Origin: Selaginella tamariscina
Lineage: Eukaryota > Streptophyta > Lycopodiopsida > Selaginellales > Selaginellaceae
Reading direction: 5' to 3'
Assembly (NCBI GenBank): GCA_003024785.1
Contig: PUQB01000111.1
Coordinates: 457,212-521,211 of the forward strand
Length of the DNA stretch: 64,000 nt
In this document: piece after piece, positions 1-64,000 of the stretch
How positions within the stretch are numbered: position 1 is the first letter of the stretch
How the letters are laid out: each line of letters starts with the position of its first letter
The notes under the pieces: model-generated
What the model saw: the letters and a program-made list of their open reading frames with translations, nothing else
The model's database searches: none
What the model was told of the DNA's origin: nothing
Translations under genes and position numbers: made by a program

Positions 1-2286
1 TAGATTGATTGAATTTATTGTGCAAAATAAGCTTCAACTTGCAGAGAAAAGTTCATAAGTAGTCACATCATCTTTTGATGCTTGCTACCAGCGTATCGTC
101 ACTACCTTACCTATAATATATCATCTACAAGGTGAATATATTACTGGGCCAGGAAAAATAGATACATACACACAGCACAGTTCACTGCACTATATACATA
201 TCCGCATGAATATATATCCACACACGCACACGCACAACAGTTATGCATATACATACGATATAAAATCATATGATGCATGTTGAACTGCGTCGGGTCCACG
301 TATCAAATCAATGGTCAAGTTGACATGTGACAAGAGTCATAATAAAAATGAGTACATGAATACCCAGACAAAAAACATACGTATTAAAATTGAGATTTTA
401 TTGCTACAGTTTAAATAAAATGTATTTTTTAATTGAAAAAACATAATCTTTATTAAATTGAGTAAAGCAAACTGTTGAAAGACACTTTAAATATAAACAA
501 AGTTGTCGACTCTGCTATATTCTGTTACACACTTCGTATATATGTGCCTATGTATAAAATATTATCACACTTAATTTGATGTATAACATAAACCAAGCAA
601 CAAGTAAATTAGAAAATATATATTGGCACACATTATAGTATACTTATATGAGCCAAGCAGCATAACCTATAAAATTAAAGAGGAATATACACACACGAAC
701 GTGTATATACACATGGACGGTGCCATTTTTTCCATTTGGCTTTTTGTATGACATTTGGCACGAAATCTGGCAGTTATGTGCCAAACATAAGATGTTAGAA
801 GGTATATTCACAGCATATATTATTCTTAAGACACAGCTTTTCTATAATTGTAAGTCAAAAATACTTGGATTTCCCTTGACATGTATTACGGCTGATTGTG
901 TATTATTAAACATTAATTATTTATTAACTTAAGGGTAACTGTTAGCAGTAGTTAGAGATGCATATCTTTAACCCGCTGTTACTAATCTAGTATATTAAAA
1001 TGAACTAAGTAGATGTCTTTTATATTATTTCATACTGTATTCTTAGATTTCTTATATCATGAGCGATTTCTTTTTCTCACCATTTGATGTATATATCTGT
1101 CAGCCTGTGTGTAACCATGTGTTTGTGTGTGTGTGCGCACAAGAGAGAGAGTCCGTGTTTAACTTTGTGCATATGTGAGAAAGATTGACATATGTATGGA
1201 GATGTGTGTATATATGTGTGGGAGAGAAATTGTGTTTACACTGTGTGAATTTGTTTATTACTGTGTATAACATGTGCAGTTTAAATTATTTCTTGTTGCC
1301 ATATATATATACATAAAGAGAGTTGTGCGTGTGGAAAACTGCATGTGTTTGTGTGTAAGAGAGAGTTGCTTAAATATGAATTATTATATAAAGAACAATT
1401 ATTTAATATTTTTATATTTGTAAAATTTAATATAAAAACGTTACAACTCTTAAAACATAATCAAGGATAGAGAACAATGGTGGCGAAACGGCACATTGCG
1501 GCAGCCAGTAGGTAGTAATGCAGAATTTAAAAATTATTTATAATTTATAATATTAATTTCTTTGTTGTGTATTACAAATGAAATTGTTTTATATCGTGTA
1601 TTAATATAAGAATTTAAAATGCATGTTCAAATTATACTGAAATTGTTTTATATTTTGTATTATTATAAAAAGTTAAAATTCAATATTTGCATGTTCAAAC
1701 TTATTATGTATTGTATTAAATTTAGTAATTATATTAATTATATTTTTATTATAAAAACAATTGCTAAATCTCAATATTTAATGAAGATTTACATACAAGA
1801 AGTACAAGGTCGATGTAAAATTGAAATGTAAACTTTAAAGTATATTCAAAATTAAAAGTAATAACTTTGGAATTTATATTTGGAGATAATTTTATGAAAA
1901 GATATATAATGGATTTGAAATTAAATGAAAAATTATCTTAAAAACAATTCAAGATGCTCAATTATAAAAAAATGTAATAATATTTAATGATATTAAAATT
2001 TTAAAAACATAGTAAAAAGAAATTTATTATGATTCACACAAATTCTCACTTGTTATAAATAAATTAAATATATTAATAATCCACCAAAAGAGAAATTATT
2101 GTGTTACAACATATTTTAACATATGATTACTAATTAAAATATATATTTCTTTTCTAAATTTAAAATTTATATATTAAAATAATCGTAATATCAAGATATA
2201 CTTATAGGATTTTTATCTATAAAAAATATATTATTAATAATATTAATAATACCATGCTAGGACATTATTACCAAGCCAAGGCCTCA

Positions 2287-2303
2287 ATAATAATAATAAT
2301 AAC

Positions 2304-2334
<31 letters not shown>
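2287..2334. repeat. (AAT)n microsatellite
   Basis: An almost perfect trinucleotide tract of ATA/AAT units with one interruption, inside H1. The equivalent place in H2 (about 44212) has only a few TTA/ATT units, so the tract is copy-specific. Confidence 0.9.
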
Positions 2335-3724
2335 GAGTTCATTCAAATAAAGTTGTTCACTCGGAATTCAAAATGAGTTAGGTTTCGTACCAAGATAAAA
2401 AAAAATACATTTCGTAACGAAAAAAACATCTTCAACAATAATTTAAATGTTGAACTATGTTAAATCTTGATATAATCTTTTTTATTTTTTAAGCATTTCA
2501 AATAAGAGCTAAATAAATTCTTTAATGTTAATTTTTTATTTATGATAATGTAAAATTAAGTGATTTTATAAATTTATATTATTTATTATATAAATTAAAC
2601 ATTTTAAAATAATATGTAGTTCATGATGCACTTCTCATAAATCATATGTGGTTCATCCTTTATTTCTTTTAAATCACATAACATATATAATTATTGGTTA
2701 GGGTTAAAGGTTAATACATGGGTATTATTCTTATAAATATTAAATTATAATAAGCTTAATTAGTATATTTACTAAAAAAGAAAAATTTAAAAAGTAAAAA
2801 TACATTATTATATATATTATATTATATGAAAACGATTTTGTTATACATTCCAAGTCACTAATCATGTCACTTTAAGTGACATTATAAATGTGGAATGCAG
2901 TGACGTGGTAGATGACCTACATGTGCATCTCTTCCATTTTAATTCATAATAAATGTAAGAATAATAAATTAATAAATATTAAAAAATTAAGAAAAATAAA
3001 CATATATAAAAACATATGTATAAATAAAACATGCCTAAAGATCTTTTATGTATCATTTGTGTGAAAATCAAATATGAAAAATAATAAACTAAATACTGAA
3101 AACCAAAAGAAATAAAAATATTTAGAAATTTGTGTATAAATTAAAAAGCATGATGTATTAACCCTAAAGGTCTATTATGTATATATTTATATAAAAATTA
3201 AATTTAAATAATAATTAATAAATATTGAAAACTAAAAGGAATAGGTTCTTATTCATATCATCACATGCCATGTTTACAAATTATCAATATGGCATGTGAT
3301 AATGTGGACGGTTTAACAAAACCTACCCAAATTTATACACTTTATATTAAATTAAAAATAATATCATTAAAGGTGCAATTAAAATTTGTTTATCACTTTT
3401 ATTTTTATTTATTTACTTATTCATAATATTTTTGAAGAGTGATTAGGAAAATAATAGCAAATTGAACAAAGATTGTGGTCAAAGCAACTACCAAAGCATA
3501 TTTAAGTTCAATATTTAAGTAACTATAATTATAATTGTTATATATATATATTGAAGCAATTGTAATCATAATTATATAATATGTAACTTATAGATATAAG
3601 AGCATCTCCATCAATAGTAATTAAATGTGTGAGTAAACCTATTTTATTTAAATAATTAATTTTTAACCCTCCACTGGCACGACTATATCTGGTGTAAATA
3701 TAATTATGATTTAGTTTTACAATT

Positions 3725-4332
3725 TGTTAACCTGTAAAATCCTACCCTCCGTACATCGGTAGGATGTCGTTAATAAACCCGTACTAAGGATCTACTGAAA
3801 TAAGATAAAGATATAATTAAACATCAGAAAGTCAAGAAAAGGGTAAAGATGGCAAGGTGTATAGCAGGTAGCAGTACTATGGATCTCGTCACAGTACTGA
3901 AAATAAGATCAGTATACTACATAACAGAAAAGCAAGCAAGAGATAGACGTATTGAGAGAGAAAGGAATCTTATATTATGTCCGCGCACAACACATGGTAC
4001 AAAATAACAATATAACAATATACTCGAGATGCCCTTCTAGTCCTAATCTGGCCTATTTATACTCATACTCTAGGTCCTGTACTATTAGTTATCATAACTG
4101 CCTCTCAACCTTATCCATTCAGTTACTGTAACTCCTTATCTTTATCCGAAAATTGCCGTACTCCGCTGGTATCGTATTGCGGTGCTGACCCGTATTGCGC
4201 CAGTAACTCATACTCCAATATATCCTTTCCACTCTCGGTTTTCCACAATATATATTGTTTTTGATATTTTTCCCATTATATTTCCCATGAAATAACAAGA
4301 AATTCTACCAATGTCTAACTATGCTCCTAACA
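3725..4332. mobile_element. Solo LTR (608 bp) with 5-bp TSD
   Basis: The segment starts TGTTAACCTG and ends CTCCTAACA, giving the TGTTA...TAACA termini typical of LTRs. It is flanked on both sides by the perfect 5-bp repeat CAATT (3720-3724 and 4333-4337). H3 at about 59688 shows the empty site with no insert. A TATA-like 'cctatttatactcat' lies inside. No internal retroelement domain is present, so this is a solo LTR left by LTR-LTR recombination. It is unrelated to the LTRs at 46075 and 53535. The parent family is not identified. Confidence 0.88.
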
Positions 4333-4650
4333 CAATTTTTGTAATCATATTTGTTCACCACAGTCTTAAGTAAATGTCTTTATCTCTACTATATACCACA
4401 TGAAACTTTATTGCATCATCACTTATTCTTAAATAATTTCTGAGTTCTTTAATGCAATCCTCTATTGCTCTAATTATTTCTTCCTTAGTCCCAAGTCACC
4501 AAGACACAATGCGAAAGAAGGGAAAAACTTTTCCAATAAGGAAGACGAGTAGCTTATTAAGTCATGGCTCAAGATTGTGCAAGATCTTATGAGTTATAAT
4601 AAGAAAAAGGCCTTCAAATTAATTTATGCCCTCAAAATGTCACTTGTTAT

Positions 4651-5060
4651 TGGAATTGATAATTTTGTTTATTATTATGTATAACATGTGCAATTTAAAT
4701 TATTTCTTGTTGTATACATAAAGAGAGTTGTGTATGTGGAGAACTGCATGTGTTTGTGTGTAAGAGAGAGTGTTCAAATACGAATTATTATAAAAAATTG
4801 TATAATATTTTCATATTTGTAAAATTTAATATAAAAATGTTACAACTCTTAAAACAATCAAGGATAGAGAACAATGGTGAACAACCATTAGGTAGATTTC
4901 ATTGTTAGGCCAATGTTTACTCAACCACATGCTATGAATGTAACGCAGAACTTAAAAATTATTTATAATTTATAATATTAATTTCTTTGTTGTGTATTAT
5001 AAATGAAATTGTTTTATATTGTGTATTATTATAAAAAATTAAAATTGAACTTTTGCATGT
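4651..5060 (+). repeat. H2: start of second copy of the segmental repeat
   Basis: At about 4650-4660 the sequence jumps from the end of H1 back to a stretch matching 1250 onward ('tgtataacatgtgca'). H2 therefore starts internally relative to H1 and H3. It runs into the 67-bp minisatellite and is cut at 5060 by E0. It resumes at 43409 with the rest of the same sentence ('ttcaaatta'). Confidence 0.75.
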
Positions 5061-5087
5061 ATGCACGTTGTTAACTAAAATGGGCAT
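5061..5087 (+). repeat. E0 L-type terminal inverted repeat
   Basis: ATGCACGTTGTTAACTAA followed by AATGGGCATG, then the L-type subterminal 'tttatagttc...atttcttaat'. The same L type occurs at 31932 (reverse complement) and 37355. The next 500 bases are AT-rich subterminal DNA without a gene. Confidence 0.85.
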
Positions 5088-5603
5088 GTTTATAGTTCTA
5101 TTTCTTAATAATTAGCAATTTTAGTTATTTAATTAGCATTTTCTAATATTAAAAGAATATTCTTTAAAATAATATATGTTTAAAGAAAGAATATATGTTT
5201 TAAAATATATGTTTGAAGACAGAATATTCTTTAAAACATTATATTTTTGTAATTGACCCTTTAATAACTTAAGACCAAAAATTAATAACATTATAAAGTA
5301 AAAGATATTAAGTTGTATAATATATTATATTTAAAATTGTATTGGCCTGATATAAAAATTATTAAAGAGCATGAGAGGTACATTATATAAATATTTATAT
5401 TATTAAAATATTAATATTAAATATAACATTAATTAAAAATTTGTACTAGTAATAATATATATAATATACAAAATCTTATATAGTCAATCTTCCATATCTT
5501 TTTATAAATTTATATAGTTAAGTAAAAATTTGGTACTATTATTAAAGAGTTTATTATAATTATAAATATTAAATATACTATATTTTACAATTTTGTAATT
5601 GCT

Positions 5604-6506
5604 TTAAGCTTAGAAAATATACATTCTCTTGCAGTTTTGTTAATCATGACTTTATCAAGCTTCTGAACATCACCCATATCGAATAGATTTAACATTTATA
5701 AAACATGCTGGTCTTTTTAATTGGGAGACCACGTTTTCTCTAGGTATCTATTATATCTTTTGCTTTCCTTCTCATGTCGCCTTTTTGTGGTTTGAACCAT
5801 GCAACCTTTATTATACTATTTTTTGTGATAACTTCAAGTGTGTCAATAATTTAACCCATCCAGATAAGCTGATTATATAACACATATGAAATAATGAGGA
5901 CGATCATTAATTTTTAAAGATCCTTGCAGCAATTAAAGTATAATTTAGGTTTTTGGTTCCTTTGTTCAACAAAGTGTGGGGTTTACACTTCCACATCACT
6001 ATTGGCTTCTATGTCGCCTATGCTCATTGATGTCATTTCAATATCCTTTCACCACCTTATTTTAGGCCAAAAGGGTGTTATAATTATGTACTTATGATAG
6101 TAGGCCCTTCTAACTCTTGTACAATAGTCTCTCAATAATCAACCACATGCTTATATAGTTCTGAATAATCAGTTGCCTTATTAGAATTATTTGGCATTGA
6201 TTTTTGAATCCATGCTACATATTTTTTATGCCATCAATAATAAGCTCTTGTTCCTTAAGCTAGGCACTCAATGGTGGTTGTCCTTCTGGGAGAAGTGGCT
6301 TCCATCCTCTTCACTTTTAAAAAGCATTAAGCCCTTTTTCAGTAATCACTCATGCTTGATGGATGTAACTTGTACTGCATAATAGGTATACCATCTCTTA
6401 TGAAGAAAAAAATTGTAGTGACACAAGGTGACCAATTAAAGAATCGTTTCCCTCTTTGATATACTCTTTAAGAAACTTTTTGAAGTCTGGCACCTCAATC
6501 ACAAGC
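5604..6506 (-). pseudogene. E0 transposase, 3' half (split by E1)
   Basis: On the minus strand this encodes the C-terminal third of the same transposase seen at 17063-19630 plus 30959-31513. It starts at 'ctttgcttgtgactgagg', exactly where the 5' half stops at 31937, and ends with the C-terminal domain (counterpart of 31076-31513). The frame is broken by many stops. In intact form this region would hold the segment after the last catalytic acid, then a beta-rich module containing a 'PIWMGQI...VKVAWFKP' pattern that recalls BAH/Tudor-like chromatin folds; that fold is inference only. E0's transposase is dead both by decay and by insertion. Confidence 0.75.
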
Positions 6507-6510
6507 AAAG

Positions 6511-6610
6511 ATGCACGTTGTAACTAAAGTGGGCATGATACGTGAAAATGGGAATATAAAATAAATTACTAATTAATACTTAAGTTTTAATTATTAATTA
6601 ATCATTTAAT
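6511..6610 (+). repeat. E1 R-type terminal inverted repeat and subterminal DNA
   Basis: ATGCACGTTGTAACTAAA, GTGGGCATGATACGTG, then AT-rich TTAATTAA-type sequence. The same R end occurs reversed at 30958, 34095, 37593 and 43408. The first 27 bases are nearly identical to the L-type ends, after which the two types diverge, so the elements are polar. Confidence 0.88.
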
Positions 6611-6815
6611 TAATATGTAATTAAGCCTTAAATATTAATTAATTAATTAATCCTTCAATAACCTTACTTAGTAAGGAATATTCCTAAAATATCTTAGAAT
6701 ATTCATATTATTCTAAAAATAGTTTACAATAATGAAGAAATACTATCAAACATAATTACAAATGAAATCATTTTCTTATCAACATGTTAATTTTTTTATA
6801 AATACTTTCTTTCTA

Positions 6816-8159
6816 TCATACAAAGAAATCTTTTATTTTGTCTAAATCATCACTCTCCGGATTAATCAAATCATTTTGGTCAATATCTTGATGTTGTTGC
6901 CACCACTTAACACTCTCACGAATGCAATTGGGAGTTGCCATCCTTGTTAATACATAAGATGTGATAAGAGAAGGTCTGCATAAAGGCTCATCTAAAAACT
7001 GACGTTCCTTAAGAATAATATTATAAAGCGCCCGGTTGCTATCCTTCATTTTATAAAATTCAATATCACGAGAAAGAAAAGCTTCAGGAAATGTATGATA
7101 CGGTGGATACTGCTCACAAAAATTTTCGAGATTCTTCTTTCTGAGGCACGTATCCAAGTAGTTCACTAGCTCATCCATGATATCGGTATCAGAATATGGA
7201 TCGAAAGTGATTGGATGAATACAAGCAATGTTTTGGTTGAGCATAGCCTTCTGAGGAGAGTCGTCTACTACTAACATCTGTGCGTTCTTCATTATCCTTA
7301 AGCGACTGATCTCCCCATGAGTCCCAATTATTCTTTCATTCTTGAAGAAGTATGGCTTGCTTTCCTTTCTTATATTGTGAAATTCGAGAGGTTTATAACA
7401 TATTCGCTGGTCAAAAATCCAATCTTTACGAATCACCTCTTCTGCAACACTACAATGTTTCTTAAGTAAATTCAACAGCGGTGTTAAGTTATGAATCTGC
7501 ATGCATGACCAAATCCCCACAAGCGCACCCATCTCCTTAAGCTTTTGAAAGAGACGATCCAACCCTGGACGAAAAATAATATCATATCGAAATTTACCAT
7601 GACAAGGAATGAAATCTCCTTGTTTGATTTCTTTTTTCTATCCTGGGCCTTTGTCGATGAAGCAGAACACCATTGACATCCAACAACACAATATGGCCAT
7701 GAGTAACATGAGATAGCGTTGCCTCTTGAATACTTTGCAAATCACTTGTTTGCTCCCTTTCACATTTATCCGTTGCCACTATCTCGTTGCCTATCCCTTC
7801 ATCATTTAATTGTACATCATCCTTACAAGATTCAGATATTGCATGCGCTGAAGAAATTGATTTCGGAATGAAGCCAATAAAAATGATGATGAAGTGGCCC
7901 CCATGGTAACGATGTTTTGAGCTGCATTATTATCCATTTCCTGCATGAACTCTGTCATTCTGACATGTGGCACAAGAAATTGTCGCCAAACCCCTCTCTT
8001 ACCTCATGCAATGCTGAAAATCCATGTTCTCAATTATTTCATTACATCTGCAAAATGATAATTAGCTGACCTTAAAATTATCAAGGTATATTATTTACCT
8101 TGTTAATGTGTGACCCATGTTTGAACTAAAAGCTTCATTAATCCTTGAGAATTTATTTT
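6816..8159 (-). pseudogene. FCP1/NIF-type HAD phosphatase-like cargo gene (E1 copy)
   Basis: The protein has the HAD/FCP1 (NLI-interacting factor-like) motif set. Motif I, LLDVNGVLL, is at about 7686-7660. A motif II-like VGIWSC follows near 7515. Motif IV, VVDDSP, is near 7268. The usual DxDxT is DVNGV, as in a plant branch of this family, so the second aspartate is missing. From the splice signals I infer exons 8159-8099, 8047-8003 and 7940-6816. An upstream exon is likely, because 8160 is preceded by an acceptor. A frameshift between motif I and the rest (about 7630), shared with E2, splits the reading frame. A further one lies near 7885. It is 70 bases downstream of the ParB-like gene on the same strand, so co-transcription is possible. 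The role in the element is unknown. Confidence 0.72.
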
Positions 8160-8229
8160 CTGTACAAATATAAAAGAAATATACAAAAATGCCTTATGTT
8201 ACACTCATTTACAACTATTCATCACTCTA

Positions 8230-11200
8230 TCAATTCATTATCAATTCTTCTTCGCTATTACCTTCTGAGTGAGGCGAAGAAGGTCTAAGCCGCTTGTGAG
8301 ATGGTTCAAGATCTTCTGCATCTTCTATTGATGTTTCCATGGGTCCTGGAGTGTGCGAATGTTCTGTACTCCTCGAGATAACTTCCGGTCTAATATCTGA
8401 TTGAAGTTCGTTCTCAGACTCCGAGATTGAACCAGATTCACCTTCAGAGCTATCGCACTTATCTGGAGGGAACTTTCTCAAATACGCCTTTATGGATCGT
8501 TGGGGTACTCAGTTGAGACCCAATCTATCCACTTGTTCAGGTCCTCAACCATGGTCTTATCCTTTCAACGGCAAACACACATGTATGCCGAAGGTAACAC
8601 TCCTTCAAGACGGACCCCCTAGTGCAGTAGTCAAAAACCCACGCATCACTGTGAGGACCCCTATCAAGTTGACGATGCTCCGTGCCGCTTGACTTGTAAT
8701 GTTTGGATAACGTACATTGCCGAATACGTCACTCATACCTATCGGTGTATCGGATGGAGGTTCAGGGCCGTTGGAGTGCAAACAGATGCCTGGCCAGTCA
8801 TTTGGAAGCTTGAAATTGTTTGGCGCATTCCTAACAACCAAGTGAACAACGTATCAATGCACTTGGGATTAGCATCGTTCATATAAAATCCTGTCCAACG
8901 ATGTCTATTCTTCTTGGCGAAGGCGAAGGCAAAAGTATCGGTGACATGAGCAAGAATCAAGAAATAAATACCTGAAAAAGTAGGTATCAGTGAAGAGCGC
9001 AAGCATGAATTCAATAATAAATACCTTCTATGTATATGCTTGCACGGCTAAGTTTCTCCACCAGATCCTCTAGTGCCCTATCTGTCGAAAGATTTTTTGA
9101 CACCCGCCGATCCATCACGAACAATTGAAACGGTTTCCTACAAGCAGTGATGTTACCCCATAAAGTCTCCGAATCTAACAACAAACATCTGTAGGGCTTG
9201 TCGTGATTCGTAGCATCCTCCTTTATAAGGTTCAATTCGGTTCTCCGCTGCTGAAGGACTGCCATAAGAGAAGGCGTCATCCCAATGTTCTCCTTTTTGG
9301 CGTTGGCGTGCAATAGATTCTTGCCTAGATCTTCCGATTGGTTCACCCATTCGACAAGCATATCATCGTTCGTCACATGCAAATATTTGCTGACCTCTTC
9401 ATATGTTGAAGTCGAGGTCCAACCCAGTTTGTGGCAGTGTATTCCCAACCACTCCTTGAAATGCCTGACCGTCTTCAACTCCATTGCCTTGAGATGAAAA
9501 GGAGAGGTTGGGCTGCTGTTATTAATTTGTAGTTTGCCATCGATCACCAAATCAGCCAAGACTTCCATCTCCTCCATCGTTGTTCCATTTAAAGGCTTCA
9601 ACCATGTGAGCTTGAAATCGTTGTCTACATCCTTTGTAGATTGAACAGACTTAGCCTTCGGCGTCTTACTGGGTTTCTTTGCAGACTTTTCTGAGGGCTC
9701 CCCTTCACTTGTCTGCTTCTTCTTCAGTGTTCCTTTTGAAAAGGATTCCATAATCCCCAACCATTTGGCAAAGATCCTATCTTCGGGGCAAGAAATCAAC
9801 ATCATCAGAAAGGATGTTTCCTTCCCGCCCACCTGGGCAAAATCAACTGCTGCAATTTCTTCAACTCTCTGAGGAAAAAGACAGATTAATATACCGGCGA
9901 GATAAATCCCGCCCAAACAATTTGCTTACCCGGTATTCCGCAGATTGTGTATTCCCTGCGGTAGCTCTTTGTGGTCGCTGAAGAGATTCCCACACGGCTC
10001 GCGTGTGTTTAAACTTCTCCCATATTTTGCTGTTGTAGTGGTTGGTGTCGGCAGCGTCCCATTCCGCCGATAACTTATGGTACTGCTCGATTGTGAGATT
10101 CGGCTTAGCTAAAAACGCCGATCTTTTTGTCAGCTTCTCACGGGTATGCTCGGAAAGTTTTGTTGCCATCGTTCCTTTGTTGTGTTCATCGAGAAGTCGT
10201 TGGGCTGCCGTTATTGTGTGCTGGCCACTAATGATGTAGTACTTGATAGATTTTTATTCTCCGTCTGAATCTTCATGAGTTGTTCTGGTGTTGTGATCCA
10301 GACTTTGTCAGCGCCCTTCCTTCTTTCATAGTATGGACACAAAACAGCATTATGTGGAACGGTATAAGAATTGTCGTCCTTCATCTTCTCCATGAGCTCA
10401 GCTACACGTTCCTGGTTGAGTGGCCTGTAATTGAAGTTTGGGTTGACGCTGCAATATTTAACCCTACAAGGATAAATCTTATCATCCAACATCATTTCCT
10501 TGTGACTTATTGCAGCATGAGATGCCACAGGTGCAGCTGACAAAACGATTGATGATTTTCTTTTGCGATCCGAATCAACATGTGTGATCCCCGACTGCAG
10601 CTGTTCTAGTGTTCTCGGCACACTCTTCCAGCTCCCGAAGCTTCCTAAGCAAATTGAACGTGATCTGTAGAGAACCTGAGACCGAGCCACCCTCTCAATC
10701 TCCCTTATGATGTCGCTGTGTTCTTCTTCAATGTGAAGAGGGAAGATTGCTCCACTTGCTGATTTTCTGTATTGTGAAGCAATATCTCCTGACAATACAC
10801 CTACTCGATGAGTCTGAAGATCTTCGAAGTAGACATCCAGATGGATCCCCTCCATAGATGGGCTTTCGTTGAGTTGAAGAAGAACTCCAAGGTCAACATC
10901 ATTAGTGAACACGTGAACGTCATTATCCACAAGTCGACAAAACCACCCGAAATTAATGTTGTAACTGACGACCTCTGGATCCGAGAACGTGACATTGGAT
11001 GGAACAAGGCATATCTGTCGAGCATCGTCCAATCTGGGTTCGCAGCCTGCTTTCGGGTGCTTGACTAGCGAATCTACTTTCCATTGTTTTGCTTGTCCAT
11101 GAGATGTGACAGAGGTTAATTTGACAGCAACCATGGTTGCTCCAATGCGCTTCCCATTTATCTTAAAATATGGCCAAGTTGATTCCAGAATCCCCCTGCC

Positions 11201-11369
11201 CATCTCTTCTCCTGCTCTTGTCTTTAATGTCACCTCAATTCCACATCTGAATACAAAAATGATTAGTTCAAGTATCCGAGTATAACAGATTTTATTTTAA
11301 TTCTTACCCAGAATTTGACGACGACTCCATACTAATGACTCGATCTCCTTGTTTGATCAAATCGTCCTT
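8230..11369 (-). pseudogene. ParB-domain plus methyltransferase-like cargo gene (E1 copy)
   Basis: Inferred exons are 11369-11308, 11246-9930, 9869-9025 and 8971-8230, all with GT-AG borders. The order of parts is: an N-terminal GDRVISM...GRG module; a long unfamiliar region; a ParB/sulfiredoxin-like region ending in ISGQHTITAAQRLL (about 10236-10195); a lysine-rich linker (KKPSKTPKAK); an unfamiliar middle; and a C-terminal part. In that last part, WVFDYCTRGS (about 8640) and CVFAVEKD (about 8580) look like motifs I and II of a DNA methyltransferase. No DPPY/DPPW catalytic motif is visible, so activity is doubtful. The tail is acidic and serine-rich. Frameshifts lie at about 10254, 8846 (shared with E2), 8665 and 8490. 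It could be a DNA-binding or regulatory factor of the element. Confidence 0.6.
9870..9929 (-). other. Short cargo intron carrying a palindrome-unit copy
   Basis: This 60-base intron (GTAAGC...CCTCAG) contains GGGCGGGATTTATCTCGCC, a one-arm variant of the unit that makes up the palindrome blocks. The same intron copy persists in E2 (about 27557) and, degraded, in E0 (about 40107), so the unit was in the intron before the copies diverged. Confidence 0.7.
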
Positions 11370-11473
11370 CTGCAAAATAATACACTATAAATAAAATTAT
11401 ATAAAAACGCACACACACTTGTATAAACCCGAATATACAAAAATAATACACAGAGAGAAGTAGACGTAATTAA

Positions 11474-11556
11474 CTGTCCGAAGCTCACATTTGTGTTAGT
11501 GCAAAAGAAAGATAACATTTCGTTTTAGAACCACCACAAATGTGAGCTCTGGACAG
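11474..11556. repeat. Local inverted repeat upstream of the ParB-like gene
   Basis: CTGTCCGAAGCTCACATTTG (11474) pairs with CAAATGTGAGCTCTGGACAG (ending 11556), with two mismatches over 22 bases and a loop of about 40. E2 has one arm (about 26042), and a deletion there removes the rest. E0 has a related single copy at about 38375. Confidence 0.75.
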
Positions 11557-11659
11557 TTTTACATAGATTCCTAGCTTTTACTCGAAATATTATGATAAGA
11601 TGATAAAAGTAAATAAAATGAGATATGCAACTTATATATACTAATACACATATATATTC

Positions 11660-13060
11660 ACATGGAAGGTGCGGCGGGATTAATCTCGCCACCCCTTCAA
11701 TGCCTCCTGAAAGAGTGGGCGGGATTAATCTCGCCACCTTTCTGGAGGCCTTGAACGGGAGTGCGGAATTAATCTTGCCACCCTTCTCGGTCTCAGAGAG
11801 AACTGGGCAGGATTTATTTCTCACACCCCTTCAGTGACTCCAGAAAGGAGGCGGGATTAATCTCGCCCACCATGTAAGGGATGGTTAAATGAATTTCCCC
11901 ACCCTTCCCAATTCTCCATTGGTATGTTGAAACCTTCTACGTCTCAGACAGAAACGTTTGGGATTGGTCCGACTCACCAATGGAGAAAAAAGGAAGGGTG
12001 GCGGATTCATTCCTCCAACAGGCATTGAAGACTCGGCGGGATTAATCCCGCCGCCCAGGGCCTTCACTCGGTCCCTATGCGGCGGGATTAATCCCGCCGG
12101 ACGCCAATTCCCTGCGCGGAATCGGGCGGGATTAATCCCGGCCTAGGCACTTCAGGCAGGCCAATGGCGGCGGGATAAATCCCGCCCGATTCCGCGCAGG
12201 GCATGGCGTCGCGGCGGATTAATCCCGCCTCCCAGGCCCTTCACTCGGGCCTTAGTCGGCGGGATTAATCCCGCCGAACGCCAATGCCCTGTGCGAAATC
12301 TTGCGGGATTAATCCCGCCGCCTAGGCCCTTCAGGCAGGCCAATGGCGGCGGGATAAATCCCGCCCGATTCCGCGCAGGGCATGCGTACGCGGCGGGATT
12401 AATCCCGCCCACCATGTAAGGGATGGTGAAATTAATCCCACCACCCTTCTCAGTTCCCTCCATTGGTATTTTGTAAACCTTCTCCGTCTCAGACAGAGTT
12501 AGTCGGGATTGATTCAACATACCAATGGAGGAAAAAAGGGTGGCGGGATTAATCCGCCACCGGGTAATGAAGGTTCGGAGAGACTAATCCCGCCGCCCTC
12601 TCGTAAATCATGCGCTCACACATATATATTGGCTGCGGCATTTTGAACAGGGATGGGTGGGGGCGGGATTAATCCCGCCGCTTATATCCTGCGGAAGTGC
12701 CTGGAGCGGGATTAATCCCGCCGCCCTCCGCGAAGGGCATGAGCGTGGGGCGGATTAATCCCGCCGCATTCCGCGGAATTGCCCTGGGCGGCGGATTTCC
12801 GCGCTCTCGAGCCCGAAGAGCGGCGGGATTAATCCCGCCGCCCATTCCCTGTAAATGCCCTGCGCGGAATCCGGCGGGATTAATCCCGCCCATTAGCCTT
12901 CACACAGGCCATTGCCGGCGAGATAAATCCCGCCGCATTCCGCGCAGGGCATGGTGAGCGGCGGGATTATCCCGCCGCCACCCTGCGAGGGCCTGGCGGC
13001 GGGATTAATCCCGCCGCCATGGCCAACCCTATAGCGGCGGGATTAATCCCGCCGCTCGAG
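11660..13060. repeat. Palindrome block 1 of E1 (GGCGGGATTAATCCCGCC array)
   Basis: About 25-30 perfect or worn copies of the 18-bp perfect palindrome GGCGGGATTAATCCCGCC occur roughly every 40-60 bases. GC-rich spacers recur among them, such as 'ttccgcgcagggcat' and 'cccttcactcgg', some in inverted orientation. The block lies upstream of the ParB-like gene. ORFs with repeated GGINPA/GLIPP peptides here are translations of the array, not genes. Confidence 0.92.
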
Positions 13061-13084
13061 GGGCTTAACGTGTGTGCGAGAGAA

Positions 13085-13143
13085 AAATTAATAAATAAAA
13101 AAATTATACAGATAAAAACACACACATATATATATGTGTGTGT

Positions 13144-13186
<43 letters not shown>

Positions 13187-13690
13187 GTATAGGAGTGTAC
13201 GTGTGTGTGCAAGAGATAGATAAATAAATAAAATTATACAGTACTGGTACACATAATATATGTGTGTACATAGGTATATATATGTGTGTATATGTATATC
13301 GTGTGTATGCGTGTGAGCGAAACAAATAAAATCATACAGATAAACAACACACACACACACATATATATACACAGGAGTGTGCGTGTGTGTGCGAAAGATA
13401 AAACTAATAAATAAATAAAATTATACAGATAAACACACACATATATATGTGTGTATATAGATATAATGGAATATATAGCATATATAAACTAGTGTTGTAT
13501 ACTATTTGTTATATCATTGATTATAATATATATATAGTATATATATATATGTAAAGCAGTGTGCGTGTGTGTGAAAGAGATAGATCAATAAAATTTTTTT
13601 TATAGATACTGGTACACATAAAATTATACGCACACTCCTATACATATATACATACATACATATACACAACACACACACACACAGATCTCA
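13085..13690. repeat. CA/TG and TATA microsatellite zone of E1
   Basis: Runs of (CA)n, (TG)n, (TA)n and (TATG)n alternate with a recurring 'agataaataaataaaatt' sentence roughly every 120-230 bases. The mirror image lies at 23340-24435 in E2. There is no gene here; translated TYIHTYI strings are low complexity. Confidence 0.88.
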
Positions 13691-14068
13691 CCTGTGTGCA
13701 CAGCCGCCGCCGCCGATTTCATAGCCGCCGCCTCTTGAAACCCTAAGAATATACCTAAACCCTAAAGGAATTAAAATATATATTAACCCTAATAGAATAT
13801 TCCTTCTGAGAATATATAAACCCTAAAAAGAAATAAAATATAGATTCGCCCTAAACGAATATTCTTTCATTATATTATTAGCGCGTGCGTGTGCATGGGT
13901 GTATCACATACACCCAAAATATAAATCATGCAGGGATTTAACATGTGTGTGTCCATGAGAGTGTTAAAGTTTCATGTGTATCAATACATACATACACATT
14001 GCATATATTAATACACATAATATATACATACACACGTGTATACACACAAACATACATACATATTACAT

Positions 14069-14653
14069 GGGTTTAGGGTTTAGGGTTTAGGGTTTTGGAT
14101 TTAGGATGGATCATGCATGGTGTGTATGTATGAGAGAAGAGAGAGTGTTGAAAAATTATTTTTGTACACATTGCATATATTAGTACACATATATACTTAC
14201 ACATATTATACACAGATATACATACATAGTATATGAGAGAAGAGAGATAGTACATATTATGGATCATGCATGGTGTGTATTATACACACAGACATACATA
14301 CATATTAGTACATAATATTAGAGAGACCGAGTACATATTATTAGATCATACATGGTGTGTATGTTTGAGAGAAGAGAGACAATACATATTAACATGGATC
14401 ATGCATGGTGTGTATGTATGAGAGAAGATAGAAAGTACACATATATACATACAGAGTACACATATATACATACACACGTGTATACACACAGACATACATA
14501 CATATTACATGAGTAAATTCATTGTGTTACATATTAGGGTTTAGGGTTTAGGGTTTAGGATGGATCATGCATGGTGTGAAGAGAGAGTGTTGAAAAATTA
14601 TTTTTTGTACACACATGTATACACAGGGTTTAGGGTTTAGGGTTTAGGGTTTG
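14069..14653. repeat. Telomere-like TTTAGGG tracts of E1 in AT/CA-rich DNA
   Basis: Three short tracts of plant-type telomere repeat, each about 3-4 units, at 14069-14096, 14534-14558 and 14626-14653. Between them are recurring 'ggatcatgcatggtgtgtat' units. The mirror set is in E2 at 22411-22438, 22502-22520 and 22951-22978. Isolated GGGTTTAGG-like words also occur at 13740-13860. Confidence 0.9.
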
Positions 14654-14659
14654 CTCCCA

Positions 14660-15880
14660 ACAAGCTTAATATAAATATTACACATGTAAATTCAATGTGT
14701 TACATACACACAGATTGAGTACATATATCATACATGCGTTGAACATGATGTTTTCAATAAAGAAGCAACATATTCTTCAATTTGGTTTAGGGTGTGCATA
14801 TTGTTTTTGTAAGTTCTTGTAATGCGTGTGTAAATTTATGATTGTGTTTATATATGTGTGGAAAACAAACATTGAATAATTAAGAAAATAATATTAATAA
14901 ACACACTATGAACATATTTTAAATTATACATAATAATATATGATTTTATCTAATATATAGCCATATATAGTTTTAATAATATATATTAATTTAATATTGA
15001 TAAAAAGGTTTAACATTGAAATATTCTTGAAATAATAAGAAATTAATTGAGAAAATCTCATTAATATATACAAATGTAAATTAAGTACTCAAATAATTAA
15101 CTAAATTAATTATCATAATCATGTTTAATATTGGAAATTCTTGGAATAATAAGAAAATAATAAAGAATATCCCATTAATATAAAGAAGATTAATTACTCA
15201 AGTAATTAAGGAAATGATATTAATATACACACTATGAAATATTTTAAATTATACTAATAATACATCATTTTATCTAATATATAGTCATATATAGTTTTAA
15301 TAATATATATTAATTTAATATTGATAATAAGGTTTAACACATGAATATTCTTGAAATAATAACAAATTAATTGAGAAAATCCCATTAATATATACAAATG
15401 TAGAATATTTACTGCAATAATTAAGAACAAAACTAATTTAATTATGATAATCAGGTTTAATATTAGAATATTCTTCAAATATTAATAAAATAATAAAGAA
15501 TATCCCATTGATACTAGGAAATGAAAACTAAATACTCGAGTAATTAAGAAAATAATAATAATAAACAGACTATGAATATATTTTAAATGATACATAATAA
15601 TATATCAATTTATTTATTGTATAGTATATATGTATATTTATATATATATATATATAATATAAATATACTTGAATACTAAGAATGTAGAATATAGTCTAAA
15701 ATTTCGTAATATTAAACAGCTTGAATCACTTGAATAACATTAAATGCAATTTAAAATACTCATTGGAACTGGAGAGTATATATGTCAGAGTGTCGGATAT
15801 TTGTGTTAACTCATCTTAAATTTTATTTTGTTCTTTTTAAAAAATTTGAATTTCTGACATATGTATTGTCGGTTTGACAT
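14660..15880. other. AT-rich spacer of E1, no gene
   Basis: This is AT-rich DNA with two to three repeats of a sentence of about 300 bases ('attcttgaaataataa...cccattaatat'). It is mirrored at 21200-22400 in E2 and colinear at 35340-36000 in E0. I see nothing coding in it. Confidence 0.7.
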
Positions 15881-16003
15881 GTAAATTTGAAAATGCATTT
15901 AATTTCCCACTCAAATTCAGATCTAGTTCTTTCTCCGGCAAGGGTTTCTTCATTTCTGTATTTTTCACTCTTTAGATCTTCTTTTCTTCATAGTGATCAT
16001 CTC

Positions 16004-19000
16004 AGGAGCGAGATTAAATTGGGTGCTATTCTTTATAGGAAATCACGGCGCCTTCAGTGCTGTTTACAAGTATTATAAACAAATTTAAAAATACTTATAA
16101 AGATTCACTCTCTTACATTCTCTCTTAAAATTACAATTTAGGGGTTTAGGAATGCATTAGGATTATAATATATTCCGTTAGGATTTATCCCGTTTAAATA
16201 TCCTTTTAACTTAATATTCTAGGTTAACCGGGCGGCGGGATTAATCGGCCATTTCTTTTTCGCCTCTTCGAAGAGGTGGCGGGATTAATCCCGCCACCAT
16301 CTCTCGGGCAATGCTTCTCCGCCACTGAAAAAGAGTGGCGGGATTAATCCCGCCGATAACCTTCTCAACTGATGAAGAGTTACCAGAATTTATTAGAAAG
16401 AGTTATCGGCGGGATTAATCCCGCCAACCATTTTAGGAGGCAGGGAAGGGGTGGCAGGATTAATCTCGCCACCACATCCCTGTTTTAAGGATTTGGGAAC
16501 AGGATTTATCCCGAGATCTCTTTGACTCATAGTTTTGGAGAGAGTTATGTGCGGGTTTAATCCCGCCACCCATTCCCCGTCGTAAGAATTGTGGGCGGGA
16601 TTAATCCCGCCTTGGACTCCCTCCAACAAGGAAGAGCCGGCGGATTAATCCCGCCGCCTCTCCTCCTCGGGGGAGTCTGGCGGGATTAATCCCGCCGACT
16701 CATCCTCGCCGGAGAGAGTCGGCGGGATTAATCCCGCCGGACTCCCCCGAGGAGGAAGAGGCGGCGGGATTAATCCCGCCGGCTCTTCCTTGTCGGAGGG
16801 AGTCCAAGGCGGGATTAATCCCGCCGACTCTCTCCGAAGGGGTTGAGTCGGCGGTGGGATTAATCCCGCCGACCGTTCCTCGTCGGAGGGATTCGTGGGC
16901 GGGATTAATCCCGCCCATCAGTTGTATTAATCAAACATGAGATATATCTCTAAACATAATTATGTATTATTGCATATGCATATTATTAAGTAACCGTAAT
17001 TCAGATTTCTTAGAAATATTGCATAAACAGATATCATAAATAATACAATTATTTATGTGCAGGACAATATGTTTAATACTGGAGATAAAGTATGTCTTCT
17101 TCGGAACAACGAGATAGTTGGCACTGAAACTGTGGAAGTTCGAGATAATAATGCATCATGTCACAATATTGCCCAAGGATCTTGTGTGTACGTATGGGTG
17201 AACACCATTTACAAGCATGTTGAGGTTCTGGAAATGGAATTTGAGGAGGGTTCTCCTGTATTGTGGAATTTGGATGAAGTCAAGGCTGACACAGAATATG
17301 CAAAGTCACAAACAAATAGTAGCACGAGTTTACCAGATGATGGCTTGCCTGCTGTGATGGATGAGGTGATTCTCTTCTTCGTGAGATTGAAGTCGGAAGA
17401 GGCATCATCACAGCTATAAATCCAATGGAAGCAGTGTCAGAAGAGAAACTAGGGTCCGACTTCGTGGGTGTAGTTGTGACAGAGGTTCACCTAATGGCAC
17501 ATTGTATCCTGGATCCCTCGTGAGGTGGCGAACATCTGAATTAAGACGGTAAGATGGTTCAAATATTCTGGGTTGGATTTCAATAATAACAACCCAGAAG
17601 AACAACTCATATTTAAAGAGGTTCCTTACATTGGTCCTATTGTAAGAAAAAGGCGATTCATGGGTTGTAGATCTTCCCCTGCAAGTTTCAGCAAGAGGGT
17701 AAAGATGGATCCTACATCTTCCGAAAGTGTTACGAGCATTTCCACGATTGACTGTTGCAAGAAGAAGTGTTGTCAGATGGCAGACCGGAATGAAATTACC
17801 CAATGTAGACATGTCTTTCGTATGCTCACCCAAAAGCAAAGGCATGAGTTTGTATATGCTGCACTAACTGGGTGTATTGATGGAATGGCCTCGGACACAG
17901 GTTATCAGAGTACATCCATGGTATTTAATAAGGTGGCCATCTGCTTCAAAGCTTGGTACAGTATATACGGGATCCCAAAGACCACGTTCTACCGTCGGAG
18001 GGATGAGTGGCTAGATGGAGCGCGAACCTCAGTTCATGGGAACACTGGCTTGGTCAAAACCCGCTCTCACATCATGGCAGCCATAGAGATACTCAAGGCT
18101 TTTGTGGAAGCAAATGCAGACAGGATGCCTCACAAATGCCGAACCACAAATGCAGGGGTTAGGGAAAATCTCAAGGTTTTACTTCAATCTACACTCAATT
18201 GAAACTGTGTGAACATGTGAACAAGTGCCTCAGTTTGATGGGGCTCCAAGCAATCTGCACTGGTACCTTCAACAACATATGGAATACTCATTTTAAGGAT
18301 GTGGAGATTGCAAAACACTCTAGCTTTTCTAAGTGTGACACTTGTACATCATTGAAGCTGCAGAGGCTTGTGCAAAAAACCTTGGTGGAGATCACTACCA
18401 TTCAAAGGAAGATGGAGGCCCACATGATTGCACAACAAATTTGCCGGTCTCAGTACTATGCACACCGCATGCTTTCTGTGTCACGCCCATCAGAGTACCT
18501 GTGCTTGATCCATGACAAGATGGATCATTCAAAGACCAGCATTCCAAAGCTCTTTGCAACACCAAAGTGCCTTGGAAATGTCATGAAACTTCCGATTTCA
18601 TTGACAGGTGTGCTAACACATGGACACGGTTGTGAGTCATATGGACACTTTTCACTTCCACATTGTCTAGCGACTCCAATTTCACTATTGGGTCGTTAGC
18701 CATGTGTTTCAGAAACCTTGAAGCCCACTCACAGACAAGTCCTATCAGTGATCTCAAAGTGAAGAAACAACACCTTCAACCTTTACATAATGCTCTCATG
18801 AACACGTCTGCACTTGAGGCTACTTGGGAATATGAGAGGCATTGTCAACAGCCTACACAGAAAATAGATGGCCATGTTGAGAGTTCTGGTTTAGTGGAGG
18901 GATCTAGCTCAAATAGTGTACATGTGTCCTCAACATCAAATAAGCTTCCTCGTCATTTGCTTCTACAGATGGATAATTGTGCAGCGAGAACAAAAAATAG

Positions 19001-19630
19001 GTAAATCATTTTACTTAAGGGTTTCTCAAGCTCATACTTACTTTTATTTTCTAGATATGTGTTAGCATACTTGTCAATGCTTGTTGCCAAAGGTTGTTTG
19101 AAACAATCACGCTTAATTTCCTTATGGTTGGTCACACTCATGAAGATATTGATGCGTTCTTCAGCAAGGTCTCAAACTCTACAAAAAGGACAAGTGCACT
19201 TACCTTACCGCATATGATGAATCTTTTTGAAAATTGCATCTCCAAAAAAAGTTGTGCTTTGCTTGTGACTGAGGTGCCAGACTTCAAAAAATTTCTCAAG
19301 GAGTATATAAAAGAAGGGAGTGATTTCTTTAGTTGGTCACCTTGTGCTGCTACAATTTTTTTTCTCCATACGAGATGGTATACCTATTATGCAGTACAAG
19401 TTACGGCCATCAGAGCAGGAGTGGTTACCGAAAGAGGGCTTAGTGCTCTTCAAAAGTGGAGAGGATGGAAAGCCACTTCTCCCAGAAGGACAACCAGACC
19501 CTATTCCATTGAGTGCCCAACTCAAGGAACAAGAGGTTATTATTGATGGCATCAAAAAATATGTGGCATGGGTTCAAAAATCGATGCCAAAGAATTCTGA
19601 TAAGGCAACTGGTTACTCAGAACTATATAA
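16004..19630 (+). pseudogene. E1 transposase (DUF7869-like), 5' part up to E2
   Basis: Exon 1 is 16004-16069 (SEIKLGAILYRK), with the ATG changed to AGG at 16004; E0 and E2 keep ATG. Intron 1 (16070-17062) holds palindrome block 2. Exon 2 starts at 17063 with DNMFNTGDKV. Following it are an HTH-like stretch (IPKTTFYRRRDEWL, about 17971), a Cys pair (FSKCDTC, about 18325), and a probable RNase H-fold core: IHDKMDHSK (about 18508), LLQMDNC (about 18963) and GHTHEDIDAFF (about 19129). The last two are separated by a 54-base intron (19001-19054). I propose D, D and E/D of these as the catalytic triad; this is inference. Frameshifts lie near 17400, 18200, 18680, 19095 and 19325. E2 interrupts the gene at 19631; it resumes at 30959. 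Confidence 0.78.
16230..16920. repeat. Palindrome block 2 of E1, inside transposase intron 1
   Basis: About 15 copies of GGCGGGATTAATCCCGCC or worn forms, spaced roughly every 40-60 bases. The spacers differ from those of block 1 ('gactctctccgacgagg' and 'ggactcc..ctcctcgg' types). Several spacers flank one palindrome as inverted copies and so extend it. Confidence 0.92.
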
Positions 19631-20039
19631 ATGCAAGTGCTACTATTTGTTTGTGACTCTGCAATTCTGTGTCAGCCTTGACTTCATCCAAATTCCACAA
19701 TACAAGAGAACCCTCCTCAAATTCCATTCCCAGAACCTCAACATGCTTGTAAATGGTGTTTACCCATACGTACACACAAGATCCTTGGGCAATATTGTGA
19801 CATGATGCATTATTATCTCGAACTTCCACAGTTCCAGTGCCAACTATCTCGTTGTTCCGAAGAAGACATACTTTATCTCCAGTATTAAACATATTGTCCT
19901 GCACATAAATAATTGTATTATTTATGATATCTGTTTATGCAATATTTCTAAGAAATCTGAATTACGGTTACTTAATAATATGCATATGTAATAATACATA
20001 ATTATGTTTAGAGATAATATCTCATGTTTGATTAATACA

Positions 20040-20825
20040 ACTGATGCGGGATTAATCCCGCCCACGAATCCCTCCGACGAGGAACGGTCGCGGGATTAAT
20101 CCCGCCGCCGACTCAACCCCTTCGGAGAGAGTCGGCGGGATTAATCCCGCCTTGGACTCCCTCCGACAAGGAAGAGCCGGCGGGATTAATCCCGCCGCCT
20201 CTTCCTCCTCGGGGGGAGTCCGGCGGGATTAATCCCGCCGACTCTCTCCGACGAGGAACGGTTGGCGGGATTAATCCCGCCGCCGACTCAACCCTTCGGA
20301 GAGAGTCGGCGGGATTAATCCCGCCTTGGACTTCCTCCTCGGGGGGAGTCCGGCGGGATTAATCCCGCCGGACTCCCCCCGAGGAGGAAGAGGCGGCGGA
20401 TTAATCCCGCCGGCTCTTCCTTGTCGGAGGGAGTCCAAGGCGGGATTAATCCGCCCACAATTCTTACGACGGGGAATGGGTGGCGGGATTAAACCCGCAC
20501 ATAACTCTCTCCAAAATTATGATTTCAAAGAGATCTCGGGATAAATCCTGTCCCCAAATCCTTAAAACAGGGATGTGGTGGCGAGATTAATCCCGCCACC
20601 CCTTCCCTGCCTCCTAAAATGGTTGGCGGGATTAATCCCGCCGACAACTCTTTCTAATAAATTCTGGTAACTCTTCATCAGTTGGGAAGGTTATCGGCGG
20701 GATTAATCCCGCCATTCTTTTTCAGTGGCGGAGAAGCATTGCCCGAGAGATGGTGGCGGGATTAATCCCGCCACTTCTTCGAAGAGGCAAAAAAGAAATG
20801 GCCGGATTAATCCCGCCGCCCCGGT
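20040..20825. repeat. Palindrome block 2 of E2
   Basis: About 16-18 copies of the 18-bp palindrome, inverted relative to the E1 block. The copy number and spacer order differ from 16230-16920, so the arrays are rearranging faster than the genes. Confidence 0.92.
20331..20390. repeat. 60-bp perfect palindrome
   Basis: Centred between 20360 and 20361, the core palindrome is extended by inverted copies of the spacer (CTTCCTCCTC at the left edge, GAGGAGGAAG at the right). All 30 base pairs match by eye. Confidence 0.88.
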
Positions 20826-22410
20826 TAACCTAGAATATTAAGTTAAAAGGATATTTAAACGGGATAAATCCCTAACGGAATATATTATAATCCTAATGCA
20901 TTCCTAAACCCCTAAATTGTAATTTTAAGAGAATGTAAGAGAGTGAATCTTTATAAGTATTTTTAAATTTGTTTATAATACTTACTTGTAAACAGCATTG
21001 AAGGCGCCGTGCTTCCTATAAAGAATAGCACCCAATTTAATCTCGCTCATGAGATGATCACTATGAAGAAAAAAGAAGATCTAAAGAGTGAAAAATACAG
21101 AAATGAAGAAACCCTTGCCGGAGAAAGAACCAGATCTGAATTTGAGTGGGAAATTAAATGCATTTTCAAATTTACATGTCAAACCGACAATACATATGTC
21201 AGAAATTCAAATTTTTTAAAAAGAACAGAAAATAAAATTTAAGATGAGTTGACACAAATATCCGACACTCTGACATATATACTCTCCAGTTCTAATGAGT
21301 ATTTTAAAATTGCATTTAATGTTATTCAAGTGATTCAAGCTGTTTAATATTACGAAATTTTAGACTATATTCTACATTCTTAGTATTCAAGTATATTTAT
21401 ATTATATATATATATAAATATATACTTATACAATAAATAAATTGATATATTATTATGTATCATTTAAAATATATTCATAGTCTGTTTATTATTATTATTT
21501 TCTTAATTACTCGAGTATTTAGTTTTCATTCCTAGTATCAATGGGATATTCTTTAATATTTTATTAATATTTGAAGAATATTCTAATATTAAACCTGATT
21601 ATCATAATTAAATTAGTCTTGTTCTTAATTATTGCAGTAATTATTCTACATTTGTATATATTAATGGGATTTCTCAATTAATTTGTTATTATTTCAAGAA
21701 TATTCATGTGTTAAACCTTATTATCAATATTAAATTAATACGCACTATGAACATATTTTAAATTATACATAATAATACATCATTTTATCTAATATATAGT
21801 CATATATAGTTTTAATAATATATATATTAATATCATTTCCTTAATTACTTGAGTAATTAATCTTCTTTATATTAATGGGATATTCTTTATTATTTTCTTA
21901 TTATTCCAAGAATATTCCAATATTAAACATGATTATGATAATTAATTTAGTTAATTATTTGAGTACTTAATTTACATTTGTATATATTAATGGGATTTTC
22001 TCAATTAATTTCTTATTATTTCAAGAATATTTCAATGTTAAACCTTTTTATTAATATTAAATTAATATATATTATTAAAACTATATATGGCTATATATTA
22101 GATAAAATCATATATTATTATGTATAATTTAAAATATGTTCATAGTGTGTTTATTAATATTATTTTCTTAATTATTCGATGTTTGTTTTGCACACATATA
22201 TAAACACAATCATAAATTTACACACGCATTACAAGAACTTACAAAAACACATATGCACACACATGCACAACCCTAAACCAAACTGAAGAAATATGTTGCT
22301 TCTTTATTGAAAACATCATGTTCAACGCATGTATGATATATGTACTCAATCTGTTGTATGTAACACATTGAATTTACATGTGTAATATTTATATTAAGCT
22401 TGTTGGGAGC

Positions 22411-22980
22411 AAACCCTAAACCCTAAACCCTAAACCCTGTGTATACATGTGTGTACAAAAATAATTTTTCAACACTCTCTCTTCACACCATGCATGATCC
22501 ATCCTAAACCCTAAACCCTAATATGTAACACAATGAATTTACTCATGTAAATATGTATGTCTGTGTGTATACACGTGTGCATTATTATATGTACTCTGTA
22601 TGTATATATGTGTACTTTCTGTCTTCTCTCATACATACACACCATGCATGATCCATGTTAATATGTACTGTCTCTCTTCTCTCAAACATACACACCATGC
22701 ATGATCTATAATATGTACTCGGTCTCTCAAATATTATGTACTAATATGTATGTATATCTGTGTGTATAATACACACCATGCATGATCCATAATATGTACT
22801 GTCTCTCTTTCTCATATACTATGTATGTATATCTGTGTATAATATGTGTAAGTATATATGTGTACTAATATATGCAATGTGTACAAAAATAATTTTTCAA
22901 CACTCTCTCTTCTCTCATACATACACACATGCATGATCCATCCTAAATCCAAAACCCTAAACCCTAAACCCTAAACCCAT
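22411..22980. repeat. Telomere-like CCCTAAA tracts of E2
   Basis: Tracts at 22411-22438, 22502-22520 and 22951-22978, with the same spacing logic as E1 but in reverse orientation. The intervening DNA repeats 'catgcatgatccat' and TG/TA runs. Confidence 0.9.
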
Positions 22981-23339
22981 GTAATATGTATGTATGTCTG
23001 TGTGTATACACATGTGTATGTATATATTATGTGTATTAATATATGCAATGTGTATGTATGTATTGATACACATGAAACTTTAACACTCTCATGGACACAC
23101 ACATGTTAAATCCCTGCATGATTTATATTTTTTAGGGTGTATGTGATACACCCACGCACACGCACGCGCTAATAATATAATGAAAGAATATTCGTTTAGG
23201 GCGAATCTATATTTTATTCTTTTTAGGGTTTAAGTATATTCTCAGAAGGAATATTCTATTAGGGTTAATATATATATTTAATTCCTTTAGGGTTTAGGTA
23301 TATTCTTAGGGTTTCAAGAGGCGGCGGCTGTGCACACAG

Positions 23340-23632
23340 GTGAGATCTGTGTTGTGTGTGTGTGTGTGTATATGTATGTATATATGTATAGGAGTGTGCG
23401 TATAAATTTATTTATTAGTTTTATCTCTCGCACACACACGCACACTCCTGTATGTATATGTGTGTGTGGGTGTGTTTGTTTATCTGTATGATTTATTTGT
23501 TTCGCTCACACACACATACACACGATATACATATACACATATATATATACCTATATACATACATATATTATGTGTACCAGTATCTGTAAATTTTTTTTAT
23601 TGATCTATCTCTCCCACACACACGCACACTGC

Positions 23633-23700
<68 letters not shown>

Positions 23701-24435
23701 ATCAATGCATATTAACAAATAGTATACAACACTAGTTTATATATATGCTTATATATTCATATGGGTTATATATCTATATACACACATATATATAGTGTGT
23801 GTTTATCTGTATAATTTATTTATTTATTAGTTTTATCTCTCGCACACACACGCACACTCCTGTGTATGTATATGTGTGTGTGTGTGTTGTTTGTTTATCT
23901 GTATGATTTTATTTGTTTCGCTCACACACGCATACACACAATATACATATACACACATATATATACCTATATACATATATACATACATACAACACTAGTT
24001 ATATATATGCTTATATATTCACAGACTCTCTCTCTTTCTCTATGGATTATATATCTATATACACACATATATATGTGTGTTTATCTGTATAATTTTATTT
24101 ATTTATTAGTTTATCTTTCGCACACACACGCACACTCCTGTGTATATATATGTGTGTGTGTGTGTTTATTTATCTGTATGATTTTATTTGTTTCGCTCAC
24201 ACGCATACACACGATATACATATACACACATATATATACCTATGTACACACATATATTATGTGTACCAGTACTGTATAATTTTATTTATTTATCTATCTC
24301 TTGCACACACACGTACACTCCTATACATACATACATACAACATATATATATATATATAACACACACACATATATATGTGTGTGTGTTTTTATCTGTATAA
24401 TTTTTTTATTTATTAATTTTATCTCTCGCACACAC
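23340..24435. repeat. CA/TG microsatellite zone of E2
   Basis: Mirror of 13085-13690 but longer, because the 'ttttatttatttattag...cgcacactcctg' unit is repeated more often here. It includes a pure (CA)n run at about 23637-23677. There is no gene. Confidence 0.88.
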
Positions 24436-24439
24436 GCTA

Positions 24440-25940
24440 AGCCCCTCGAGCGGCGGGATTAATCCCGCCGCTATAGGTTTATGGCTCGGTGGCAGGATTA
24501 ATCCCGCCGCTATATGGTTGGGCCTCGCGGCGGGATTAATCCCGCCGCTCACCCATGCCCTGCGCGGAATGCGGCGGGATTTATCTCGCCGGCAATGGCC
24601 TGTGTGAAGCCCTAATGGGCGGGATTCATCTCGCCGGATTCCGCGCAGGGCATTTACAGGGGATGGGCGGCGGGATTAATCCTGCCGCTCATGAGGCTAA
24701 CCGAAGAGCCTGCATGAAAGATCCTGCATGGAAGGCTAACCGAAGAGCCTGCATGACATGTCCTGCGCGTAAGGCGGCGGAATTAATCCTGCCGCCCAGG
24801 GAATTCACGTAGGACATGAACGGCGGGATTAATCCGGCCCCACGCTCATGCCCTTTGCGGAGGGCGGCGGGATTAATCCCGCCGCTCAGGCACTTCCGCA
24901 GGATATAAGCGGCAGGATTAATCCCGCCCCCACCCATCCCTGTTCAAAATGCCGCAGCCAATATATATGTGTGAGCGCATGATTTACGAGAGGGCGGCGG
25001 GATTAGTCTCTCCGAACCTTCATTACCCGGTGGCGGGATTAATCCCGCCACCCTTCTTTTTTCCTCCATTGGTATGTTGAATCAATCCCGACTAACTTTG
25101 TTTGAGACGGAGAAGGTTTACAAAATACCAATGGAGGGAACTGAGAAGGGTGGTGGGATTAATTTCACCATCCCTTACATGGTGGGCGGGATTAATCCCG
25201 CCGCGTACGCATGCCCTGCGCGGAATCGGGCGGGATTTATCCCGCCGCCATTGGCCTTCCTGAAGGGCCTAGGCGGCGGGATTAATCCCGCAAGATTTCG
25301 CACAGGGCATTGGCGTTCGGCGGGATTAATCCGCCGACTAAGGCCTGAGTGAAGGGCCTGGGACGCGGGATTAATCTCGCCGCGTACGCATGCCCTGGGC
25401 GGAATCGGGCGGGATTTATCCCGCCGCCATTGGCCTGCCTGAAGTGCCTAGGCGGCGGGATTAATCCCGCCCGGTTCCGCGCAGGGAATTGGCGTCCGGC
25501 GGGATTAATCCCGCCACATAGGGACTGAGTGAAGGCCCTGGGTGGCGGGATTAATCCCGCCGAGTCTTCAATGCCTGTTGGAGGAATGAATCCCGCCACC
25601 CTTCCTTTGTTTTCTCCATTGGTGAGTCGGACCAATCCCAACGTTTCTGTCTGAGACGTAGAAGGTTTTCAACATACCAATGGAGAGAATTGGGAAGGGT
25701 GGGGAAATTCATTTAACCATCACTTACATGGTGGGCGAGATTAATCCCGCCCCCTTTCTGGAGTCACTGAAGGGGTGTGAGAAATAAATCCTGCCCAGTT
25801 CTCTCTGAAACCGAGAAGGGTGGCAAGATTAATTCCGCACTCCCGTTCAAGGCCTCCAGAAAGGTGGCGAGATTAATCCCGCCCACTCTTTCAGGAGGCA
25901 TTGAAGGGTGGCGAGATTAATCCCCCGCACCTTCCATGTG
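24440..25940. repeat. Palindrome block 1 of E2
   Basis: Inverted counterpart of 11660-13060, with about 25-30 copies of the palindrome unit. Some stretches, for example 24690-24770 ('aaccgaagagcctgcatga' repeated), are absent from E1. Confidence 0.92.
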
Positions 25941-26105
25941 AATATATATGTGTATTAGTATATATAAGTTGCATATCTCATTTATTTACTTTTATCATCT
26001 TATCATAATATTTCGAGTAAAAGCTAGGAATCTATGTAAAACTGTCCAGAGCTCACATTTGTGGCGTTTTTATATGATTTGTATTCATAGTGTATTATTT
26101 TGCAG

Positions 26106-29100
26106 AAGGACAATTTGATCAAACAAGGAGATCGAGTCATTAGTATGGAGTCGTCGTCAAATTCTGGGTAAGAATTAAAATAAAATCTGTTAACTCGGAT
26201 ACTTGAACTAATCATTTTTGTATTCAGATGTGGAATTGAAGTGACATTAAAGACAAGAGCAGGAGAAGAGATGGGCAGGGGATTCTGGAATCAACTTGGC
26301 CATATTTTAAGATAAATGGGAAGTGCATTGGAGCAACCATGGCTGCTGTCAAATTAACCTCTGTCACATCTCATGGACAAGCAAAACAATGGAAAGTAGA
26401 TTCGCTAGTCAAGCACCTGAAAGCAGGCTGCGAACCCAGATTGGACGATGCTCGACACATATGCCTTGTTCCATCCAATGTCACGTTCTCGGATCCAGAG
26501 GTCGTCAGTTACAACATTAATTTCGGGTGGTTTTATCGACTTGTGGATAATGACGTTCACGTGTTCACTAATGATGTTGACCTTGGAATTCTTCTTCAAC
26601 TCAACGAAAGCCCATCTATGGAGGGGATCCATCTGGATGTCTACTTCGAAAATCTTCAGACTCATCGAGTAGGTGTATTGTCAGGAGATATTGCTTCACA
26701 ATACAGAAAATCAGCAAGTGAAGCAATCTTCCCTCTTCACATTGAAGAAGAACACAGCGACATCATAATGGAGATTGAGAGGGTGGCTCGGTCTCAGGTT
26801 CTCTACAGATCACGTTCAATTTGCTTAGGGAGCTTTGGGAGCTGGAAGAGTGTACCGAGAACACTAGAACAGCTGCAGTCGGGGATCACACATGTTGATT
26901 CGGATCGCAAAAGAAAATCATCAATCGTTTTGTCAGCTGCACCTGTGGCATCTCATGCTGCAATAAGTCACAAGGAAATGATGTTGGATGATAAGATTAT
27001 CCTTGTAGGGTTAAATATTGCAGCGTCAACCCAAACTTCAATTACAGGCCACTCAACCAGGAACGTGTAGCTGAGCTCATGGAGAAGATGAAGGACGACA
27101 ATTCTTATTACCGTTCCACATAATGCTGTTTGTGTCCATACTATGAAAGAAAAGGGCGCTGACAAAGTCTGGATCACAACACCAGAACAACTCATGAAGA
27201 TTCAGACGGAGAATAAAAAATCTATCAAGTACTACATCATTAGTGGCCAGCACACAATAACGGCAGCCCAACGACTTCTCGAGGAACACAACAAAGGAAC
27301 GATGGCACAAAACTTTCCGAGCATACCCGTGAGAAGCTGACAAAAAGATCAGCATTTTTAGCTAAGCCGAATCTCACAATCGAGCAGTACCATAAGTTAT
27401 CGGCGAAATGGGACGCTACCGACACCAACCACTACAACAGCAAAATATGGGAGAAGTTTAAACACACGCGAGTCGTGTGGAATCTCTTCAGCGACCACAA
27501 AGAGCTACCGCAGGGAATACACAATCTGCGGAAATACCGGGTAAGCAAATTATTTGGGCGGGATTTATCTCGCCGGTATATTAATCTGTCTTTTTCCTCA
27601 GAGAGTTGAAAAAATTGCAGCAGTTGATTTTGCCTAGGTGGGCGGGAAGGAAACATCCTTTCTGATGATGTTGATTTCTTGCCCCGAAGATAAGATCTTT
27701 GCCAAATGTTGGGGATTATGGAATCCTTTTCAAAAAGGAACACTGAAGAAAGAAGCAGACAAGTGAAGGGGAGCCCTCAGAAAAGTCTGAAAGAAACCCA
27801 GTAAGACGCTGAAGGCTAAGTCTGTTCAATCTACAAGGAGAGACAACGATTTCAAGCTCACATGGTTGAAGCCTTAAATGGAACAATGATGGAGGAGATG
27901 GAAGTCTTGGCTGATTTGGTGATCGATGGCAAACTACAAATTAATAACAGCAGCCCAACCTCTCCTTTTCATCTCAAGGCAATGGAGTTGAAGACAGTCA
28001 GGCATTTCAAGGAGTGGTTGGGAATACACTGCCACAAACTGGGTTGGACCTCGACTTCAACATATGAAGAGGTCAGCAAATATTTGCATGTGACGAACGA
28101 TGATATGCTTGTCGAATGGGTGAACCAATCGGAAGATCTGGGCAAGAATCTATTGCACGCCAACGCCAAAAAGGAGAACATTGGGATGACGCCTTCTCTT
28201 ATGGCAGTCCTTCAGCAGCGGAGAACCGAATTGAACCTTATAAAGGAGGATGCTACGAATCACGACAAGCCCTACAGATGTTTGTTGTTAGATTCGGAGA
28301 CTTTATGGGGTAACATCACTGCTTGTAGGAAACCGTTTCAATTGTTCGTGATGGATCGGCGGGTGTCAAAAAATCTTTCGACAGATAGGGCACTAGAGGA
28401 TCTGGTGGAGAAACTTAGCCGTGCAAGCATATACATAGAAGGTATTTATTATTGAATTCATGCTTGCGCTCTTCACTGATACCTACTTTTTCAGGTATTT
28501 ATTTCTTGATTCTTGCTCATGTCACCGATACTTTTGCCTTCGCCTTCGCCAAGAAGAATAGACATCGTTGGACAGGATTTTATATGAACGATGCTAATCC
28601 CAAGTGCATTGATACGTTGTTCACTTGGTTGTTAGGAATGCGCCAAACAATTTCAAGCTTCCAAATGACTGGCCAGGCATCTGTTTGCACTCCAACGGCC
28701 CTGAACCTCCATCCGATACACCGATAGGTATGAGTGACGTATTCGGCAATGTACGTTATCCAAACATTACAAGTCAAGCGGCACGGAGCATCGTCAACTT
28801 GATTAGGGGTCCTCACAGTGATGCGTGGGTTTTTGACTACTGCACTAGGGGGTCCGTCTTGAAGGAGTGTTACCTTCGGCATACATGTGTGTTTGCCGTT
28901 GAAAAGGATAAGACCATGGTTGAGGACCTGAACAAGTGGATAGATTGGGTCTCAACTGAGTACCCCAACGATCCATAAAGGCGTATTTGAGAAAGTTCCC
29001 TCCAGATAAGTGCGATAGCTCTGAAGGTGAATCTGGTTCAATCTCGGAGTCTGAGAACGAACTTCAATCAGATATTAGACCGGAAGTTATCTCGAGGAGT

Positions 29101-29238
29101 ACAGAACATTCGCACACTCCAGGACCCATGGAAACATCAATAGAAGATGCAGAAGATCTTGAACCATCTCACAAGCGGCTTAGACCTTCTTCGCCTCACT
29201 CAGAAGGTAATAGCGAAGAAGAATTGATAATGAATTGA
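26106..29238 (+). pseudogene. ParB-domain plus methyltransferase-like cargo gene (E2 copy)
   Basis: Exons begin at 26106 (KDNLIKQGDRVISM) and 26228. An acceptor at about 27600 (CCTCAG) and one at 28494 match the E1 layout. The ParB-like motif ISGQHTITAAQRLL is at about 27238-27280. The methyltransferase-like WVFDYCTRGS is at about 28827 and CVFAVEKD at about 28888. Over the 190 residues before 28441 it differs from E1 by about one residue. Frame breaks private to E2 lie at about 26998, 27100, 27715 and 27790. The one at about 28616 is shared with E1; E0 is in frame there. The N-terminal half is a long ORF (26339-27000). Confidence 0.6.
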
Positions 29239-29308
29239 TAGAGTGATGAATAGTTGTAAATGAGTGTAACATAAGGCATTTTTGTATATTTCTTTTATAT
29301 TTGTACAG

Positions 29309-30671
29309 AAAATAAATTCTCAAGGATTAATGAAGCTTTTAGTTCAAACATGGGTCACACATTAACAAGGTAAATAATATACCTTGATAATTTTAAGGTC
29401 AGCTAATTATCATTTTGCAGATGTAATGAAATAATTGAGAACATGGATTTTCAGCATTGCCATGAGGTAAGAGAGGGGTTTGGCGACAATTTCTTGTGCC
29501 ACATGTCAGAATGACAGAGTTCATGCAGGAAATGGATAATAATGCGCTCAAAACATCGTTACCATGGGGGCCACTTCATCATCATTTTTATTGGCTTCAG
29601 TTCCGAAATCAATTTCTTCAGCGCATGCAATATCTGAATCTTGTAAGGATGAATGTACAATTAAATGATGAAGGGATAGGCAACGAGATAGTGGCAACGG
29701 ATAAATGTGAAAGGGAGCAAACAAGTGATTTGCAAAGTATTCAAGAGGCAACGCTATCTCATGTTACTCATGGCCATATTGTGTTGTTGGATGTCAATGG
29801 TGTTCTGCTTCATCGACAAAGGCCCAGGATAGAAAAAAGAAATCAAACAAGGAGATTTCATTCCTTGTCATGGTAAATTTCGATATGATATTATTTTTCG
29901 TCCAGGGTTGGATCGTCTCTTTCAAAAGCTTAAGGAGATGGGTGCGCTTGTGGGGATTTGGTCATGCATGCAGATTCATAACTTAACACCGCTGTTGAGT
30001 TTACTTAAGAAACATTGTAGTGTTGCAGAAGAGGTGATTCGTAAAGATTGGATTTTTGACCAGCGAATGTGTCATAAACCTCTCGAATTTCACAATATAA
30101 GAAAGGAAAGCAAGCCATACTTCTTCAAGAATGAAAGAATAATTGGGACTCATGGGGAGATCAGTCGCTTAAGGATAATGAAGAAATGCACAGATGTTAG
30201 TAGTAGACGACTCTCCTGGCTATGCTCAACCAAAACATTGCTTGTATTCATCCAATCACTTTCGATCCATATTCTGATACCGATATCATGGATGAGCTAG
30301 TGAACTACTTGGATACGTGCCTCAGAAAGAAGAATCTCGAAAATTTTTGTGAGCAGTATCCACCGTATCATACATTTCCTGAAGCTTTTCTTTCTCGTGA
30401 TATTGAATTTTATAAAATGAAGGATAGCAACCGGGCGCTTTATAATATTATTCTTAAGGAACGTCAGTTTTTAGATGAGCCTTTATGCAGACCTTCTCTT
30501 ATCACATCTTATGTATTAACAAGGATGGCAACTCCCAATTGCATTCGTGAGAGTGTTAAGTGGTGGCAACAACATCAAGATATTGACCAAAATGATTTGA
30601 TTAATCCGGAGAGTGATGATTTAGACAAAATGAAAAGATTTCTTTGTATGATAGAAAGAAAGTATTTATAA
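29309..30671 (+). pseudogene. FCP1/HAD phosphatase-like cargo gene (E2 copy)
   Basis: The exons start at 29309 after an acceptor TTTGTACAG, mirroring E1. Motif I, LLDVNGVLL, is at about 29786-29812. IWSC follows near 29955. Motif IV (GVDDSP-like VVDDS) is out of frame near 30200, where E2 has lost the base that E1 keeps. The N-terminal region SISSAHAISES is in frame here but shifted in E1. The shared break between motif I and motif II is also present. The last codons differ slightly from E1 (KMKRFLCMIERK). Confidence 0.7.
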
Positions 30672-30958
30672 AAAATTAACATGTTGATAAGAAAATGATT
30701 TCATTTGTAATTATGTTTGATAGTATTTCTTCATTATTGTAAACTATTTTTAGAATAATATGAATATTCTAAGATATTTTAGGAATATTCCTTACTAAGT
30801 AAGGTTATTGAAGGATTAATTAATTAATTAATTAATATTTAAGGCTTAATTACATATTAATTAAATGATTAATTAATAATTAAAACTTAAGTATTAATTA
30901 GTAATTTATTTTATATTCCCATTTTCACGTATCATGCCCACTTAGTTACAACGTGCAT

Positions 30959-31513
30959 ATAAGCAAGTGGTCGACTATTGGGAGACTGTTGTTCGAGAGT
31001 TGGAAGGGCTACTGTCACAAGTACAGAATTGCAACACCCTTTCTGGCCTAAAACAAGGTGGCGAGAGGAGATTGAATGACATCACTGAGCACAGATGACA
31101 TAGAAGCTAGTAGTGATGTGGAAGTGCAAACCCCACACTTTGTTGGACAAAGGAACCAAAAACCTAAAGCATACTTTGATTGTTGCCAGGATCTTCAAAA
31201 ACTAATGATGGTTCTCATTACTCCAGATGCGTCATATAATCATCCTATTTGGATGGGTCAAATTATCGACACACCTGAAGTAATCACAAAAAATAGTATT
31301 GTTAAGGTTGCATGGTTCAAACCACAAAAAAGGCGACACGAGAAGGAGAGCGAAAGATATAATGGATGCCTAGAGAAAACATGGTCTCCCAATCAAAAAG
31401 ACCCAGCATGTTTTATAAATGTTAAATCCATTCGATATGGGTGGATGTCAAGAAGCGTTGATAAAGTCACGATTAACAAAACTGCAAGGGAATGTATGTT
31501 TTCTGAAGCTTAA
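30959..31513 (+). pseudogene. E1 transposase, 3' part after E2
   Basis: It begins with the second ATAA copy and continues the reading SELYK-QVVDYWETVV. A frameshift near 31075 leads into the last ORF (31076-31513). That ORF has HPIWMGQI and VKVAWFKPQKRR, then KDPACFINVKSIRYGW, and ends at TAA. This is the C-terminal module of the transposase, beta-rich and possibly chromatin-binding (inference). After it, 31514-31932 is AT-rich L-end DNA without a gene. Confidence 0.75.
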
Positions 31514-31905
31514 AGCAATTACAAAATTATAAATATCATATATTTAATATTCATAATTATTATAAACTTTTTAATAATAGTACCAAATTGTATACTTAAC
31601 TATATAAATTTAAAAAATGATATGGAAGATTGACTATATTATTATAGGATTTTATATATAATATTACTACTACAAATTTTTAATTAATAATGTTATATTT
31701 AAATATTAATATTTTAATAACAACATCAATATTTATATAATGTACCTCTTATGCTCTTCCTTAATTGTTATATTAGGCAATATATTATATAATTTAATAC
31801 CTTCTACTTTTTTTCAAACATATATTCTAAAGAATATTCCTTTAATATTAGAAAATGCTAATTAAATAGTTAAAATTGCTAATTATTAGGAAATGGGACT
31901 ATAGC

Positions 31906-31932
31906 CATGCCCATTTTAGTTACAACTTGCAT
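31906..31932 (-). repeat. E1 L-type terminal inverted repeat
   Basis: The reverse complement reads ATGCAAGTTGTAACTAAA then ATGGGCATGGC. The sixth base is A where E0 and the MITE have C. E2's 8-base remnant ATGCAAGT carries the same A, which links E2 to the E1 lineage. Confidence 0.85.
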
Positions 31933-31936
31933 AAAG

Positions 31937-33641
31937 CACAACTTTTTTTGGAGATGCAAAGATCCATCATATGCGGTAAGGTAAGTGCACTTGTCCTTTT
32001 TATAGAGTTGAAGACCTTACTGAAGAACGCATTAATATCTTCATGAGTGTGACCAATCATAAGAAAACTGAGCATGATTGTTTCAAACACACATTTGGCA
32101 ACAACCATTGACAAGTATGTTGTTTCTTCACTTTGAGATCACCCATAAGACTTGTTTGTGAGTGGGCTTCAAGGTTTCTGAAACACATAGCCAATGACCC
32201 AGGTATTCTGATGGGCGTGACACAGAAGCATGCGGTGTGCATAGTACTGAGACCAACAAGTTTGTTGTGCAATCATGTGGGCCTCCATCTTCTTTTGAAT
32301 GGCAGTGATTTACACCAAGGTTTTTGCACAAGCCTCTACAACCTTCAATGATGTACAAGTGTTACACTTGGAAAAGCTAAAGTGTTTTGCAATTTCCACA
32401 TCTTTAAAATGAGTATTTCATATGTTGTTGAAGGTACCAATGCAGATTGTTTGAAACCCCATCAAATTAAGGCACTTGTTCACATGTTCACATAGCTTCA
32501 ATTGAGTGGAAATTGAAGGTAAAACCTTAAGATTTTCTTTGACCCCTGCATTTGTGGTTCGCATTTGTGAGGCATCATGTCTGCATTTGCTTCTACAAAA
32601 GCCTTGAGTATTTCTATGGCTGCCATAATGTGAGAGCGGGTTTTGACCAGGCGAGTGTTCCTATGTATTGAGGTGCGCGCTTTATCTAGCCACTCATCCC
32701 TCAAACGGTAGAACATGGTCTTTGGGATCCCGTATATAGTGTACCAAGCTTTGAAGTAGATAGCCACCTTATTAAATACTATGAATGTACTCTGATAACC
32801 TGTGTCCAAGGCCATTCCATCAATATACCCAGTTAGTGCAGCGTATACAAATTCATGCTTTTACTTTTGGGTGAGCATACAAAAGGCATGTCTACATTGG
32901 ATAATTTCATTCTGGTTTGCCATTTGACAACACTTCTTCTTGCAGCAGTCAATTGTGGAAATGTTAGCAACGCTTGCCGAAGATGTAGGATCCATCTTGA
33001 CCCTCTTGTCGGAACTTGCAATGGCAAATCTACAACTCATGAATCACCTTTTTTTTACTATAGGACCAATGCAAGGAACCTCTTCAAATATGGGTTGTCA
33101 TTCCGGGTTGTTATTATTGAAATCCAACCCTGGATATGTTGAATCATCTCGCTGTCTTAATTCAAATGTTCACCACCTCACGAAGGATCCAGAATTCAAT
33201 GTGCCATTAGGTGAAACTTATGTTACAATTACATCCACGAAGTAAGCCCTTAGTTTCTTTTCTGATATGGCATCCATTGGATTTATAATTGTGATGATGC
33301 CCCTCCCAACCTCGATCTCATGAAGAAAGAGAATCACCTCATCTATCACAGTAGGCAAGCCATCATCTGATGAACTCGTATTATTATTTATTTGTGACTC
33401 TGCATTCTCTGTGTTAGCCTTGACTTCATTCACATTCCATAATATAGGAGAACCCTCTTCAAATTCCATTCTAAGAACCTTAACATGCTTACAAATGGTG
33501 TTCACCCATACGTACACACAAGATCCTTGTGCAATATTGTGATATGATACATTATCATCTTGAACTTCCACAGTTCCAGTGCCAACTATCTCGTTATTCC
33601 AAAGAAAATATATTTTTATTTTTAGTATTAAACATATTGTC
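31937..33641 (-). pseudogene. E0 transposase, 5' part (exon 2 up to the E1 insertion)
   Basis: Exon 2 begins at 33641 (after TGTGCAG), with GTGTVEVQDDN following. The HTH-like IPKTMFYRLRDEWLDKA is at about 32740, and the GHTHEDINAFF catalytic-region motif is at about 32050. A roughly 500-base internal deletion removes the MDNC acid region, joining 'gatctcaaag' directly to 'acatacttgtcaatgg' at about 32120. Exon 1 lies at 35225-35160 with ATG intact but its donor mutated. The gene is cut at 31937 by E1. Confidence 0.75.
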
Positions 33642-33715
33642 CTGCACATAAATAATTGTGTCATTTATAATATCTGTTTATGTAATATACAAAAAAATCT
33701 GAATCTATGGTGCTT

Positions 33716-34095
33716 AAGATATTGACCAAAATGATTTGATTAATCTGGAGAGTGATGATTTAGACAAAATGAAAAAATTTCTTTGTATGATAGAAAGAAA
33801 GTATTTATAAAAAATTAACATGTTGATAAGAAAAAATTTCATTTGTAATTATGTTTGATAGTATTTCTTCATTATTGTAAACTATTTTTAGAATAATATG
33901 AATATTCTAAGATATTTTAGGAATATTCCTTACTAAGTAAGGTTATTGAAGGATTAATTAATTAATTAATTAATATTTAAGGCTTAATTACATATTAATT
34001 AAATGATTAATTAATAATTAAAACTTAAGTATTAATTAGTAATTTATTTATATTCCCATTTTCACGTATTATGCCCACTTAGTTACAACGTGCAT
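33716..34095 (+). mobile_element. One-ended fragment of the family (R end only)
   Basis: This 380-base piece is nearly identical to 30580-30958: the last codons of the phosphatase gene, then R-end DNA and CAACGTGCAT. It lies in E0 intron 1 where E1 and E2 have uninterrupted sequence ('cttaataatatgcat'). It has no L end. Its left border starts at 'aagatattgacc'. Confidence 0.75.
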
Positions 34096-34159
34096 ATATA
34101 TGCGTGTGTAATAATATATAATTATGTATAAATATAGATATCATGCTTGATTAATACAA

Positions 34160-34985
34160 GTGGTGGCGGGCGCCACCCCTTCTCTGTCTAATAGAATGGT
34201 GAGTGGGATTAATCCCGCCCACAACTCTCTCTGACGAGGAAGAGTTGGCAGGATTAATCCCGTCCATAACTCTCACCGACGGGGAAAGGTAGTGGGATTA
34301 ATCCCGTCCACAACTCTCCTGACGGAGAAGAGATGGCAGGATTAATCCTGCCAATGCTTCCTTGCCTCCTAGAATTGGGGCAGGATTAATCCTGCCCACC
34401 ATTTAGGAGACAGAGAAAGCATTGGCGGGGTTAATTCACCTTCAAAAATGGTGGGCGTGATTACATATTGACTTTGTTATGATGTGCCATTTGGTGAAAC
34501 TACTTTAGGGGTTTAGGATCCATTAGGATTGCATTAGAATTTATTAAGGATTTATCTCGTCCACATATCCTCTTTAATTAGAATTTTTAGCTAGTTAAGA
34601 TTTTAGAGAGATCTTGTAGGGGTGGCGAGATTAATCCTGCCAATACTTCCCTACCTCCTAAACTAGTTGGTGGGATAAATCCCACTTACAATTCTTTAAA
34701 ACAAGGAAGGGCCCGCCACCTCTTCCATGCCTCTTAAAATGGTGGGCAAGATTAATTTCGTCCACAACTCTTTAAAATTAATTTTGCCAACTCTTCATCG
34801 TTTCAGAGAGTTGTTGATGGGATTAATCCCGCCGCCCTTTTTAAGAAGTGGAGAAGCATTGGCCGGATTAATCCCGCCACCCCTTCCCCATTTCAAAGAG
34901 TTGTGGGCGAGATTAATCCTGCCACCTCTTTTAAGAGGCAGAAAAGGAATGGCCAGATTAATCCCGCCACCCATCGAGAACTTTT
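34160..34985. repeat. Palindrome block 2 of E0 (worn)
   Basis: About 15 decayed copies of the palindrome unit (for example GTGGGATTAATCCCGCC, GGCAGGATTAATCCTGCC). The changes are mostly C-to-T/G-to-A, as expected from methylation decay. Position relative to exon 1 (35225) and exon 2 (33641) is as in E1 and E2. Confidence 0.85.
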
Positions 34986-34989
34986 TAAA

Positions 34990-37350
34990 ATCTCGGCTAA
35001 CCAAGAATTTTAAGTAAAAAGAATGTGTAAACCGGATAAATCCCTAACGAATTATAATGCAATCCTAATGGATTCCTAAACCCCTAAATTTTAATTTTAA
35101 GAGAGAATGTAAGAGAGTAAATCTTTATAAGTATTTTTAAATTTATTTATAATACTTATTTATAAACAGCATTGAGGGCGCCGTACTTTCTTATAAACAA
35201 TAACACCCAATTTAATATCGCTCATGAGGTGATCACTATTAAGAAAATAGAAGATCTGAAGAGAAATTCTTGCCAAAGAAAGAATCATATCTAAAATTGA
35301 GTGGGAAATTAAAAGCATTTTCAAATTTATATGTCAGACTGATAATACTTATGTCAGAATTTTAAATTTTTAAAAAGAAAATAAAATTTAAAATGAGTTG
35401 ACAAAAATAACCGACTTTCTAACATATATACTCTCTAATTCCAATGATTTTTATAAATTGCATTTAATATATTTAACATTAGCAAGTGATTTAAGTTGTT
35501 TAATTTTATAAAATTTTAGTAATTATTTTACATTCTTAATATTCCAGTATATATTATTAAGTATATTATAAATATATATATTTATACAATAGATAAAATG
35601 ATATATTATTATGTATCAATTAAAATATATTCATAGTGTGTATATTAATATTATTTCTTAAATATTCGAGTAATTAATCTACATTTCTTTATATATTCTT
35701 TATTATTTTCTTAATATTTCAAGAATATTCCAATATTAAACATGATTATCATAATTAAATTATATATATTCTTAATTATTTAAGTAATTATTCTACATTT
35801 GTTTATATTAATGGGATTTTCTCACTTATTTTCTTATTATTTCAAGAATATTCCAATGTTAAACCTTATTATTATTAAATTAATATATATTATTAAAACT
35901 ATATATGACTATATATTAGATAAAATGATATTTATTATGTATAATTTAAAATATGTTCAAAGTGTATATATTAATATATTTTCACTTTCATTCAATGCTT
36001 TTTTGCACACATATATAAACTCAATAAAAAATTTACATATACACGTGCACACGCATTACAAGTACTTACAGAGACACATATGCACACACATACACAAGCC
36101 GATGAGTGAATCATGATATAAATAGATATTCAGGGGTCTACCATCTAGCTTTGTATTTACGGTTTAGGTTTAAATCCCAAACTAAACATTTATATTTACA
36201 CACACTCTACACTGGGGCTTACATTATATACATACACGAAATATTTATAAGCTTTTACATGCACACAACACACCCTTTAAAAACATCCCACAATATGCAT
36301 TAAAAGCACCTATAGAGACACATATGCACACATACACACACTGATGAGTTAATTATGATACAAATAATTAAATGTTTAAGGGTCTAGCATCAAGCTTTGT
36401 ATTTAGGGTTTAGGGTTTACCCTAAACCAAACACACACTCTACACTAGGACTTACATATACACACACAAAAACATCCATATATCTATGTTTAGTGGACAA
36501 AGTAAATTTATATTAAATAATTAGAAAAATGTGCATGGATTTAGTTTATATTAGTATAAAGTTTATACTAATATATTATTATGTGCTATGATTGCTTTCA
36601 AATGTGTTTTAATATCATTATGTTATTTTAAATTAAAATTGGGTATATTCAAATATACACATACAATTTTAAAGCATGAGCAAATTATAATTTGCATTTT
36701 TAAAAATAAGTTTTTAACATAATTGACAAATCAGTAGAATGATTTGTGATTTTATGTTTTTCTACTTGACTATCAACAATTCTTTATGCATGTTTTCTTG
36801 TGTATTTTTATACGAATAATAGACTTTTATACATATATTAAAATTTAATAATAAAATACTTACATTGGGTTTAAACCCTAAACCAAACTGGGAAGATATG
36901 TTGCTTCTTTATCGAAAACATCATGTTAAACGCATGTATAATCCATATGTACTCAGTCTGTGTGTATGTAACATATTGAATTCACACATGTAATATGTAT
37001 GTATGTTTGTGTGTATACATGTGTGTATGTATAGACACACATGTTAAACCCCAGCATGATTTATATTTTTGAGTATGTGATACACCCACACATGCACACA
37101 AATTTAAGATTATGATAATATAATAAAAAAATATTCATTTAGGGTTAATATATATTTATTTCTTTTAGGGTTTAGGTATATTCTTAAGCAAAGAAGAAAA
37201 ACATGGTGGCAGTGGAATGTGAGAGTGGCAGTGCAATAAATCAATAGATCTCTCTTTCACAAGGGGCGGTGCAAAAAGGCACAGCGGTGTAGTAGGGTTT
37301 AGAGGCGCATTCACACAAGTGAAATCTCTCTCACATGCATACTCCTATGT
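34990..37350. other. E0 exon 1 region and AT/CA-rich spacer
   Basis: It holds E0 transposase exon 1 (35225-35160, minus strand), then AT-rich DNA, then CA-rich DNA with one clear telomere-like patch (about 36405-36435, with both TTTAGGG and CCCTAAA). This is the same order as in E1 and E2. I see no other gene. Confidence 0.65.
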
Positions 37351-37354
37351 ATAT

Positions 37355-37593
37355 ATGCACGTTGTAACTAAAATGGGCATGTTTATAGTCCCATTTTTTA
37401 ATAATATTAGCACTTTTAAATATTTAATTAGCATTTTTTAATATTAAAGAAATATTCTTTAGATAATATGTTTAAAGAAAGATTTAAAAATATATTTATT
37501 AAATAATTAATTAAAAATTAAAACTTAAGTATTAATTATATTTATTTTATTCCCATTTTCCTATATCATGCCCATTTTAGTTACAATGTGCAT
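37355..37593. mobile_element. MITE of the giant-element family
   Basis: The 239 bases start ATGCACGTTGTAACTAAA with L-type subterminal DNA ('gtttatagtcccattt') and end with R-type DNA and CAATGTGCAT. The TSD is ATAT on both sides (AT-rich context, so weaker evidence). The interior is only AT-rich. It is a deletion derivative holding just the two ends, so these ends appear sufficient for movement. Confidence 0.85.
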
Positions 37594-37839
37594 ATATATA
37601 TCTGCATGTGATAGATAATTTATTTATTTACCTGTATACATTTATATGTGTGTGTATCTATATAATAAAATTTATTTATTTATCTCTTGCATACACATGC
37701 ACACTCCTATATATATACACTATACATATACATATACATATATACACATGTGTGTGTATCTGTATAATTTAATTTTTTTATTTATCTCTCGCACACTCCT
37801 GTATATACATATAATATATATATGTGTGTGCATCTGCCT

Positions 37840-38265
37840 GGTGCACGGGATTAACCAAACGGTAGCAGGATTAATCCTGCCACCATGACATACCTAAAGG
37901 GTGGCGTGATTAATCCCGTCTCACACTCTTTAAAACATAAACGATGGTGGGCGGGATTAATCCTGTCCCACACTCTTTAAGACATAAAGGGTGGCGAGAT
38001 TAATCTCGTTGACCTTTTCATGCCTGGTGAGTAGGATTAATCTCACCGACTGTTCGAGGAGGCGTGGAAGTGGTGAAAGGATTAATCCTGCTCACTGGGC
38101 ATGGAAGGGGTGGTGGGATTAATCCCGCCACCCTTTATGTCTCAAAGAATGTGAAGCGAGATTAATCCCGCCCACCACCTTTATCCATATGAGAGAGTTG
38201 TGGGCGGGATTAATCCTGCCCACCAGGCATGGAAGGGGTGGCAAGATTAATCCCGCCACCCTCTA
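37840..38265. repeat. Palindrome block 1 of E0 (short, worn)
   Basis: About 9-10 decayed palindrome units with spacers such as 'cactctttaaaacata'. It sits just upstream of the ParB-like pseudogene, as in E1 and E2, but is far shorter. Confidence 0.85.
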
Positions 38266-38679
38266 TGTGAATGTACATGTATATTAATATATATAAGTTC
38301 TTTATCTCCTTTTATTTACTTCTTCAATGTTATGATAATATTTTGAGTAAAAACCAATAAACTATGTAAAATTGTCCAAAGCACATTTGTGGTGGTTCTA
38401 AAACCAAATAATACTAATTTTTTGCACTATCATTTAGACACTTAATCCCGTCCACTTCTTTTTGAGACAAAGAAGGGTGTATATGAATTTACTAGTGTAT
38501 TAATTACATAAACACATGTTTGTCTGTATATTATAATTTTTCACCATTTAAATAGTCTGAGCATTTCATAGAAAAATATGTATAGACTCTGTAAAGTTTT
38601 TAATAGTGTATTGTATATTGGGTTTATACAAGTGTTGTGTGTGTTTTTTTATAAATTGTATTCATAGTGTATTATTGTG

Positions 38680-41600
38680 CAAAAAGACGGATTGATCAAA
38701 TAAGGAAATTTAGTCATTAGTATTAAATTCTAGGTAAGAATTAAAACAAAATCTGTTATACTCGGATATATGCTTGAAGAATTAATCATTTTTATGTGAA
38801 ATTAAGGTGACATTCAAGATAAGAGGAGGAGATGAGATGGGTAGGGGGATTTTGGAATCAGCCATATTTCAAAATAAATGAGAAGCGTATTAGATCAACT
38901 ATAGTTGCTGTCAAATTAACCTCTGTCACATTACGTGGACAAGCAAAACAATAAAACCTAAATTCATTAATCAAACACTTGAGGGCATGTTGCGAATCGA
39001 GATTGGACGATGCTTAAAATATATGCCTTGTTCTATCCAATGTCAAGTTCTCGGATCCAAAGGTCGTCAGATACGATAAGAACCTCAGGTGGTTCTATCG
39101 ACTTGTGGATAATGACGTTCACATGTTCATTAATGATGTCAACTGTGAAGTTCTTCTTCAACTACTCATCTATGGAGGGGATTCAATTAAATGTTTACTT
39201 CGAGGATCTCAATACTCATTAAGTAAGTGTATTTGCAGTAAATATTGCTTCATAATACAGAACATTCATCAGTGAAGTAATCGTCCTTTCTCTTATTGAA
39301 AAAGAACATAGCGACATCATTAGGGAGATTGAGAGGGTGACTTAGTCTTAGGTTCTTTATAGATCACGTTCAATTTGTTTAAGAATCTTTGAAAACTGGA
39401 AGAGTGTGCCAAGAACATTAAAACAGCTGCAGTTGGGGCTCATACATGTTGATTCTAACCGCAAAAAAAAATCATTTGTCGTTTTGTCAGTTGCCCATGT
39501 GGCATCCCATGTTGCAATAAGCCACAAGGAAATGATGTTGGATGATAGGATTTACGAGTGTATGGTTGCAGCGTTAACCTCAACTTCAATTACATGCCAC
39601 TCAACCAGGAACGTGTAGCTAAGCTCATGGAGAAGATGAAGGATGACAATTCTTACACCGTTCCACATAATGTTGTTTTGTGCTCATACTATGAAAGAAA
39701 GAAAGGCACTGAGATAGTATGGGTGACAATACCATAACAAATCACGAAGATCTAGATGGAAAATAAAAAATCAATTAGGTATTACATTATTTACGGCCAA
39801 CACAATATAATGGCAGCCCAATGACTTATCGATGAACGCAATAAAGGAATGATGGCAACAAAACTTTCCGAGCATACACGTGAAAAGCTATCAAAAAGAT
39901 TGGCGTTTTTAGCTAAGCCGAATCTCACAATCGAGCAATACCATAAGTTATCGGCGGAATGGGACACTGTTGACACTAACCACTACAGCAACAAAATATG
40001 GGAGAAGTTCAAACACACACAATCCATGTGGGAAAATCTTGGGCAACCACAAAGAGCTACTGTAGGGAGAGAACAAAGTGTGGAATACTGGATAAGTAAA
40101 TTGTTTTGGTGGGATTTATCTCGCCAATATATTAATTTGTCTCTTTAGAGAGCTGAAGAAATTGCAATAGTTGATTTTGCCCAGGTGGGCGAGAAGGAAA
40201 CATCTTTTCTAATAATGTTGATTTTTTGCCCCGAGGACAAGGTCTTTACCAAATGGGTGGGGATTATTGAATTGTTTGCAAAAGGAGCATTGAAGAAGAA
40301 GTAAACAAGTGAAGGGAGAAGTCTGCAAAGAAACCCAGTAAAACAGAGAAGGTTAAGTCTGTTCAATCTGCAAAGGATGTAAACAACGACTTCAAGCTCA
40401 CATAGTTGAAGTCTTTGAACAGAACAACGGTGGAGGAGATGAATGTCTTAGCGATTGATGGCAAATTACAGATTAATAACAGTAGCCCCACCTTTCCTTT
40501 TCATCTCAAGGCAATGGAGGTGAAGATGATCAGGCACTTCAAGGAGTGGTTGGGAATACACTGTCATAAACTGGGTTGGACCTCGGCTTCAACATACAAA
40601 GAGGTCAGAAAATATCTATATATGACAGACGATGATATGTTTGTTCAATGGGTGAATCAATTGAAACATCTGGGCAAGAATCTATTGCATGCTAACGCCA
40701 AAAACGAGAACATCACAATAACGCCTTCTTTATAGCAATTCTTTAATAGCAGAGAACCGAGTTGAACCTTATAAAAGAGGACACTATGAATCATGACAAG
40801 CCGTACATATGTTTGTTGTCGGATTTAGAAAACTTTATGGAGTAACATCACTGCATGCATAAAATGGTTTCAAATGTTCATAATGGATTGACAGGTGTTA
40901 AAAATCCTTCTTCAGATAAGGCACTAGAAGATTTGGTGGAGAAGCTTAGTTATGCAAGCATGTACATAAAAGGTATTTATTATTGAATTTTTGCACACTT
41001 TGCTGATACCTACGTTTTTAAATATTTATTTCTTGATTTTTGCTTATGTCACTAATACTTTTGCCTTCGTCTTTGCCAAGAAGAACAGACATCGTTGAAC
41101 TGGATTTTATATAAACAATGTTGATTCCAAGTGTATTGATATGGTTGTTTACTTGGTTGTTAAAAATGCGCCAAACAATTTTAAACTTCCAAATGACTAG
41201 CCAGGCATCTGTTTTCACTCCAACGGGCATGAACCTCCATCCGATACATTAATAGCTGAGAGGGACATATTCGGCAATGTACGTTATCCAAACATTACAA
41301 GTCAGGCTGCACGGAGCATCGCCAACTTGATCAGGGTCCTCACAATGATGCATGGGTTTTTGACTACTACACTAGGGGATCCGTCTTGAAGGAGTGTTAC
41401 CTTTGGGATACATGTGTGTTTGCCGTTGAAAAGGATAAGACCATGGTCGAGGACTTGAACAAGTGGATAGAGATGACTATCGTAACAAACCCATACAAGA
41501 GTATTTAGGAAAGTTCCCTCCCGAGAAGTGCGATAGCTCTGAGGAGGAATCTAGTTCAATGTCGGAGTCTGAGAACGATTTTGAACCAGATATTAAACTA

Positions 41601-41757
41601 GAAGTTATCTTAAGAAGTACAGAACATTCACTTACTCCATTGACCATGGAAACATCAACAGAAGAAATGGAAGATGTTGAATGATCTTCTAAGCGACTAA
41701 AACCTTCTTTGCCTCACTCAGAAGGTAACAGCGAAGAAGAATTATTAATGAATTGTT
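38680..41757 (+). pseudogene. ParB/methyltransferase-like cargo gene (E0 copy, decayed)
   Basis: It is colinear with 26106-29238 but has many stops and indels. Recognisable pieces are MATKLSEHTREKLSKRLAFL (about 39852), FKEWLGIHCHKLGWTSASTY (about 40534) and KCDSSEEESSSMSESEND (about 41525). Near 41135 the reading IDMVVYLVVKNAPNNFK is in frame, where E1 and E2 share a 1-base deletion. The copy shows that the ParB-like cargo was present before E1 and E2 arose. Confidence 0.7.
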
Positions 41758-41827
41758 AGAGTGACGAATAGTTGTAAATGAGTGTAACATAAGGCATTTT
41801 TGTATATTTCGTTTATATTTATACAGA

Positions 41828-43190
41828 AAATAAATTCTCAAGGATTAAAGAAGCTTTTTGTTCAAACATGGGTCACACATTAACAAGGTAAATAATATAC
41901 CTTGTTAATTATAAGGCCAGCTAACTATCATTTTGCAGATGTAATGAAACAGTTGAGAATATGGATTTTCAGCAATGGCATGAGGTAAGAGAGGGGTTTG
42001 GCAAAAATTTCTTGTGCCACATGTCAAAATGACAGAGTTCATATAAGAAATGGATAATAATGCAGCTCAAAACATCCTTACTATGGGGACCACTTCAGTT
42101 TTTGCATCACCATTTTTATTGCCTTTAGTTCCTACATCACTTTCTTCAGCACCTGAAATATCTGAATCTTATAAGGATGATGTACAAGTAAATGATAAAG
42201 GGATCGGCAACAATATAGCATCAAAAGATAAATGTGAAAGGGACCAAACAAGTGATTTGCAAAGCATTCAAGAGGCAACGCTGCCCCTTATTACTCATGG
42301 TCATATTGTGTTGTTGGATGTTAATGGTGTTTTGTTTCATCGACAAAGGTGCGAGGATAGAGAAAAAGAAATCAAATAAGGAAATTTCATTCGTTGTCAT
42401 AGTAAATTTCAACATGATATTATTTTTTGTCGGGGTTGGACCATCTCTTTCAAAAAGCTTAAGGAGATGGGTGCACTTGTGGAGATTTGGTCATGCATGC
42501 AGTTTCACAACTTGACACCGCTGTTAAATTTGCTTAACAAACATTGTAGTGTTGCAAAAGAGGTGATTCATAAAGATTGGATTTTTAACTAGCGAATATG
42601 TTATAAACCTCTCGAATTCTAGGATGTAAGAAAGGAAAGCAAGCCATACTTCTTTAAGAATGAAAGATTAATTGGGCTTCATTAGAAAATCAATCAGTTA
42701 AGGATTATGAAGAATGCACATATCTTAGTGGTAAACAACTCTCCTCAAAAGGTTATACTTAATCAAACATTGCTTGTATCCATCCAATCACTTTCGACCC
42801 ATATTCTGATATTAATACCATGGATGAACTAGTGAACTACTTAAATATGTGCTTCAAAAATAGAATCTTGAAAACTTTTGTAAGCAATATCGACTATATA
42901 AAGCATACTCTAACACTTTTCTTTCTCGTAATTTTGAATTTTATAAATTAAAGGAGAGCAATCAGGCACTCTACAATATTATTATTAAAGAACATCTTGG
43001 TCTTTATGCACTTATGTTCTTATCACAGCTTATGTATTAATAAGGATGGCAACTCTTAACTACATTCGTAAGAGTGTTAAGTGGTGGTAAACAACATAAA
43101 GATATTAACCAAAATGATTCAATTAATCCGGAGAGTGATGACATAACAAAATGAAGAAATTTCTTTATATGGTTAAGGAGAAAGTAATTA
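41828..43190 (+). pseudogene. FCP1/HAD phosphatase-like cargo gene (E0 copy, decayed)
   Basis: The N-terminal ORF 42050-42379 keeps LLDVNGVLFHRQR and continues in frame through DREKEIK, where E1 and E2 have lost a base. Downstream, 'gaggtgattcataaagattgg' and the rest follow the E1 sequence with many stops. The DVNG form of motif I is the same, so loss of the second aspartate is ancestral in this family and not recent damage. Confidence 0.68.
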
Positions 43191-43385
43191 CAAATAGATT
43201 AACAAGTTGATAAAGAAATGATTTTATTTGTAATTTAGGAATATTCTTTACTAAGTAAGGTTAATGAATTAATTTGTTAATTAATTTAATAATTAAGGCT
43301 TAATATTATATTTATTAAATAATTAATTAATAATTAAAACTTAAGTATTAATTAGTAATTTATTTATATTCCCATTTTCATGTAT

Positions 43386-43408
43386 CCCATTTTAGTTACA
43401 ACGTGCAT
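43386..43408 (-). repeat. E0 R-type terminal inverted repeat
   Basis: CCCATTTTAGTTACAACGTG then CAT, preceded by R-type 'attcccattttcatgtat'. A few bases (the 'catg' of CATGCCC) are lost compared with the R ends of E1 and E2. Confidence 0.82.
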
Positions 43409-46074
43409 ATATTCAAATTATTTTGAAATTGTTTTATATTTATATTATTATAAAAAGTTAAATTCGATTATTTACATGTTCAAACTTATTATATATTATA
43501 TTAAATTTAGTAATTATATTAATTATTATTATTTTAAAAGCAATTGCTAAATCTCAATATTTAATGAAGATTTATATACAAGAATGTAAAATTGAAAAGT
43601 AAACTTTAAAGTGTATTCAAAATTAAAAGTATAACTTCTTTATGAGAAGATATATAATGGGTTTTGAAAATAAATAAAAATTATAGTGAAAACAATCAAG
43701 ATGCTCTAAATAAAAAATGTAATAATATTGAATAATATTAAAAACTTAAAAGCATGGTATAAAAAATATTATTATGATATGCACAAGTTCTCACTTGTTA
43801 TAAATAAATTGAATATATTAACATTGTACCAAAGAGAAATTATTATATATGTTATGTGATTTTAAAAAAATAAAGGATGAATCACATGTCATTTAGGAGA
43901 AGTGCATCATGAACTACATATTATTTTAATACGTTTAACTTATATAATGAATAACATAAATTTATAAAATCACTTAATTTTACATTGTCATAAAAAATTT
44001 TAACATTAGAGAATTTATAAGCACTTGTTAATTCTTATGTGAAATTTTAAAAAAATGAGAAAAGATTATATCAAGAATTAACATAGTTCAACATTTAAAT
44101 TATGTTGAGATGAGTTTTTTTCATTACGAAATGGTTTTTTTTATCTTGTTATGAAACATAACTCATTTCAATTCTAAGTGAAACAACGTTATTTATATAA
44201 TAAAATCTTTTATTATTATTATTGAGGCCTTTGCTTCAATTAATTTCCTAGCATGGTCTTATTAATATTATTAATAATAATATTTTTATAGATAAAAATC
44301 CTATAAGTATTTTGATTTATTAATTATTTTAATATATGAATTTCAAATTTAAACAAGTAATCATATGTTAAAATAAAGAAACCTATTATTAGTTAGGGTT
44401 AAAGGGTAATATGTGGGCATATAAATAAGCCTAAGTAGTATGTTTACTCAAATTAAAGAAAAAACAAAAAAAAAAGTAAAAATACATTACATTATATATA
44501 TATATATATCCCTTCCACATTACCACATTCCACCATGTCACTTTAAGTGACATTGTAAGTGGAATGCAGTGAGTGACATGGCAGGTGGCCTACATGTGTA
44601 TCTTTTTCATTTTAATTCATAATAAATGTAAGAATAATAAATTAATAAATATTAAAAAACTAAGAGAAATAACATATATAAAAACAATATATATAAATAA
44701 AAACATGCCTGAAGGTTTTTTATGTATAAATTTATGTGAAAATCAAATATAAAAATAATAAAATACTAAATATTGAAAACCAAAAGATAAAAATATTTAG
44801 ATTGTGTATAACCCTAAAGGTTTTTGATGTATATATTATTACATTTTAAAATTTAATAATAAATTAATAAATATTTCAAAACTAAAAGGAATATTTTGTC
44901 TAATCACTCTTCAAAAATATTATTAACCACCAAAGCATATTTAAGTTCAATATTAAAGTAACTATAATTATAATAATAATAATTATTATTATATATGTGT
45001 GTGTGTGTGTGTATAATTCTATATATATGAAGTAATAGTAATCATAACTATTTATATATACCAACTTACTAATACAAGTAATACGTAACTTATCGATATA
45101 AGAGCATCTCCTTTGGTAGTAATTAAATGTGTGAATAAACCTATTTTACTTAAATAATTAATTTATTATTAACAAATATGGTCATAATTAATTATTCCAC
45201 CGTGCAACTATATCTAGTGTAAATATAATTAAAAATTTAGTTTTATAAATTTTATGACCATATTTGTTCATCACAATCTTAAATAAATGTCTTTGTCCTT
45301 ACTATCCACTTTCTATATTATGTCATACGAAACTTCTACTACATCATCACTAAAAGTTTCTAAGGTCTTCAATGCATCTTCTATTGCTTTAATATTACTT
45401 CCTCCTTAGTCCCAAGTCATTAAGACACAACGTGAAAGAAGGAAAAACTTCTTCAATAAGGAGACGAGTAGCTCGCTAAGTCTTGGCTCAAGATTGTGTA
45501 GGATCTTATGATTCACAATAAAAAGAAGGCCCTCAAGTTAATTTTATGCCCTCAAAATCTCATTTGTATGTGAAATTTTTCATGTGACTTTGAAATGCCA
45601 TGATCCAAAGGTTCTTTAACAGAATGTTGAACAATCTCCTGCCCAGTTCTCAAAATATCATATTTTCCATGAAATTTCTTGTCTAACCTTGGAATGAAAT
45701 TCTTGAAGCTGGACAAAAAATATGTAATTTAAGTAATTAATTTACACATGGTACCAGGTGGAGCAAGCACAATCCATAAGTGATTAATTTGAATTTTTAC
45801 ATGCCATTCCACATTATATTTAATTTCAATTGGTGGAGATGCTCTAATTATGTATGTATATATTATGTTAACATTAATAAAAATTAGTGAAAAACAAACA
45901 TGGATTTTGATTTTCCATATACTTTAATTTTGATGTGGAACAGTAAAATACATTATCAATTTTATTTATGCTCTTGTGAGAAACACAATTTCTTCATCTC
46001 ACATAGTTTATTATAATTTTACTATGATCACTCTTTACTTTGAAGGTTGACTATTGTTACCTATTGAATTATAT
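43409..46074 (+). repeat. H2: middle part of second segmental repeat copy
   Basis: Continues the H2 minisatellite cut by E0, colinear with about 1640-4650 and 57780-60520. It lacks the solo LTR of H1. It contains short (ATT)n and (TG)n runs (about 44210 and 44995). I see no gene. Confidence 0.75.
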
Positions 46075-46766
46075 TGGTCGACGGTGGCCTGTCATCGCGG
46101 CCAGCCGGCAGGACACCCACCAGCGCGGATGAGCGACTAGACGAAGTGCCGGATAAGGGGAGTTACTTTAGGTATGAACTGATGGCGACCGGTGTTAGGC
46201 GGCGGCGGCATAACCGGGCGAAGATCCGATCGTCCGGACCAACTACCTAGGGTACGAAGGACAGCACGCGTGGGGAGGCGCATAAATGTGATAGGCAAGA
46301 CTCTGTCACCAGGCGGCAGACCAGTGGGAGAGCGCCACCTATAGCTAGGGACTAGCGGTAGGGTCCCAACACACAACCTCCACTTCAATTTCCAGATATT
46401 AAAGATGAAAATGTGCACAAGAAGAAGAAAAAGAAAACTTGCTCCCCTGTCGGAGATAGTTTGTACTCAGACAAGCAATATATATCCATTTTTATTTTAT
46501 TCACCCCACAAGCAGGCATTCCCCGCTTGCCTGACTCCTGGGCCCTGCAACACTCTCTACCCAGCCATCACTGTAGAACTCCCCCTTACCTGTACATGAA
46601 CCCTCGCGGCATCCGGGTAGAGGCCATCCAATACCTTCCATTACTCCTGAGGTAAGGACCGGCTTGCCGGCCGAACCCCAGGGTTGGACGCCCTCAACAG
46701 CGTCCTAGTGACCACTGTAGCTTCCTGAGAAGCACCACATCTGGCATGCGGAGTCCCCGACGACCA
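46075..46766 (+). repeat. 5' LTR
   Basis: 692 bases from TGGTCGACGG to CGACGACCA, with inverted termini TGGTCG/CGACCA. It is clearly similar to 53535-54205, with scattered substitutions and indels between the two. The R/U5-like stretch 'gtcggagatagtttgtactc' is shared. The sequence after it (TTTGTGGCAACCACGG) does not match a primer-binding site that I recognise. Confidence 0.9.
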
Positions 46767-46800
46767 TTTGTGGCAACCACGGAGGGATAGACAGTACACA

Positions 46801-47127
46801 CAGATGGAGTTCACTATAGCAAGTAGAGTGACGGCCCGACGAAGAGCCGGGATTAACTCATTCGAGCAAATAGAGATTGACGAGCAACAACTGACCAGGA
46901 GAACGCGGCAGGCTAGCCGAGGGAGAGTGATGGACGGCGGCGAAGCACCTCGGTTGCCGCAATCGGCCCTTGCCTCACCTACCCGAGGGAATGACGGTAA
47001 CGCCACATGGCCGAATCTCCGAGAAGCGGTACTCGGCACACCAACGGCAGAGGCGGTCACACCACTGATGACGAAGAAGGATATGAAGGAACCACAGCAC
47101 GTCCGGATGACAATCCAGGCACAGTAG
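46801..47127 (+). CDS. N-terminal gag-region ORF of the LTR element
   Basis: The first ORF after the 5' LTR opens with MEFTIASRVTARRRAGINSF and stays open for about 108 residues. It is basic and low in hydrophobic blocks. I do not recognise a domain. By position it would be the start of gag. Downstream, 47130-48190 has only broken frames, several on the minus strand that I take as shadows. Confidence 0.4.
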   Translation, partial: QMEFTIASRVTARRRAGINSFEQIEIDEQQLTRRTRQASRGRVMDGGEAPRLPQSALASPTRGNDGNATWPNLREAVLGTPTAEAVTPLMTKKDMKEPQHVRMTIQAQ

Positions 47128-48189
47128 CATGCGGGTATGAACAGCACCCGACGGGCGACTTCGCCCGACAGTAACCTATGATGCAGAGTGGGATGGATGG
47201 CAAGACGACGAAAGCCCTCCGCCCCTCAACGTAGGTGAAAGTGACCGCCACGAAGAGCCCCCATATCAACGAGCAGAACTAGTGTTTGACAAGTACCCTG
47301 AAAGGAGGAAACCTCGGCCAGGACAACCCTAGGAGAGGGCAGGCCTACGACGAAGGCAAGAATCTCGAGGGGGCAAAAGCAACACGGATAGCGACGGAGG
47401 ACGTGAGCTAAAGCCCAGCATGACTAGCGCCACGATGGAGGTAAGATAGGAAACCCAGGGCCATCGTCACCCATCAGGGTGATGCAGGGGGACCGTATTT
47501 GCCTGGAAAGAGGGGAGGAAGAGCCTCATCCGGGAAGCCCCCGTAGGGAGGGGCATCGATTGCCAACAAGGCAACCTCTGCACCAAGAGTTCAGCCGATC
47601 GGACGACGCAGCAGGTTAGGGTGGTTACCAAGATGAGAATCCAAGGCTTCGGAAGGCCGGGGTACACATGGGCGACCGCCTGCGGAGGCAATTGGACGTC
47701 GACGAGCTGACAGACTGGGAGGAGGCACCATAAAGAGGGGCTGCATAGTGGCTACCTTGGAGAAGGGACGAGAGGAATTCGTCCAAGGGCAGGAGAGATT
47801 CGCCCGAGCAACTAGTATCGCACCAGCCCTACGAGGGAAATCTGCTAGGGCACACGGCAGAGCTGCAATCATTACCAGACGGGGGATACCATCTCGGGGC
47901 GATGAGGAATTGCACTGGAGGAGGGAAAACCATCCAGCCAAGGTAAGCCACGCCACCAGCCATCATGTTGGTACCGCGGCGGGGGTCCCCGAGGGACAAC
48001 CGGGAGGAGCCCGTCCTCGTCACCCACCCTAAACGGGAGGGCAAAGCCGCGAGGAAGGAGAAAGGTGCCCACAAATTACCAGGACGTGGACTACACCACG
48101 TCCGAAGCGGAGGGTCCGGATCGGAACAACTCTCATGCACAACGGGACGCCATGGGAACCGACCCGGTCACCTTATTAGCCCGAGCGCT

Positions 48190-48660
48190 CAATCGGATGT
48201 AGGAGAGCACCGTAACAGTGCCCTTACCCGTGTTCCGTGGAGCAAAGGGGGAAGACGCAGATCAACACGTCCACAAGCTCGAACAGGTGTGCGAACTTCG
48301 GAGTGTGAACGACAATCACAAGAAGTTGAGTGCCTTTGCATGCACTTTGGACAAGAAGGCACACGCTTGGTGGATGTGATTCCACGAGGCAAACGAAGGA
48401 GCCCGCTGGGAAACCGCACAAAGGGCGTTTCTGGATACCTTTCGGGAAGAAAAGAGTGAAGAGGAGGTGATCCACAAGTTAACGAGCTTGAAACAGAAAG
48501 CAGGAGAATCAATGACGAATACACAGTCCGCATGCTGGGATATATCGCCAGGCTGAGAGACGCCCCAGTTGACCTGACCAAGAAAATGTGGTACCGAAAG
48601 GGACTGCGGCCGGAGATCCGCAAGTGGATCGGCCTAGATGACAATGGACGTTCGATAAGT
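48190..48660 (+). pseudogene. Gag capsid-like region (Retrotrans_gag type)
   Basis: Spread over two frames are GEDADQHVHKLEQV, KKAHAWWM, WETAQRAFLDTFREE and then ARLRDAPVDLTKKMWYRKGL. This is the spacing of helices in the Ty3/gypsy-type gag capsid family, with its conserved WW and the FLxxF segment. An in-frame stop follows HAWWM and a frameshift lies near 48520. The protein would assemble virus-like particles. Confidence 0.72.
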
Positions 48661-48909
48661 TGCTCCGGTACGCCAAAAAGCCGAAAAGCGGGAAGCTAAA
48701 AGACGCCAAGAAAGGAAGGTGCAGGACAAATCGAACGCAGAGGAGGCGAACGATACCGCATCGGATGAGGAAAACCTCTCGGACGCTCCAAGGTCGACCA
48801 AAAAGGAGAAACGGTTGGGTACCAAGGGACACAAGCAGCTGCAGGGGAAACCCTACAAAGGGCCACACGAAAGAAGACTTATCCACGACACTGGCTCAAA
48901 TGGGATACA

Positions 48910-49260
48910 CTGCATGGGGGATAAGTATTGTCGGGTGTGTAACATCCGCGGATCTCACAACACGACGATTGCTACCAGCTGGCCAAACTCCTGAGCAAAA
49001 GGCCACCACATGCAGCCACACTGACGGTAGAACGAGGAGCCGAAGGGGGGCAGATGGCGAAGAGTTATGGCCGCAGGACGGAGGGAGACAACCAACCCCG
49101 TAGGAGGTCCCGTTTGGGAGACCGGAATCGTAGGTCCCACTCCCGAGAACAGCCACCGTATCGACCCAGGTATGGCAACAAGAGAGACGACCAGAACGCA
49201 AGGAGGTGTTGTGCGCACTGTGCGGAGGCCCACACCCGCTCTACTGATGTTCATGGGTAT
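48910..49260 (+). pseudogene. Gag nucleocapsid: two CCHC-type zinc knuckles
   Basis: First knuckle: YCRVCNIRGSHNT followed, after a 1-base shift, by DDCYQL (about 48925-48975). Second: LCALCGGPHPLY-stop-C (about 49209-49250). Between them is an arginine-rich segment (RRRSRLGDRNRRSHSREQ). This is typical nucleic-acid binding of a retroelement gag tail. One stop and one frameshift disrupt it. Confidence 0.65.
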
Positions 49261-49799
49261 CATTGATCAAACCAATGCTAGAAGCACAAGCAGCCGGCGT
49301 CGCCAGGACGAGTAATGGGCAGATCCCCGCAAACCCAATTCCACACTCCACACCTCAAGTAAACCAAGTAACGGTGGTATTACCAGAACAGGACGTCGGG
49401 ACAGACATAGTACCACAGGCTCCCTTAGCGGACGAAACAAGGGAAACACAAAGGCGGAGAACCAAGGGAGCGCGAAGGCGCGAAAAGAGAAGACAGGCAA
49501 CAAAAACCCCGGTTTTAAAGCAGTGGGTAAGAAGCAAACGCAAGAACTGACATCTCGGAACCTGTGGAGCCCACCGAGGCCAAGAATCGCTAAGAAAATT
49601 AAGGAGAAGGCGAAACCGCACATTCATAAGGGGGAGGCCCAGATGGGGTCAGAACAGGAAATGCCGCTGGTTCCCACCGCATGATGGGAGAATCGGGTAC
49701 GACCAACAGCAAGACCCCCACCAAGAGGCACTGCAACTACAGTGGACTACGTGAACGACGTACCAACTATCGGTTCGCATGGCAGGTCACACAATCAGC

Positions 49800-50109
49800 G
49801 AAGTGATTATAGATGGGGTCAGCAGTCAATGTCATGTCAGCAGAGCTCCACAGGAAATTGCATATGCCAACTCCGGAGCCCACTCCATTTCAGGTAGGCA
49901 TGGCTAATCAAGCTGAGGTGGCGCCCAATGGCATTTTGAGGGCAGTAGAGGTCGAGATCCAAATGGTCAAATTTTGGATCAACGTTGTGGTCCTGGATAT
50001 GCATGCCAAGGGGGATTCGACCTACTTCCTCGGTCGACCCTGGCTCAAGGGTGCAAAGGTACAGCACGATTGGGAACACCAACAGATACGGTTCCGCAAC
50101 GGGCGATAA
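49800..50109 (+). CDS. Retroelement aspartic protease (partial)
   Basis: The reading IIDGVSAVNVMS, with a possible 1-base slip at the DG[V/A]S site, matches the catalytic D-x-G-S/A region of plant Ty3/gypsy-type proteases. The C-terminal YFLGRPWLKGAKVQHDW matches the family's LGRPWL...A..HDW end. The open frame ends at 50109 without leading into a reverse transcriptase. The catalytic loop has V where G is usual, so activity is uncertain. Confidence 0.75.
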
Positions 50110-51130
50110 GGTCCATATCCACAGGCAAAACCCAGGCCCCTGCACAGAGATTCGGGGCGTTGGAGCATCAGGAGCCCTGTAGGCGCGAGGGACGGAGCGA
50201 GGGCGTAACAGCGGCCTCGCAGGCCGACTTTCGGGATTGGGTCGTGCTAGACAGGAGGCCTCGCATCAGAGGCAGGCCAACGTGAACGAACTAAGGATCA
50301 CAAGAGCAACCGAAACCTGAGACTATCCGGCACCGAGACATCGGTTCACCAACCACAAGGACAAGTCCGGAGGGCTTATGTGGACATACCTAAGCTGAAC
50401 GGCCGCTCCAATCAAGTCGAGCCACCCCAGAGCCGTATCAATAGGGATCGACAACCCTTTTTCGGTCCTGGTCCCAAGGAGAAATATCCACTACCTGGGC
50501 CGATCTCCGATCGGCCCAGGAAGTGGGGGGGGAGAAGCTCCGGCATAGACCCTCCCGGGGAGAAGTAGGACACGAAAACCTAGATAGGGGACATACGGGG
50601 CTAGTGTGGGGAAGAAGCGGTAGGAAGGGATCAATAGGTAAGACTGTGCAGTTAGAGCCAGGATGAGCCTCACCAGGCGGCAGCAAAACCACCACAGTCT
50701 ACGTTAACGGACAAGTACCATGACGAACGGCCGATAGTAGCCTTGCTGGTCACCCAGATGGAGCACAGAGTGAGGAATCCCGGGGCAGAACCAGCGAACC
50801 ATGGGGCGAAGAGATAGGGAGGACGAAGGAGTCGGAAGCAGGATCTCCAAATGCACGTGTGGCCAGCTCACAGGATCACATGGTCCACGAGGTTGGACCA
50901 CAGGCGTGAGGCACGCACTACAAAGGCAATGATGGTCAGGCAGTGCCATCATTGCGTATCCAAGCGCAGAGATAGACGCGCCAGTCACCTCGGAGGACGC
51001 CACAAGGACTGCCACGGCACCTACACTCAGAAAGGAGGTGCACAATGCCACACCTCCATTACCATGACCACGGGGTGGACAAGAGAAATTGGTTAGTGGT
51101 GATTAAAGAAATTCGCGTGCTCATCAAGGG
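50110..51130. other. Internal retroelement DNA, no recognisable domain
   Basis: GC-rich sequence in which reverse transcriptase would be expected. Short open stretches occur on both strands, but none has RT motifs that I can see. Confidence 0.5.
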
Positions 51131-51133
51131 CCA

Positions 51134-51741
51134 AGAATGAGCAGGAAGCTAGTATCGCCTAGGTACTCCAAGTTCAAGGAATTAATCGGGCAACCCGACG
51201 TCCGGCGAGTCAGGAGGTAATTGCAATTGGACGAATTCTTTGACCTTCCGTGGGGAGAAGTGGAGGACCCAAGATTTGATGAGAAGGCCAGACAATTCCT
51301 CCAGTCAGCGGAATTAGTGGCTAGTCAAACCAGGCATAGGGAATACAATTCTGCATGGATGGGAGCGCCGTCTTCCGCATTATGTTCGACGAACTAGTGA
51401 TAGTCTTCCGACTACCAAGGGACGACCTAGCCCTAGGGGAATGCTCAGACGCGGAGGTTCAACGGCCCGCTACCACAGGAACTCATGGACTACGAGGCAT
51501 AAAAGCGAAGGAGGAAGCAGCCGAGTTTGTAACGCTAGTGGCCTTCATGCTCATCAGAAGAACAGGGAGTCGAATCACCAGGCAATTGGCGTACGGCCTT
51601 TGTAGGGCATGGGAAGGAGTCGCGATAAATTGGGCTGATTGCCTTAAGCAGTACCTGATTCTGGCTCTAACTAGTGGGATTCACAGAGTTCGAGCGGCAT
51701 TGAGAAAAGGCTACCCACGGTTGGCCACATTGCTATTATGA
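51134..51741 (+). CDS. Unrecognised extra ORF region of the LTR element
   Basis: One frame from 51134 reads MSRKLVSPRYSKFKELIGQ, then after a stop LQLDEFFDLPWGEVEDPRF. From 51355 a 128-residue ORF follows with INWADCLKQYLILALTSGIH and an arginine-rich end. I do not recognise it. It lies downstream of the protease, in the place where some plant LTR elements carry an additional ORF. The frames are broken, so one gene or two cannot be decided. Confidence 0.4.
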
Positions 51742-52369
51742 CCACGGGCTCGTTCGGCTGAACGGTAGTAAGAGCACCACCACCACGAATAGCCAGAACC
51801 CCTGAAGTCAACAGAAAACAGGATTCAATGGAAGGACCGTGTCTACAGAAGAATAGGGCTCAACAGAAGAACGGGTGTCAATAGAGGAGCAGGCGGAGGG
51901 TAGCCTCCTTCTAGACCAGGAATCACCAGGGTATGTAACGCAGGAACCCATACACGCGATTCCCCTAGCTATAGGATCCCACTACTGGAATCCTCGTCCG
52001 AGCAATCTACCGGGCCCAGCCAGGGAAGGAAGAAGGACAAGCCCGAGGACAAGTATGAGAGTAACTATCACAACCCGATACAGGATTCCGGATATAGGAT
52101 ATGAGTTGCATGATTTTCCTACAGGATATTCCTACCAGGATTCCGGACACAAGATACGGTTGCAGGATATTCCTACAGGATATGCCACATGATATGCCTA
52201 GAGGATAAGGGACATGTGGACTCATCTTAGCCTCTGCATGCATGCAGTCACTTTGCATGCATGCAACCACTTTTAGCACTCATGCCTAAATTAGCTCTTG
52301 GAGTTGTGAGCATAAAAGCTCGACCTAATTGTTGTACAATCAATTACTATCAACACCAATCTTACTACG

Positions 52370-52640
52370 ATCAATCTCGTCTTGTCTTGTTCTTGTCTTA
52401 TTTCCTGTCCTGCTCCTGTCTTGCTCCTGTTCCTGTCCTGCTAGATCCTGTCCTGCTCCTGGATCCTTCCTGCTCCTGGATCCTATCCTACGCCTTCCTG
52501 TCTTGCTCCCGGATCCTATCCTGATCCTGTCCTGCTCCTAGATCCGTCCTGTTCCTATTCCTAATTTCTGTCCTGCTCTCGGTCCTACTCCTGAGTCAAG
52601 CCTTCCTGTCCTTGGAATCCGTTCTCTTCTGTTCCTGGAT
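52370..52640 (+). repeat. Pyrimidine-rich tract (CCTGTCCTGCTCCTG-like)
   Basis: About 270 bases of imperfect tandem TCCTG/TCTTG/GGATCC units with very few purines other than G. The minus strand is accordingly purine-rich. It divides the unrecognised ORF from the coiled-coil ORF. Just upstream (52080-52200) is a small repeat of 'tcctacaggata'. Confidence 0.85.
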
Positions 52641-52679
52641 CGTGGCTTGACAGTAACTACCAACACTTCCAAGCTAACG

Positions 52680-53500
52680 GACGATGGACCTCCACAATCT
52701 ATACCAGGCTCGCGGGGGTCTTCGACCAGCTAGATGAAGCCATGGCGATATATGACGGCCTCGACCTCCAACGGTGGCAAGGGAACACAATGACATAGTG
52801 ATAGAACTCACGGAGTGGTGGCAGAGAGCCGGGAAGTTGCCCAAAGGGCTAAGGAGCTACTGAGTGAAGGGGGCCGACTATGTATGATGACAATGAAGAG
52901 AACGAAGGATGCCTGGGAAAGTTGGAGCGAAAGGAGAGCGAACTTCCAGTGGTTGTACAGTGAGTGCGAAACTCTCCTAGGGCTACTCAACGATGACCAG
53001 CACGCCCGCAACCGGGTCATAGCCGGAAGGGAACAACAGATACAAGAATGCAAAGCTCGGTTAGAACGAAGGTGTGGGGAGCTCACTAAGGCACAAGCAG
53101 AACTAACGGCGGTCAGAAGGAATTACTGACAAAGACTCAACTCTCCAAAACCATAACCACACCTACAGCCAGCCAACCGGGACCCCTACTCAAGAAGCCA
53201 GAAGTGAGCGCCACCAGGCCAACCAGCGACCTAGACCATCATGGAGCTAGAGGTACACACCCAGCTATAGGCCCAACTCCTCGCGGCAAGGGAACAGGAG
53301 CTACAACACTCGCGAGAACGGGTACAGGATCTGGAAGGTCAGCTCCAGCAGGCCCGGGAATAGACATGGTCCGAGGCAAGGCTCCGAGGGTGATCACGCT
53401 TCGAGAGGCGACCATCACCACATTAAAGACCACGCTAGCGGCAACAGAGAGCGAGATCGCCATGTACGGGTTCCAAGGGGCAAATAACTAGGGCACATGG
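52680..53500 (+). CDS. Coiled-coil ORF region of the LTR element
   Basis: The main ORF, 52815-53129, is about 104 residues and rich in A, E, R, Q and L with heptad spacing (REQQIQECKARLERRCGELT). A segment in another frame upstream (LAGVFDQLDEAMAIYDGLDL, about 52708) and one downstream (REQELQHSRERVQDLEGQLQ, about 53290) continue the same character. I infer one long coiled-coil protein, now frameshifted at two or more places. Function unknown; assembly or transport roles are possible. Confidence 0.5.
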
Positions 53501-53534
53501 CCCGAGAACGTGCCAACGAATAAGTCCGGACATC

Positions 53535-54205
53535 TGGTCGACGATGGCCCATCATCGCAGCCAGCTGGTAGGACGCCCACCGGAGCGGACGAGCGATTGA
53601 CAAGCCCCAGATAAGGGAGTTACTTCAGGTATGGACTGATGGCAACCGATGTCAGCGGTGGCGTAACGGGCGAAGATTTAATCGTCCGGACCAACTACCC
53701 AGGGTACGAAGGACAGCACGCGTGGGAGGCGCATAAATGTGACAGGCAGGACTCTGTCACTAGGCGGCAGACCAATGGGAGAGCACCACCTGTAGCTAGG
53801 GACTAGCGGTAGGTACTCACTATATAAGCTGGAAGGCTAGTAGTGGGTCGGGGGCTTTGAGGAGTCAAGTCTGCGTCTTATATCTTGCTCCCTGTCGGAG
53901 ATAGTTTGTACTCAGACAGGCAATATATATCCATTTTCCTTCTATCACCCCAAGCGGGCATTCCCGGTTGCCCGACTCCTGGGCCCCGCAACACTCTTTG
54001 CCTAGCCATCTTTGTAGAACTCCCCTTACCTGTACATGGACCCCGTCGGCGTCCGGGTAGAGGCCATCCAATACTTTCCATTACTCATGAGGTAAGGACC
54101 GGCTTGCCGGCCGAACCCCCGGGGTTGGACACCCTCAATAGTGTCCTGGCAACCATTGTAGCTTCCTGATAAGCACCAACTGGCCTGAGGAGTCCCCGAC
54201 GACCA
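53535..54205 (+). repeat. 3' LTR
   Basis: 671 bases, TGGTCGACGA to CGACGACCA. It has an extra segment compared with the 5' LTR around 53815-53880 ('ctcactatataagctggaag'), which includes a TATA box and is deleted from the 5' LTR near 46370. The loss of the promoter-like part would silence the element's own 5' LTR. Confidence 0.88.
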
Positions 54206-55860
54206 TATGTTGATGAGCCCTAAATGTTATAAAAAATAAGCTCACTTAGTGCATTTGAATATCTAGTAATGGTCCGGCCATGTGTTATTAGGTATTGTAA
54301 AAAACTCTAGGCAAAGCTAGCATCTTCATTTATAAAACTCTCCCTTAGTTTAATGTGTCTAGATTAGATTCATGGGTGGTTCTGGTGAGTTCAACCTTAG
54401 TTTGGCCACCTAGGGTTAGGGCTTAAGAGTGATAAATTATTATGTTAAACTCATCAATTATATTTATATTAAAATAAGATTCCTTGCTAACTCACTTTAT
54501 AAAACATAGAACAAAGGGGGAGAGGAGGTCTCTATCACATATATTAAGTAGAATAAGTGTGGGGAAAGCATGCCAGAGATTGAGAGGTGTCTAGTTTCTT
54601 CATCCTTGCCAGTGTAACCCTAGCTTATGTCGTTAAGGCACACTTTTTGTGCCATTCTAACTTCCAACTAGTAGGGGCATGTCATACCTTGAGGGTAGCC
54701 TACCCTTATTGTTGGCGGATCCACACTATTATACCCAAGTACATCGCATCTAGGGGGTTTTCTAACTCCTTTCGTTTGGTAACCCGATTGCACACTTAAG
54801 AGGTCTTATTAGAGTAGGGTTCTCTTTACCAAGTTCTTGAGGGGTTCTAAAGTTGGCATTTGCAAGCCACGTTCGTGGCACAAAGTGTAACTTGAGTTTA
54901 AAGGGCTATGGCAAAATAGCAAAAAATAGTGTCACATGAACATGTGACATTAGGCTAAAGGACACATGATACAACGCCTGAGGCATGCCTTTTAGGGTTG
55001 TGACATGGATTTAACATTGAGGCTAACAAGCAGGCGTGCTTGGGCTTGCATTAGGGTGCTAAGCCTTGGGCACCTACTAATGAGAGGTTAAATCTCATAA
55101 TCGAGTGTACTAGCAAGCACACTTGGTTAGGGGTGTTCTTCCTGAGGGTTTATGAACATGTCAAGGAGTTGAACAACTTAAGTTCATTAGCACAAGCCCT
55201 ATCATGAGGCACTCGCGTGGTAGGGTTCCCTAAACCTAGCCTTAGGGGTTTACTTAGCATAACATTTATGTCTGCCTCAGGTGTACACTCGTGTTAACAT
55301 TCAGTACTAATCATGGGGTGGGTGGGTCAGGGTACCCCTTGTCACCCTAAAGAGGTTGTATTCCTATATGAGGGTGATTCTTTAAGGGATAGGTCACGAT
55401 GTCTTAGCTCTATCATTAGGGTATGTGTAAGGCATGTTTCCTTAGTGAGGCTATGGCATAAGCCTATTTAGGTCCCCTAGTGTAGAATCTTAAGGTCCGG
55501 AGATAATCACTTTAGATGATTTAGGGTAGGCCCTAAATCTTGTGCCTATTTAGGCATTTGAGTTAAACTCTTATGATCATCTTAGAAGATTTAATATTAC
55601 TCACACATGATGTTGATGCCACACTTATTAACCCTTCATGTTAAAACTTTAACATAATTAATCCATTCAATCTTTAAGTTTAAAACCATTGTTACTACCA
55701 AAGTACATATAGTATTTAGATATCTATATGCACATGCATACGCATGCATATACATATATAGTGCACAAATGTATATACACTATGTCTATTTAAACTATAT
55801 TGTATGCATATAAAAATAAAAATATATATATTTACATTTATTATATAATGTATAATTGTA
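54206..55860. other. H2 tail and unassigned DNA
   Basis: About 54214-54420 matches 60540-60730 (H3). The rest is more balanced in GC, with repeated 'tagggtt' and 'gaggg' words, but no ORF that I can support. A palindrome 'gtgtcacatgaacatgtgac' lies near 54930. I do not recognise this stretch. Confidence 0.5.
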
Positions 55861-55864
55861 AAGT

Positions 55865-56042
55865 ATTTATAAAATGTGGAGAGTGACCTATGCGCCAGCT
55901 TTACAAATATGATTGGCCATGAGAATGGTCCTGGGGGCAATGGGGCTGATTTTCTATAACTAAAGAAATAATACCACAAATTCCTAACAATGCAAGCAAG
56001 CTAAATGTAACAATATCCTCCATAGTCACCATATTATATAAT
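55865..56042 (-). pseudogene. Cytochrome P450 N-terminal fragment
   Basis: From ATG at 56042 on the minus strand the reading is MVTMEDIVTFSLLALLGICG then IISLVIEN, a single membrane-anchor helix. After a 1-base frameshift comes APLPPGPFSWPII and then KLAHRSLSTFYKY. The order anchor, LPPGP..WPI and HRSL is the signature of a microsomal plant P450 N-terminus. Nothing after that matches a P450, so this is a truncated 5' fragment, possibly carried inside the repeat. Confidence 0.62.
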
Positions 56043-56071
56043 GCAGGCTTCTTAAAGGCATAATGAGGGTG

Positions 56072-56074
<3 letters not shown>

Positions 56075-56115
<41 letters not shown>

Positions 56116-56120
56116 CATAC
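56075..56120. repeat. (CATA)n/(TA)n microsatellite
   Basis: About six CATA units followed by TA units, just upstream of the P450 fragment's start codon. Confidence 0.9.
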
Positions 56121-56232
56121 GATGACTCCCAATCATATGAAGGTACTGTCGTGTCTTACGTTTGAATATGGCACAAGGAGACACAAATAATAGAACATAT
56201 AGTATTAATATACGATCAAAATATCTGAAGTA

Positions 56233-59200
56233 GACTGATTATTGTGCAAAATGAGTGATTCCATGCCTACAACTTGCAGAGAAAAGTTCAAAGTAGTCAC
56301 ATCGTCGGTTGATGCTTGCTACCAGCATACCGTCACTACCTTACCTATTATATATCATCTACAAGGGGAATATATTACTGGGCCAGGAAAATCACACAGC
56401 ACAGTTCACTGCACTATATGCATATCCGCATGAATATATATCCACACACGCGCGCGCGCGCGCACAACATTTATGCATATACACACGATATAAAATCATA
56501 TGATGCATGTTGAACCTCGTCGGGTCCACGTATCAAATCAATGGTCAAGTTGACATGTGACAAGAGTCATAATAAACATGAGTACATGAATACCCAGACA
56601 AAAAAATATACGTATTAAAATTGAGATTTTATTGCTACAGGATAATAAAATGTATTCTTTTAATTGAAAAAAACATAAATCTGTATTAAATTGAGCAAAG
56701 CAAATTGTTGAAAGACACTTTAAATATAAACAAAGTTGTCGACTCTGCTATATTCTGTTCACACTTCGTATGTACGTGGCTATGTATAAAATATTATCAC
56801 ACTTAATTTGTGTATAACATAAACCAAGCAACAAGTAAATTAGAAAATATATATAGGCACACATTATAATATACTCACTATGTACTGAGCCAATAAATCT
56901 ATAAAATTAAAGAGGAATATACACACACAACATGTATATATATACATGTATGGTGCCATTTTTATCATTTGGCTTTTTGTATGACATTTGGCACAAAATC
57001 TGGCAGTTAAGTGCCACACATAAGATGTTAGAAGGTATATTCACAGCATTTATTACTAAGAAACAGTTTTTCTATAATTACACGTATTATATGCCACTTT
57101 GCTACTGATTGTGTATTATTAAATTATATACTAATTTAGTATATTAAAATGAACTAAGTTAGATGTCTTTTATATTGTTTCATATTGTATTCTCAGATTT
57201 CTTATATATCATGAGCAGTATATAATATTCTTTTTCTCACCATTTGGTCGGCCTGTGTGTAAACCATGTGTTTGTGTGTGTGTGTGTGTGTGTGCACAAG
57301 AGAGAGAGCCTGCTGTGCATCTGTGAGAAAGATTGACATATGTATGGAGATGTGTGTGGGAGAGAAATTGTGGACAATGGTGGTGAAAAGGCACATTGCT
57401 GCAGCCAGCAGGTAGATTTCATTGTTAGGCCAATCTTTACTCAGCCACATGCTGCGAATGTAATGCAGAACTTAAAAATTATTTATAATTTATAATATTA
57501 ATTTCTTTGTTATGTATTACAAATGAAATTGTTTTATATCTTGTATTATTATAAGAAGTTAAATCATGTAAAAATTATACTAAATTGTTTTATATCTTGT
57601 ATTATTATAAGAAGTTAAAATCGAACCTCCGCATGTTCAAATTATACTGAAATTGTTTTATATCTTGTATTATTATAAGAAGTTAAAATCGAACCTTTGC
57701 ATGTTCAGATTATAAAATCGAACCTTTACATGTTTAAATTATACTGAAATTGTCTTATATCTTGTATTATTATAAAAAGTTAAAATTTAATATTTGCATG
57801 TTCAAACTTATTATGTATTACATTAAATTTAGTAATTATATTAATTATGTTATTATTTTAAAAGCAATTACTAAATCTTAATATTTAATGAAGATTTACA
57901 TACAAGAAAGTATAAGATGGATGTAAAATTGAAAAATAAACTTTAAAGTATGTTCAAATTTAAGAGTAATAACGTTGAGATTTATTATTAGAGATGATAT
58001 CATGAGAAGATATAAAATGGGTCTGGAAATAAATGAAAGTTTATCATGAAAACATTCAAGATGCTTTAATATTAAAAATGTAATAATATTTAATGATATT
58101 AAAATTTTAAAAGCATGATAAAAAAAATAAATTATTATAATACACACAAGGTATCAAAAGAGAAGTTATTATATATGTTATGCGATTTAAAAGAAATAAA
58201 AAATGAACCACATATGATTTAAGAGAAGTGTGCATCGTGAATTACATATTATTTTAATATATTTTCTTATATATGAACAACATAAATTTATAAAATCACT
58301 TAATTTTACATTGTCATAAAAAAAAATTAACATTAGAGAATTTAGAAACACTTGGTTAACTCTTATTTGAAATGTTTAAAAAATGAGAAAAGATTATATC
58401 AATAATTAACATAGTTTAACATTTAACTTGTTGAGATGAGTTTTTTGGTTACGAAATGTAATTTTTTTTATCTTGTTATGAAACATAACTCATTTTGAAT
58501 TTTGAGTGAACAAGTATATAAAATCTTTTATAATTAGCCTGATAATAATTTCCCAACATGGTATTATTAATATTAATAATAATATTTTTTTAAATAAAAT
58601 TCTATAAGTATATTTTGATTTTATGATTATTATAAATTTAAAATTTTAAAAATTTAGAAAAGGAATGTATATTTTATTAGTAACCATATGTTAAAATATG
58701 TTGTAAACGTATTTTTGGTTAGGGTTAAAGGTTAATACATGGGTTTTATTCTTACAAATAGTAAATTATAATAAGCTTAATTAATATATTTATTCAAAAA
58801 AAATTATTTTAAAAAAATACATTACTTTATATATACTATATTGTATGGGACAATTTTGTTATATAGCCCCCTTTCACATCACCATATTCCACGTCACTTA
58901 CCTTGTCATTTTAAGTGACATTGTAAATGTGGAATGCAATGACATGGCAGGTGGCCTACATCCATTTTAATTCATAATAAATGTAAGAATAATAAATTAA
59001 TAAATATAAAAAACTAAGAGAAATAAACATATATAAAACATATGTATAAATAAAAACATGCCTAAACTTTTATGTATACATTTGTGTGAAAATCAAATAT
59101 AACAATAATAAATATTAAAAACCAAAATAAAAATTTTAGAATTTTATGTGTAAATTTAAAAACATGTTGCATTAACCTTAAAGGCTTTTATGCATATCTT

Positions 59201-60750
59201 TATTACATTTTAAATGAAAATTAAATTTAAATAATAAATTAATAAATATTAAAAACTAGAAGGAATGGGTTTTTCTTCATGTCATCACATGCTATGTTTA
59301 CAAATTATTGATGTGGCATGTGATGACATAGAGGGGTTGTATAACAAATTTATACACTTTATATTAAATTTAAAATAATATTATTAAAGTTGCAATTTAA
59401 ATGTTGTTGTCACTTTTATTTTTATTTATTTTGATAAATAATTTTTTTACTTTTATTTTTACCCCAATCTTTGTTTGATTTGCTCTTATTTCCCTAATTA
59501 CTCTTCAAAAATATTATTAACCACCAAAGTATATTTAAGCTCAATATTAAAGTAACTATAATTATAATTGTTACATCTCCATCGGTAGTAATTAAATGTA
59601 TAAGTAAACCTATTACTTAAATAATTTCATTTTCGGCCATCCACTAGTGCGACTATATCTGGTGTAAATATAATTAAGATTTAGTTTTACAATGTTTGTG
59701 ATCATATTTATTCACTACATAGTCTTAAGTAAATGTCTTTTGTCCTTACTATTCACTTTCTATATGCCACACGAAACTTCTACTACTACACCATCATTTA
59801 TTCCTACAACAGTTTCTAAAGTACTTAATGCATCTTATGTTGCTCTAATTACTTCCTCCTTAGTCCTAAGTCACTAAGACACGATGCCAAAGAAAGGAAA
59901 AATTTCTCCAATAAGAAAAATTAACAACTTGCTAAGTTTTGATTTAAAATTGTGTAGGATCTTATGATTAGTAATAAGAAGAAGGCCCTCAAGTTGATTT
60001 ATGCCCTCAAAATCTCATTTGTTATGTGAAATTCTCAAATCTCATTTGTTATGTGACTTCATGTGACCTTGTTCTTTAACAATGTTGAACAATTTCCTAC
60101 CTAGTTCTCAAAATTTCATATTTCTTATGAAATTCCTTCATTTAGCCTTGGAATGAACTAGTTCTTGAAGCTGACTAAAAAAATGTAATCTAAATAATTA
60201 ATTTACATATGGTACTGGGTGGAGTAAGCACAATCCATAAGTAATTAATTTAAATTTTTATATGATAGTCTGTAATTTATTTAACTTAATATACTCACCA
60301 CTGGTGGAGATGCAATTATGTATGTATATGTTATGTTAACATTAATAAAAATTAGTGAAAAACAAACATGGATTTTGATTTTCCATATCTTTCAATTTTA
60401 ATGTGGAACACCAAAATACATTATCAATTTTGTTTGTGAGAAACATAATTTTTCCATCCCACATAGTTTATTATAATTTTTACTATGATTGTTCTTTTTT
60501 TGAAGGTTAACTATTGTTATTTATTAAAGTATATTGACAAATTCTAAATGTTGTAAGAAATAAGTCTGCTTAGTGTACTTAGATATTTAATAATGGTCCG
60601 ACCATGTATCATTATGTAGTATATGAAACTCTAAGCGAAGCTAGCACCTTCATATAGAAAACTTCCCTTAATTTTATGTATCTTGATTAGATACATAGGT
60701 GGTTCTGGTGAGTTCGGCATATCGGTAGGGTTGCCCTAACTTCATGCCCT
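56233..60750 (+). repeat. H3: third copy of the segmental repeat
   Basis: Colinear with H1 from its first base. It lacks the solo LTR at about 59688 and lacks about 230 bases corresponding to 1233-1475. It contains (CG)n/(CA)n at about 56448 and the expanded 67-bp minisatellite. It extends beyond H1 into sequence matching H2's tail (54214 onward). I see no gene. Confidence 0.75.
57530..57810 (+). repeat. 67-bp minisatellite, about four copies
   Basis: Tandem units containing 'gaagttaaaatcgaacc' and 'gcatgttcaaattatactga', with one shortened unit. H1 has about two copies. H2 was interrupted by E0 inside this unit. Confidence 0.82.
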
Positions 60751-60752
60751 AA

Positions 60753-61173
60753 GAGGCGGTTCACATGTGCCCTCACCCTCACGTGAGGGTGAAGGTGAGG
60801 GTGAGGGTCACATGTGACCTATTTACCCTAGTGTTATTAATTTAAATTTAATAAATTTTATTTTTTAAAATAAAATAAATATAATTAGAATTGTAAGTGT
60901 CTCATTTATATATATATTTTATATATAAAATAAATTAAATTTTTTATTATTTATTAATATATTTTAAAAATCTTTATTTAAACCTATCATAATGAGACAC
61001 GTGACAAGAAAAAGCATATTCTTACCCTCACGAGGGTGAGGGAATTTAATTAAATTTAAGCTTATTTAAAATCTTGCCCTTGAGACCTTCATGAGGGTGA
61101 GGGTAAAATATCACATGTGACCTCTTGAGGGTAAAAAGATTCTTGAGGGTGAGGGCACATGTGAACCGCCTCT
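60753..61173. mobile_element. Harbinger/Tourist-like MITE
   Basis: 421 bases with TIRs GAGGCGGTTCACATGTG... and the matching reverse complement at the right end. It is flanked by the 3-bp TSD TAA on both sides. Inner inverted pieces of 'cctcaccctcac/gtgagggtgagg' extend the foldback. The middle is AT-rich with no ORF. A 3-bp TWA target is typical of PIF/Harbinger; the family assignment is inference. Confidence 0.78.
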
Positions 61174-62370
61174 AAACCCCTCATGTTATCCTAAAAATGT
61201 TAAACTAATTTGTATTAATTTTTACAATTACTTTCTTATCAAAAGGAAGACTTTGTAGTGAAACTTTTGTCATTCACTTCATATATTAACATTAAATTTA
61301 ATATTCTAATTAAGCATTTTCATGAAGAAAGTTTCATCAAATAAATCCTATAAGTAATTATTATAACTTTGTTTCCCCCACACGCACACCCTCAACAAAT
61401 ATCTAGTTAAAACCCAAGATCACATCGTATAACTGCAAAGGTATCACCCTAAGTGGCAATGTCTTAAAGTATGACCCATTAAAGTCATAAATTTATCTTC
61501 CTAAAGGAGTATTACTTTCTCAAACATCTTTAAAAGGGTTATGGTTTTTTAGAATCTTGGTAGTATAAGTGTTAATATCATGTAATAGTAAGTTACAAAT
61601 CTATATAAATTATAATAATGTTATATGTGTACAATGTAAGTGTTATTAAAAGGTGTATAATAAGTCTTATTAAAAGAACCTATGTTAGAAATTCTTTTAA
61701 ATTGTTATGTGTAAGAATTGTATGGAATATACTTATATATTTCCATAATATATTTGAGTTGATACATACTACCACATAGGATGTTGATATGAAAAGGTTT
61801 TTGACATTGTATACATCTTTTAATTGAATATTAAGTCTTTTCATTAGTGAACAAGTTGGGTAATTCCTCTTCTTCTTTTTTTTCTTTTTTTTTTGTTTCG
61901 TTTATGATCTTTTTGTGGCCACATTTTCATCTTGATCAATAGTTATTCCAATGGAGCAACTTTTGCATGCAATTATGAAGCAACAATGTAGACACAACAA
62001 TTGTTTGGGGTATCAGTGCAACATCGATAATCCTTAGTTAGTTACAATTCTTGTCTTCATTTGGGTTCTTTCTTAGAGGAAGCCACAAAGATGTTCATGT
62101 TTGGATCGAACATTTTTATATAGTTACAAATTATCATCAATGGGATTATGATCACTAACTTTGTGAATTGCCTCCTTGTGTTCATGGATTTGCCATATTA
62201 TGGTTTTCACATTTGGTTCTAACATCAAATGTACAATTGACTTAACACTATATGCAATGATGATTACCTTTGGTTATTATGCAAATGCAATAGTGTCTTT
62301 GAATGAAATTTTCTGAATGCGTTGGAATGTTAGCAAGACAATTACTCATTTTGATGTGCATTTCTAAAAT
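61174..62370. other. AT-rich DNA, no supportable gene
   Basis: It contains T-rich runs (about 61880) and scattered short ORFs. From about 61960 the base composition becomes more coding-like and leads into the gag remnant below, but the frame is broken throughout. Confidence 0.5.
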
Positions 62371-62735
62371 TATCTTTCTCGTGTGAATCCAAATATGTCT
62401 GAGGTTGCAAAGAAATACATGTTTTATCAAGTAGGTGCTACTGGAATTTTGGTTTGTGAGCATCTCTTCACATCATTGGAAGATGCAATTCAAATTGCTC
62501 AAGGCCTTGAAACTTCTTATTCTTCAACATGGGCTATTTATTGGGTTAACTTCTTTTACTCACATAGCTACTCATCCACACGTAGATGTTCCAATTTCAC
62601 AAGCCGCATTTCAACAAGTTCAACAAGGATGTGGATGTGATCATGGTTAGTGGACGTGGTTGTTATTATGGTCATGGTATACAATGTTTTGAGTGTTAAG
62701 CGTTTGGTCATCTTTTTACCATTGCTTATCACAGT
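62370..62735 (+). pseudogene. Decayed retroelement gag remnant with zinc-knuckle trace
   Basis: At 62644-62733 one frame reads MVSGRGCYYGHGIQCFEC-stop-AFGHLFTIAYH. This has the spacing of a CCHC knuckle (C-x2-C-x4-H) with the last cysteine lost. The preceding 250 bases are open in parts (MNPNMSEVAKKYMFYQ, 62383) and glycine/arginine-rich near the knuckle, as in gag tails. No protease or pol follows. Family not identified. Confidence 0.42.
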
Positions 62736-64000
62736 GTTCAACTTAGAAGTTGTATTCCCTACTCTAGTGGATGTTTTTTATCTTCCTAATGGTGAGTAGG
62801 GAACTAATTTTCATTGCTAATGTAGTAAAGGAATTAGGTGATGAAGTTTTACAATTTCTCCTCTTGATTCAAGTTTAGTAATTTCATTTATTTATCATTT
62901 CGTGGTGACATAATGCTCTTTTCTAGTTAAGCCTACTCCAAGAACACTTTGAGTGTTCTATGGTGACAAAAAGTTTTTTGCTTTTTCTTTACAAACATGT
63001 TATGCTAGTAAATGTAATGTATTTACATTAATTATTATTTTTATTCTTAAAATTTAAGTGAGAGCATGTCATATAAATACAAATTCTTAATTTATTCAAG
63101 TAAATATTTAAGGAAAAATGTGTTCACATATGAAGACATTTAATTATTTACACTCTTAATTATTTTACACATTATATATAATATTATAGTATACTAAAGA
63201 TTATTATTTTTATTATGCTATATAACTTTAAACTTGTAGGTATGGAATATTTGGATATATCCGTAAGTTTATTGTTTTAATATATATTTAAGAAATAAAA
63301 TGAAGTGTCTTTTGATTTTATATAAAATCAAAATAATATTAATTATTAACATATAAAGAGTTAAACATCAATATGGCATATTAAATACAAATTTATAATG
63401 AAACCATTTATATTAATCAAACGTGTTGCAAAAGGAGAGTCATTAATACTTTGATTATAAATTAGATTTCAATATGAATTTCAAATAGTGTACATGTGGA
63501 TTTGCCTATATTTAATATTTTATAAAAAATATATTAATTTTTTAAATTGTTTTATTAATGATAATAATATGATAGAATTAATAATATTTAGCATGCATGT
63601 TAACATTGTAAATAAACATGAATTTTATATCATTATTTATTATATATAGTTATCGTAATTATATATAACTAATATATATATTGTATTATATATACTTACC
63701 TAACTTTACATAACTACGAGTATATAATTTATTATCCTATTTAAAAATGTATAATTGCATTATGTGTGTGTGTGTGCCCCTGCGCACGTGTATAAGTATA
63801 TATAACTACTATATTAACTGTGAAATTTCTTTTTTATTTAATTAAGGTAAACTAAGTGTTTTTTAATTAAGAAAATTAGAAGTGGAAACAACAGTTTCTG
63901 AAATAAGATTTGTTAAGAGAACTCAATATCTATTAAAAGAAGCTCAACCACACTAAATTATGAATATATAATACCCGGTGTCACATGTAACTCTTTAGAC
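62736..64000. other. AT-rich DNA, nothing recognised
   Basis: Very AT-rich sequence with a short (TG)n at about 63762. It shows no match to H1-H3 or to the giant elements that I can see, and no ORF worth calling. Confidence 0.55.

Follow-up and report, generated by a model that had tools for sequence, protein, structure and literature searches.

The 64,000-nucleotide stretch of Selaginella tamariscina DNA analysed here (referred to below as the window) contains a 38-kb region which appears to consist of one large transposon interrupted by a second, itself interrupted by a third. The locus raises the question of whether these really are three copies of a single family and, if so, of what kind of transposon the family is made. 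An initial annotation of the letters had described a three-level nest of giant cut-and-paste elements, each lying in the transposase gene of the one before, and had found no superfamily that could be named for them. A nest of three copies of one element family is confirmed, and the family is most likely, judging from its anatomy, a giant Sola-1-like one that carries a ParB-like gene, an extra gene for a NIF phosphatase and arrays of palindromes.

Structure of the nest

The outer copy, E0, occupies 5061..43408 on the reverse strand, its own sequence comprising 5061-6510 and 31933-43408, and is bounded by a B-end at 5061 and an A-end at 43408 (flanks ATGT at 5057-5060 and ATAT at 43409-43412). 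Inserted in its DUF7869 gene is E1 (6511..31932, forward strand; A-end at 6511, B-end at 31932), which is flanked by AAAG at 6507-6510 and at 31933-31936. The DUF7869 gene of E1 contains in turn E2 (19631..30958, reverse strand), with ATAA at 19627-19630 and 30959-30962, an A-end at 30958 and a B-end reduced to ATGCAAG(T). The NIF and ParB-like genes lie toward the A-ends (6511, 30958, 43408) and the DUF7869 gene toward the B-ends (5061, 31932). Seven matches to the end motif with three or fewer mismatches were found in the window against 0.30 expected; the left end of E0 at 5061 has one extra base, falls outside these seven and was read by eye. The inverted ends are those of one family, as originally described.

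Empty sites for all three copies are present within the window itself, in support of 4-bp target duplications. For E0 this is a continuous paralogous copy of the flank at 1522-1692; for E1 it is E1's own copy of the DUF7869 gene around 19256, continuous save for a small gap nearby; for E2 it is the copy of the gene in E0 around 6150, again continuous. These sites bear out the nesting of E2 within E1 within E0 and the statement that the joined flanks restore colinear sequence, and each inner insertion interrupts the DUF7869 gene of the copy around it. The 4-bp duplications hold at all three junctions with one reservation, in that those of E1 (AAAG) and E2 (ATAA) are exact and that of E0 (ATGT/ATAT) is imperfect by one base.

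E2 is 11.3 kb long and internally deleted, lacking about 3.4 kb relative to a complete copy. The deletion removes the DUF7869 gene beyond approximately its first 80 codons, together with all but 7-8 bp of the B-end; after ATGCAAG(T) the copy resumes in sequence which in a complete copy lies about 3.4 kb inside. Either the short B-end was already present when the element jumped or the intervening stretch was lost later.

Two smaller pieces were also noted in E0, both outside its DUF7869 gene: a 239-bp miniature copy (37355..37593, forward strand) with a B-type and an A-type end and ATAT on both flanks, and a solo A-end piece of 380 bp (~33716..34095, forward strand), at which no 4-bp duplication was seen.

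Distribution of the family in the genome

The 18-base end ATGCACGTTGTAACTAAA has 1,516 exact matches in the 300.7-Mb genome and ATGCAAGTTGTAACTAAA has 1,209, with none for the backward control of either. A query of 178 aa from the DUF7869 protein matched at least 150 places (all of the best 150 of 4,609 candidates, which were those scored), and 118 of these best 150 share identical score, identity and query range; a 273-aa NIF piece matched at least 141 (all of the best 141 of 6,152 candidates, again those scored). The family is abundant, and has probably been active recently.

A first sample of ten places gave seven copies with both ends and readable flanks, the remainder being two without a visible B-end and one with N at the B-end flank. 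These seven complete copies measure 14,753-15,007 bp, so that the 12-14 kb first attributed to the element has to be revised to 14.75-15.01 kb. The first 27 bases of their two ends, which start with ATGCA, agree at 25 of 27 positions in six copies, and in the seventh the comparison contains a one-base gap. Exact 4-bp duplications flank five of the seven (AAGC, ATAA, TTTT, ACCA, ATAG). In a second sample of 20 places both ends were found in 11, four of which have exact duplications (AATA, ATAT, CTAG, ATAA). The 4-bp duplication for which the initial annotation proposed to look at other copies is thus exact in 9/18 copies with both ends read, at a chance rate of about 0.9% per copy, and absent as an exact repeat from the other nine; a few of the latter differ at one base or are displaced by one, and these are left uncounted. 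We propose chimeric assembly or recombination between copies as the explanation for those without a duplication. A further miniature (L005) has TTAA flanks.

The genes of the element

The DUF7869 gene of E1 (17069..31513, forward strand, as 17069-19626 and 30959-31513) is split by E2 and has broken frames besides, and that of E0 (5640..33664, reverse strand, as 31933-33664 and ~5640-6510) is split by E1 and degenerate. The gene lies toward the B-end in the complete copies, three of which (C113b, C84 and C80) were spliced, each giving one 54-bp intron and an uninterrupted protein of 1,021 aa; its frame is broken in the other four. The Pfam DUF7869 profile matched a single E1 frame at 9.1e-21 and the joined E1 reading at 2.8e-38, and Pfam named no other domain in the DUF7869 proteins scanned, there being a sub-threshold match to Transposase_23 at the N-terminus of two of them. 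A homology search listed 42 relatives, ten of which carry an organism name (nine Riccia sorocarpa and one Physcomitrium patens). Across their alignment the residue is D at positions 515 and 518 in 42/42 relatives, at 676 in 39/39 and at 718 in 34/34, and position 715 is E in 26/34 and D in 7/34; the acids that are invariant or nearly so are D515/D518, D676 and E715/D716/D718. This is the pattern expected of a DDE/D transposase, and these residues may be the catalytic ones. The DUF7869 gene of the initial annotation stands as a transposase candidate, and the DUF7869 domain is now linked to a mobile element whose ends are resolved. Among viral contigs 17 stretches fitted a search pattern and none proved to be a relative.

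Both of the further genes ascribed to the element are present, on the strand opposite the DUF7869 gene. The ParB-like gene (8230..11296, reverse strand, in E1; 26240..29238, forward strand, in E2) has several exons and an ISGQHT motif. Its ISGQHTITAAQRL stretch is, by resemblance, what we take to be ParB-like, and a later one, VFDYCTRGS...CVFAVEKD, is tentatively read as a degenerate methyltransferase motif. Neither reading was matched by a significant profile, PDB sequences gave nothing relevant and a homologue search with the protein found no relatives; the sole weak profile match is to phrog_21535 (E 0.12), whose function is unknown. The NIF-type phosphatase gene lies at 6816..7958 in E1 (reverse strand, 5' limit approximate) and at 29466..30671 in E2 (forward strand), and owes its assignment to Pfam (PF03031, 2.1e-9 for the E1 gene), searches of PDB and for homologues being without a relevant match. 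No NIF gene captured by a transposon was found in the titles and abstract openings of the literature searched. In E0 the two genes survive as a degenerate region at 38600..43100 (forward strand, limits approximate).

Age and order of the insertions

When compared with the seven complete copies, E1 differs by 1.2-2.7% mismatches, E2 by 3.1-4.0% and E0 by 9.8-13.4%, and E0 is the oldest copy of the nest. Gaps in E1 are about as common as mismatches in this comparison, so that some of its frame breaks may be assembly errors.

The left E1|E2 joint is present at three places in the genome, namely here and on two further contigs, C845 and C1237, both of which terminate within E2. On C845, which has the left E0|E1 joint as well, the E0 flank at the left end of E1 is 99.6% alike over 251 bases; it thus duplicates the nest locus, which has been either assembled twice or duplicated in the genome itself. 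On C1237 the A-end of E1 (C1237:621608) is 6.8 kb from the joint as opposed to 13.1 kb here, and the flank at that end is unrelated to the nest locus. The right E1-E0 joint was found in the genome at the nest locus only. As the E1|E2 joint occurs on C1237 with another flank, E1 may have arrived already carrying E2, and if C1237 is correctly assembled then E1 and E2 are together at two sites and the composite has moved as a unit. The proposal of successive hops therefore needs qualification: the nest is there, but the joint on C1237 means that three hops in turn at this locus are not proved. Nor do we see a preference for the transposase gene; as the DUF7869 gene makes up about one-fifth of a complete copy, two hits in it by chance would be an event of some 4-5% by our estimate, which is compatible with chance.

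Relationship to known superfamilies

Sola transposons have a DDD transposase, 4-bp duplications and inverted ends of 11-1124 bp, are mostly 2-9 kb long with some above 15 kb, and occur in Physcomitrella (PMC10741241), the Sola1 of which is included in a table of PMC9033089. The element resembles them in anatomy, namely in its 4-bp duplications (at the nest junctions, one of them imperfect, and at half of the 18 other copies), in its short ends, which at 27 bases lie within the range given, and in its bryophyte relatives; it is unlike most of them in its length of ~15 kb. A closer parallel is Sola1-1_Ec32, a giant Sola-1 transposon of 21.5 kb from the brown alga Ectocarpus, in which a 1,104-aa gene on the opposite strand encodes ParB-like and methyltransferase domains (PMC12477816). 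The likeness, drawn from the description of that transposon, lies in the giant size and in the combination of a transposase, here a candidate, with an opposite-strand gene that is here putatively ParB-like. The element here is smaller, has a putative and degenerate motif in place of the methyltransferase domain, and carries in addition a gene for a NIF phosphatase and arrays of palindromes, features on which the description consulted is silent.

Other superfamilies fit less well. Kolobok and piggyBac target TTAA, whereas the duplications here vary (AAAG, ATAA, AAGC, TTTT, ACCA, ATAG, CTAG and others), TTAA being seen once among those listed, in a miniature. CACTA (En/Spm) is similar in being large with short ends, and the sub-threshold Transposase_23 match points the same way, but it has CACTA/CACTG ends and 3-bp duplications (PMC10741241) and the element has ATGCA ends and 4-bp duplications. 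In Ginger the ends are TG..CA, the inverted repeats span 40-270 bp and the integrase is Gypsy-like (PMC10741241), as against AT..AT ends of 27 bp and no integrase row in the Pfam scan. The giant size, accessory genes and long transposase of KDZ (PMC12477816) are all shared by the element. A Pfam scan of seven DUF7869 proteins returned no KDZ row at E values up to 1. We assume in this that Pfam includes a KDZ model.

The earlier view that no superfamily can be named is consequently weakened, the anatomy fitting Sola and most closely the giant Sola1-1_Ec32. We would put at about 70% the probability that the element, some 15 kb long and with near-identical inverted ends of 27 bp, is a giant cut-and-paste transposon of Sola type and closest to Sola-1. 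Membership of Sola is inferred from the 4-bp duplications, the conserved acids, the bryophyte relatives and the opposite-strand ParB-like gene, and on present evidence the element is a variant within this known group and not a new superfamily.

DUF7869 elements could instead form a separate, unnamed cut-and-paste superfamily whose likeness to Sola1, in the 4-bp duplications and a ParB-like passenger, arose by convergence or gene exchange. Pfam gives the DUF7869 name alone, the term DUF7869 was not found in the literature searched, and a ParB-like gene has been reported in other algal transposons too (PMC12477816) and need not mark Sola; yet duplication length, end range, size and presence in Physcomitrella are all as in Sola, and the arrangement of divergent genes, one of them ParB-like, is as in Sola1-1_Ec32, as far as the sources describe them, and we regard this alternative as rather unlikely. 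It is far more doubtful that the nest is in part an artefact, with near-identical E1 and E2 misjoined in assembly. The high repetition of the family, the two contigs that stop within E2 and the half of the sampled copies without duplications would all be in keeping with misjoining, but duplication and empty site are mutually consistent at every junction, and C845 repeats both left joints, although that contig could be a second assembly of the nest locus and is not fully independent. Slighter still is the chance that DUF7869 is a passenger and another gene of the element the transposase: two other genes do exist, but searches with their proteins gave no relatives and one has a piece that matches a phosphatase, while the DUF7869 relatives retain several invariant acids.

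If the element is indeed of the Sola kind, the 1,021-aa DUF7869 protein, as the presumed transposase, would bind both ends, excise the element and reinsert it with a 4-bp staggered cut, and the NIF phosphatase gene would be a passenger. E1 would have landed in the older E0, either with the deleted E2 already inside or before E2 entered it, and it is the abundance of the family that would have given rise to the nest. Given the signs of recent amplification of the family and the uninterrupted genes that survive in some of its copies, transposition of the Sola type is testable.

Palindrome arrays

The built-in palindrome arrays of the initial annotation are borne out. They are found in E1 upstream of the ParB-like gene (11672..13055) and of the DUF7869 gene (16232..16918), in E2 beside the DUF7869 remnant (20042..20817) and upstream of the ParB-like gene (24487..25928), and in E0 on the DUF7869 side (34156..34968) and the ParB-like side (37861..38260). 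With five or fewer mismatches allowed, the palindrome GGCGGGATTAATCCCGCC has 109 matches in the window, all 109 within the nest, as compared with 0-2 in each of ten base shuffles of the nest. Each of the seven complete copies has 44-51 at a spacing of about 45 bp, in an array upstream of the ParB-like gene (gene 2), another upstream of the DUF7869 gene (gene 1) and one palindrome in an apparent intron of gene 2. Double changes keep pairing in 8/8 cases in E0 and 10/11 in the whole nest, and in only 16/22 in the complete copies; symmetric CpG decay can explain such changes and we make no claim of compensatory change.

The presence of these arrays together with a ParB-like protein suggests that they are parS-like sites for it, and they are a concrete candidate target for the ParB-like accessory proteins of algal transposons. 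The protein may bind them and act on the DNA of the element or on its two divergent promoters. A more speculative idea, which we hold to be improbable, is that the transposon marks itself: the ParB-like protein would load on the 44-51 palindromes of each copy and coat or chemically mark the element, thereby regulating or shielding it within a nucleus of the plant type, and the NIF phosphatase would alter transcription in the surroundings. The single locus with a DUF7869 gene among prokaryote genome contigs (L001), which is taken as plant contamination, has different palindromes on both sides of that gene, and if the transposon does mark itself these would serve a different lineage as its matching sites.

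The outermost element, E0, was found to be inserted within one copy of another repeated sequence, of which three copies flank the nest (window 1-5060, 43409-46076 and 56239-60536), and it is because of this position that the E0 empty site can be read. To the right of the nest lies a GC-rich stretch (window 46075-54210) bounded by direct repeats of approximately 700 bp, 46075-46771 and 53535-54210, which are 81% alike; no Pfam match was found for four reading frames from this stretch, which is perhaps an old LTR retrotransposon.

Inside E0, a solo piece of the A-end (the terminus on the side of the NIF and ParB-like genes) was found at window 33716-34095. This 380 bp piece is 97-98% alike to E1 and E2, and has no visible 4-bp target-site duplication; either only one end was inserted here, or a copy was deleted and left this piece behind. 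The joint between E1 and E2 also occurs at another site, on a different contig of the same assembly (G000:C1237:621608-638462), where E1 is shorter; either the composite has moved or this contig is chimeric.

In both E1 (window 13070-13624) and E2 (window 23384-24474), the two palindrome arrays are separated by long CA/TG-rich simple repeats, whose length differs among copies. A related gene for DUF7869, the transposase candidate, with palindromes on its flanks, was found on a contig assigned to a cyanobacterial metagenome-assembled genome (L001:1-4327), which is probably plant contamination in the cyanobacterial bin.
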